Positions 1-50,445 of a stretch of DNA of 50,445 nt are shown here, piece by piece (positions within the stretch are counted from its first letter, which is position 1; the number at the start of each line of letters is the position of its first letter). Source of the stretch: Candidatus Altimarinota bacterium (GTDB lineage Bacteria > Patescibacteriota > Gracilibacteria > BD1-5 > UBA2023). The notes under the pieces were generated by a model that searched no databases, had not been told where the DNA came from, and saw only the letters and a program-made list of their open reading frames with translations. The stretch spans positions 1-50,445 of the forward strand of contig JACMPX010000014.1 of assembly GCA_014377245.1 (NCBI GenBank), in the 5' to 3' direction. A program made the translations under genes and the position numbers.

Positions 1-2410
1 ATGAACTGTTGCTACAAAGATCACTCTCACATCACTCTCCGCACTCGGCCCACTTGCGTATAATAACACAACGGGTGCATTCTCTCTTGCCCTCGCAAAC
101 TCCACTACGACAGGAGCCCTCTCAGCTACAGATTGGAATACCTTTAATAATAAACTCTCCAATAGTCTCACCAATGGGAATATCTGGATCGGTAATGCAT
201 CAAATATTCCAACCGCTCAGTTATTATCAGGGGATGCGACACTTTCGAATACTGGACTTTTCACCATAGGAACTGGTGCCGTGACCTCTACTAAAATACT
301 CAATGGTACACTTCTCTTTGCTGATATTGCTTCCAATGGTTGTTTAACAGGTGAGATATTTAAATACAATGGTACATCGTGGATATGTGGAACAGATCTT
401 TTGAATTGATTGATTGGTACTATAGACTCAGTAGCTAAATCTGTGAATGGTGCAGTATACTCAGGATCTAACCTGATCCTCCAAACAGCAGATGCGACAA
501 ATCCAGGACTTGTATCGACTACGGCCCAGACATTTGCAGGAAATAAAACCTTCTTAAATAATGTCACGATCAATGGTTCTCAGACAATTACTACAAGTAC
601 GATCGCTAATCTCGCAACTGGTGGTACAATCGGAACAGCGGTAGCGACTGTTGATGTATTCACAACATTCAATGTCAATCAGACCACTGCAGATCAGACA
701 ATCACTCTCCCGACTCCTACAGTAACTATAGCGGGTAAGATGGTCTATGTGAACAATATCGGTAGTGTCGAGTTCATCATGGTAGGTTCCCGCGTGAGAG
801 GCAATACGGGTAGATCATTCATCTGGAATGGTACTGCATGGTCTCTAGTGGGAGACTCCAATGATCAGAGTCAGATAATCGTCAGGAAAACAGCAGATCA
901 GACCAATGCGACAGCGACTCTCGCCAATGATACACAACTCACGATGAATATCGGTGCCAATGAGCAATGGGTTATCCAATATAATCTCAGTAGCAATGCA
1001 CAAGCAAATGCAGACTTCAAGTTTGCAGTAACTGCACCAGCAGGAGCAACTTGTAGTGTATCAGCGTACGATCCAGAAGGTGCTACCGCTCAGGCAAATA
1101 TCGGTTGTGGAGTAGCATCAGGACTGATTGCAGCAAGTGGACTCGATGATCCAATCTGGGTCAGTGCAGTCGTCACCAATGGTGCAACGGCAGGGACAGT
1201 CAATCTCCAATGGTCAGAGTTCACCGTGAATGGTGTTGCTACTATTCGTCAATGAAGTAATCTCATAGCATACCGTATCCGTGGAGCTGATCTTGCTGAG
1301 GTGTACTATACGAGTGATACCACCATTCAGGAAGGAGATCTTGTTTCTCTCGCAGGTAATGGAGTCTCTCAAGTTCAGAAATCGATTCGTGCCTATGATA
1401 GTCGGTCTCTTGGTATTATCTCGACCAAGCCAGGTATCGTTATCGGTGCAGCAGATGGTACTGGCAAACCAGTCATCGTGGGTCTCTCAGGTCGTGTACC
1501 AGTCAAGATCTCAACCAAAAATGGGGATATCAATCCAGGTGATTATATCACGACTTCTGATATATCAGGTGTTGGTATGCGAGCAACTCGTGCAGGTCAC
1601 GTCATCGGTAAGGCACTCACAGGATTCGCAGGTGGATCTGAAGGGATAGTTATGGTATTCATCCAAAATACTTACTTCGATGGAGTCTACGATGATGTGA
1701 TCACACCTCTTACTAATACCGCAACAGGTATACTCAAAACAGATAGCATGATCACTACATCAACCTATAGTGTACCAGGCCCTTCTCTTATTAGTTCTCC
1801 AGTGGTCACGACATCGACTCCGACTCCTCTCGTCCCAATATCTCAGAGCATAGCCAAGAACGATGCTGACTACCTTGCAGCACTTGCGAGCACTGCCCGT
1901 GACGTACAAGAGAAAATTGTTGCAACTATCATGACAGGTGTACATCTCATCCGAGACCTAGTCGTCCTCCAGATCACTGCTCTGAATGGATACTTCGATC
2001 AAGTATGGACACGAGAGACACACACAGAGAAAATCTGTGTCGGTACAACAGGTAATGAGACCTGTATAACCAAGGATCAACTCGATGCTCTCATCCGTAT
2101 GTCAGTGACAGCGAGTGGGACAATGTCGAGTACTATTCCAGTGATTCCAGCAGTGACAACTCCGGTTGTACCAACTACCACTACAGTAACTCCTAAGACT
2201 AGCACCACAATAGTAGCCACTCCGACAGAGACGACTCCCATATCGACAGTAGTAGAAACAATAGTTACCACAAATTCAGTTATCGCGAGTCCTCCGCTGA
2301 CTGAGGGTACTTGAGTTATAGGGGTTATCGCTCCTGTGACCGAGAGTACTCAGACTCCAGTAGTCATTGACGGAGTTCCAACTGAGTCAGTTATGATCAC
2401 CACGCCATAG
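1..2410 (+). CDS. Secreted fibre-like surface protein, 3' part (5' end outside window)
   Basis: The frame is open from base 2 to a TAG at 2408-2410, reading TGA as Gly at 2, 404, 1253 and 2312. The N-terminal visible part is low-complexity beta-type sequence rich in Thr, Asn, Gly and Ser, with patterns such as ATDWNTFNNK that resemble tail-fibre and CPR adhesin repeats. Around 1280-1690 lies a conserved-looking module (RGADLAEVYYTSD, then GRVPVKISTKNGDINPGDY) that recalls the C-terminal part of large CPR exported proteins. Near 2030-2100 is a segment with two cysteines (KICVGTTGNETCITKDQL). The last ~80 residues are a Thr/Val/Pro-rich tail. Role in attachment is inferred from composition. I saw no phage genes nearby, so a phage tail fibre is less likely. 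Confidence 0.75.
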
Positions 2411-2435
2411 TCCCAGAGTTCTAAATTCAACACTC

Positions 2436-2476
2436 AAAAAAATTCCCCAATCGAATAATTCAGAGAGGGGATTTTT
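2436..2476. terminator. Hairpin terminator between convergent genes
   Basis: An A-rich arm with TTCCCC (2436-2448) pairs with GGGGATTTTT (2467-2476). It lies between the convergent 3' ends of the fibre gene and the minus-strand gene at 2489, so it could serve both. Confidence 0.6.
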
Positions 2477-2488
2477 GATGATAGATGA

Positions 2489-2839
2489 TTATTTCTGAGT
2501 TGGAGATACAGGAGTAGTTGTACCACTACCATCCTTTATGACTCCTGCTTTTTTGAGACAATCGACACTATAGAGTGATACTGCTTTCCCACTTCCGTAT
2601 GAAACTGGTACCTCATTTTTACAGCCTTCTTGGTATTGTTTTTCCATAACGATTCCGAGATCAGTGATCGCTTTCTGGTATCCAGCAGCCTGTCCCTGAT
2701 TAGCACCATTCACGAATACATCATTATTTATCTTATTGACGACTGATGGATAGATACTATCTACAACTACATAGAGAGTTGAGAGCACGAGCCAAGAATA
2801 CAGAAGACCAGTTTGCCAATCTTTGACATATGTTTGCAT
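2489..2839 (-). CDS. Small single-pass membrane/exported protein, unknown function
   Basis: The ORF is 116 aa with start MQTYVKDWQTG and a TAA stop. One hydrophobic segment near the N-terminus (GLLYSWLVLSTLYVVVDSIY) looks like a membrane anchor or uncleaved signal. The remainder is soluble, with two cysteines (QEGCKNEV and VDCLKK) that could form a disulfide outside the cell, and a Thr/Pro tail. An upstream in-frame start at 2914 would add a Lys/Tyr-rich stretch translated from AT-rich DNA that looks like promoter; I chose the downstream ATG. No TGA occurs in frame. I do not recognise the family. Confidence 0.6.
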   Translation of the reverse strand: MQTYVKDWQTGLLYSWLVLSTLYVVVDSIYPSVVNKINNDVFVNGANQGQAAGYQKAITDLGIVMEKQYQEGCKNEVPVSYGSGKAVSLYSVDCLKKAGVIKDGSGTTTPVSPTQK

Positions 2840-2963
2840 ACTATAGGGGGTAAAAATATATACCAATTTAGTATATCTTTTTTTATAAATTTTCCACTTT
2901 TTTTTGCAAAGCATATTTACTATAATTATATAGTATGTATGATAATAGATCTGATTGAGATTT

Positions 2964-3212
2964 TTATGAATATATGAGCTTCAGTTTCTCATCTTTTGAC
3001 AGTTGTTTGATGGCATATTCTCGCCTGCATGCCTCGCTACGGTCTGAGAATTCTTCAAAATATATGAGCTCTACAGGACGACGATTCTTTGTATATTTTG
3101 CTCACTTTTTATTATCAGTGTTATGCTCTTGAGTACGTCGATGGAGATCAGTAGTGATACCTGTGTAGAGGGTCGAGTCAGCACAGCGGAGGATGTAGGT
3201 AGAGTAATGCAT
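2964..3212 (-). CDS. GIY-YIG endonuclease superfamily protein (UPF0213/YhbQ-like)
   Basis: This 82-aa gene (TAA stop) is complete only if TGA is Gly. It begins MHYSTYILRCADSTLYTG, a GIY-YIG core variant, followed by ITTDLHRRTQEHN. The TGA codon supplies the Gly of KKGAKYTKNRRPVELIYFE, which in this family is normally a glycine, and the C-terminus matches the family's EYAIKQLSKDEKLKLI pattern. Length is typical of YhbQ-type single-domain proteins. The family is thought to act on DNA structures or in repair, but its cellular role is poorly defined. It lies 41 bp downstream of the ABC-F gene across a terminator. Confidence 0.9.
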
Positions 3213-3225
3213 ATGAGTAGTATAT

Positions 3226-3253
3226 AAAAAATTTCCCAAAATGGGAAATTTTT
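3226..3253. terminator. Perfect hairpin terminator after the ABC-F gene
   Basis: AAAAATTTCCC and GGGAAATTTTT flank a 5-nt loop, directly after the minus-strand ABC-F stop codon and before the GIY-YIG gene. The stem is symmetric, with A and T tracts on either side. Confidence 0.8.
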
Positions 3254-4729
3254 CTACTCCAACTCCAGATATTCATCGATTCGTACTTGCCATACGAACT
3301 CATCGATATGTGATACCATGATCATCGTGCCTTGGTATTCATCGAGTGCCTTCGCAATTACTGGTAGGTGTCGAAAATTGATGTGATTCGTTGGCTCATC
3401 GAGTATCAGCAGACCTGGCTTTTCGAGCGAGAGTTTTGCAAACATCACGAGTCACTTTTGTCATTCTGAGAGAGCTCCGATCGGTGTTGCCATGAGTTCG
3501 CCAGTGATGAGAAATCCAGATGCAAATGATCTGAGTTCCCGATCGAGTGCGGTTCGGCCTGATGCCTCAAAGAGACAATCGAATACGGTCTGAGAGAAGT
3601 CAAGTGTCGAGAAATCCTGACGATAGTATCCTATTTTGACGTTTGGTCCTATTTTCACACCCTTAGCCGTACCTTTTGCGATCGATTCCAGGAGTGTAGA
3701 TTTCCCGATACCGTTGGGTCCTGAGAGGAGTAGGTGTCTATTTTTCCCGAGTGATACGGATACTTCTTTTTCGACCGCCACATGATTGCGGATAATCTGA
3801 AGACTCGTGATCTCGATGATCTGACCACCGATACCTTCCTGATTCGGTATTTTGAATTCTCGGATGGTCTTATCTTCTCTTCTGATATCACCCTTTGATG
3901 CTTCGAGGGATTCTGCTTTTTCGACCATTTTTTTCGCTACGGCTCGGAGTTTACCTCACTTGTGAGCAAATACGTTGGCCTGGTCCTTGTTCGTTTGGAT
4001 TTCTTTTTCTAGTCGGCTATTTTCTCTATTCTGGGACTCGATTTTGCGCTCTACTTGTTCGACAGCATCATGATAGTTCCCCATGAATTGTTCGACCTTG
4101 CGGGTGAACACATCGAGATAGAGGATCCCATCTGTGAACTCGTTCAGGAACTCAGCGTCATGCGAGATCACGAGTACTGTCTTTGGGTAGTTTTTCAGGA
4201 ATTCAGTCAGGTGATAGACGCCATCAGTATCGAGATTGTTTGTTGGCTCATCGAGTAGGAGGATATCTGGATCCTGGATGAGAGCTCCAGCCAAGAGGAG
4301 TCGAGCCTGTTGCCCTCATGAAAAAGTCCTGACTACACGATTCAAGAAGTCAGCAAATACGATCTCTTTTGCAGGAACAAAATTCACAGCAGAGAGTGCC
4401 TCTTGGATATCTCGGTCGATATTGTGAGAGTCACTACGGGAGTACTTGCGGAAGTAGTCTGAGAGGGTGAGTTCTTTGTCTTCAGGATGCATGACCTGAC
4501 GAGCGATCGCTATATGGTTGCCTGCATTCATGAGTATTCTTCCATCATTTACTTTGTATTCGCCCGTGATCATCTTGAATATAGTCGACTTACCAGCACC
4601 ATTTTGACCCATGAGGGTGATCTTGGACCCCTCTCGTACGGAGAAACTAGTTTCATCAAGGAGCCACTTGGGTGTCACATATCAGTAGGTGACCTCATCA
4701 AATCGGATAACAACATCTCACTTGGACAT
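3254..4729 (-). CDS. ABC-F family ATPase (translation-associated)
   Basis: The protein is 491 aa, start MSKGDVVIRF and TAG stop, with two ABC cassettes on one chain and no membrane segments. The first cassette has Walker A GQNGAGKST, signature FSGGQQAR and Walker B LLLDEPTNNLD. The second has GPNGIGKST, LSEGQKG and LLILDEPTNHI. The cassettes are joined by a charged coiled-coil linker. TGA supplies the first Gly of FSGGQ and the Gly residues in SEGQKG, which are near-invariant positions. ABC-F proteins bind the ribosomal E site and act in translation or antibiotic protection; which subtype this is cannot be decided here. A -10-like TATATT sits 7 nt before the ATG and no Shine-Dalgarno motif is visible. 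Confidence 0.92.
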
Positions 4730-4830
4730 AGTATGGAATATAAAAATAAGAAAATTCAGGAAGATTGTATGGAAAAGAGTGAAAAAGGCAAAAAAAACAC
4801 CCATTTTAGGAGTGATCTTGGATTTTTAAA

Positions 4831-4906
4831 TGGTGGGAACGCCGGGATTTGAACCCGGGACCATCGCCTTAAAAGGGCGTTGCTCTACCAACTGAGCTAC
4901 GTTCCC
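4831..4906 (-). tRNA. tRNA-Lys (TTT anticodon), CCA encoded
   Basis: It is 76 nt and folds as a cloverleaf. Acceptor arms GGGAACG and CGTTCCC pair, the D-loop region is GCTCAGTTGGTAGAGC, the anticodon loop is CTTTTAA (anticodon TTT), and the T arm contains GGTTCAAATCC. The 3' CCA is encoded in the DNA. The outermost anticodon-stem pair (27-43) is an A-A mismatch, leaving four strong G-C pairs. No glycine tRNA with a TCA anticodon, which the code change needs, lies in this window. Confidence 0.95.
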
Positions 4907-5036
4907 ATAAATGCATGAGTAGCTGACTCGCGAAATAATATACAAAAAGAATGTTTTGTCGAATTTATTTTTATTTTTCCCTCGATTTTCCTTTGCATAA
5001 GTGCCAAAAAGACATATACTCGCACACATATTGGTC

Positions 5037-8000
5037 ATGAAAATCTCTCAATTTTTCTCGTACATCCCATTCCAAAAAACTATTGCCGCAGTCCTCGTCA
5101 TGATGATCCTCGTATCACAGACGATCCATGTGGATTTTTTTGATAGTGTTCTCGCAGGGCCAGAGAACTATAGAGATATCGTATCTATCGTGGTAGATCG
5201 TGATACCTACGCAGCTGAGAGATCTCGAGTTCTCCGGTATGCGGGGGATATTGCAGGGTATCTCGGGTGAGTTCGAACATCGATACTCGTCGTTGCAAAA
5301 GATACTCCAGTTGCAACTATAGCAACCAAAAATGAGAAACTCTACTATGAAGGTGATAGTGAAAAATGAGTCTCATCACTCGTATGAACTATTCTCATCG
5401 GCAATATCCCTATTCCCATCGTAGAAAAGGATGGAGCCAATTTCTCGAGTCTCTATCCATATGTAGACTTCGCAGATAAGTCATTCGTCTATGATCCGAG
5501 TAGCACGCGGTATATATATCAAAAAAATTCTTGATTAACAGAAGCTGTTGATATCTGGCATGGCGTCATCAATCCTGCAGTTGGGCGGAGCTGGTCAGGT
5601 GCTCTCGATATACGCCAGATAGGACAATTCCTCGATAAGACCCATGAATTCTATACCAAGAGTGGCAAATTCGCACCATCCAATATACCCCCAAAAGTAT
5701 TTTATTATGACTGATTTAGTGAGTCAAAAAGTATCAATGCTCGTAGTCTATTTCAGTATACTCTCACTATGAAAAATGCTGAGAATATTGCCTATTCTCG
5801 ATTTACCAAATACCTCTTACGTGATGTCACCAAGGCTCTCACTACATTCGATAAAACAAACGAAGATCCAGATATCGCATCTACATTTGCCTCTCTTGGA
5901 TTGCCAACTGGTGGAGATACACTTGCTGAGGATCAGATTAGCAAGCTCCCAGATATACAATCTCGAGATGTGATATTGTGATTTTTGAAGAATTTTAAGT
6001 GAATTTTTAATGAAAAATCTCTCTGAGATGAGCTCCTATCAGTCCACAATGCTGGTAGATACACTAGTTGATCTACAGTAAAAGCAGATCTCTTGCCTAT
6101 ATCTATCAGTGTCATGGATGAGATAGCTCGTAGTACTCTCCGTGAAGCAAATAATGCTATAGAGAAACAGATTGATACTCTGTTGATCGATCAGAAATAT
6201 GCTCGACGTATCCCTATTCTCGATGAGATATCACTCTGAAGTGGCACTACTGATCGCAATAGTCTCCATATGAGTATATTACAGAACTATATGTTCGGTA
6301 AAAAGAGTACAGAGATCAATGATCCACTTCAGTGTACTATTGCTCGTGGATCGACTGGCACTATTACAGAATTTGGGAGATCTCAGCTCGTGGAGGCTAA
6401 TGTCGCATTTGATATTTCGAAAACCGAGTCTCAGATCGAGACACTCAAAAAAGATACAGAACTCCTTATATGATTGAAAAAACCAAATTGTTTTCCAAAT
6501 AGTAAGCCAAGAATAGATTCTTATTGGTGAGGGAATAGTATATTGCGTATAGCTACAGCAACATGAGATCTGAGCGCTATCCTCGACACGTTCCCCACTC
6601 CCACACAGTTCAGCTGATTCACAGCACCGATATACTCCCTCTGAGGAATGAAAGAATCTAATAGATTACCAATCTGATGAGTCAATGATTGTCTCCCTGG
6701 TGGATTGCAATATCTCCTCAGCCCAGCCCGACTGATGACATACACTGAAGATGTATTATCAGGTTATTGAGAATCAGCGGTCGTCATTAGACAAAACTGT
6801 ACTACGGCATATCCGAGTGAGTGGACAACTTGAGTACCAGGAGGTTGTTCACGTCCATCCGTTTTTCTCGGAGCTGAGAGTGCTCCACGATATACCTGTA
6901 TTTCTGATGTAGTAGCTTCGACTGCCATTCCGAGTTTTAGCACTTATGTCACAGAATACTGAACTAGTGTAATTTGAGGTTGTATCAATGGAGCACTGAC
7001 TCTTGATGGTAAATCTATCATGAACAAGTCCAATACCTGTATTACTACCTCATGACCAGCAGATGATCTCATAACTATTGATGAAACTCAATACAAGAAT
7101 GTAATATTTCATACTATCCCATCTCTCTATCATCATAATTCCCCAACTGATGAAGAGATTTTAGCAGCCAAATCCAATACAGTCACCCCATCTCTTCCTA
7201 TAGATATTGAGCGTTACGTTGAGTTTTTTACTCCAAAAGGTAATATTGCTCGTATTCATTATCCGAATTTTTTTGATATTAGAGCCAGTGATATATCCAG
7301 TGCTCGCAACTGGATACGTGATCAAGGTGACCGAGAGTGGCAAGCTATAATAGATCGTGAGCAAGTAACTACAATGAGTCTAGAAGAAACAAAGGTAGCA
7401 GAATTTCTATCTCCTGGAGTATTGCCTACAGTACCTATTGACTGGAATATATATATCTCCGATGAGATGATCACTAAGATTCTACAATCTAGGAACTGGC
7501 TCCAACCTGATATATCAGTAAAATATAGACAAGCTATAGAGTCAATGCTCTCATATTCTAATGGGTCTGGATCTACCACGTCTCCAACAACACTCCCACC
7601 TCAGATCCCAGTTCTTTGAAATGAGTATGAGATTGCATACCTTGGTTTGCCATCTTCTTTTGATGCTGACTTCTCACAATGAAGTAGTAGTAGTGCTATT
7701 ATCAATCAGTACGATACTCGACTGCGGGAGATCGAGTGAGCCAACATATCAGATGAATTGGTTCGAGATGGTTTGATTGAGTCGAACAATCCAGCTACAG
7801 AGTGTGGACCCCCTGACGGTGTCCCTCTTTTACAATGGCCGAGTGCTATCATGTGTTGGATCAAGGCCCAGTTTCCTCCACGTATACTCGCAGGCTCTTG
7901 CTGACCGTCAACAATCGGACTCGATCCGCCTCGTACTTCTCCTCTTGTTTCACCCTGAGATTCTCTCGCAACTGATACTGGTGCGCTTACAGTTTTTTAT

Positions 8001-11000
8001 GCAGGATCACGTCTTATACCGCATCTTCCGAGGTCGAGTATGCAACTTAGCGATAGTATCACAGTTGATTTCACACTACAAAAAGCTGATACAATACTCG
8101 GTAGCCTGCCAGGTACGACCGCATACCTTGAGATTATATCTGGTACGAGCGGTGGTAAAAAAATCGAGAAATCAGATCTCCAAAATTATCTCGATATTTC
8201 ACCAAGTAATCTGACTGTCTGAGAAAAATGAGCAAATTTTGTTCTCATATCTCGCTCCATAGCAGCGAATTTATCACTACGAGCATACTATATCCTCCCA
8301 CTTGCGGGTGGCTGAGAGATACGTATTGATTCTACTCCATTCCAGATACAGATCACACCTGAGTATTATTCACTCAGACTCGAACAGTCATGATCAGTCA
8401 TTGGGAATGTGGACGTCACCTCACCTGATCCTATATGATTGAGTATCTTACCAGTATTTCCTGATGGATCGAGTATCATATTGCCCCCAACAATATCAAT
8501 ACAAATACTAGATGATATCGATAGAACTCTATTATATTCACGTTCTGATGTTGATCCCAATCTCGTAACTCTTCCTACAGATGTAACCAAGAAAGTATGA
8601 GTATATCGGGTACTCATCCGAGATAGTAGGTGAGTGAGCGGTGAGCTGACATTCGGTGTCATATCATGATCACTCAGTCAGATTCGCGTCACCCCTGTAT
8701 CATCAGCACTCGTACGTGGTACGAGTACACTCGCTATGATCAGATTGCTCGATCGTCTCAGCAATCCTACTAGTCCAGACCTCCATACACTTAGGCTCGA
8801 TATATCTGGTGGCTATCTCGTCGATGCTAATGGAGATAAGAAAACAAGCATGAGTATGGATATAATGGAGTCACAGATCCCAGTCATACTTTGATCAGAT
8901 ACAGTTGGTACACTACGTATTACTGCAACAGTAAATGAGACTATTACAAATACTACAGAACTAACTATATATGATACTGCTCGTATTATACTCATGAGAG
9001 ATCGCGATCCTCGTGTCTGAGACGAACCGATATGAGCTCGCATCGAGATACAAGATGCAGCTGGCGTGAGGATGGCAGGACTATCTTCTGTTGTATCATG
9101 GTGACTTCCAGATGGTGCTGGTATATTTTCAAAAAAGTCGATTCGTATAACAGATGGTATCTCTGAGCCATTTGACTATATACCAGGTACAATTGCAGGT
9201 AATCATGCTCTCATGCTCGATGTAGTTGGTATCGGCTCTCTCACGAATATAGTTTTCTCACTGCTACCATGAGACCCCCTCTATACTAATCATAGTATAG
9301 TCGATAATACTATCGTGTTTGCATTGAGAGATCGATATGGCAATATGACTCAATCGAATTTTTCAGCTACAATCTCACGCAATGTATGACCGCTTCAGAC
9401 TATCAATTTCGTGAATGGTGAATATACTCTGCCACTACATTGAGGCTACTATGAGGTAAGTGTACCAAAACTCAAAGATTATAATATATCATATAAAGAC
9501 AGTTCAGGTACATATACAGTAGGAGGTATAGATAAATATATCGCATATATAAAGGGAAATGATGAAAAAATAAACTTTGCTCCTGATTATAATGCTCGCT
9601 ATACTGTTCTAGCAGGTTGATCATTTTTGCGAGAAGGGGAAGATATCCTCTATGGTACAGCGCCTGGACTCTCTCAGAGCCTCGCTGTGAGTACAATTCT
9701 CGATTCTCCGTATAGATATGATACATTTTTGTCTATATTTCCTGGAGGAACATATACTATTGGCAATACTCCTGATATCGCTATCCAAACGAGTATCTCT
9801 CTCGATAACAATATACCGCTTCTCACAGTATCTGATATAACTACCCACAAACAAATAGCTCGTATACTCTATCCGATGAAAAGTGCTCGTCTCGAAACAT
9901 GTCGACAGACACTGACCAATGTATGTAGTCAACCCTCTACTAGTCCCACGATCCGACTCAGTATTCCAACAGGATCTCCTCTCAACACAAAAAGTAATAC
10001 AGATTCTATCATTTTACAGTCCAATAGCCTAGATATATTATCTATATATACTAGTGGGAGTATATATATGAATCCTGATATTACGTTGATTCCTCGTGAT
10101 AATAGCAATATAGGACTCGAGATGGCTGTGATGCAATGAGGCAAGGAGGTTGCGACTATCACCTATATGATGGATAAAACTCTATCAGTTGTGACAACTA
10201 GTGAGATCAATCCGACTACACCAAATAATACTCCTATTATACTAAACTCAGGATACTCTATATCAATTATTCATAATAGCTCACTCTCTAGTAATATTCT
10301 CGGGTACAAGATATGGCGACCAAACAATACCCTCGAGATCGATGAGAATAAAAATGGACCAAATCATACGAACTCACTCGGTATTTTATCAGAACTCCCA
10401 TGAGTTGGATGGGGCAATAATAATACTATGCTACTCGCATATGCTGGGTGAGACACTGTTGGCGAGTCGACTCGATTTTTTCATACGTATTGACTCATTA
10501 ATCTCTGAGACCCTGTAGCACATATCGATCATGGACGACCTGGAACGGAGATCGATGGAATAGATCGGACTGTTGGATCTATTGTTGCTCGCAGTAGTGA
10601 GAAGGGGATTTCTGATTTTTTTCATCGGGATATGGATGCAGATGGTATAGAGGATCTATTGATCGTATATGCAGATGGCTATATTGAGTTATTTCTCAAC
10701 AGATGAGGAAAGTTCAGGTCTCGAGGAATGATTATCTATAATCGAGATATCGATAGTAAAAAAATATCATTTGCAGACTTTACCCATGATGGTTATTCGG
10801 ATATTGTCTGAATAAATTCAACAGGTGGACTCATACTCATCGATAACACGAATCGTAGATTCTCACGTCGTGATATACTCCTTGAGTGAGGAGCAGTTGT
10901 CCCGAATCATATATCACAATTTCATATCTATGATATGGATAGCGATGGTCGTGATGATATCACATATATTACATCAGGGTGAGAACTTGGTATTCTTTAT

Positions 11001-14000
11001 GGTACAATGACGCCTGGAACTTTTATCAAAAAAATACTCGATCCTACACTCTGAATATCTCTTTCTACTACCCCGATACTCATAGGATGAGCTATCAAGA
11101 GTGATCAGACTCCAGTGATCAACTGATCACTCAGTGTGACCCCAACATCGAGCACTACAATAGATGATACCTTACTTCGAGCAGAGGTATACTATCAATA
11201 TACTCAGCCAAATACCACACCATCCGTGATGAGTATAGATGCTGTAACACTCTCATGAGTCTATTCTGATGTATGATCCAATACTATATCGAGTAAGATC
11301 GATACTTATGTTCGTAGTCAATATGCCAGTGCGTATGGACTTGAGATCGAGAAGAAATATGCCAACTTAACACATACAACACTCTATCCAAATGATCGTA
11401 TCAATACTATAATCCGTATCCACAATACGTCTAACAAAACGATGAAGAATGTAGAATATCTCGATACAATTCCCAAGATATTCTCACTAGAGTCAACACG
11501 GAAATACACCATCAAAAAATGAGGTACAAGTGTGTCTCGTGACTTCGAGAATATCTGAGATAATGAATATGATGCTCATTTCGTTGTAGGAGATATAGCA
11601 CCATGAGCCATAGTAGAAATAGGATATGAGCTCATAGCATTGTCTGCGAGTTACTGAGATATGATCGTCGGTGATCTCGAGCGTGGTACGACAGGTGCTG
11701 ATATCTATGGTGATGTAGGATTTCGGACATCTACGACCTGTGGAGCTGAGCTGCTCCTCTGGACATCAGGCCCAGACGCTAGAGAATATACTCGAGGTAC
11801 TCATAATTTTGGATCTATATCACTCCCAGATGGTATAGCTAGTCGACTAACTGATGCTGACAATAACAAGATCCCGGATAGTATAGAGACGATGAGTCGG
11901 GTCGATAGACTAAAAGCGTATGCAGATATGAGTGCAACTAATGGTCCACAAGCACAATCAATCATCAAAACTACCAAAACTGGTAATCAGCTCAATATTG
12001 GATTCGATGAATCCTCTGTGGCAAGTATAGAGGATGTCATCCAGAATCTGGCTAATGGACTCTCTTGTGGATTCGGAGGTGGCTCATGTATGAGCTTCCC
12101 GATTAACTGGGCACCACTTGCACCAGGGAGCTCTCCGACTTTATTTGGTTTACCACTTGCACCCAACTTGATGACTCCATCAGCAGGGTTACCAGTCTTC
12201 TCAGCAATGACAGGTATTCCTGTTTATGGTACATGGTGATGCTTTCCTATACCATCTACATTTCCACCTTCACCGATAGGATTATCTAATACTTGTCTCT
12301 GAAACCTTTCAAGTGCAGGATGAATCCTCTGAACATGGGATCCAACGAATTTCCTCCGTATTTTTGTCACGCCGACTCTGACTCTGGGCATGGGTACCGC
12401 TATCTGTATGTGATGACCGGCCATGGCTATGGGTATGGTACCTCCACCTTGACTCTCACCTCTTATTCAATGAGGTAATTGTATAGTCATGGTGAAGCCT
12501 ATGAATGTGTGTAAGTGAGATGGCTCATCTAGTGATGGTGATGTCAGTGCAGTCTCTGGACTTGGTACTATTAGTGATACATGGAATGCAAGTAGTTGTC
12601 AAATCAAGGCAAATATACTGAGTGAGTCTGACGATCGAAATCTCACAAAGAGTATAGTCAGCTATCTCAAGAGTCCTAATGCCAAGGAGCTCACAACTAT
12701 ATATACTGGTATCAGTAAAAGAGGAGCAAGGTCTATCTCAATATGACCGCGACTCGCTATCGGCTCATCATCAAGTGGAGGATCAGAGATCTCTGTTGAG
12801 GTGGATTCCAATACTCAGATATCAGATATTAGCTCTGTTATAAAACTCAAAAATAAGCGTATTGCTGCGTTCCCAGATTTTATCATGGACTGGTTGACTC
12901 GTCAGACTGAGGAACTCACTACATCACTGTTTACACCGCCGAATCTTACCATCATACCTCCGACGAGTCTCGGGCAGAATGCGCAGTTAGATAGCAGTTT
13001 CGATGACTTCGCGAAGAAGCTCGGATCTGCATACTCGAGTGCAAATTATGAGAATATAAAACAGGGAATAGGTAAGCCAGTTGGTACAAAAACATCTACT
13101 GCTCCTGGCATTCCTGATAGTCTTAAGTGAATAGCATCGAATTCAAAATGAACACTCAATACGCTGAAAACAGCATATACTGAGATAGGAAAACTCCCAT
13201 TTATTTCCATCAAACAAGTCAATATTCCTCTCAATATCCCCTGGTTTGATAAGAGAGAACTCGATCGATATGCGAGATCTCTCGATGGATACCTCAGAGA
13301 TTTAGAGAGTGCTAGTAGGAATCTCTGTATCAGTGATCCATCTGCTGCATGTCTTGATAGAAAAGCGAAACTCCAGTCTGGATGATTCATCACTAGTATT
13401 CGAGAAAACCTCAAACGAATCGAAGAGTATAAACGATTTCCGATGAAGATCCAAAAATATATCACTTGGAAAGAGCGTTATATCGTACAGATTCTCTGCA
13501 ATATCAATAGCATACAGCAGATCACTGGAGGTTGGCTTCGTGATAATGGAGTGAGATTTCGTAAATGGGCTGAGCTATTCGTTCTTATCAAGGCCATTGC
13601 TGATTGATGGCAGCCACTTCTTGATATATTTGCTGATACGAGTGCGACTTGTAGTGTCTGTCGGAATGAGCGCAATAATCTCCAATATTGGAAATTCAAA
13701 CTCCTCTCAATGCTTATCCCATCTATTCCAGTTCTGAAGTTCCCGAAGTGGCCAGATATCGTCTTAGATCTTTCAGATATTAGACTCGGGATTAATATTT
13801 CGATGCCCAATTTTATCCCAAGGATTTCGCCTATCCGACTGCCGAATCTCCCGAATCTATCTATTGGATCAATTGGTGCTTCACTCGATCTCCCTGCTAT
13901 TCCAATTCTCCCTGCACTACCTCCACTCCCAGATCTCCCAGATCTCCCATCACTCCCTCGGATCAAGCTCCCAGATCTCCCACCTCCACCAAAAATACCT

Positions 14001-16991
14001 AAGATTGCTGGATCTATAACAGCATTTCTCTCTATTATGAAGCTCATCTCGAAGATGTATTGTTATTATCAAAAAACAGTTCTCATTCCTGAATGGCAAG
14101 TGGGTGATGTTATAGCTCAGAGAACAGAACGACAAGGGACGTTACCATTTGATTTTATCAATCTTGATATGCCACAATTCTCACTTCCCTCTATCAAGGA
14201 AATTCGAGTCGCAAGTCATGTGAATTATGAGCTTCGTTCTGATTTTATCTCTGAATTTGCTCGCTCTATAGTCAAACCAATCAACTCATTCCAGACAGAT
14301 ATCCAAGGGATTATACCGAAAAAAATAGGTACTGATATAATTGTCCCAAGCGTGAAAGTAAATATAAAACCAAGAACATATCTTCAAGATATGAAGATCC
14401 AATCTCTTCCACAGAGTGTAACTACAATGATAGATATTATGAATCGAGAGAAGGATATTTTTCTCGACACAGACCACTTCGCATCATATCTCATTGAGCA
14501 ATTCCAACAGCCAGAATTGGTACATAATAATATATCATTACGGAGAGAGCTCGCAACTGCGAGGATCGAGAGCGATGCTCTAGAGAATGATATCACCACA
14601 TTCAATAATGAGCGATTTACTCTAATGCGAGAATATCTAAGTGCCGAGAGTGATACCAATGCTGAGCTGCAGAATATCGTAGACCTCTTCTCTCAGGAGA
14701 TGTTAGGAGAACCACGACAACTAATTGCGGATATATCAAGCAGCTCTGCCCGCTCTACATGACTCTTAGCCGAACTCGATACATACCAGAGTGGTGCGCC
14801 TACTCCAAAAATAGAAATGAAACAAGAGAAGAGACTTGCTGAATCTACTCTATCTCTCCATGGTAAACTCTCACGTATGGTGGCAGCTACTACAGTTGGG
14901 TGATCTCCTAGCGACCCTGGTGATACTATATCTGCGGGATATAGTGCGAACTATCAAGGGATATATATACGTACTCCGAGCGGTTTACAGACTCGATTAT
15001 TTGATTATATTGCTCCTATAAATAGTACAACACGAGTAGACTCTGTTGATATCGATAAGGATGGTGATATGGACTATCTATATCTACTCGATGGGGTATT
15101 GTACGTCAAGTACTCTTGGATGCAAAATCCGAACAAGATCATCGACAACTCAGTAAAAATATCAGAGGTACCGAGAGATGATACTGTCCAATATGTACCA
15201 AATTATTTCCATGAAAATGTATCTACTCCCAAGAGTCTCAACTATTCATTTGTACCTGCATCTTCAACAGAGACCGAGTGGAGAGTAGAGTTCTATGATC
15301 GATATGCAGAATGGGATCATATAGATATTGGAGATCATGATCCCATGAGTACACCCAAGACGACGATCGATATGCTACTACAGACTCCGACTACAACGGA
15401 TCCAACATATCCTGGTTTAGTGGCTCATCCGATAACTCGCTCGCTATCCTCAGTTGCTGATCGTGATTCATTTATTCTTGAGGGTCGTAGTATAGATGTC
15501 TATACCGGTGCATTATCTATATCGCTCTCGCCTGGCCGTGTACTCTATACCGGCAACCGTAGAGTGACTATCACTTACACCAATCAGTCCACACCAATAC
15601 CCAGATCTATATCTCTCGATCCACAAACTGGATACGAGTTTTCAGAAATAACTGAGATCATGACTACATGAGGACGTCTCTATCTGATTGGAGCAGAGGA
15701 TAGTTCACGATATACGTATTCCGATGATCTTATTGGTGTACCTATACTTCCAGGGATGAGGCTCTATGCATCTGATGCAGGAGCTATACTTCGCAATCAT
15801 ACAAGTGATCGAGATATTGCTCTGATCGGTTGAGCTACTTATCTCACCTATGATCTTTGAGAGAGAGCAATACAATATCAAGTATCTCTCCCATACCAGA
15901 ATTCTTACTACTATGCGAGACTCCATAATCTGACTGATACACAGACAGATCGAGCGGGAGTGATACTCCTCTCGCCTCAGACTACGAGTGATGATGGAGC
16001 ACCTATCATCGATCTTCCATCGCGTATCCGTCTCCCCATATACTCCAAAAAATCATACAAAATATCAGATATTCTCACGGATCTGAGTGCCGCGAGTATA
16101 ACAATCGATAGTGATCTCACTACAGATACTAACGGTAATGGTATATTTGATGATGATTTTACTACTATTGGTGATGGATTTGTTATATCTAACTCAGATA
16201 TTTCATTTGGTTCATTCAATACCCCAGGTAAGTACAATATGGTACTCCGGGCTGTCGATGAGGTCGGCAATACTACTATCATGCCACTTTCAGTAGATAC
16301 TTATGCTCTGATCCCTCAGATACAGAGCGTGACCAATTCAGGTGTTATCCTTGGTAATCTATCAGAGTCCCTCTCTGGTACTCCAGTTCACTTTTTCCGA
16401 GTGAGACCAGGAGAATGACCTACATTACTCACGCCTACTGCTACAAGCTCAGACCCAACTGGAGGATTCTCGACACCTTCATTTTTTACGAGTCCTGAGA
16501 TCATCACCATGCGAACGAGTACTGATAGTGGGATTGTAGATATCCATGGAATATTCGCACTCCCATCTGGATATCGTACAGAGATATCTCCCGCGAATGA
16601 CGCTGCTCCTATGCAGATATATACGATGAGCCCATCTGGATCGATCTCGCATATCCATACTCTATCACTTCCAGAAGATATCAGATTCATCGATCGCTCA
16701 CTTTCTACTACAACAGCTACTGGAGTCATTATTTCTCCTCTGGCGCTCGTCACACGAGTAGTACCAGCAAGTTCGACAGATATATCTATACCATGAGGTG
16801 TCTATATTACAGATTCTACATATCATCCTGTCTCTGCTATTGCTCGAGATGGCAATATCTATACCATCGACAAGACCATCACACTACAGTATAGGGTTCA
16901 AGATGGATATATGACTATTGATATCATAAGACAAGGGGCCGTCATAGCGAGTATAGAGTATCATATTGATTTTTTCTATACGATGCGGTAG
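5037..16991 (+). CDS. Giant exported multidomain surface protein (3,984 aa)
   Basis: I read codon by codon from ATG 5037 to TAG 16989-16991 and found no in-frame TAA or TAG but about 80 TGA codons. The N-terminus has a short basic stretch then a hydrophobic segment (IAAVLVMMILVSQTI), a signal or anchor. Residues about 30-170 form a domain with TILIGNIPIPIV and SLYPYVDF. FG-GAP/EF-hand-like Asp-rich loops occur near residues 1866 (DMDADGIEDL), 1966 (DMDSDGRDDI) and 3338 (DIDKDGDMDY), and calcium-type loops near 2273 (DADNNKIPDSIE) and 3698 (DTNGNGIFDDDF). A Leu-Pro-Asp repeat lies near 2960. Near 3715-3755 an Ig-like stretch ends RAVDEVGNTTIMPLSV. Likely a calcium-stabilised cell-surface protein, perhaps for host contact; I recognise no catalytic domain. 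An upstream ATG at 5001 in frame is possible but would bury the signal. Confidence 0.85.
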
Positions 16992-17159
16992 AATTTTTTT
17001 CTATGGTTACCTTTATGAGAGTATATTCTTTACTATATATTTCCCATTTCCCACTTTCACAAGTGGTATTTTTATACATTTTGGTCTCTCTGACTCTCGA
17101 TTTGCTTTTTTCCATTTTTTCGGTATTCTCCCAATATATTTTTTAGTCTCTTTTTTGTT

Positions 17160-18683
17160 ATGCTCGCTCGCGTCACTATCATCGGTCGTCCCAATGTTGG
17201 TAAGTCATCTATATTCAACTCACTCTCGGGGCATCGAATCGCCATCATATCGGATATCGAGAATACAACTCGAGATATTATCGAGTATCATATCGATGAT
17301 ACTGAGAATGAGATCTCCTATATTATGGCAGATAGTGGAGGTATCGTCAGTGCTGATAATGAGACACTTCTCATGGATGTACGAGCTAAGGCCAATGAAG
17401 CTATCCTTGCCTCTGATCTTATACTATTCGTCGTAGAGTATGATCGTATGACTGAGTTCGACGAATATATCGTGAAATTACTTCGTAGATCCAAGAAGCC
17501 AGTATTGGTTGTTGCCAACAAGGCAGATAATCCAAAAAGAGCACTCGAAGCATACCAACATATGAGTCTCGGGCTCGGTGATGTTGTTCCTGTGAGTGCT
17601 GTACAGACTCGAGGATTCTGAGAGCTCAGAGCTAAGGTTGCTGATATGCTGAAGGAACTCGGATTTGGTTTTGTACCTAATGAGCTCCATGAGGGTATGC
17701 TCAGACTCGCTATCATAGGTAGACCTAATGTCGGTAAGTCATCACTTGTCAATGCTATCGCAGGGGAGACTCGCTCTATTGTATTCGATATGCCAGGTAC
17801 CACACGAGATGCTATAGATACGGTGATCACATATACACCAAAAGGGGAACCTGGATTGCATCATACTTTGCAATGAAATGAGCCACAGGATATAGTCCTC
17901 ATTGATACGGCTGGTATACGTAGAGCAGGCAAGATCGGATCGGCCAATATCGAGCAGTGGAGTGTGATGCGAGCAGAAAAATCTGTAGAGCGCTCAGATG
18001 TTGTCGCAGTCGTAATCGATGCGTTTGAAGGAGTGGCTCATCAGGATGAGCATATCGTCGGAGAGGCGATGAAAGAAAAGAAGGGAATCATCCTCGTCAT
18101 CAACAAGTGGGACAAAGTCATGAATAAGCCAGGAGTCAATAAGGATACTATTCTTGAGCGGTACATGCACTATCTTTCGAAGAAGTTCGATTTTCTCTCG
18201 TATGCTCCTGTTGTCTTCACGACTGCTATCGAGAACAAGAGGATCGATCTGGTCCTCGAACATGCGATAAAAATCCGAGCAGAACGTAACAAGCGAGTTA
18301 AGACAGGAGTGTTTAATAAATTCCTCGAGCAGATCACCTATGACCATGCCCCAACAGGGAATCGCAAGTCACACAAGCCTCGCATATATTACGGATCACA
18401 GGTGGATGTCAATCCTCCAAAGTTCATGATCTCTGTCAACAATGCTGATCATTTTCACTTCTCTTATGTCCGATATATCGAGAACAAGATACGTGAAGTA
18501 TTCGGATTCGAAGGAACTCCAATAGAGCTCGAACTCAGATCTCGCAAGAGTATGTTCAAACCCAAGGAGCAAGGTGGATCTCGTGAGGATCACTTCGGAG
18601 AAGAGATTGTCGAACTCGAGCAGAAGATCGCAGACAAGAAGATTGATACATTTGGTAAGAAAAAACCTCGAAAAAAGAGATAA
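17160..18683 (+). CDS. der: Ribosome biogenesis GTPase Der (EngA)
   Basis: The protein is 507 aa with TAA stop and two tandem GTPase domains. Domain 1 has [14 protein letters not shown] and NKAD. Domain 2, from about residue 180, has [16 protein letters not shown] and NKWDK. The C-terminal KH-like domain ends in a Lys/Arg-rich tail (GKKKPRKKR), common in Der. Two TGA codons read as Gly join what would otherwise be three pieces. Der is an essential GTPase for 50S subunit assembly. It is preceded by 168 bp of T-rich DNA with no clear ribosome binding site. Length is slightly above the usual 430-490 aa. Confidence 0.95.
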
Positions 18684-18715
18684 GAGTTAGAATTGAGAGT
18701 TCATTCTCTGAGTTT

Positions 18716-18805
18716 CTGTCATTTCTGCGAAGGCAGTAATCCTGCAGTCACAAGGAATCTTTATTTTTTCTCTGGACCCCGGGCTATGACTCCGCCTGGT
18801 TGAGA
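18716..18805 (+). repeat. Decayed intergenic repeat, copy 1 (CTGTCATTyCTG type)
   Basis: Begins CTGTCATTTCTGCGAAGGCA and contains TCTGGACCCCGGGCTATGAC. The pattern GTCATTCCTGCGAAGGCAGGAATC ... GGATCCCGGTCTA is a widespread bacterial intergenic repeat. A better preserved copy starts at 38965 and a poorer one at 41799. Confidence 0.6.
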
Positions 18806-18821
18806 GGTACATTATATGTAA

Positions 18822-19811
18822 ATGAAACTATCAAAAATCTTCGCGTATATATTTGCAGCTATTGCTCTCATTTTCGAGGGATATTTTGGAATAGTTCCAT
18901 TTGTATCATTTGTAGCACAAATCATACTACTGTCTTTTGCTTTATTTTTTCTGGTGTGGATATTTCGTCGCAAGATTGCAGCTGAGTGGAGAAGCGTGAT
19001 AGCACGTTATGTACTGAGTATACTTGTAACTATATGAATTTTAACGACATTTTTTCTATCTTTTATTGGTTATCAGTACCTCGTTCCGGGTTTTGTATCG
19101 GATATCACTCTATCTCATACGGGGCAACAGATCGTATTCATAGAGATGTCACATATAGCTATGCCTGAATTCTACTCGAGCAAAAAATCCAAAATTGCAG
19201 CCCTCGCAGCAAGTGGATATACTATATTGGTTGAATGAGTTCGACCAGGGACTCATACTAATCAAGCCATATTTAATCAAACATTATGATTCAACTTCAC
19301 ACCATCTCTCTATGAGACCATAGCTGATTTGATTGGCTTAGATAGTCAAGATAATACTTTGCTTTTTGCATGAATTGCCAGCTGATCTCTCGTCTCCGTC
19401 GATCTCTCAATAGATGAAATTATCTCGATCATGGGGAGTGGTTGACAGCTGCCTGAATCAACAGGATCACTTATTGACCTCGAGTCTCAGATTCGTGCTA
19501 CCACAAGTATACTCACTCAACGTGAGCAGCTTTTTATCAGTTGGGTATCTAGAAGTCTCCTCAATTGGTCACTCAGACGTGCTGGAGATATTGACTCTCT
19601 TCTGAGTTCATCATCTCAGTCTCGACTATTTGAGACGATTATCGATCGTCGCAATGATGCGATCGTGGAATATATTCAGTCTCATCCGAAACAGAATATT
19701 GCAGTAGTATACGGTGCCCTTCATTTTAACTGAGTATATGCTAGCCTACAACAACTCGATCCAAAATGGATGATAACCGAGATAGAGAACCATAAACCGT
19801 ATAGTCGATAA
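18822..19811 (+). CDS. TraB/Tiki-like domain membrane protein
   Basis: The ORF is 329 aa with TAA stop and eight Gly-TGA codons. Three hydrophobic segments fill the first ~90 residues (for example FVAQIILLSFALFFLVWIF and YVLSILVTIGILTTFFLSF). The rest carries TraB/GumN-type features: FIEMSHIAMPEFYSSKKSKI, GYTILVEGVRPG, RNDAIVEYI, and VVYGALHFNG near the end with the family His. The TraB/Tiki/EreA superfamily includes metal-dependent hydrolases and proteases, so an ectodomain protease is possible. The barstar-like gene starts 4 bp later, so they are probably co-transcribed. The assignment rests on motif resemblance only. Confidence 0.6.
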
Positions 19812-19815
19812 AATC

Positions 19816-20160
19816 ATGATCAAAAAAATTCACATCGACCTTAAGAATATAGAAACTCCTAAAGAATTTTTCCAACTTTTTTCTGATACTTTTTCATTTC
19901 CACCACATTTCGGGAACAATTGGGATGCTTTTTTTGATGTAATGCAATCACTCGAGCCAAGTGCTGATATATTCCATGGTATGCGATATCCACTCACTGG
20001 TATCCATCTTATACTCTCTAGTTTTGATGTATTTGAGGGTATATTTCCTGATGAACAGATGATTATTTTGCGATCTATCCTAGTAGATCTATCATTGAGT
20101 CATGAGTTGCGAGCTGATGGCCTTTCGTTCACATTTGAGATAGCTTATACATCTTTGTAG
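19816..20160 (+). CDS. Barstar-family (barnase inhibitor-like) protein
   Basis: The protein is 114 aa with TAG stop, starting MIKKIHIDLKNI. It has the barstar core: IETPKEFFQLFSDTF, then FPPHFGNNWDAFFDVM, equivalent to the family's YGxNLDALWDxL helix that plugs the RNase active site, and a C-terminal beta strand (GLSFTFEIA). There is no TGA in frame. It begins 4 bp after the TraB-like gene. No barnase-like RNase was found in the window, so its partner is unknown. Barstar-like folds also occur as orphan immunity proteins. Confidence 0.82.
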   Translation: MIKKIHIDLKNIETPKEFFQLFSDTFSFPPHFGNNWDAFFDVMQSLEPSADIFHGMRYPLTGIHLILSSFDVFEGIFPDEQMIILRSILVDLSLSHELRADGLSFTFEIAYTSL

Positions 20161-20249
20161 ATGTGATATGATGTCACTACTTTTTTTTGCTTTTTTCGAC
20201 TTTTTTCATATAATTTTGATACTTATTTTAGTTTATATTCATCCATATT

Positions 20250-22190
20250 ATGGCACCAAAAAAAACCAAAAAATCAACTCAAAAAAAACCAATTCTCCGC
20301 ATTCCAAAAGATACTCAGGTCAAGATTATTGAAATTACTCCTCGTACCTTCCTTTTTCCACTCCTCGGTATTGCACTCTTCTGGGCACTCTATAGTCTCT
20401 GGATTAGCAATAGTAATGAGCTCGTGACATATGATGATACCAAGTGACTCAATGAGATACGACAGAGCTATCAATCATGATCATACGCTGAGATAGTGAT
20501 ATCTGGGAATCAGCTGAAGGGACTATTCCCCAAAATAAAAAGTATCGAAAAGGGCAAAGAAGTAACAAATCAAAAAATCGAGCGAATAACACTCCCAGCC
20601 AATGTAGTCAGTACGGATTTAGGATTTGCTGATCCTACTAATCCCACCAAGGTAACTATTGAGAACAATAACTGGTCCAAGGCATTTTGGGAATTTCTTC
20701 CGAGTGTTGCACTGACTATATTATTTGTCCTTTTGATGCTATTTCTGATGGCTCGTATGGGCGGAGGAGGTATGGGCAATCCTATGCAATTCATCAAGTC
20801 AAGAGCCAAGATGTATGATCCAGAGCTCGACGAGAAGGTTACATTTGCTGATGTAGCAGGGTCTGAGGAAGAGAAAGCTGATCTTGAAGAGGTCGTCGAC
20901 TTTCTCAAAAATCCAGCTAAATACAAGGATCTCGGAGCCAAGATCCCACGAGGTATCCTCATGGTCGGTCCTCCAGGAACTGGTAAGACACTTCTTGCCC
21001 GAGCTGTCGCTTGAGAATCTGAGGTTCCATTTTTCTCTATATCAGGATCTGAGTTCGTCGAGATGTTCGTCGGTGTCGGTGCAGCTCGTGTCCGAGATCT
21101 CTTTCGTGAGGCTCGTGAGCATGCTCCTTCTATCATATTTATAGATGAGATCGATGCTATAGGAAAAAAAAGATCACCTGGTATCGGTGGTGGACATGAT
21201 GAACGTGAACAAACTCTGAATCAGATTCTCACCGAGATGGATGGATTCGATAATGAGACCAATGTAATTATCATAGCAGCTACTAATCGTGCCGATGTTC
21301 TCGATAGTGCACTGCTGAGACCAGGACGATTTGATCGTAAGGTAATGATCAATCTCCCAACCCTTGAAGATCGCAAAAAAATCCTCGAAGTCCATGCCAA
21401 AGGGAAGCCATTCGCTCCTGACGTCAGATGGGATCGTATCGCTGGTATCACTATCGGATTCTCTGGTGCTGAGCTAGGTAATCTCCTGAATGAAGCAGCA
21501 ATACTCGCAGGTAAGAAAAGTGCGAAAAGTATTACTCAAGAAATGATCCAGAAATCTATCGAAAAGGTTGTGATGGGAAATGAGAAAAAATCACTCCGTA
21601 TGACCGATTATGAGAAGCGCCTCACAGCACTCCATGAGGTTGGACATGCGATTGTCGGTAAGATGCTCCCTCATACAGATCCAGTACATAAGATCTCTAT
21701 CCTTCCACGAGGGGGTGCTGGTGGTGTGACATGGTTCCTCCCAGAGAAGGATCGTACCTATACTTCAAAGGCGAAGTATCTCGATGAGCTTGCTACTCTC
21801 TATGGTGGACGAGTGGCTGAGGAGATATTCTTTGGAGCGAACTATATTACTACTGGTGCTTCCTCAGATATCGAGCGAGCTACTGAAATCGCGAGAGCTA
21901 TGGTGATGAGATATGGATTTGATTCTGATCTCGGAGCTGAGAACTATGCTCCAGATCATATCGAGTGACAGCACAAGGATGTATCGAATGACACCCGCAA
22001 GATGATCGATGAGAAGGTGAGAGGACTTCTCCAGGATGCCTACGCACTCGCCACTCGTATCATCACTGTTAATCGATTACTCCATGAGAAAATTGCCAAT
22101 GCTCTCCTCATAGCAGAAGAGATGACACAAGAGGAGTTCGATCTATTTTTTGACTGAGTGGTTGGAGTCCCAACCAAGATTGCGATGTAG
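20250..22190 (+). CDS. ftsH: ATP-dependent zinc metalloprotease FtsH
   Basis: The protein is 646 aa with TAG stop. Two transmembrane helices (near residues 35-52 and 150-172) flank a short extracytoplasmic domain. The AAA domain has Walker A GPPGTGKT, Walker [10 protein letters not shown], pore loop [12 protein letters not shown] and second region of homology [17 protein letters not shown]. The protease domain has HEVGH (usually HEAGH) and the distal Asp in ASSDIERAT. The TGA after LLARAVA falls exactly on the Gly of the universal AVAGE motif, the clearest single proof of the code. FtsH forms membrane hexamers that degrade membrane and regulatory proteins. A hairpin terminator follows. Confidence 0.97.
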
Positions 22191-22200
22191 TATAGATATT

Positions 22201-22228
22201 AAAAATCCTGATATTTTTCAGGATTTTT
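22201..22228 (+). terminator. Intrinsic terminator of ftsH
   Basis: AAAAATCCTGA and TCAGGATTTTT form a perfect 11-bp stem around a short T-rich loop, 10 nt after the ftsH stop codon. Confidence 0.9.
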
Positions 22229-22251
22229 ATTTTTTAAAAAAATATCTTAAT

Positions 22252-22722
22252 ATGTCTTCTTGGCTCATGAAATCTGAACCTACAGAATACTCTATAGACC
22301 ATCTCCAGAGAGACGGATCATCGAGTTGGTACGGTGTACGCAATTATCAGGCTCGTAACTATATGAGAGATTATATGCAACTTGGGGATCAGGTATTTTT
22401 TTATCATTCATCATGTCAGACTCCTGGTATCGTAGGGTTCGCAGAGGTAGTATCACTCCCTCATCCTGATGAGACGCAGTTCATCATATGAGACAAGCAC
22501 TATGATCCGAAGGCGAGCCGTGATAAGCCCAGATGGATATGTGTGGATGTCGGATTTGTATCAAAGTTTGATGCTATCTTATCAATTACTGAGATAAGGT
22601 CGATCCCAGAACTCGCAACTATGAAGTTGCTCCAAAAGGGGAGTCGACTCTCGATCACGCCTGTAGCGGATTATGAGAGTGAGGTGATTATGGGAATTAT
22701 AGAGAGTAGAATTTCTCCATAG
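22252..22722 (+). CDS. EVE (PUA-like) domain protein
   Basis: The protein is 156 aa, start MSSWLMKSEPTEYSIDHL and TAG stop, with one Gly-TGA at 22489. It shows the EVE signature WLMKSEP, WYGVRNYQARNYMRD, GDQVFFYHS and GIVGFAEV, ending in a KGSRLSITPV segment. EVE domains are PUA-like folds thought to bind modified nucleobases in DNA or RNA; the human relative is Thyn1. Its end overlaps the convergent MutY-like gene by 26 bp. I chose the ATG at 22252 because upstream sequence is the ftsH terminator. Confidence 0.93.
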
Positions 22723-23797
22723 ATGTCTTCATATCCGCTTTGTTGTATTGCTTGAATATACTGGCATCACCAGCTTGTATCTGAGCATTCACTGCGATAT
22801 ATGGTTTTCATTCAGAGGAGAGCCATTTTCGGTGAACTGGTCTTACTGAGAGCTCAAGTCCATATCTAGTCCTGAAATATTCTTGTACATATTTACGAGT
22901 ATCTCGATCTTCGCTTGCTGTTAATATGAATGGAGAATACAGTTCTATTGAGATACTATAGTATACTTGATGATCCTGATGGAGTATCACAACAACCTGA
23001 GCATCTGGGGTAGGGAACGAGACCGATATCTTTTTCTCTATCACTTCAATAGCTCATCGTGATATATAGAACTGACTACTCGTGAATATATAGTTATCTG
23101 GATCCAATAAATTGGCTGTTTTGGGTTCGGCTATACGAGCCCAATCCATGAGACCATTGTTGATATCTCGGACTATGTTTGTATCTTTCACCCATGAATC
23201 TAGTATGGCGTGATATGGCGATCTAGATTTTTGATACTCTGGATTGCTATGTGCCTCGCAATGACGAGCAGTGAAATCCTGAAAATCTTTCTCGATTTCA
23301 TTTTTTTCCTCTTCGCTGAGCTTAATATTTTTTCCTCATTTATAATATCTCGAAAATATGGTCTCGAGATTAGTATCCCAGGCAAGGAACGGATCTCCAT
23401 ACCCAAATGCGAGGATCGCTCTCGCAGTATACTCACCGACTCCAGGGAGTTTTTTGAGTTTTTGTTTATTTTTTGGAAATATTCACTCATATTCGCCATT
23501 TATGATATTTGCGGTTTTGAGGAGATTTCTCGCTCGAGAGTAGTAGCCGAGTCACTGATAATGGGGGAAGAACTCATCATAACTCGCCTTTGCGAGATCT
23601 CCTATGGTCGGGTATTTGCCTAGTATCTGTTCATAAAAAGAAACCACTCTATCAGCCTGGGTCTGCTGGAGGAGGATCTCTGCGAGCCATACGCGATATC
23701 CACTCGTATCATAGGCATCATACTGCCTCCACGGGAAGTCATGTCGTCAGTATATTTTATACCAATTGAGGAGGAGTTGCCATGGGAAAGATTTCAT
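22697..23797 (-). CDS. mutY: MutY-like A/G-specific adenine glycosylase lacking the Fe-S cluster
   Basis: The protein is 366 aa with TAA stop, complete only with TGA as Gly. MutY features in order: FPWRQYDAYDTSGYRVWLAE, ILLQQTQADRV, HYQGLGYYSRARNLL (first Gly from TGA), LPGVGEYTARAI (helix-hairpin-helix), and AWDTN carrying the likely catalytic Asp. The usual four-cysteine Fe-S loop that should follow NGLMDW is absent. Residues about 178-203 (RHCEAHSNPEYQ and on) are translated from a GTCATTGCGAG-type palindromic repeat inserted in frame. MutY removes A opposite 8-oxoG. Loss of the cluster is known in some MutY lineages, but together with the insertion it leaves activity open. Confidence 0.8.
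23189..23266 (-). repeat. Palindromic repeat element inside the MutY-like gene
   Basis: On the minus strand it runs CGTCATTGCGAGGCACATAG CAATCCAGAG and then an arm TCTAGATCGCCATATCACGC, matching the widespread GTCATTGCGAG...AGCAATCCAG...TCTGGATTGCCACGTC type of bacterial palindromic repeat. It keeps the reading frame and adds about 26 residues. Confidence 0.7.
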
Positions 23798-23880
23798 AGA
23801 GTGATAGTATTTATATTTCTTTTATTTGCAAAAAAAGTGTACTTCATATATAATCTTATTATATCATAATTATAAATAGT

Positions 23881-24204
23881 ATGAATGGCAACCAGAAAAA
23901 TATAGCAGACAGAGAGAAGTCCGATTCTCAAAACCCTACCGAAGACTCAGTATCCTATTGTCTTGATAAACTTCGAGTTCTTGCAGTCAAGTATCCAACA
24001 TTACTTGCTCTGATTGATCAGATTGCAAAAAAATTGGAAAAATTACCTACTTCAGTACAATCATTATGAGTAACACTCATGAACCAACAAATCGAGGCAT
24101 TGAATGCAGGGAATGTTTCGATGGATGCAGCCCTACGGGCTATAGATATACATGCTGATGATGCTGCAAATGATGAATGATATGAAATCCAGAAGGCTGC
24201 ATAA
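23881..24204 (+). CDS. Small hypothetical protein (107 aa)
   Basis: Start MNGNQKNIADREKSD, stop TAA, with Gly-TGA at 24067 and 24178. The protein is soluble, mostly predicted helical from composition (LDKLRVLAVKYPTLLALIDQ, then IAKKLEKLP), and acidic at its C-terminal end (HADDAANDEG). It lies divergent from the MutY-like gene with an AT-rich promoter region between them and is followed 14 bp later by another small gene, suggesting a two-gene unit. I do not recognise it. Confidence 0.65.
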
Positions 24205-24218
24205 TTTACCTCAAAAAG

Positions 24219-24590
24219 ATGCAAAATACACGTCTCCAGCTCCTTCTCGAACGATCCCCCCTTACTGATGAGGATAGATACAATATTTCTCGTATTTTTG
24301 CAATCCTATCATCAGATCGTCAGTCAGCACTATTATCTGACTGGAACTGATATATTACACGATTCGTCACTATACGAGATCAGCTCCTTGAAGAAGAATC
24401 TCGTAGATTCCTCCAGTGACTCCAGACTATTGATATGATTCTCGACCAGGCTACTCAGCGTGAGATCGAAAAACAAAAACAACTCGATCACCATAAGAGA
24501 CAAATTCGCTCTGAACTGGAGGCAACGGTAGCGTATGATCAGATGCAGAGACTCCGTAAGGTCAAAGAACTACAAAACATAGGAAGATAA
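24219..24590 (+). CDS. Small coiled-coil hypothetical protein (123 aa)
   Basis: Start MQNTRLQLLLERSPLTDEDR, stop TAA, with two Gly-TGA codons (at 24348 and 24417). The C-terminal half is a long charged helix with heptad-like spacing (QREIEKQKQLDHHKRQIRSE), typical of a coiled coil. It contains no cysteine and no membrane segment. It starts 14 bp after the preceding small gene and is likely co-transcribed with it. The family was not recognised; a structural or partner-binding role is only a guess. Confidence 0.65.
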
Positions 24591-24769
24591 ATAAATATTT
24601 CTAGATGAACTATGGAATTGTGCAAGATCAAAACAGGCTCAAAAATTGCTCACTAATTAAAGTAGTGATAGAATAATAGTATCACATTTGGTCATGTGAG
24701 AAGTTTTAGCCTCATAGTGTGTCATTGTGCACAAGGCCAATATATTGTTGGTCTTTTTCTTTTTTTGTA

Positions 24770-26323
24770 ATGAATACCCCAAAAAATAAAGATAGTATTA
24801 ATCAGGATACATTAAATAATCCAATTGTCATATCAGCACAGACAGGTCTCGATTGATACCGTCTTCGCAATTTTTATATTACCAATTGATTGCAGGGATT
24901 TGTTTGGATGATTTTTCACTTTTCTGTGGTTTTCTTTTTTGGTTTTCTTCTCCATAATATAGCGCTCGTTGGTATATTCCTTTGATTTGCGAATCTGATA
25001 GCATTTGTTATCGATATTCCTCTTGGTATTATTCAGAGATATGTACCTACTCGTCGTATGTTCATCATTGCCGCTATATCTCAACTCATTGCTACAGGAA
25101 TATTTTTTGCCTTTATTTTCAAGATATTTGGTATACTCGAATATGTATCTGGAGTTATCACTCCTGAGTCACTCCAATCTGGTACTGATTGGTTCTTCGG
25201 GAGTGTATTGAACTTAATAGGAGTGGTCATTGCATCGATCTGCTACGGTCTGACCAAAGAGATCAATGATGTATCAACATTTGGATATATCCTCTCACAT
25301 GCAAACCCGAGTGAATATGGTACTATCCTCGCTCGCAATAATATCACATTCGGATTGGGGTCACTCATAGGTCTCGTCCTGTCAGGAGTCATACTATCAT
25401 TCTCTCCAGCATTTGCAGTTGTTATTCTTTGATGTATTATTGCTTGATTCTTGTTATTCACAATCAAATTCTTTGATAACTCGTTGGACTCCATCGAGAT
25501 CAGTGATATATCAGAATTTCGTATATCTGTACAAAAATGGAACAAAGAAAATGTGCGAGAATATATAGTCGAGACGGTCCAAAAAGTCGACCTCGAAAAA
25601 ATAGTAAATAGAGCAAAATATCTCATGCTAAAACCAAAGCAGAAAACAGAATGAACCAAAATTCCATGGGCTAATATTTTGGTCTCCAGTAAGAGAGAAT
25701 TCTCGATCATCTGGGAAATATGTATGCATCATCCGATGCATATATCACTATTTTGGACAATCACGCTTGTTCTCACATTTGGATTTTGGGATACATTTGC
25801 CTCGAGCTTTTTGCTCAATTTTCTCGATCAGATGAAGCCAGGCTGGAGCTATATATTACTTGCTATGATAGGCATACCAGGTATAGTGCTCCAAGAAACT
25901 GCGAGTAAAATAGGGGCCAAAATTGGTATAGTAACTATTGGTATAATCGGTCTCGCACTCTCTGGATGATCACTTGTATTGATGGGTATATTTGCTCTAG
26001 GATCGAGTATTAGTCCTATAATTATATTATCTCTGGCACTCATCAATTCTCTCGGGTATGCATGTGGCATGTCGACTGGGCAGAATCAGTTTCTCGATAC
26101 CTATAATCGTATCTATGCTGAGCATGAGAATCTCACAGAGATCAATTCTAATGCATCATCAGGACCAATGAAAGTCATCCAAAACCTTGCGAATGTCATT
26201 GGTTTGGTCGTAGGTGGAGCACTTCTCAGTTTTGGATTCGCAGCATTCTTTATTATATTTGGACTCGTGATCTTATGACTCCTCTATTGGACAGTCATAG
26301 TAAAAGAGAGAATAAAACTCTAA
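24770..26323 (+). CDS. MFS-like multi-pass membrane transporter
   Basis: The protein is 517 aa with TAA stop and Gly-TGA at several membrane positions. About 12 hydrophobic segments are visible, including MIFHFSVVFFFGFLLHNIAL, FIIAAISQLIATGIFFAFIF, ILLAMIGIPGIVLQETASK and VIGLVVGGALLSFGFAAFFI. A cytoplasmic loop of about 70 charged residues (WNKENVREYIVETVQKVDLE) splits the two six-helix halves. This layout fits the major facilitator superfamily, but no substrate motif could be named. Its 3' end overlaps the convergent PriA-like gene by 4 bp. No Shine-Dalgarno motif precedes the ATG. Confidence 0.75.
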
Positions 26324-27303
26324 CTCCACTCAAGAGTGACACTCCGATTCCTAACAATTTCGACTTCTAGATTTGTAAGTATGTATGAGAGATCTCGGTC
26401 TTTGAGGATGATCTTCTGTTGCCACTCGCCACCACATCGCTCGCGGATATCTGTATCAAAAGCGAAAAAGGTACTGGATTTTTTTAGGAGTCCGATTTTG
26501 TTGATGAGTTTTCTCATTATATCTTCGACTTTTTTCTGTTGTTCGTCATGCACTCGTATAGTCACGAGCTCAGCAAATGGTGGATATCGGAAATCTATCC
26601 TCTCACGAGATAGATATGAGAGAAATGACTTGGTATTTCCCTCTATTATTTCTCTCAGAAGTGGATGATCGGGAGTATAGGTCTGGATATAGAGAGGCAA
26701 GCCTTGTTTTTTGTAGTAGGATATTTCATTGTAGATATCCTCCTCAATATGGTATGAGGGTATAGACATATTCAGCTCAAAAGAGAGCCAAATCACCGCT
26801 CATATCCCTGGATGGACAATACTATTACCTATTTGCGTTGTTATAATAATATCACTCGTGTTGATTTTATCATAGAGTACAGTAGCTTTTTTGCCTGTAT
26901 CACTATCAATACGTAGGATCACCATATCATTTGTTAGGTGTTTTATGAGATTATCCTCGATCTGTTGTATGCCTACTCACACAGGGTTGATCCGAGATCC
27001 ACTACATTCTGGACAGACTATAGGGAATGGTGCTACCTGACTACACTGGTGACAAATTAGACATTTATTCGGTGTAGTATGGTAGGCGAATGCGATATCA
27101 CAATGGGGACACTTCTCATAATGACCACAATCAGCACATATCCATGCTCTAGCATTACCGCGACGCGAATAGAATATGAGAGATTTCTTACCAATTTGCT
27201 TCACACTTTCAATCACGCTGAGTATCTCAGTTGAGATATATGGAGCTTCGATTTTGGCGGATTGGAGTGGGATGATAGTGAGAACTGATGGCAATATATA
27301 CAA
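26320..27303 (-). CDS. Degenerate PriA-like protein (C-terminal half only)
   Basis: The frame is 327 aa from a TTG start (27303) to TAG. It aligns by eye with the second half of primosomal helicase PriA: GKKSLIFYSRRGNARAW, then the zinc-binding region CADCGHYEKCPHC, CLICHQC and CPEC with eight cysteines, then GVGIQQIEDNL (PriA: GxGTE). The N-terminal DNA-binding part and the Walker A/B helicase lobe are missing. Motif V is degraded (TTQIGNSIVHPG where GTQMxxKGxDFP is expected) and the AGRAGR motif VI is deleted. The end, YIQTYTPDHPLL and RYPPFAELVTIRV, is PriA-like. It therefore cannot be an active ATPase. It follows nrdR in the same frame right after its TAG, with no ATG near the start. Confidence 0.72.
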
Positions 27304-27321
27304 GGCTATGTAACTAAAAAA

Positions 27322-27768
27322 CTATCCCAATTCTTCCTCTATAAATCTAACAAATCACTTTACATTATCATGATTGTGATAGATCGATGCATATCTAACG
27401 AATGCTACTTCGTCAAAATCTCTGAGTTTGCGAAGAATATCTCGACCAATACGTTTTGATGAAATAGCTTGCTTATTCTGGGCCCACTCATTCTCGAGTG
27501 TATTGATCGTATCTTCGAGTTTGTCTGGATCAAATGGTCTCTTGACAAGAGCCTTGAGCATAGAGTTCACTATCTTGGTACGGTCATATGGCTCAATCTC
27601 ACCAGATGACTTAGTTACCATGAATGAGACGAATTCTAGTCGTTCGAAAGTTGTAAATCTTGCTTCACACTTTTCACACTCACGTCGACGTCTTATGGCT
27701 TTACCATCATCAGTAGTGCGAGAATCTATAACTCGGGTATCAAGATTACGGCATTTTGGGCATTTCAT
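27322..27768 (-). CDS. nrdR: Transcriptional repressor NrdR
   Basis: The protein is 148 aa. Start MKCPKCRNLDTRVIDSR opens a zinc ribbon (CPKC ... CEKCEARFTTFERLE), followed by an ATP-cone domain (FMVTKSSGEIEPYDRTKIVN) and a C-terminal FDEVAFVRYASIY. A TGA at 27355 reads as Gly and adds the family-like ending GFVRFIEEELG before TAG. NrdR senses ATP/dATP and represses ribonucleotide reductase genes. No nrd genes lie in the window. It sits directly upstream of the PriA-like gene. Confidence 0.95.
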
Positions 27769-27867
27769 AGTAAGTGAAAGATAGAAATTAAAAAGTATTA
27801 TTTATAAGTATTTTTATGTTTTGGATTTGCCTATTTTTTTAGTGAGGTACGGCGAAGGATTAATATA

Positions 27868-30800
27868 TTACTGTACCGTTATTTTTGTATATTTTCCAGT
27901 GGAATGTATCTCAGGTTGGTACATATAGTAGGCAGTGACAGGGGGAAGGAGATAGGTACCGACATACTCTGGTCGGATATAGTAGGTGTAGGTATATGGA
28001 TGATCACTCTGCCAGATGTAGTCCTGAGTAACGAATATACGATCTATTCGAGCCTCGACATGAGTCCATCCGTTGAAGTATCCATATTCTTTATTTACAT
28101 CCGTCGTACTCGAGCTCTCAGTATTAAATATTCACTGTATTGGTCTCCAGCCTCCCGGGATATAGTCCTCAAGTGTGAGATAATATTTGGCTGTATTCTC
28201 TTGTTTCGGTGTCACAGTAATACGCACCCTATAGAGCTCTCACTTGGCAAATATTCCAGTAGTGACATGTGTTGATAAGATGAATTGTCATTGTTTGTCG
28301 AGTCATTTTGATTCATCGACTTTTTCAAATACTCGAGTCACCCCTAGATCAAGGTGATTTTTGCTTTTTACAGCGAATATATTGGTAGGCTCGTCATAAA
28401 TACTGAGTTCATAGTAGAGATTGCTACTGACTCCAGAAATATCGAGTGTATTCCCAAGCATAGATCTGCGAGTATCATAGCTGAATCTATGAGTTCATTT
28501 TTTGGGATTCAAAGGAATTTTGAGTTTGCCTGTAGAGATCGTGAATGATGAAAGTGAGTTCGGTCAGTCTGATAGCTCTATAAGTCACATGAAGAGTTGT
28601 ATCTTTGATTGTGTCGATATAAAATATGATTCTAGATTGACTCACTTGAGAATATCTGTGATGATGGCTCATGCACGCTTCTGCTCACCGATTCGTATGA
28701 GGAGCCTGGCATATATCGCACGATCAGCGGTATCATCCCAGTACCAGTAGGATTCGGTTTTTCTAGAGTTCATTTGGGCTTCTAGATTTTTCTTGGCAGT
28801 TTCATCGAATCTACCCATATATAAAAGTCCAAGACTGTACATGAGATACCCATGACGAGAGAGCTTATTTATATCGATTGACTTTTGTATCGCTTTGGAT
28901 TTTGGATGTTTTCATAGAGCAAGAGTAGCAAAAATCTCCGATTGATTATCCATATCATCCCCGATAGGTATATTGCTAATATAGTCAAGCCCTCGTATTA
29001 TCACCTCATCTGGTATACTCACTCCCAGCTTACGGAACTCATAGAGAGAGCGAATCACATATGGTGTGACATGCTCATTCACATTAATATCTCACTCCCA
29101 GTACTTCCAGCCACCAGTACTATCTTGCATTTTGAGTATTTTAGCAATTCACTCAGTAACATTTTTTTGAGCCTCTAGCATATTGATTGATAAACTGAGA
29201 TTTGTTGCTAGTTGTATTGCCACAGCATTTGGCAGAGTGCTCGAGATCGTCTGCTCGATACATCCATATGGATAGGCAATCATAGATTGTATGATCTTCT
29301 CAGGATTATGTAATGGACTATCTGATACAGATATTGTTACACGTGATTCTGGACTGGTATTTTCATCTATTTTTGGTATCAGCAATACTGTTCCAGTATT
29401 TGCAAAACCAGATATACGAAAAGTGTCAGCTATAATTGGCGGTTTTGATACATACAGTATTTTTGTAATACTGTCGAGAATGATTCATTTTTTATCTTTG
29501 AGCACGAGAGTATATGGAATATTGCCATTCCACTCTTTTCATATTTTTATTTTATACTCTTGTTTGATCGATTGACTAGGATTGAGAATGATTTCCGATG
29601 ATTGTGTTAATAAGGAACCACCAGTACCAATATTCAAATCGAGAGTTGCTCCTGTTATCTGCGGTGTCGAGTTGAATACCGATGCAGTGATAGTCGTTAG
29701 ATCTCCAGAGTATGATAGTGATGGCGCATGCACTTCGAGAGTATATTCACGTCGTACGGCTATTGTTTTTTCTGTTACGGAGAATTGAGAAGATCGCGTC
29801 TGTCCGATCGCTATTATCCGATAATCAGTGACATTGTCTGGAAGTTGGAATATGAATTTTGCCTTCCCACTTACATCTGTCAATATTGACGGATTATAGT
29901 AGGCAGTATTCTGAAATAGTGTCCGTGAAGATATCTGTGCACCATCTCATCATTTATTTCCACTTCCGCCATTCGATCATTTTCTCGATAAAAAACGATT
30001 GCGTTCGATACCAATAGCGGTCATGGCAGTTTTCATTGTGAATGGATATTTCTGGAAAAATTTGGGAATAATATCAAGATCTATATTACCGAGGAGACGA
30101 ATGAGACTTTCATCTACTACCATTATCTCTACCTCACCAGCTACCCCTTTATTATTTGCATCAGTCATAGTGATATCTGCCGAGACTATTTCACGATTTT
30201 TATAGGTTTTTTTATTTGTTTTTATATCCAATATTCATTTTTTGTCTGTTATATCCATGATGATCTCACCATATCCCACAGCATAGGCTTTATCTGTCGG
30301 TCATCCACGTGGGAATGCAATAGCTCCGATGTACACATTAGGATAGAACGTATCATCTATAGTATAGTCTCGAACATAGGTTGATCCAGTGAATAGAATA
30401 TACTCGTGATCTATGACGCCTCCTCGCTCACGTGTGATATAGAGGTATCATCAGCTCGAGAAGGGTGTCGTGATGAGTACATGTGCTAACTCTCCTTCTC
30501 TGTATACAGTCTTCTCTGGTATAACTCTGAGTTGAGTATCTCTGCTCACGAAGTCCCCAGTCATATAGATCAGCGTCTCATGTATAGACTCATTCGGTGC
30601 ACTCAATCACTCTGGAGTGATGGGAAGAATACGCAGAAAATATTCACCTGGTTTCAATCATCGAGTATCGAGATCTATAGTTGACTTGACAATAGATCAC
30701 TCACGAACACGAGTATCAGTACTGTTGATTATCGGAGTTGATTCTCCACGAAGTGTTGATATAGATGCACTCCTATATACTCTGTGGACGAACTCATATC

Positions 30801-33630
30801 GGTATTTTTTTGAAAGACTCTGATCCCATTTTCCTCGCTTAGGTTTTATTATTGCTGTAAGTATATCACCTGGTTTTAGTATTTTTTTCGATACAGTCGC
30901 TTGGAGTGGATTATCCATATCTGTCATCTTATATTGTTGCCCTAATCCAACTAGTAGTGTAGCTGCTGATGTGATACTCTGACTTGTGAGAGGATCTCTG
31001 ATCGTCACCTCAACAGTATAGATATAGTCATCTGAGAACGAAGAGAATTCTACATCAGCTCTGATAATACCATAGCCATCAGCATCGATAGATCCAGTTC
31101 ATTCGGTATAGAACTCAGGCGTCGGCTCATAATAACATCACCAGAAGCAATCTCACCAATTACTCATATCATAGTGAACACTCCTGTATATTCTGTAGGT
31201 TAGTGGTACACTTTTTATCTCACTACCGTTATAGTAACGAGCCTTAACAACTCACTCGATTGTGATATTGGATTTATACGACTTGTCATACCATGGGGTA
31301 GATGTATCAGTATTTGTAATTTCTCGAATATTATTGATGACACCGTTTGTGACTTGATGGCTCGAGAGCTGTACTGTAGCTGTGAATGTTGGGTTAGAGA
31401 ATATTTCTACTTGGAAATTGGCATAGCCATTTCATATGTAAATATTTGGATCCCGTACTAATTGTACTCAGACCGAATAAGAACCGAGAGTGGTGTCTTT
31501 GCTGAGTATGATAGTCGTTGCAATAGAACCATAGGCATTTGCCTTAATTCGCTTACTCGCGATGGATTTTCACTCCTGATCAGTGATATTGATGTCGAAT
31601 TCTTCTCATTCAGGGATCGATAGACTTTTCTCATTTTTTCTCAGATATCCCTTGATATAGATGGTATCACCAGGGAGATAGAGACGCCGATCTGTGTGTA
31701 TATATGCACTATATAGTGATCTTGTTTCCCAGCTATAATCCGACTCCTTCATACCAAAATTCCATCCAGTGATTCCATCATTCCAAGTACTCACTAAATA
31801 GCCTAGATGTCAGTTTCATTGTGATAATGCAACGAAAGAGTTATATCTGCCCTCGTATTCACCCCACCATTCGCTCGTAAGTGAGTAGGGATCATAGCCA
31901 TCAATAGCTCATCGATCTTTTTGTAGAGTACCATCTTTTCCAGTCCTTCATAAAATAGTGCCAGTTCACCAAGACTGAGCTGAGAGTGGTGTATATATAA
32001 TATTATAGCTATTTCTTGTATCCTGTGTATAGAGTTGAGATATGTTATTTCTGAGTGTGATCGATTGATCTGCTCGAGGTACTCCTGTTCGTATATCTGT
32101 AGCCAGGAATTGCATTTTTCCACTACTATCTATTTTCATTGTGATATGAGTATCGATCACTGAGAATACTCTCGGTGGTACCCATCTATCGATAGTACTG
32201 ATATCTGATTTATCAGAAAATGCTAGAATATAGAGTCCTGGAGCGAGTCAACCTGATACGAACAAACTCATAGGAATTGTAGAGACTGTTGTTCACTGTA
32301 TCATAGGAATAGCTTTCTTCACGCAACTCGACACTTCTCGACTGCCGAGTAGGTCATATACGGATTGTATATGAGATTTGTTTCTCAATTCGTTCATCCG
32401 CTCTACTCTCGCATATCCATCGATTCATATTTGACATAGTTCTATGTTATATTCGTTTTTAGCTCCCTGACTCCTGTATAGTTTTGCCTCGACTGGATCT
32501 CAGTATTTGAATATAGTTTTATTGCCAGGTATCTTGAGTGATAGCGATGGTACACTCTTAGCTAGTATATCCATATTCATACTTGTTTTTCTCCCATAGA
32601 TATCTTCGATTGTATCGATATTGAGACTATACTGAGTTCACTCTATGAGATTCGCATATATGACAGCTTTGTTTGGACTGAGTTCTAGGTTATCCTCTGT
32701 GATATTGATTCACTCTGTGATATTGAGTCGTTTCAAGAACTCATTCTTTGCTCTCTGCCGGTGCTCCAGATATTCATCGCTATAGAGTGTCCCACTATCT
32801 GTGAATATATCAGTAGAAAATCGGAACTCTATACGACTCAGCATATTATACTCACTCGAGAGTATATCAGTCACGACACCAGTAGCTGTGAATCTATCGA
32901 GTGGAGCAAATACTATACTCTCAGTATCTCATGCGAGCCCAGCTATGATACAGGCATCACTCGGGTAATTCTCGAGCTCTAGCTGATATGTTCCGATCTT
33001 TCTCTGACTAATAGTATGCTTCTCTATCTCTCTGGTCTTCACTCGAGTCCAGAGTTGGGGATCTCATAGATTCATCCCACAGCTCTCATTGGGTCACATC
33101 TTCCCGATATACCATCTTACATCTGAGACATCGAGATCACCATATCAATAGGTTGTCACTTTGTATGTCATATCCTTTGGTTGGCCTATACGTTTTGTCT
33201 CTATTGTTCTCGGATCATCAGAATAAGTGAACGAAATATTGCGTGGCAGTTCCCATTTTTTCTTTGTTGTAGCATTGTAGATAGTTGCGTCTATTATGAG
33301 CTGATCTCACTTGCTCCAAGCGGCTGGTGTGAGTTCTATAGTATTATTTTTGACAGCAAAATATTCTTCTCATGACGTAGTAGGGTTCCATTTTTTTCCA
33401 TTTTTGCTCATTGCTCATACTATGGCATCCTGATCTAGCAATTCATCGTAACTCGATGTTGCGAACCATGGACGATCTAGGGAGATCATGAGCTTCTTAC
33501 CAGATTGATTCTCGGCTCATAGAAATGAGAAGTATAGGGTGCTCGTTGCAAGATTATATGTGTGATATCCGAGAAAACCTACAAATATTGTTGCTAAGAT
33601 GATGAGTAGATATTGTGAGATTTTTGCCAT
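27868..33630 (-). CDS. Bacterial alpha-2-macroglobulin (YfhM-like), thioester type
   Basis: The protein is 1,920 aa; I checked every in-frame triplet and found only TGA, no TAA or TAG before 27868. It starts MAKISQYLLIILATIFVGFL, a signal anchor. Long beta-rich macroglobulin domains follow (for example RSLYSAYIHTDRRLYLPGDT and YKNREIVSADITMTDANN). The thioester motif YPYGCIEQT places the cysteine near residue 1457, and the helical thioester domain follows (GGWKYWEGDINVNEHVTPYV). The C-terminus (YYIRPEYVGTYLLPPVTAYY MYQPE) is typical of the family. Such proteins trap attacking proteases and are often linked to PBP1C, which is encoded at 44513-46384. Confidence 0.93.
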
Positions 33631-33690
33631 AAAAAGACGATAGAATATGTCTTTTATTATAGAATTTCTTTTGTTCTTTGCAAGGGAAAA

Positions 33691-34392
33691 TTAGATCTGA
33701 TAGCGGATTGCCTCGATCATTTTCTCAACTGTTGGATCAAGCGGTATTTGCGGCATTTTGGCATCGACAATCACAAACATATCTCAAGTTTTCCCATCCA
33801 TAGTTCTTCATTTTCATGATATCTTGAATCGAGTACCAGGCTTTGTTCCTGCTTTGACTTTGAGTGTGAGGACTTTTCCATATACCGTTTTAATAGATAG
33901 TGTAGTATCATAGAGAAAATCTAGAAAAAGAATCTCGATATTTTCTACGACATCGAGGTTTTGAATTTCTTTTTTTGCCTCTTCTTCTCTAGGTTGTTGT
34001 CGTGACTGTGTACGACCACCACCAAAGATATCACCGATATCGAATTCAACATTACCTCAACCACCAAATTGAGAAAAAATATCTTCAAATCCACTCGACT
34101 GAGCACGATCTGATTGTCCCCGAGATTGCGTGCGTCCTGCACTAAAAGGATTGCCACCTCACGCAAAAGGACTTCATTCTGCTGATCCAAATTGATCATA
34201 GCTCTTTCGTTTCTCTTTATCTCCGAGAGTCTGATATGCCTCATTTATTTCTTTGAATTTAGCTTCAGATTTTTTGTCTCCTATATTGCGATCTGGATGA
34301 TGTTCCATAGCCTTTTTTTTGTAAGCTTTTTTGATATCGGCTTCACTGGCTCATTTGCTCACACCGAGAGATGTATAGTAGTCTTTTGACAT
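33691..34392 (-). CDS. Minimal DnaJ/CbpA-like co-chaperone
   Basis: The protein is 233 aa, start [20 protein letters not shown] and TAA stop. The J domain includes the HPD motif ([11 protein letters not shown]) and [18 protein letters not shown] Gly/Phe-rich linker ([17 protein letters not shown]) follows, with several Gly from TGA. The C-terminal domain is short ([20 protein letters not shown]) and there are no zinc-finger cysteines. It is therefore a type-B J protein, shorter than usual DnaJ (about 370 aa) or CbpA (about 300 aa). It would stimulate DnaK, which is not in this window. It lies 60 bp upstream of the macroglobulin gene. Confidence 0.9.
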
Positions 34393-34469
34393 AGGATAGT
34401 ATTGATAATATTCTATTGATAGTATATTAAAATAAGATCAGGAGTCAAAATGAGCTTATATTCCCAGTA

Positions 34470-34832
34470 TTATATTTGCTTGACTCCCGTCAGTAAAGAA
34501 ATTGCAGTAGAGATTTTTCCTGATAATTCTCTCGGTATAACTATATTATTTCATTTCATTTTTATATTTTCTAATAGTTTTTTTTCATCCTCACTGATTC
34601 ATCCTCGTATATACCAGAGGAGATCATCACTTTTGATTTCTGAGTGACTATCTTTGATATTTTTTATTCGAAAAACATAGCATGTTCATTGAACAACCCT
34701 TTCAGATAAAATCTCGATAATCTCAGATACTTTTTTGCTGACTCTGGATGTCTTATATACTCCTCATAGTATATCTGAATCCAATATTGGTTCGTTTCCT
34801 GGTAGCCAGGTAGGATCAAGTTGAGTTGGCAT
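34470..34832 (-). CDS. Hypothetical protein (120 aa) visible only with TGA as Gly
   Basis: Start MPTQLDPTWLPGNEPI, stop TAA. Four TGA codons read as Gly (DILGGVYKTSR, VVQGTCYVF, YIRGGISEDE, KMKGNNIVI), in positions that look natural. The protein is soluble with mixed charge (VSKKVSEIIEILSER). In another minus frame a 73-aa ORF overlaps at 34664-34885 without ATG; I consider that a shadow. The gene begins about 43 bp after the lipoprotein stop and is likely part of the same transcript. Family unknown. Confidence 0.6.
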
Positions 34833-34875
34833 ATATCAGTATAAGAGTAGAAATCAAAAAGAAGTAAGTATTGAG

Positions 34876-35463
34876 TTAGTTGCAAAAGTCTCGGGTTGGT
34901 ATTTGTGATCAGTCTTTCTGATCAAATGGCTTAACTACTTTGCAAGAAACAAGTTTTGCAGGTATTGATTCAATTCTTGGCATAGTATGTTCATTTTTTG
35001 GTTGAGTGTATTGTGGTCAATATGAGTAACCATATTTTCCATTCATTCCAATTCCATATCTATAGCCAAATTCCGTTTTTCATGGAATAATAATTGTTTT
35101 TCATGGAATAGCTACTAAGCTTGAAGGTATCACTTTACTATAACTGCGAACTACTATGGGTTCTTTTGTTTCGCATAGTGCTAATACCTTTTGCTGAGTA
35201 TTATAAGTATACTCACACATTTTATCTCCAAGAGGTCAATTGCTCGTATATACTTTCTTGGTAAGAATAGGCTCTCTATAGACAGGAACGTATATTGGCT
35301 CCTCGTATACTGGTGTATATTGGGTATTTGGTAATTTTTTAGGAGGAGTTGAACATGCTCACATGACTCCACTCGCTATGAGTGACATTACTATTTTTGA
35401 TACCACTGGAATAGTTTGAATAGGAAATCGAGAATTTTCTAACTGAGGCTGGAGTTTTTCCAT
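34876..35463 (-). CDS. Putative lipoprotein, unknown function
   Basis: The protein is 195 aa with TAA stop. The N-terminus is hydrophobic and followed by a lipobox-like VMGAC; the Gly there is a TGA codon at 35362, so the lipobox exists only in the recoded reading. The mature part is Tyr/Pro-rich, with PVYEEPIYVPVYREPI and a Tyr-Gly repeat region (GYRYGIGMNGKYGYSYGPQY). Other cysteines occur (DKMCEYTYN, LVSCKVV, DFCN). A TATAAT box lies 9 nt before the ATG, so the transcript may be leaderless. Surface anchoring is inferred from the lipobox; no family was recognised. Confidence 0.7.
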
Positions 35464-35536
35464 AAAATATATATTATAAGCTTTATACACTATAGTATAA
35501 TCATTTTTTTCCATTTGCAAGTATAGAATATCAATA

Positions 35537-37627
35537 ATGTCAAAAAATCTAGAAAACATCCAACATATACTGATAAATCTTCCAAAGGGTCCATGAGTCT
35601 ATCAGATGAAGGACATATCAGGGAAGGTGATGTATGTTGGTAAAGCTAAAAATCTAAAGAGTCGAGTCAGTAGCTACTTCGTGAAGACGAATGATCTCTC
35701 TCTCGCCAAACGGCAGATGGTTGCTAAGATCATAGATATCGAGATCATCACCTGTCAGACCGAGGTCGAAGCACTGGTACTCGAGACTAACATCATCAAG
35801 CATCTCACACCCAAATACAATATATTGATGAAAGACGATAAAAATCTCGCCTATCTCAAGATAACCAATTCTCCAGTACCAGAGCTCATCAAAACACGCC
35901 AAAAGATACGAGATGGCGGAGTATATTTTGGTCCATATGTCTCAGGAGTAGAGCAATCAGTGAGAGCGTTACGTAGGATATTCAACATTAGAAACTGTAG
36001 AGTAAAGTTTTCACAAAAAAAGTCTATAAATAGTTTGCCATCCTTAAATACGAAGGATCTGTTAAGAGATGGGGTAGATACTTCCTATTATCAGAATAAT
36101 ATATTAATTACAGACAAGGCATGAAAAACCATACCATGTATTGATTACTATATATGACTCTGTCCAGCTCCCTGTATGCTAGAGAAGAGTAAATTAGAGC
36201 AACATAGTCAGAATATAGAGAATGTACGATGATTTCTTTCTGGAGATGCAGTAGCTGTTTTCGACAAACTAGAGTATGAGATGAGAGAGAAGGCAAAGGT
36301 ATTTGACTTCGAAGAAGCCCAGAAAATCAAAGAAACACTCATAGCGCTCAGATGACTCCATGAGAGACAAAAAGTCAGAGATATCGTTGATGGAGATATA
36401 GATATATGTATACAGTATGAAAAGTATGATAAAACATATATAGCACTCACTCAGGTTAGATGATCACAGGTTGTATGAGTATATAGACATGAGATACAAT
36501 CAGGAATAGAGGAATGAGAGGATGTCATGATAGCATTCCTTATGAGGCAATATGTAGTAAATATAGATTGAGATATTCCTAATATATTACTCTGCCAGAG
36601 AGATTTCACCGATACTGCATTCGTGATATTTCTCAAATCACAAAAAATACAACTCGAAATCCCGAAAATCTGACCCAAAAAAGATCTCCTCGATTTCACT
36701 CAAAACCAGCTCAGGGAGTATGCCTACAAAAGAGAACTCGCCACACTTGAGAACAAGATACTCACACGTGAACATATGTCTAATATTCTCGAGCGATTGG
36801 GATATGCAGTACCTCAAAAATGAGAAATAATATTTGAATGCTATGATATATCTCATACAGATGGTAGATTTACCTATGCATCCCGTGTTGTCATCGTGAA
36901 TTGACGACCAGATCCCTCAAGATATCGCAAATACAAGATCAAATCTCTTGAGGATGGAATGATAGATGACTATGCATCTCATCGTGAGGTTATGATGCGT
37001 CGTACACTTGAGTGAATCGAGCAGGATAATCTCCCTCATCTTATCATCATCGATGGAGGCAAGTGACAACTCTCGAGTGCTATATCCGGGATCAATGAAG
37101 GGATCTATAGAAATAAAAGCGAAAAAATAAAAGTGAAGAATTCAAATGTAGGTAAACCTATAGATCCATTATCGCGAAGTATTATCAGTTCTAGTATTTC
37201 TGAAAATACGGAATATGGATTGCTTTCCAACTGAGCCGGACAGGTCCAAGACTCGCAATGACAAATACTAATAGAGATGTCATTGCCTCCCATTTGTTCT
37301 ATTGCCAAGCGAGAAGAGGAGATTTTTCTTCCTGAGAATCCAATTCCAGTATTATTCACCCATGGGACACCAGAGCTCATGGTACTCCAGAAGGCTAGAG
37401 ATGAGTCTCATAGATTCTCTATAACAGCGAACCGATCTGCTAGGTCCAAATCTATGAAAAAAAATATCCTCGAAGAACTGCCAGGGATAGGCCCAGTCAC
37501 ACGACGAAAACTCTTGAAGCTCGCAGGAAGTGTTGATGGAATTAAGGATATATCATTTGAGCAACTCTCAGAGTGTTGCAATATTGCTCAGATAGAGACA
37601 CTCAGGGATCATGGTTTTTTTAATTAA
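35537..37627 (+). CDS. uvrC: Excinuclease ABC subunit UvrC
   Basis: The protein is 696 aa with TAA stop and many Gly-TGA codons. The N-terminal GIY-YIG nuclease has GPGVYQMKD, VMYVGKAKNLKSRVSSYF and NIIKHLTPKYN. A cysteine pair (GLCPAPC) precedes the UvrB-binding region (FDFEEAQKIKETL). The C-terminal RNase H-like nuclease has ECYDISHTDG and IIIDGGKGQL, where the second glycine block includes TGA. Tandem helix-hairpin-helix motifs (LPGIGPVTRRKLL) end the protein. About 70 extra residues separate GGKGQL from SIAKREEEIF, and part is translated from a palindromic repeat (37217-37264). UvrC makes both incisions in nucleotide excision repair. Confidence 0.95.
37217..37264 (+). repeat. Palindromic repeat element inside uvrC
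   Basis: Runs GGATTGCTTTCC ... CTCGCAATGAC, the reverse of GTCATTGCGAG ... GGAAAGCAATCC, matching the element type in the MutY-like gene. Two of its triplets are TGA and translate as Gly, so the frame of uvrC continues through it. Confidence 0.65.
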
Positions 37628-37640
37628 TGCAAAGTTCATC

Positions 37641-37781
37641 TTACTTCTTCTCACTCATGAGAATGATATGAAAAACTTCTCCCATCCTCCAGAAAAATTC
37701 ATTGAGATTATAGGGCACTTCGTTCTTTATTAACTCAATGAATTCTGAGTATAAAATGCTCTCAATCTTTCATTCATTCAC
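37641..37781 (-). other. Possible small ORF or gene remnant (46 aa)
   Basis: With TGA as Gly a frame runs from GTG 37781 to TAA 37641 and contains FIELIKNEVPYNLNEFFWRM and GEVFHIILMSEKK. The sequence looks protein-like rather than random, but there is no ATG and a TAA lies just upstream (about 37800). It may be the tail of a decayed gene. The rest of the 338-bp gap between uvrC and tsaD is AT-rich with nothing else recognisable. Confidence 0.3.
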
Positions 37782-37965
37782 AGGTTTGAATGAGATCCGT
37801 TTTTAATTCAATAGATCAAATTCTTGGCAAATCTTTATATTTTTATGGTGTAGATAAATGTAGTAATAATTATTATTTATCTGTCCAACTCTTGATATTT
37901 TAGTTTTTCCCAATATATTCTAGTGATTAAATCAAATTTCTAATATTTAGTAATCAATTATTCAA

Positions 37966-38937
37966 TTGTATATCCTTGCTTTCGAAACATCCTGTGATGA
38001 CACTTCTGTAGCAGTGATGCGAGATAAAGTGTGTATCTCTCTCTCGACTCGGACACAACTCGAACATAGTGCTACTGGTGGTGTTGTACCCGAGGTAGCT
38101 GCTCGTAGCCATGCGAATGCGATATTCCCATGTATCGATGACGCACTTTGAGATGCTGGGATTCACTTGTCAGATATCGATCTTATCGCTTGTACGGATC
38201 ATCCAGGTCTTGCCCCATCTCTCCTCACAGGTCTCGTTGTCGCCGAGACACTTGCCCTATCATCAGGTAAGCCTATGATGCGGATCGATCATATCGAGAG
38301 TCATATATTTGCGAATTTCTTGGAAAGAAAAGAGTCAGATATAATATTCCCATCTGTTGTTCTCACAGTTTCAGGTGGTCATACTGAGCTCTATATTTGG
38401 AATTCGTTATACGATCTGGAGATGATCGGGCAGACGCACGATGATGCTGCAGGGGAGTGCTTCGATAAAGTATCGAAGATGCTCGGTATGGGTTTTCCAG
38501 GGTGAAAAAAAATTGCTGATCTCGCAGAGAAATATATTGGAGAATATGAGGGGATTTTTCCTCTTGTGTTATTGTATAAGGAGTCTCTTGACTTCTCATT
38601 CTCTGGACTCAAGAGTGCCGTGAAGCGGTATATCGATATCCAGATAGCTACACCCGAGTGACTCACTCCTGAAAAAAAAATACAAATTGCCTATGAATTC
38701 GAAGAAGTAGTGACAGATATATTATCAAAAAAACTCATGAGAGCTGCAGAGCAAAAAGATACTAAAATGATCCTACTCGCCTGAGGAGTGAGTGCAAATA
38801 CCAAACTCAAAAAGAAAATCAAAACACTTGCTGATATTGCCCATGTTTCATTCCTAGCACCAACTCAGATAATATATTCGATGGATAATGCGGCCATGGT
38901 GGGTGCGAGGGCATACTATGAGTGGAGTAGCAGGTAA
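37966..38937 (+). CDS. tsaD: tRNA threonylcarbamoyladenosine transferase TsaD
   Basis: The protein is 323 aa. Start is TTG at 37966 (YILAFETSCDDTSVAV is the family N-terminus and no ATG is available), stop TAA. Family motifs: ETSCDDT, GGVVPEVAARSH, metal-binding HIESH, TVSGGHTEL, DDAAGECFDKV, FPGGKKIADLA (Gly from TGA), SFSGLKSAVKRY, LLAGGVSANTKL and SMDNAAMVG. TsaD transfers the threonylcarbamoyl group to A37 of ANN-decoding tRNAs. Its partners TsaB/C/E are not in the window. Confidence 0.95.
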
Positions 38938-38964
38938 GAATTTATGCAGAAATAGTCTTTGTAT

Positions 38965-39043
38965 CTGTCATTCCTGTGTAAGCAGGAATCTAAATTTTGT
39001 TTTTCGGAAACTGGGATCCCAGTCTACCGCACTCCCAGGATAA
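38965..39043 (+). repeat. Intergenic repeat, copy 2 (CTGTCATTCCTG type)
   Basis: Starts CTGTCATTCCTGTGTAAGCA and contains CTGGGATCCCAGTCTA. It is the best preserved of three related copies (18716, 38965, 41799). The 342-bp gap between tsaD and the DsbA-like gene otherwise holds only an ORF-like minus frame (38968-39246) that overlaps the repeat and is not supported. Confidence 0.65.
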
Positions 39044-39268
39044 TAGGTACTGTGGTATATATGATGCTGAGGTATGAAGCATCTAATAGTTTTCCTCGTA
39101 GAGCATATTATTTTTTCATCAAAATGATAAAGAAATAATCCTATATGCTTAACACGACCATTATTAAAAGAATCCCTTCCTACAATAAAAAACATCTTGT
39201 CAAAGGATTTTGTGAATATCGTTTTGCTTTTACTCGTTGTTCTCATATCATAGATTTGTCTATTTTTT

Positions 39269-39274
39269 TATAAT
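39269..39274 (+). promoter_or_regulatory. -10 box 5 nt before the DsbA-like start
   Basis: TATAAT followed by TTCTT and then the ATG at 39280. This spacing places the transcript start at or next to the ATG, suggesting a leaderless mRNA. No clear -35 box was identified. Confidence 0.5.
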
Positions 39275-39279
39275 TTCTT

Positions 39280-40221
39280 ATGTTAACCAATAAAACTGAA
39301 ACTACATCTGTTCCAGAAGCCTGAGATGAGGCAAATTTTTCTTTCACACATATACTATTGGTTGTAATTATACTCCTCAATGCTACTTGACTTTATCTCC
39401 TCACAGGGAATTCCATTTCTCTTCCAGAGAGTCTCAACATTAATCCTGTAGGCGTCAAGCAAGCACTCTTAGACATCGAATACTCGAAGGTCGGAGGCAA
39501 GGCAAACTATGATATTATGACTCAGGCACAAAATCTCTCCGTCAATGATCCACAAAATCCATCGAATATAGAGGCAATGAAGAAGTATATCTCTACATTT
39601 GGTAGCGGAACTAAGGCAGCTACTGCTCCTAAAGCTCTCGCAAGTGGTGCCACCATGACACCTGCAGAGATCGCAGTAATCTTATCTGGTGCTGCTCTCG
39701 AAGGGAACAAGTTAGCAGATATCGTTGCTATCGAGTACTCTGATATGGAGTGTCCTTTTTGCATCAAGCAATATAGTGATACTAAGATTCAATCATCTCT
39801 CCTTGCTCAGTATGGAGATAAGGTTGTATTTGCATTCAAAAATAATCGCGGAGTCAATCATTCAGGTACTGAGGCTAAGGCACTCGCTATTCTCTGTGCT
39901 AAAAAGGTCGGTGGAGACAAGGCATATATTGAATTTTACCATGCTATTATGGATGGAACTACGCAGGGAAGTGTCTACCCAGTTTCTGGTCTCCCAGCTA
40001 TAGCCAAGAAACTCTCTCTTGATATGAGTAAATGGCAGACTTGTTTTGATAGCAAGGCTACACTCGTACAGCTCGAATCAGAAACAAGCGAGGCTCAGAA
40101 ATATGGAATGGGAGGAACCCCAGGGACACTCCTTCTCAATGTAAAAACAGGGAAGTACTCAACTGTAGAAGGTGCTTATCCATTCACATCATTCACTGAT
40201 AAAATCAAATCGATTCAATAA
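39280..40221 (+). CDS. Membrane-anchored DsbA-like thiol-disulfide oxidoreductase
   Basis: The protein is 313 aa, start MLTNKTETTSVPEAGDEANF and TAA stop. One transmembrane helix (HILLVVIILLNATGLYLLTG) includes a Gly from TGA. A ~70-aa linker leads to a thioredoxin-like DsbA domain with active site ECPFC (residues about 163-167), the cis-Pro segment MGGTPGTLL, and FDSKATL. It resembles the DSBA-like thioredoxin group used for extracytoplasmic disulfide formation or isomerisation. The many secreted proteins in this window with cysteines could be substrates. Confidence 0.9.
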
Positions 40222-40232
40222 TAGCATTATAT

Positions 40233-40267
40233 AAAAAAATCTCTCTCGATTATCGAGAGAGATTTTT
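40233..40267. terminator. Bidirectional hairpin terminator
   Basis: AAAAAAATCTCTCTCGA pairs with TCGAGAGAGATTTTT around a TTA-containing loop. It lies between the convergent dsbA-like and m5C methyltransferase genes and reaches the latter's stop codon, so it probably ends both transcripts. Confidence 0.9.
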
Positions 40268-41774
40268 ATTTGCGACGCCACTCATGCGAGAAAGTATTAG
40301 AGATAATATTTCATTTGCGGTACTCAAGTCAGAGAATCTGTCCCAAATAAATGATGAGAATATACTCATCTGATCCAGATGATTCGATAGTCTCTCATCT
40401 GAGGTATCTATCGATCTCTCCCTCATTTGAGATAATATATTGGATAGTATCGGCCATATCGAGGTATCGCCATGTCCGATTACTCACAACGAATTTGCCG
40501 TGATCTACTACTCATATTTGTTCCCCATATCTCATTAGGAATACTCTCTCTCTGATTTTTTCTCCTATTTCATCATTTCGTAATGCAAGTATTTTGTTCT
40601 CATGTTCATAGAGTGTGACTCCATTCTGACATTGCCATGGAGATATATTTCCGCGAAATAGTCGGAGTTCCTTATTATTCGTTATCTGGAATTTTGGTTC
40701 AGATTTTTTCCATTCATTTCCTGATTTTTCGGATATATCTTGATCTTTAGTATTTTTAGATGACGACAGGAGTGATTTCGTTTTTCGGATTTTTGCTACA
40801 AAAAATCCACCCGTTCCATCGATATGTGGCCAGAACTTTTTCTGGAAAATGATCTCAAACGCATCACCATATTTCTCTGACATTGCTTCTAGGACTCATT
40901 CATTTTCGATGAGATTGAGTGAACAGGTTGAGTATATCATTTCTCCATTTACTTTGAGTGTATGGAGTGCTGCATCGAGGAGCTTGGTTTGGAGTCTTGC
41001 GATTTCTCGGATATTTTTCAGATGCCAGTGTTTCACGGCATCAGTTCCCTTGAATAGAGTTCACTCTCAGCTACAGGGAGCATCGAGGAGCACTCGATCG
41101 AAGAGCTCAATCTGGTGACGATAGAGTTGTCCCGGATAGAGAGTGATACCAATGTTACCATTTCCCATGCGTTCTAGATTCTGGAGGAGTTGTGGGAGCC
41201 TTTCGCGAGTTGGCTCGTTTGCGATGATGAATGAGTTGGGATAGTATTCTGCCAGCTGTGTAGTCTTGCCACCAGGACTCGCTGCCATATCGAGAATCAA
41301 GAAATTTTCTAAAAAACTTGTTTTTTGTTTCTGTCATTCTGTTTTGTCATTCACCGTATTGTTGTATACGATTCATTTTGGTACTCATTCCGCATTCAAA
41401 ATACTTCCTTTTTGAGAAAATTTTTGTTGCTCTAGATGCTTTGTATGATCAGCAAGTATATCTACAGGATGTGCTGCTGCGAGCTCTTGGATATAGAAAT
41501 TCCCGAGAAGATGATCCATAGAAAACCCGAGTCGTCTCTCGAGTGGGTTAAAATCTGCTCTACGATCCATAACAAATACTTCATCAATACTCGTTGATGT
41601 AAGTACCCAACCATCTGTTTCGAGGTTTTTTTTCACTTGCTCCACTTTTCCTGGTTTGATACGAATAGTACGCAGTATTGGTTTTTGTATAGCTGTGAGA
41701 AATTTTTGTAGTTCTGCCTCATTATTCTGGAAACAGTTCTCTCGGAAGTAGGTGATGAATCGATCGTTTATCAT
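40266..41774 (-). CDS. RsmB/RsmF (NOL1/NSUN)-type RNA cytosine-5 methyltransferase
   Basis: The protein is 502 aa with TAA stop. The catalytic domain has the SAM site LDMAASPGGKTTQLA, DRVLLDAPCSGEGTLFKG (Gly of CSGEG from TGA at 41067) and the catalytic cysteine in IYSTCSLNLIENE. The C-terminal 150 residues form an RsmF-like accessory region (KFQITNNKELRLFRGNISPW, FVVSNRTWRYLDMADTI) probably for RNA binding. The enzyme methylates C5 of cytosine in rRNA or tRNA; the exact target cannot be told from sequence. Confidence 0.92.
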
Positions 41775-41798
41775 AGAGATTTTTGTGACATCGGGTTA

Positions 41799-41845
41799 CT
41801 GTTATTTTTGCGTACGTAGGAATCTAGATTCAGAGTGCTTCCCAT
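41799..41845 (+). repeat. Intergenic repeat, copy 3 (degenerate)
   Basis: CTGTTATTTTTGCGTACGTAGGAATC resembles CTGTCATTCCTGYGWAnGCAGGAATC of the copies at 18716 and 38965. It is shorter and more decayed. Confidence 0.45.
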
Positions 41846-41868
41846 TACTTTTTATATAAAAAGTAATG
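41843..41868. other. Perfect 26-nt palindrome
   Basis: CATTACTTTTTAT and ATAAAAAGTAATG form a fully symmetric inverted repeat with no loop, between the decayed repeat copy and the 115-bp dispersed repeat. It lies upstream of the m5C methyltransferase gene and downstream of smpB. It could be a protein-binding site or a factor-independent terminator; the sequence does not decide. Confidence 0.5.
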
Positions 41869-41928
41869 AAAATCTTTAGAGTCTTATGTGTTTCTACCCT
41901 TAAAGAGTATATATAATTTGCTAACTAT

Positions 41929-42045
41929 ATTCGATTCTTTTTTGGAAATTCAAAAAACTGCTCCTTTGTGATTTGTCGCATTGGAAATTTCTTTGGTGTA
42001 CGCTGTGCTCAAACGGTTTCAAACTTCTGCAAAAATCTCAACGAT
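41929..42045 (+). repeat. Dispersed ~115-bp repeat, copy A
   Basis: Clearly related over its length to 46464-46580 in the same orientation, sharing ATTCGATTC, GGAAATT, CTTTGGTGTACG, GCTCAAAC and TTCTGCAAAAATCTCA. The ends carry an imperfect inverted repeat (GGAAATTC near the start, TTTCAAACTTC near the end). It is non-coding and fills most of the gap between the methyltransferase and smpB. Confidence 0.7.
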
Positions 42046-42097
42046 TGATAATCAAAAATCACATAAGGAAGAGGTAATGGAGAGTACGAAGGAAGAA

Positions 42098-42547
42098 CTA
42101 AAATTGAACTCGATTTTCTCTATCGAGATCTCGTTCTTTGAGGAGATTTTTTTTCTCCCATTTTTTGCGTCATTTTGCGAGAGCAACCCGTACCTTGAAT
42201 ATATTTCCCTTGGAGTAGATGCTCACTGGGACGAGTGTAGCGCTTGTTTCTTTTACTTTTTGTCCGATTCTGAGTATTTCTTTCTTCGACATGAGGATGA
42301 GTCGTTCTCGCTTGGGATCAATTATTATACCAGTACTCCCCTTGTATTCTGATATATGAGAGCCGATAAGGACAGGACGACCAGAGTGGATGGTGATGTA
42401 GGCTCATTTGAGATTGGCACTTCCATTGCGTATGCTCTTGATTTCACCCCCCATCAATACTATCCCAGCCTCGAATTCTTCGATGACTTCATAGTCGAAT
42501 AGGGCTTTTTTGTTCTCGATGATGACTTGGTTTGCTACGATTCACAT
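42098..42547 (-). CDS. smpB: SsrA-binding protein SmpB
   Basis: The protein is 149 aa with TAG stop, unseen under the standard code because its second codon and two later ones are TGA. Motifs: [38 protein letters not shown] (family: GTEVKSLRxGKANLKDSY), [34 protein letters not shown] and [18 protein letters not shown]. SmpB binds tmRNA to rescue stalled ribosomes. The tmRNA gene was not found in this window. The chosen start gives [20 protein letters not shown]. Confidence 0.95.
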
Positions 42548-42644
42548 GCCTGGGATTATATGGGAAACTCCCAGAAAGTCTACCTTTTGATAAAAAAGTC
42601 CTAAATAAACTTGTCAATATATAAATATGTGTTATTATATAAAT

Positions 42645-42869
42645 ATGAAAATCATACCAACATACATAATTCTCACTCTATCCATCATCGTAAGCTCTCT
42701 AGGCGCCACATATGCGGCAAGCTCGGACAAAAGAGATAGCTGAGAAAATTCACAGTCACATACAACTCCTCATCCTCCACATGATCATCAAGAGACAAAT
42801 CATATCAAAAAACTCGATGAGAGTATGAGGCGTAAGAGAGAAGATGAAGAAAATCCTACTAAGAAATAG
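42645..42869 (+). CDS. Small secreted His-rich protein
   Basis: The ORF is 74 aa with TAG stop. A classic signal peptide (MKIIPTYIILTLSIIVSSLG) with a likely AYA cleavage motif is followed by a mature peptide of about 47 residues. That peptide contains a His/Pro/Asp stretch (SHTTPHPPHDHQETNHIKK) and a Lys/Arg/Glu-rich tail. One Gly comes from TGA. Histidine density suggests metal binding outside the membrane, but this is inference. It is divergent from smpB, with a TATTAT box 6 nt before the ATG. Confidence 0.65.
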
Positions 42870-42877
42870 GATTTTTT
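42851..42877. terminator. Bidirectional hairpin overlapping two convergent stops
   Basis: AAATCCTA and TAGGATTT form an 8-bp stem followed by T residues. It contains the stop codons of both the His-rich gene (plus) and the 135-aa gene (minus), which overlap by 11 bp. Confidence 0.75.
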
Positions 42878-43266
42878 GTGATAATAGCTTCAATATCTTG
42901 ATTAACTCGTGTAACTAATTCGTCCGAACTATCAAGTAATCATAGGGATCATATTTGTTGAAAAAATTCTCCTACTTTACTCATATAAACTCATGGCATT
43001 TTACTAGCATTTCTACGTGTTCACTCGATACAAAGTTTCTTTTGCAATCGTACCCAAGTGTTCCACGCTGATATGTTTTCTATTGAATATAAAATCGTAC
43101 TGATTTCGGGGATTTCTATACAATTAAAAAATCATCACAGAGACATAGAACTCGCTACATTCATTCATGACATTTTCTCTATAATATGTTTTTTTAGTGA
43201 TTTTTTTTCGGTTTCTGAAAAATCTAACTCTGTAGTATTCGATGTAGATAATCTATTGCTTGTCAT
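42859..43266 (-). CDS. Hypothetical protein (135 aa) visible only with TGA as Gly
   Basis: Start MTSNRLSTSNTTELDFSETE, stop TAG (a second TAG follows at once). Seven TGA codons read as Gly, for example KMSGMNVASSMSLGGFFNC and LQKKLCIEGTRRNASKMPG. Sequence is helical with two cysteines. The start overlaps the end of the UPF0489-like gene by 43 bp in a different frame, so the two are probably translated in series. I do not recognise the family. The open frame with natural composition over seven TGA codons supports it as real. Confidence 0.62.
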
Positions 43267-43946
43267 TGTTCTATGAAATAAGGAGATGTCGCTATTGTAG
43301 TATATTTCACTCTTTTGAGCAATTTTTTGATGATTTTTATTTTTTTCTCACTTGGAATATGATCGAGCTCAGGCGAAAATATATCGAGATCGAGATTGAG
43401 TATGCTATTCTTGCTCGGGATATAATCCATATAGCTATCGATCTGATACTCATTCTCTATGCGTACTATATTGCCGATAAGACCACACTCTATCGCAGGG
43501 AGTATATAGTTGCCGACATTGCAAGAGTGATTGGTGAATTCCCATGCATATTGCTCGTCGAGTATTGCTCGATGATGATCGAGGGTGTTCTCATTATCCC
43601 AGAGATCTGAGTGCTCATCGATATGTAATAGTTCGAATCCTGATGTTATTTTTCATTGTCTGATAGCATCTATCCAGAAATATAGGGCATGATTGTGATT
43701 GTCGAATACTACAGTACTCTCATCGAGCCGAACAAAATTCTCAATTCAAATACAGGATCTGAGTTCCTTATTTTCTAATTCTTCGAATGAGATAGTAGAT
43801 CATACTTTCACGTCATCAATCGAGCCACAAATGAGAGCAGGTATCGTGAGAGTAGGGGGCTGTCCATATTTTATTGTTCTATCGTCCCAGGCGAATGCAT
43901 TGTTTCCGAGTTTTTGATTTAGAATTTGCTTATTTGTGTAGTGCAT
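43224..43946 (-). CDS. UPF0489-like protein (arginase-like metal motifs)
   Basis: The protein is 240 aa, start MHYTNKQILNQKLGNNAFAW right after an in-frame TAG, stop TAG. Motifs: VVFDNHNHALYFWIDAI, LLHIDEHSDLWDN, a further AWEFTNHSCNVGNYILPA, and ILNLDLDIFSPE. The HxDxH and DLDxF pairs resemble metal ligands of the arginase/deacetylase fold, and the NHNHALYFW segment is what I associate with UPF0489 (C5orf22) proteins. Function of that family is unknown. Its start overlaps the cytidylate kinase end by 17 bp, so the genes form one unit. Three TGA codons are Gly. Confidence 0.7.
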
Positions 43947-44478
43947 CTATGGCTTGTATTACTAAATTGTATACCTCATCTGGAGTCCGACTACTCGTAT
44001 CGATCACGACATCATAGAGATCCATATCATAGATATGGAGACCATAATACTTCATATACCGATCATTCTCACTCTGACGTCTTATCTCGATATTTACTAC
44101 TGTATGCTCGATTGTCTCATGTGTTTCTATACCTTGGCGTGTTGAATCTGTGAATATCCTATGTGCTGCCTCCAGTGGTGTGACTGTTAGGAATATTTTC
44201 ATAGCATGAGGAATAAAATGAAAGGCGAGACGACCATCAATGATAAAATCATCCTCAACTTTTCCTAAATCCCGTTGTCTATCATCAAGTATAGTATCGA
44301 TGATACTACCATCAGTTTCTGCTTCACGATTGATATCTATGATAGATACTCATCGCTCTAGAGCGAGTCCTCTCATGAAATCTCATGTTGAATATCTCTT
44401 GTATCTATAGTGTTCTGCGAGATGAGCTCCGAGAGTGCTCTTGCCAGCTCCGTGATGCCCGCCAATTGTGATGATCAT
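43930..44478 (-). CDS. cmk: Cytidylate kinase (short archaeal-like type)
   Basis: The protein is 182 aa, start MIITIGGHHGAGKSTLGAHL with a P-loop, TAA stop. STGDFMRGLALERGVS (Gly from TGA in both GD and RG-V) is the NMP-binding segment typical of short CMP kinases; FIIDGRLAFHFIPHAMKIF and the LID-like RRQSENDRYMKYYG follow. The catalytic pattern and length fit type-2 cytidylate kinases that phosphorylate CMP/dCMP. It sits 34 bp downstream of the PBP gene and overlaps the UPF0489-like gene. Confidence 0.85.
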
Positions 44479-44512
44479 ATTATGGATTATAGAGAAAATA
44501 TATATTTTGCAA

Positions 44513-46384
44513 CTATTGTAGTATCTTCCACTTCTCTATTTCACTCGCTGATATTTTCCCAAAAAAATCAGAGCGGAAATAGAGTCATTCACTGTGTCGA
44601 CTTTTTGGACTTTCAGATTTCTTGGTATAGAGAAGTTCCTTTCGCAGACAAGGAATATCGAGACAGATGGCAATCTGATGGAGTCACTTCGGTGTTGGAG
44701 AAATGTGTGATTTTATAGTTCAATTTTTTATCATGTATTCCGCGATAGCCCTCCAGATCGGTCCAGCACCAGTTACACCCGATACATCGCCCATCGCTGA
44801 TCCATCGCTATTGCCGACCCATACTCCGATGATTGCGTCTGGTGAGTATGATATTGTCCAGTTATCTCGGAAGTCTGTGCTCGTACCAGTTTTTACTGGC
44901 AGGGGTATAGAGGAACCTAGTATGCTAGAGATGCCAAAAGTGCGGGCCCGATTCCTCGGATCAGAGAGTATCTGAGCGATCTGCCAATTGTCCATATCAG
45001 TCATATCAAGTAGTGATCGATAGGCATCGACGATATTCTCCATACTTGTCTCCACGGTTCAGAGGGATATCCCATATCCATAGTATCAAGCATCATGATC
45101 GAGTGAGAGAGTTTTACTTCGCAACGCATCGTAGACTGCAGGTATCCCGAGGCTATCTGTGAGTCTAACGGTAGCAGCATTCAGCGAGTTGCCGAGTGCC
45201 TCACGGAGTCTGATAGGACCATATGATTTCGGATTGTAGTTCTCTGGAACAAAATATTTACCCTCTTCACTCGTCTCATAGCTCGTCTTGTCATCCAGAA
45301 GATAGTCCTCAGAATCAGCTCATTGTTGTAAGGCAAGGAGATAGATAAACGGCTTCAGGAGAGAACCGACGGATCGTCGTCGCACAATCATATCAATCTG
45401 TTCACTTACCTTCGTATTTCCGATATAGGCGAGGATCGTATTTGATACAGGATCCGTGATATAAATGGATGCGTTAGTGACATTTTTTCAATCTAGAGAT
45501 ATGAGTACTCATCTTGCTATGCGGAGTGATTCACGCATGAGCTCTGCATCTATTGTTAGTGTGAGACGTATCTCGCTCATATCGCAGATATTCTCAGGGA
45601 TTTGTGTTGTCCACTTGTTGAGTGTATTTGATTCTCATCCACAATATCGAGATACCTCCTTATCCACTCGCTGAGTGATTAGAGGGAAGAGGTCTATAGA
45701 TGTTCGTGGTTTCTTGTCTTCGAGTTGTATATTGGTTGACTTTTTCCCGATTTTTTCAGCGACTCTTGCTCTATATGCGAGGACCGTATCTCGATTTGAT
45801 TCTGATATATTCGGATACCTAAGTCTCGCTATGATATCGAGAATAGTACTATCATCAGGATTGGCCCCTATTATAGTAGCAATCCCATAGAGACCATTTC
45901 CCATGTAGACAGTCGAGAGATATTGTCTCAGTATCACATCCTTGCTATAGCTATACTCGATAATGATAGCTCCGAGTGCTTCTCTGATTTTCTGTAGTAT
46001 GGTCCGAGTGCTTCTCGGATAATAGGCATTTTTCACGTATTGCTCTGTGATCGTCGATCCACCACGTACGATTTCACCAGCTGATATATTCTGATAGATA
46101 CTCGCGATTTTGGCAGCAGTATTGATACCATAGTGGTCATAAAAGTGAGCATCCTCAACTCGCAATATATTATTGACGAGCTCGCTATCGAGAGATCTAG
46201 AATAAGGGAGAGCATATCCTCCAGCTCTTCATTTGTCCGTAATTGTCTGTCATACTCTATCTCTGAGTATGATGTGTCCGTATGCCGTATTTGGGGTACT
46301 TCATACGGTTTTCCAGACATCTATCACAAAAAATGCGATGAACGCAAATAAGGCAACAGAGATGAGAAATAGGATTTTTTTCAC
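44513..46384 (-). CDS. pbpC: Penicillin-binding protein 1C-like bifunctional transglycosylase/transpeptidase
   Basis: The protein is 623 aa, GTG start (46384), TAG stop. A membrane anchor (ILFLISVALFAFIAFFVIDV) precedes a GT51 domain (RVEDAHFYDHYGI, IVRGGSTITEQYVKN, YLSTVYMGNGLYGI). The transpeptidase has SxxK as GSLLKP, SxN as NSLNAATV and KTG as LPVKTGTSTD. TGA at 44720 reads as Gly and extends the protein by about 70 residues with CLRKELLYTKKSESPKSR, like the BiPBP C-terminal domain of PBP1C. It polymerises and crosslinks peptidoglycan. Linkage to the alpha-2-macroglobulin gene ~10 kb away recalls the pbpC-yfhM pairing in other bacteria. Confidence 0.88.
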
Positions 46385-46463
46385 GTTTTTTAGCTACAGT
46401 ATTACTATACTTTTAACCAAAAGTATCAAAAGTCCTTTTTTGTTGATTTATTTTTGTATTTGT

Positions 46464-46580
46464 ATTCGATTCATTTTTAGAAATTCGAAAAATTTTCCCT
46501 TTGCGACTTGTCCTATTGGAAATTCCTTTGGTGTACGTTACGCTCAAACAGTTCCGAATTTCTGCAAAAATCTCATCGAT
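46464..46580 (+). repeat. Dispersed ~115-bp repeat, copy B
   Basis: Related to copy A at 41929-42045. It begins ATTCGATTC, shares TTGGAAATT, CTTTGGTGTACG, GCTCAAACAG and TTCTGCAAAAATCTCA, and has AGAAATTCG near the start matching CGAATTTCT near the end as a terminal inverted repeat. It lies upstream of pbpC in the 600-bp gap before rplJ. Confidence 0.7.
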
Positions 46581-46741
46581 AGATTTATAAATTCTTAAAA
46601 TAAGAAGCAATTGAATAAAAAAAGATCAGCAGATCCTTAAATTTTATATAAATGAAGAAGCAATTAAGATAAAAATTCAGGTACAATTTTATATAAAGTA
46701 TAAAAATATATACAATGGATATCATATCCACAAAAAATCTT

Positions 46742-46768
46742 TTGACAAATACAATATTTTGCTATAAT
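46742..46768 (+). promoter_or_regulatory. Promoter of the rplJ-rplL operon
   Basis: TTGACA (46742-46747) and TATAAT (46763-46768) with a 15-bp spacer, slightly short but both boxes are consensus. This is the strongest sigma-70-type promoter seen in the window and sits just before the leader RNA. Confidence 0.75.
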
Positions 46769-46782
46769 CCAGTTAATTCTAT

Positions 46783-46845
46783 CGTAGACCGTAGGTTGCT
46801 CACAAGGCATAAAAATATCCTATCGAGATGGACGGTGCAAGATTC
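46783..46845 (+). promoter_or_regulatory. Ribosomal protein L10 leader
   Basis: CGTAGACCGTAGGTTGCTC and CCTATCGAGATGGACGG bracket a variable loop. This resembles the known L10(L12)4-binding leader (GTAGACnnnAGGTGC ... CCTnCCGAGG), through which the L10 complex represses its own operon. The position just after the promoter and 140-200 nt before rplJ fits. A T8 run after a small CGTACG palindrome (46893-46918) could be a linked attenuator. Confidence 0.7.
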
Positions 46846-46944
46846 ACAAAACAACAGGTCAAAAACTGTAAAACTGTAAAACTTCCCTCGTTCGTACGAT
46901 ATGTGCGGATTTTTTTTATCCCAGATATTGTCAGAAGTTTATGA

Positions 46945-46972
46945 AATTCATAATTCATAATTCATAATTCAT
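46945..46972 (+). repeat. Tandem 7-bp repeat (AATTCAT x4)
   Basis: Four exact copies of AATTCAT end 12 bp before the rplJ start codon. They may be a slippage tract that changes the unstructured leader length. Confidence 0.85.
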
Positions 46973-46984
46973 AATTATTATCCT

Positions 46985-47683
46985 ATGGCTGTTACAAAAG
47001 CAAAAAAGAGTGAACAACTCGCTATCCTCGAGGCTCATCTGAAAGCTGCCACAAGTGTTGCATTCACCTCTAATACTCGAGTCACTGTACTCGAGATCTC
47101 TGCTCTCAAAAGGGATCTCAGAGCTCAAAATGCAATCTATCTCACTGCGAAGAAGACTCTCATCCGTATAGCGTTCAAGTCGGCATATGGTATAGATGTG
47201 GATCTCGCTACTCTCCCAGGTCAGGTCGGTCTCGTTATCAGCAAGGGTGATGCACTCTCTACATTCTCGATTGCTAACAAATATGTGAATGAGTGGAAAA
47301 AAGAAGAGAAGATGCAATTTGTTGCTGGTTATATGGAATGACGTCTCATGGACGCGACCGAGACTGCGAAACTTGCTACTCTCCCATCTCGAGAGGTACT
47401 CCTCGCGAAGCTCCTCGGATCTATGATGTCTCCACTTTCTGGTCTCGCTCGATTCTTCGATGCTGCAGGTAAGGATCTCACCGCGAAGTCTCTTACGAAG
47501 GTGGGTGATCTCGTAGGATCTGGCGCTGCTCCAACTCCAGTTGCTGAGGTTGTACCAGCTCCAGTAGTAGAGGCTCCAGTTTCTGCAGAAGTAGCAGTCG
47601 ATGCTCCACTCGCTGAGGCCATCACAATCGAAGATGCTCCAGTCGCTCATGATACAAAAGTCGAAGATACTCCAGCTGTATAA
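46985..47683 (+). CDS. rplJ: Ribosomal protein L10 (uL10)
   Basis: The protein is 232 aa with TAA stop. Start MAVTKAKKSEQLAILEAHLK is the rRNA-binding region, with VTVLEISALKRDLRAQNA and LTAKKTLIRIAF typical of L10. One TGA (47339) reads as Gly in GYMEGRLMDATE. The conserved part ends near SPLSGLARFFDAAGK. An Ala/Val/Pro/Glu-rich tail of about 60 residues (PTPVAEVVPAPVVEAP) follows that is absent from common L10 of 165-175 aa. L10 anchors L7/L12 dimers to the 50S stalk. The gene is followed by a hairpin and rplL. Confidence 0.95.
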
Positions 47684-47690
47684 TTGTCAT

Positions 47691-47725
47691 CTCGTATGCT
47701 GTCTCCTTCGGGAGATAGTCACGAG
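47691..47725 (+). other. rplJ-rplL intercistronic hairpin with TTCG loop
   Basis: CTCGT pairs with ACGAG, and GTCTCC pairs with GGAGAT closing a TTCG tetraloop. Stable hairpins between rplJ and rplL are known processing or expression-ratio elements in other bacteria; here the role is inferred from position. Confidence 0.6.
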
Positions 47726-47769
47726 GTGAAAATCTCGACAAATATATTTATTTTTTTATTTTTCCTATT

Positions 47770-48144
47770 ATGGCTGACTTATCTAAGAATGCAGAAAAGA
47801 TCATGGAACTCGTAGAGGCCCTCACGATCGTCGAGCTCGCTGATCTCGTATCTGCTATGGAGACCAAGTTCGGAGTGTCTGCTGCAGCTCCTGTAGCTGC
47901 TGCCGGAGCTGTTGCCGCTATTGGTGATGAGGAGAAGACAGCATTCGATGTTGTTCTCACTTCTGCTGGAGCTGCGAAGATCGCGGTTATCAAGGTAATC
48001 CGTGAGATCACAGGTCTGGGTCTTGCTGAGGCGAAGGGTCTTGCTGACAACGGTGGAAACATCAAAACTGGTGTCAAGAAAGATGAGGCTGAGAAAATCA
48101 AGACTCAACTTACTGAGGCTGGTGCAACTGTTGAGATCAAATAA
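47770..48144 (+). CDS. rplL: Ribosomal protein L7/L12 (bL12)
   Basis: The protein is 124 aa with TAA stop. The N-terminal dimerisation domain ([20 protein letters not shown]) is followed by an Ala/Val hinge ([20 protein letters not shown]) and the C-terminal factor-binding domain ([40 protein letters not shown]). No TGA occurs in frame. It is preceded by T-rich DNA without a Shine-Dalgarno motif. It forms the stalk that recruits translation GTPases. Confidence 0.98.
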
Positions 48145-48170
48145 TTATTTTGTCTCAGAGTGTTTCAGGA

Positions 48171-48206
48171 TATAGAAAAACTCCCAAATTTGGGAGTTTT
48201 TCTATA
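48171..48206 (+). terminator. Intrinsic terminator of rplL
   Basis: TATAGAAAAACTCCCA pairs with TGGGAGTTTTTCTATA around a 4-nt AATT loop; very stable and followed by an AT-rich tail, 27 nt after the rplL stop. The remaining gap to 48344 shows nothing else. Confidence 0.9.
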
Positions 48207-48344
48207 TTAAAATTGTATATATCTATTCGGTCAATATCAAATGTATAGACCTACATTGCATTTCTTTCTATATAGAATATCATTTTTTGAGTTTCCTTCT
48301 TTTTATTAGCTAAAAGAAAGTTGAGTAAATCAATAATTCATCAT

Positions 48345-48761
48345 ATGCCAAAAAATAAATACATAACAATTTTAGTATATCTTAGTTATGGTATTCTCGC
48401 TATTTGAGCAGCACTCATATTACATTTTGTAATCCTTTTTATCAGCGTAGTTTTTACACGCCATAACAATAGTATTGGTATACTATATCCCTATATTTCC
48501 GATGGCTGTACGCTCTATGAAGATGATGATTACAGAGATTGTTGTGAGGCACATGATCGAGCATATTGGCAATGATGACCCCTCTACAAAAAACTGGTTG
48601 CTGATGCAAATCTTTATGCTTGTATTGCCGAGAAATGACATGATTTCAGAGAAAATTGGATGTTTGCTTGAGTACTTTTTGGATGAAATCCTGGACTACC
48701 TACAACATTTCGTTGGGGATTTGGATTTCCATATCCATACTATGATATCCAAGAAAAATAA
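48345..48761 (+). CDS. Membrane-anchored phospholipase A2-like protein
   Basis: The protein is 138 aa with TAA stop. N-terminal hydrophobic segments (LSYGILAIGAALILHFVILF ISVVF) anchor it. The core SDGCTLYEDDDYRDCCEAHDRAYWQGG-type region (split here: SDGCTLYEDDDYRD, CCEAHDRAYW, QGGPLYKKLVADANLYACIA) matches the CCxxHD active-site helix of secretory-type PLA2 relatives found in bacteria, including paired cysteines. Two adjacent TGA codons give the GG after YWQ. The protein may hydrolyse phospholipids, but the calcium-binding loop is not clear. It is followed 6 nt later by a PAP2 gene. Confidence 0.65.
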
Positions 48762-48767
48762 AAAAAT

Positions 48768-49322
48768 ATGCTCCAATACATAATCCAACTAGATCAATTT
48801 CTCGTCTTACAGGTATCAATATTTCATACAGAAATATTGGATAGCACTATGATTTTTCTTACGAAAATATGAAATTATTCATTTCTGTGGTTTTTTTTAA
48901 CAATTTTTCTGATCTTGTGGGATCGATATCGATTTATAGGCTATATTTTACTGATCTGACTGAGTACTGATATATTCATTGGAGAGATAATTCTAAAACA
49001 TATTTTCAATAGACTTCGTCCTTTTCAAGAATTAAATGGTATCGTACTCAAGATACCTGAACCCATTACTTCGTCTTTTCCTTCTGGTCATACTAGCGTT
49101 TCCATATGTTTTGCTATTATTTTTACATATTTTTTCTGGATACAAACCAAGTATTGAGTTATAAGTATTTGGATCCTTGCAATTGGTGTGACGCTATCTC
49201 GTTTCTATTTGCAAGTTCACTATCCAACTGATATACTTGCTGGTATAGGTGTAGGAATTATCTGTTCTGTACTCGCTATTTTGCTCTATATACATACATC
49301 CAAGTTCTCGATTTCAAAATAA
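48768..49322 (+). CDS. PAP2-family membrane phosphatase
   Basis: The protein is 184 aa with TAA stop and about five transmembrane helices. The three PAP2 signature blocks are present: KHIFNRLRP (KxxxxxxRP), FPSGHTS (PSGH) and SRFYLQVHYPTD (SRxxxxxHxxxD). TGA reads as Gly at 48871, 48957 and 49158. Such enzymes dephosphorylate undecaprenyl pyrophosphate or phosphatidic acid at the outer face of the membrane. It begins 6 nt after the PLA2-like stop, so a lipid-linked role for the pair is plausible. Confidence 0.9.
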
Positions 49323-49373
49323 TTTTATATAGTTTATTGTTGGAATATTGAGTGTATTTTTTTAGTTTTTGTG

Positions 49374-49379
49374 TATAAT
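49374..49379 (+). promoter_or_regulatory. Likely -10 box of alaS
   Basis: GTGTATAATC places a consensus TATAAT 27 nt before the alaS ATG. The best upstream match to a -35 is TTGAGT at 49348 with a long spacer, so only the -10 is supported. Confidence 0.45.
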
Positions 49380-49406
49380 CGATTTACTACTTTTATATCT
49401 CTATTT

Positions 49407-50445
49407 ATGTTTCCTATTCTCGTCTCCACTATCCGCCAGAAGTATCTTGATTTTTTCCTTTCACATGGTCATGCCATCATCCCATCGGCTCCACTCGTAC
49501 CTGAGAATGATCCCTCAGTCCTCTTCAATACTGCTGGTATGCAACCACTCATCCCATACCTCCTCGGAGAGCCTCATCCATCTGGGAAACGTCTTGCTGA
49601 TGTACAGAAGTGTGTGCGAACTGGAGATATCGATGATGTGGGTGACGATACGCATCTGACATTCTTCGAGATGCTCGGGAACTGGTCTCTCGGGGATTAT
49701 TTCAAAAAGGAATCTATCGAAATGAGCTGGGAATTCCTCACTGATAAGCGTTGGCTCGCTCTCGACCCAGCGATGATATCAGTGACAGTGTTCGAGTGAG
49801 ACGCCAATGCTCCACGAGATGAGGAGTCAGCAACAATCTGGAAGTCTATCGGAATGCCCATAGATCGTATCGCATATCTCCCAGCAGACGATAACTGGTG
49901 GGCAGCAGGTCCGACGGGTCCATGCGGTCCTGATACGGAGATATTTTACTGGATGTGAGAGTGAAAGCCTCCAGCAGGGTCTAATGTCGAAACTGATCCA
50001 AAGAGTTGGATGGAGATCTGGAACAATGTGTTCATGCAATACAATCGAGTTGACGCAAATACTCTCAATACTCTCCCAGCACAGTGTGTCGATACTGGTA
50101 TGGGTATAGAGAGATGTGCTGTAACTCTCAATAAATATGCGAGTGTCTATGAGACAGATTCATTCGCTCCAGTTTTGCAAAAAATAAAAGCCATCGTCTG
50201 AGAAAAGAACTATATCGAGCGGTCAGCTCGTATCATCGCAGATCACCTGCGTACTGCTACCCATATGATTTCAGATGGTGTCACTCCGAAGAATGTAGAT
50301 CAAGGATATATTCTTCGTCGTCTCATACGTAGAGCAATCCGTGAAGCTTACAAGATGGGTTATGAAGAGACTTTTACGCCTGTGATCGTCAGTATGTATA
50401 TCGAGCAATTTGCTCCTATCTATGATAGTGTACGAGATAATGCAG
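49407..50445 (+). CDS. alaS: Alanyl-tRNA synthetase, 5' part (runs off the window)
   Basis: Start [20 protein letters not shown]; the frame is open to the end of the window with TGA as Gly at 49797, 49956, 49962 and 50199. Class II motifs: [57 protein letters not shown] and [10 protein letters not shown], then [14 protein letters not shown] and [17 protein letters not shown]. The editing and C-Ala domains lie beyond the window. The [19 protein letters not shown] segment is typical. An in-frame GTG at 49371 would add 12 residues; the ATG fits the family start better. Confidence 0.97.

Follow-up and report, generated by a model that had tools for sequence, protein, structure and literature searches.

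The window, that is the whole stretch of DNA analyzed here (50,445 nucleotides), is contig C47 of an assembly of 779,031 bases in 54 contigs that is 80.24% complete. The features recognized in the window, with the TGA codons found in frame, were as follows.

1-50445, no strand, whole window: TGA read as a sense codon (glycine) throughout
3254-4729, minus strand, ABC-F ATPase: 6 in-frame TGA, two of them at signature glycines (S-G-GQ, SE-G-)
4831-4906, minus strand, tRNA-Lys (UUU): the sole tRNA gene found within the window
5037-16991, plus strand, 3,984-aa protein with FG-GAP-like repeat: 82 in-frame TGA
17160-18683, plus strand, Der/EngA GTPase: 2 in-frame TGA
20250-22190, plus strand, FtsH: 5 in-frame TGA
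22697-23797, minus strand, MutY: 6 in-frame TGA, with 3 of the 4 aligned ones on glycines of a solved MutY (1kg5)
27868-33630, minus strand, alpha-2-macroglobulin-like protein of 1,920 aa: 51 in-frame TGA
33691-34392, minus strand, DnaJ-domain protein: 7 in-frame TGA, of which three aligned and none on glycine
35537-37627, plus strand, UvrC: 16 in-frame TGA, three matching glycines in a solved UvrC
37966-38937, plus strand, TsaD: 4 in-frame TGA, of which two match conserved glycines (PG-G, -G-GVSAN)
40266-41774, minus strand, RsmF-like rRNA methyltransferase: 10 in-frame TGA, 2 of the 3 aligned ones on glycine (PCS-G-E-G)
42098-42547, minus strand, SmpB: 3 in-frame TGA, 1 of the 2 aligned ones on glycine (A[KR]-G-[KR])
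43930-44478, minus strand, cytidylate kinase-like protein: 2 TGA; its three CGG codons were used in the CGG=Arg test
44513-46384, minus strand, penicillin-binding protein (transglycosylase/transpeptidase): 12 in-frame TGA
46985-47683, plus strand, ribosomal protein L10: 1 TGA among 12 glycine codons
47770-48144, plus strand, ribosomal protein L7/L12 (identified by eye): no TGA among 11 glycine codons
49407-50444, plus strand, AlaRS, truncated at the edge of the window: 4 in-frame TGA, of which two match glycines in a solved AlaRS

The counts were made on a set of 33 genes chosen by hand with TGA read as sense, which covered 91% of the window; two small genes found later, at 2489-2839 (no TGA) and 2964-3212 (one TGA), stand outside this set. 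In-frame TGA was present in 31 of the 33 genes, with 273 occurrences among 15,352 codons, and made up 24% of the 1,116 glycine codons under NCBI genetic code 25 (table 25). Not a single in-frame TAA or TAG was found in the same 15,352 codons; in that strand's two remaining frames TAA and TAG occurred at rates of 15.0 and 17.3 per 1,000 codons, respectively. TAA and TAG remain stops. An earlier note on this DNA had claimed that at least 25 genes were broken by TGA only, and the counts bear this out. It had also held that all closed genes end in TAA or TAG. The counted genes did end in this way (19 in TAA and 13 in TAG), though such ends follow from the table-25 definition of a frame and are thus not independent evidence; they only show that both stops are used.

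With TGA as a sense codon, the window had 20 open frames that were 300 codons or longer, compared to three under the standard code, five with TAA as sense and three with TAG as sense. The longest open frame extended over 3,996 codons with TGA as sense versus 384 under the standard code. We rejected the standard code for the window. An annotation made with it would be badly wrong, as had been warned, since it would break 31 of the 33 counted genes; it would cut one gene into 83 pieces. Such genomes must therefore be called with table 25. That the broken genes are decayed pseudogenes, or that the TGA codons are sequencing errors, has a practically negligible probability: the assembly is indeed incomplete and fragmented, which would leave room for this explanation, but TGA alone interrupts the genes, and the same pattern was seen in other assemblies of the group.

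The identity of the amino acid was assessed in alignments with homologs. Among FtsH homologs, well-filled columns held 174 TGA codons, and 139 of these were situated where glycine is the most common residue, with a background of 51 such columns out of 596. Per distinct TGA column, glycine was the most common residue in 40 of 63. In the window's own FtsH, three of the five TGA codons were outside glycine-majority columns; codon 255 (AVA-G-E) fell on a column with glycine in 57 of 60 TGA-free homologs, as had been expected of this site. In eight other proteins, 27 TGA codons had a letter opposite them in the best-covering matches; 15 of these fell on glycine, followed by alanine with three (counted by eye). 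The remaining 12 non-glycine positions included all three in the DnaJ-domain protein.

For the motif sites named in the earlier note, we either masked TGA as X or inspected the alignment column. We found TGA on glycine at GGK-G-QL of UvrC and at YQ-G-LG of MutY, as well as at both TGA codons of PCS-G-E-G in the RsmF-like methyltransferase. In the ABC-F protein the claim stood for S-G-GQ and for the first TGA of SE-G-QK-G, while the second TGA of the latter motif aligned with alanine in the best match. Over the proteins aligned, which included FtsH, UvrC, SmpB, TsaD and AlaRS as had been proposed, TGA coincided with glycine far above background. In-frame TGA is found at conserved glycine positions, as code 25 expects.

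Pfam scores gave a second comparison of residues. The bits, summed by hand over 11 families in eight proteins with five residues tried for TGA, were 1376.4 for glycine, 1354.0 for serine, 1353.2 for alanine, 1342.6 for arginine and 1331.3 for tryptophan; the runs with alanine, arginine and serine were made for eight of ten proteins, without ABC-F and FtsH. We rejected tryptophan, alanine, arginine and serine, as all their sums were below that of glycine. Single families showed small deviations: serine or alanine scored slightly above glycine in HhH-GPD, tryptophan in RsmF_N, and alanine, serine or arginine in Transgly. The Mycoplasma-like meaning of UGA as tryptophan (NCBI table 4) is, according to a passage of PMC8629427, the most common bacterial reassignment of UGA by species count, and it agrees with the score of the GIY-YIG domain of UvrC (37.0 bits with tryptophan versus 36.8 with glycine). 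Nevertheless, tryptophan had the lowest summed score, was the most common residue in one of the 63 distinct FtsH columns, and is at odds with the glycine identity elements of the UCA-anticodon tRNA of relatives (see below). We consider it extremely improbable.

Some Gracilibacteria have been suggested in the literature to read CGG as tryptophan. CGA was located on arginine in all five FtsH columns with a clear majority, and CGG read as arginine outscored CGG read as tryptophan in six of seven families (three proteins, which contain 8 of the 41 CGG codons in the window). A tRNA-Arg(UCG) was present. On this modest evidence from FtsH columns and family scores, CGG as tryptophan was rejected; CGA and CGG still mean arginine, as in the standard code.

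Of the 40 genomes searched, 32 had a tRNA with a UCA anticodon and glycine identity elements; these included two (G001 and G002) of the four others from the window's genus. Its acceptor elements are G1-C72, C2-G71, G3-C70 and U73 in a 7-bp acceptor stem. The tRNA was not found in the window's own assembly, nor in G003, a genome of the same genus that is 93% complete and whose UvrC nevertheless holds nine in-frame TGA codons. A search for the DNA around the G002 tRNA in G000-G004, meant to reveal a gap in the assembly, gave no match that explains the absence of the tRNA in G000 or G003. The lack of a UGA-reading tRNA, which would count against glycine, is not applicable as a refutation to the window's genome because its assembly reaches 80% completeness. 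Glycine is probably charged onto the tRNA, by analogy with SR1, for which such charging is reported in a passage of PMC13293708 citing Campbell 2013. ARAGORN labeled the tRNA of relatives 'tRNA-SeC', a label that we take to rest on the anticodon and that would suit selenocysteine at some UGA sites. The 7-bp acceptor stem and the glycine elements speak against this; moreover, a codon amounting to 24% of glycine codons, present in 31 of 33 genes and mostly on glycines where homologs are conserved, leaves selenocysteine a vanishingly small probability.

Exactly one class-I release factor was found in 37 of the 40 genomes, and all 20 release factors fetched had the RF1 tripeptide PxT. RF2 was above the cut-off in none of the 15 sampled genomes of the window's order, compared to 80 of 117 sampled in the class; by this search, RF2 is absent in the lineage. 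Both RF1 and RF2 were searched for in the window's own genome and neither was found; as RF1 is missing too from this incomplete assembly, its RF2 absence alone cannot prove RF2 loss. Since the assembly is without the UCA tRNA, RF1 and RF2, we infer the decoding machinery of the window's own genome, and the missing part presumably holds the same tRNA and RF1. Very probably a dedicated tRNA-Gly(UCA) reads UGA as glycine, RF2, which would recognize UGA as a stop, has been lost, and RF1 terminates genes at UAA and UAG.

The use of TGA was uneven. Its share of glycine codons varied from 0 of 11 in L7/L12 to 51 of 146 in the alpha-2-macroglobulin-like protein and 7 of 8 in one small protein, and the number of TGA codons in rpoB ranged from 0 to 77 across 10 genomes of the order. 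This variation could be seen as a sign of a double meaning of UGA (glycine within genes, stop at the ends of some), or of a change still under way. However, uneven synonymous codon use needs no second meaning, RF2 did not pass the cut-off in the 15 sampled genomes of the order, and the single class-I release factors inspected were of RF1 type, so that a double meaning is highly improbable.

The closest named full-length relatives of the window's FtsH are from Candidatus Gracilibacteria (84% and 83% identity), as is a partial record with 90% identity, all for the FtsH gene only. Judged by this one gene, the organism groups with Candidatus Gracilibacteria. The window almost certainly comes from an uncultured bacterium of the Gracilibacteria that uses NCBI genetic code 25, with UGA as glycine. 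This code was previously described for the Gracilibacteria group and is not new; the earlier note had named the right one, with which glycine columns, Pfam totals and FtsH kinship agree. Code 25 in Gracilibacteria (BD1-5) shares with the window UGA as glycine, UAA and UAG as stops and CGA and CGG as arginine, and in the window's order also RF2 absence and the presence of tRNA-Gly(UCA). No difference was found; the tRNA itself is absent from the window's incomplete assembly. In excerpts of a proteomic study of a BD1-5 bacterium (Hanke 2014; PMC4032931), 97 peptides with UGA as glycine are reported, three with tryptophan and none unique to UGA as stop, with single peptides also having UGA as tryptophan, alanine, aspartate or lysine. 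NCBI code 4 (Mycoplasma and others; treated in part of PMC8629427) likewise has UGA as a sense codon; there it is tryptophan, while the window's conserved columns are mostly glycine. Absconditabacteria (SR1) share UGA as glycine, have a UCA tRNA that likewise bears glycine elements, and differ in CGA and CGG, which a passage of Shulgina and Eddy (PMC8629427) predicts to be tryptophan there, compared to arginine in the window.

The UCA tRNAs had two builds. In the order of the window it measures 79 nt with CCA and has a 6-bp anticodon stem, and the D-loop GG was missing in 22 of 22 aligned sequences. In family f13, which we take to be Absconditabacteria, the D-loop GG was present and the anticodon stem had 5 bp (13 of 14 genomes). 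Two very different tRNAs serve the same reassignment in related lineages of one class. UGA may have been captured twice, or, following one capture, the decoding tRNA may have been replaced or remodeled in one of the lineages; we give this reading a low probability. To examine two origins of the code, an rpoB tree was made for 33 of 37 genomes searched (G001, G028 and G042 were left out as split or partial, and G040 had no match). The tree is unrooted, and the window's order, family f13 and the families with RF2 are each a single group in it; it therefore agrees with one origin but gives no evidence that the order and f13 are sister groups. The 16 RF2-bearing families fall on one side of a branch (98/96).

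When the window was translated with NCBI genetic code 25 (TGA as glycine, TAA and TAG as stops), 33 genes chosen by hand, making up 91% of it, contained 273 TGA, 0 TAA and 0 TAG in 15,352 codons, with TGA in frame in 31 of the 33. Some starts in this count were approximate; later corrections of some of them amounted to a few codons each (16 for PAP2), and two small genes were added to the gene set with corrected starts. The two alternative frames on each gene's strand had, per 1,000 codons, 15.0 TAA, 17.3 TAG and 30.8 TGA. Since both TAA and TAG are frequent there, their absence in frame is not due to chance. With TGA as a sense codon, 20 open frames in the window reached 300 codons or more, compared to 3 under the standard code. 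The remark in the earlier note that every closed gene has TAA or TAG at its end holds as a description but not as evidence, since it is implied by the definition of the frames.

For the residue inserted at TGA, we compared FtsH sequences at 80 loci drawn from named genome records. The window's FtsH and its 20 TGA-bearing relatives had 190 TGA codons, of which 174 fell in columns that 20 or more of the 60 TGA-free homologues occupied. We observed that glycine was the commonest residue at 139 of the 174 TGA codons and at 40 of the 63 distinct TGA columns, compared to 51 of 596 FtsH columns overall. The binomial p was ~1e-113 for occurrences, which are not independent as columns are common to relatives, and ~2e-27 for distinct columns. 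Four of the 60 TGA-free rows (L058, L061, L073 and L074) carry the titles Gracilibacteria or Patescibacteria and may be code 25 sequences without TGA in the FtsH stretch. Among the five TGA codons of the window's own FtsH, two fell on clear glycine columns (35/44 and 57/60), a third on a column split 19 to 19 between glycine and asparagine, and the remaining two on poorly conserved columns.

Eight further proteins were aligned to solved structures with TGA masked as X, and the letters under X were tallied by eye in the best-covering hits.

Glycine under masked TGA codons in the best-covering structural hit
RsmF: 2 of 3
UvrC: 3 of 3 (one more X in a gap)
AlaRS: 2 of 4
TsaD: 2 of 4
ABC-F: 2 of 4 (a third glycine in the second hit)
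MutY: 3 of 4
DnaJ: 0 of 3
SmpB: 1 of 2

Glycine thus stood under 15 of the 27 masked codons; the other 12 had alanine (3), lysine (2) and, once each, Val, Asp, Glu, His, Thr, Phe and Met. Two further TGA sites of UvrC align with non-glycine residues in lower hits. Tryptophan was seen once, at one RsmF site in a lower hit.

The Pfam scores also favoured glycine among five candidate residues. Summed over 11 families in 8 proteins (only families listed under every reading), the bits were 1376.4 for Gly, 1354.0 for Ser, 1353.2 for Ala, 1342.6 for Arg and 1331.3 for Trp; DnaJ_C, Methyltranf_PUA and UvrC_RNaseH were omitted, and all three favour glycine. Exceptions within the sum were HhH-GPD (Ser 54.2 and Ala 53.4 over Gly 53.1), GIY-YIG (Trp 37.0 over Gly 36.8) and Transgly (Ala, Arg and Ser 106.6-106.7 over Gly 106.5). 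Outside the sum, tryptophan gave the higher score in RsmF_N (Trp 23.4, Gly 23.2) and in some weak ABC-F and FtsH cross-matches.

A variant code of Absconditabacteria, with CGA and CGG as tryptophan, was considered as well. Where CGA fell in an FtsH column with a clear majority residue, that residue was arginine (5 of 5). Reading CGG as tryptophan lowered the score in 6 of 7 Pfam families (3 proteins, 8 of the 41 CGG codons of the window), the sole gain being Cytidylate_kin2 (56.6 to 57.4), and a tRNA-Arg(UCG) is present in the genome. Therefore, this variant is not supported here.

The window's own assembly (54 contigs, 779,031 bases) is 80.24% complete, so its lack of a match to either RF1 or RF2 says little. 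Among 40 genomes, 37 had exactly one match to PF00472 (zero in the window's own genome, G000, and in G017 and G020). All 20 release factors inspected from these 37 had the tripeptide PxT, which marks RF1, as SPF marks RF2. Across the class, RF2 was over the cut-off in 80 of 117 genomes; it was over it in 0 of 15 genomes of the window's order and 0 of 14 of another family, f13, and below it in 8 of the remaining 88 (G051, G065, G090, G102, G104, G107, G122 and G131).

No UCA anticodon was found among the 21 ARAGORN-confirmed tRNA genes (22 matches) of this 80.24%-complete assembly. A covariance model of the UCA tRNA, built from 22 sequences after an initial pattern search (7 of 22 pairs changed on both sides), gave a hit of >100 bits in 32 of 40 genomes, two of which (G001 and G002) share the window's genus; the tRNA was not found in G000, G003, G004, G016, G017, G018, G020 and G023. 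G003, also of the same genus, has one class-I release factor. Because this genome is 93% complete and has 9 TGA in UvrC, we read the absence there as a putative assembly gap. At E 1e-12 the model matched 13 of 117 class genomes, every one in this order. The tRNA has G1-C72, C2-G71, G3-C70 and U73, elements listed as glycine identity criteria by Shulgina and Eddy (PMC8629427).

In f13, which lies outside this order and is taken to be Absconditabacteria, 13 of 14 genomes had a UCA tRNA with glycine elements, and all 7 rpoB genes compared carried in-frame TGA (7 to 75 each). The D-loop of that tRNA contains GG, and its anticodon stem is, by eye, 5 bp long (e.g., L218:1504-1577, G103); in the tRNA of the window's order the GG is absent from the D-loop (22 of 22 aligned) and the stem is 6 bp long (e.g., L173:1501-1579, G002). 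The GG is present in 21 of 21 tRNAs of the window's genome. One member of each type compared shared 66% identity, and the pair of ordinary tRNA-Gly genes in G000 was about as distant from either (57-68% identity). The literature searched, with the founding papers outside its reach, contained no account of this difference, and novelty is not claimed. In an rpoB tree of 33 genomes, a single branch (98/96) set the 16 RF2-bearing families, with 0 TGA in rpoB, apart from the rest. The tree is compatible with a single origin; sisterhood of this order and f13 is not established, because no root was placed and the letter composition of four rows is unusual. SR1 and Gracilibacteria are siblings according to PMC8406219, and PMC13293708 cites both glycine charging of the UCA tRNA and an origin at the level of their last common ancestor.

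The assignment of TGA to glycine throughout the window is correct. It is also already known, as UGA = Gly has been published for SR1 and Gracilibacteria. Hanke 2014 (PMC4032931) reports 97 glycine-specific, 3 tryptophan-specific and no stop-specific UGA peptides, with single peptides for a few further residues. In PMC8629427, 13 of 15 Gracilibacteria species are inferred to read UGA as glycine, and the remaining two are reported to have RF2 and no UCA tRNA.

Several window genes drew separate attention.

5037-16991: 3,984-aa protein with 82 in-frame TGA; FG-GAP-like repeat the only Pfam match at 1e-3
26320-27303: 327-aa frame that, by eye, resembles PriA helicase over its C-terminal half and lacks the N-terminal part; Pfam gave no match at 1e-3
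27868-33630: alpha-2-macroglobulin; TGA in 51 of 146 glycine codons, a high share
46985-48144: L10 and L7/L12; TGA in 1 of 23 glycine codons, a low share

The Fisher p for L10 and L7/L12 against other genes was 0.024, in a comparison picked after viewing the table. In ten genomes of this order (L274, L275, L280, L284-L290) rpoB carried between 0 and 77 in-frame TGA, yet the UCA tRNA is present in every one of the ten; therefore, once the code has changed, the extent of TGA use differs widely. When TGA was counted as a sense codon, antisense frames reached at least the length of rpoB, and the choice of the longest frame picked the wrong strand in L280 and L289. Such long antisense frames are a risk for gene callers using code 25.

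What the first reader, a model, noticed from the sequence alone, without database searches (positions are those of the whole stretch)
5037..16991. 3,984-codon giant surface protein hidden by the genetic code
One frame carries about 80 TGA codons (hand count) and no TAA/TAG over 11,955 bp. It has an N-terminal export signal, three FG-GAP/EF-hand-like Asp-rich loops in two separated places, calcium-type loops, an Ig-like region and a Leu-Pro-Asp repeat. It occupies nearly a quarter of the window, a large investment for a small cell. A role in host attachment is inference.
Basis: partly seen in the sequence, partly recalled or inferred. Interest (0 to 1): 0.75.

Follow-up and report, generated by a model that had tools for sequence, protein, structure and literature searches.

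The report
Core giant surface protein of Gracilibacteria
The 435 kDa protein is real: it is one member of an undescribed family of exported giant proteins (about 4,000 to 5,200 residues) that most members of one class of ultra-small bacteria carry, including relatives whose genetic code would not hide it, so it looks like core equipment of the cell surface and not a one-off adhesin.

Summary
Confirmed and extended. Window 5037-16991 (+) is one 3,984-residue frame with 82 in-frame TGA, no TAA/TAG, closed by TAG. TGA=Gly is supported independently: Gly is the commonest residue aligned to these TGAs in relatives that use the standard code.

Homologues aligning along most or all of the length exist far beyond close relatives. 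The N-terminal domain is found in 128/147 genomes sampled around this one, the Leu-Pro-Asp module in 169/242 genomes of the class. Neither is credibly found in other classes of the phylum. Complete genes encode roughly 4,000-5,200 aa whether they hold 0 or 327 TGAs, and the gene tree follows taxonomy.

Architecture: export signal; N-terminal domain whose predicted structure best matches gingipain-type (C25) peptidases (VIA Z 10.0) but without a conserved His-Cys pair in the C25 arrangement; Ig-like stretches; FG-GAP/calcium loops; Cys-rich module; a class-conserved helix plus Leu-Pro rod.

Most likely a surface-displayed, calcium-stabilised contact or attachment structure; that function is inferred, not shown. 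The Leu-Pro-Asp repeat lies in the most conserved region.

The parts
5037..16991 (+). whole giant gene, 3,984 codons plus TAG; 82 TGA=Gly; 434.7 kDa, pI 5.1
5070..5156 (+). N-terminal hydrophobic export signal or anchor (aa 12-40)
   Evidence: hydropathy peaks in the window and nearly all homologues; conserved ...QTxxVPxF... segment
5148..7751 (+). conserved N-terminal domain (aa 38-905), predicted gingipain (C25)-like alpha/beta fold with insertions
   Evidence: AF2 pLDDT 77, pTM 0.69; VIA-align top five hits all gingipain/PorU, Z 7.8-10.0; class-wide invariant residues
8034..10406 (+). aa ~1000-1790, less conserved, probably Ig-like domains
   Evidence: weak Big_1 match in homologue L079 only; boundaries are inference
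10434..11066 (+). FG-GAP/calcium-loop block (aa 1800-2010) with loops at aa 1865, 1914 and 1966
   Evidence: Pfam FG-GAP_3 E=2.7e-12; loop pattern; invariant Asp residues
12054..12611 (+). Gly/Cys-rich module (aa 2340-2525), 93% identical to the genus relative over aa 2401-2500
13380..13652 (+). predicted long helix (aa 2782-2872) ending in a conserved CxxC (aa 2872-2875)
   Evidence: AF2 model 2, helix 463-553, local pLDDT mostly 63-84 in a poor overall model; alignment
13842..14006 (+). Leu-Pro-Asp repeat (aa 2936-2990), [LI]P about every third residue
   Evidence: kept in standard-code relatives
14013..14069 (+). hydrophobic helix directly after the Leu-Pro rod (aa 2993-3011)
   Evidence: hydropathy peaks at this column in most of 31 homologues; below the cut-off used in the window itself
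15024..15086 (+). second FG-GAP-like loop (aa 3330-3350; DIDKDGDMD at 3338)
   Evidence: D3338 invariant

Best explanation
A core, Sec-exported giant protein of the class, inherited from a common ancestor. Its N-terminal gingipain-like domain is probably a binding or scaffold domain rather than a canonical peptidase. The long body carries Ig-like, calcium-loop (FG-GAP) and disulfide-rich modules and a conserved helix plus Leu-Pro rod, and displays these at the cell surface. It would act as a stiff, calcium- and disulfide-stabilised contact structure by which these probably host-dependent cells hold on to other cells. Shown: the gene, its code, length conservation, distribution and inheritance. 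Predicted: export and the domain fold. Inferred: surface location, lack of canonical catalysis, and attachment.
For: Collinear homologues along most or all of the length. Class-wide distribution and vertical tree. Conserved N-terminal hydrophobic signal and no other strong transmembrane segment shared by all members. Cys is the best kept of the residue classes tested: 88% in code-25 relatives and 65% in standard-code relatives, as expected of disulfides outside the cell. FG-GAP/calcium loops. Gingipain-like fold. Giant proteins with DUF11, integrin and fibronectin domains were proposed as attachment proteins in the related predator Vampirococcus lugosii (PMC8080830).
Against: No experiment, and no proteome evidence was found. 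Two families (f7, f10) of near-complete genomes give no match, or almost none, so it is not needed by all members. No conserved partner gene. Class-wide conservation is unusual for host-recognition proteins. The predicted model for the rod region is poor.
Confidence: 0.5

Rival explanations
1. Structural envelope protein: a scaffold or S-layer-like component that holds the cell surface together and has no role in contact with other cells.
For: Core, vertical inheritance and near-constant length; disulfides and calcium loops suit a rigid coat.
Against: Codon use is not that of a very abundant protein: TGA fraction 0.27 against 0.05-0.10 in Der, FtsH and the 281-2410 gene. The protein is far longer than usual S-layer proteins (general knowledge). 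Not found in two families.
Confidence: 0.25
2. Active secreted cysteine peptidase (gingipain- or PorU-like maturase) carrying a long targeting tail.
For: Top five structural matches are all C25 peptidases including PorU; an invariant Cys433 and, in the giants, an invariant His175.
Against: No Pfam or NCBIfam C25 match. No conserved His shortly before the Cys as in C25 (general knowledge of that family). His175 is lost in short relatives L133/L134 and in L132. The His of VHNAGRY varies.
Confidence: 0.13
3. Contact-dependent membrane-active device: the long helix, Leu-Pro rod and hydrophobic helix engage the membrane of the prey cell.
For: The most conserved stretch (aa 2801-3050) is helix, CxxC, Leu-Pro rod and a hydrophobic helix. 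Cultivated Absconditabacteria of the group are predators of bacteria (PMC8080830, PMC11452946).
Against: No match to any known pore-forming fold, though the model is too poor to test this. No partner gene next to it.
Confidence: 0.08

Closest known systems
Giant membrane proteins of Vampirococcus lugosii (1,392-4,163 aa; PMC8080830)
   Same: Related bacterium in the same larger group; membrane giants with DUF11/integrin-type domains; that genome also has large alpha-2-macroglobulin proteins, as this window does.
   Different: In the passages read, that paper treats them as a heterogeneous set and reports no single class-wide orthologous family, gingipain-like domain or Leu-Pro rod. Whether its 4,163-aa protein is an orthologue was not tested.
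Gingipain / C25 peptidases, including PorU
   Same: Best structural matches of the N-terminal domain (Z 7.8-10.0).
   Different: No sequence-profile match; no conserved catalytic His-Cys pair in the C25 arrangement; embedded in a ~4,000-aa protein.
SPEARE giant proteins of Nanohaloarchaeota (PMC6642349)
   Same: Very long extracellular multidomain protein in ultra-small, host-dependent cells; protease-like N-terminal part plus adhesion domains.
   Different: SPEAREs have serine protease, laminin-G and a cytoplasmic restriction-enzyme domain, mostly behind a C-terminal transmembrane segment; none was found here.
Antigen I/II type helix plus polyproline II stalks of streptococci (from general knowledge)
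   Same: A long helix and a Pro-periodic rod in one surface protein.
   Different: No homology tested or claimed; here the two elements are consecutive and short.

Membership tests
C25 (gingipain) peptidases | gingipain/caspase-like alpha/beta fold | tested here: inconclusive
   VIA-align: RgpB Z 10.0 (2.4 A, 128 aa), PorU 8.2, Kgp 8.1, then a drop to 6.6; but Foldseek finds nothing below E 0.001
C25 (gingipain) peptidases | sequence profile match (PF01364 or NCBIfam) | tested here: not met
   no match in 26 and 21 members, nor in a genome search (in that search no control genome rang either)
C25 (gingipain) peptidases | catalytic His-Cys pair | tested here: inconclusive
FG-GAP (integrin-alpha-type) repeat proteins | FG-GAP repeats with calcium loops | tested here: met
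   FG-GAP_3 E=2.7e-12, above the curated cut-off; four loops
SPEARE proteins | serine protease, laminin-G and restriction-enzyme domains, C-terminal transmembrane segment | tested here: not met
   no such Pfam match in five full-length members scanned; no shared C-terminal hydrophobic segment
Giant attachment proteins of Absconditabacteria/Gracilibacteria | exported giant protein with adhesion-type domains | tested here: met
   comparison with PMC8080830; export by prediction only
Giant attachment proteins of Absconditabacteria/Gracilibacteria | role in attachment to host cells | not testable with these tools
   needs experiment; only proposed in the literature as well

The most novel reading that the evidence does not exclude
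An ancestral, class-defining contact machine made of one giant polypeptide: a catalytically dead gingipain-like head on a calcium- and disulfide-stabilised body, with a helix plus Leu-Pro rod and hydrophobic segment that engages or enters the membrane of the partner cell.
Probability: 0.15. Interest if true: 0.85.

Novelty: new variant of a known kind. Interest (0 to 1): 0.6.

Why it matters
How these ultra-small bacteria touch and exploit other cells is an open question. A giant gene of near-constant size, kept on both sides of a change of genetic code and present across most of a class but in no other sampled class, is a strong candidate for shared core equipment and a specific target for testing. 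It also shows that gene calling under the standard code shreds this gene in recoded members (longest standard-code piece about 160 aa where there are 148-266 TGAs), so it is easily missed or miscounted, whereas standard-code relatives show it whole.

Tried and rejected
Sequence searches for the N-terminal domain (Pfam, NCBIfam, PDB sequences) gave only chance-level hits; the recurring weak CoV_RPol_N hit (best E 5e-4) is below its cut-off and was dropped. PHROGs and viral contigs gave nothing, so a phage origin is not supported. Viral fold library: no significant match. Fold search with the second model (aa 2320-3110) is not usable (pLDDT 58, pTM 0.37). Conserved operon partner: rejected; only the Der GTPase follows the gene, and only within part of its own family, with housekeeping genes elsewhere. 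Catalytic His in VHNAGRY: rejected because it varies. Other classes: two matches at E 1e-4 to 1e-5 to fragments were judged chance.

Full report
Observation. Translating window 5037-16991 (+) with code 25 gives 3,984 residues from ATG to a TAG stop, with 82 TGA codons and no TAA or TAG. By composition about 171 TAA/TAG would be expected and the chance of none is about 2e-76; the other frames hold 70-208. The window is a whole contig of a 779-kb, 54-contig genome about 80% complete. The stretch is therefore a real gene.

The code. In five orthologues from families with essentially no in-frame TGA (0-3 per gene), the columns that are TGA in the window hold Gly in 30.5% of cases, next E at 8.9%; columns that are GGN in the window hold Gly in 38.7%. 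TGA thus reads as Gly. Orthologues carry from 0 to 327 TGA yet complete genes encode about 4,000-5,200 residues; one open frame of 7,874 aa in another family was seen but not examined. Where a gene holds 148 or 266 TGAs the longest standard-code piece is about 160 aa. 'Hidden by the genetic code' is correct for recoded members only.

Distribution. The N-terminal 1,088 residues match in 128 of 147 genomes sampled around this one. A profile of aa 2320-3110 matches 169 of 242 genomes of the class, 135 of 195 of the better-quality ones. In a phylum-wide sample of 380 genomes the only matches outside the class are two fragments at E 1e-4 to 1e-5, and a profile of the N-terminal domain gives none outside it in 287 genomes. 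Of two families (f7, f10) with near-complete genomes, all 13 tested lack the N-terminal domain, and the other module gives nothing or only traces there; family f16 has only a short ~640-aa stand-alone relative of the N-terminal domain, next to a recF-like gene. Records with names are mostly 'Candidatus Gracilibacteria', with one 'Candidatus Peregrinibacteria'. In viral contigs nothing was found.

Inheritance and constraint. Full-length genes align along most or all of their length. A tree of 28 proteins groups them by taxonomic family, with full support for f2, f13, f23 and f1+f2; f1 itself is grouped with weak support (0.475). This fits vertical descent; the tree is midpoint-rooted and cannot say how often the code changed. 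Against the genus relative, identity is 64% overall, 93% at aa 2401-2500, above 80% at 2801-3100 and only 33% at 3101-3200. Across the class the strongest blocks include aa 51-150, 301-350, 701-750, 1801-2000, 2351-2500, 2601-2650 and 2801-3050. The Leu-Pro-Asp repeat lies inside the last one.

Anatomy. (a) aa 12-34: conserved hydrophobic export signal. (b) aa 38-905: from motifs alone a C25-like fold was suspected and noted before folding. The AlphaFold2 model (pLDDT 77, pTM 0.69) then gave RgpB, PorU and Kgp as the top five structural matches (Z 7.8-10.0; next 6.6). Foldseek alone found nothing significant, and no sequence profile agrees, so the fold assignment is likely (about 0.75) but not proven. 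Residues invariant in the giants include D144, W174, H175, R341 and C433; no conserved His sits shortly before a conserved Cys, so canonical catalysis is doubtful. (c) Weak Ig-like stretches. (d) FG-GAP block aa 1800-2010 with three calcium-type loops and a fourth at aa 3338. (e) Gly/Cys-rich module aa 2340-2525. (f) Long predicted helix, CxxC, Leu-Pro rod aa 2936-2990 and a hydrophobic helix; the model here is poor, so this part has no reliable fold.

Surroundings. Neighbours are housekeeping genes; Der follows the gene only in part of its own family. An alpha-2-macroglobulin (27868-33630, -) lies in the same window and recurs in 75 of 145 class genomes.

Mechanism. Shown: gene, code, family, inheritance. 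Predicted: export, gingipain-like fold, calcium loops. Inferred: surface display and a role in contact with other cells. Cys codons are kept best among the residue classes tested, which fits disulfides outside the cell. Codon use does not look like that of a highly abundant coat protein, which speaks mildly against an S-layer. The nearest published statement is that giant membrane proteins of V. lugosii probably serve recognition of and fixation to the host (PMC8080830). No paper found here describes this family, but the library holds only open-licence papers.

Verdict. The novelty is not one giant gene but a class-wide giant family, apparently one gene per genome, with a gingipain-like head. 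Function remains open.

Noticed in passing
window 27868-33630 (-): 1,920-aa alpha-2-macroglobulin-like protein with 51 TGA (Pfam A2M, MG2, bait region, TED, bMG10); A2M is found in 75 of 145 class genomes, including families that lack the giant.
   Followed up: partly
window 2-2410 (+): Low-complexity, Thr/Ser-rich gene with no Pfam or PHROGs match and only 5% TGA among its Gly codons, against 27-37% in most neighbours; may be a highly expressed surface protein.
   Followed up: no
window 19816-20160 (+): Small ORF without TGA that looks barstar-like, between the TraB-like gene and FtsH; kept in genus relatives. Resemblance recalled, not tested.
   Followed up: no
window 26320-27303 (-): 327-aa ORF resembling the C-terminal half of PriA, with zinc-type Cys motifs, starting at TTG; seems truncated against usual PriA. 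No Pfam match.
   Followed up: no
L133:250-2172 (-) and L134:1351-3261 (+): Family f16 has a short (~640 aa) stand-alone relative of the N-terminal domain beside a recF-like gene, ending in a ...LLGDPC... motif; possibly an ancestral or reduced form.
   Followed up: partly
L128:584-15697 (+): Orthologue with 327 TGA codons in one 5,038-codon frame, whereas some members of family f1 use only 6-13 in a similar gene: very uneven use of the recoded codon between related genomes.
   Followed up: partly
G076:C37:945-2363 (+) and 25594-27012 (-): Two matches with identical scores in inverted orientation on one contig; possibly a palindromic assembly artefact.
   Followed up: no
families f7 and f10 of the class: Near-complete genomes with no match, or only traces, to the two conserved parts: loss, or divergence beyond detection.
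   Followed up: partly
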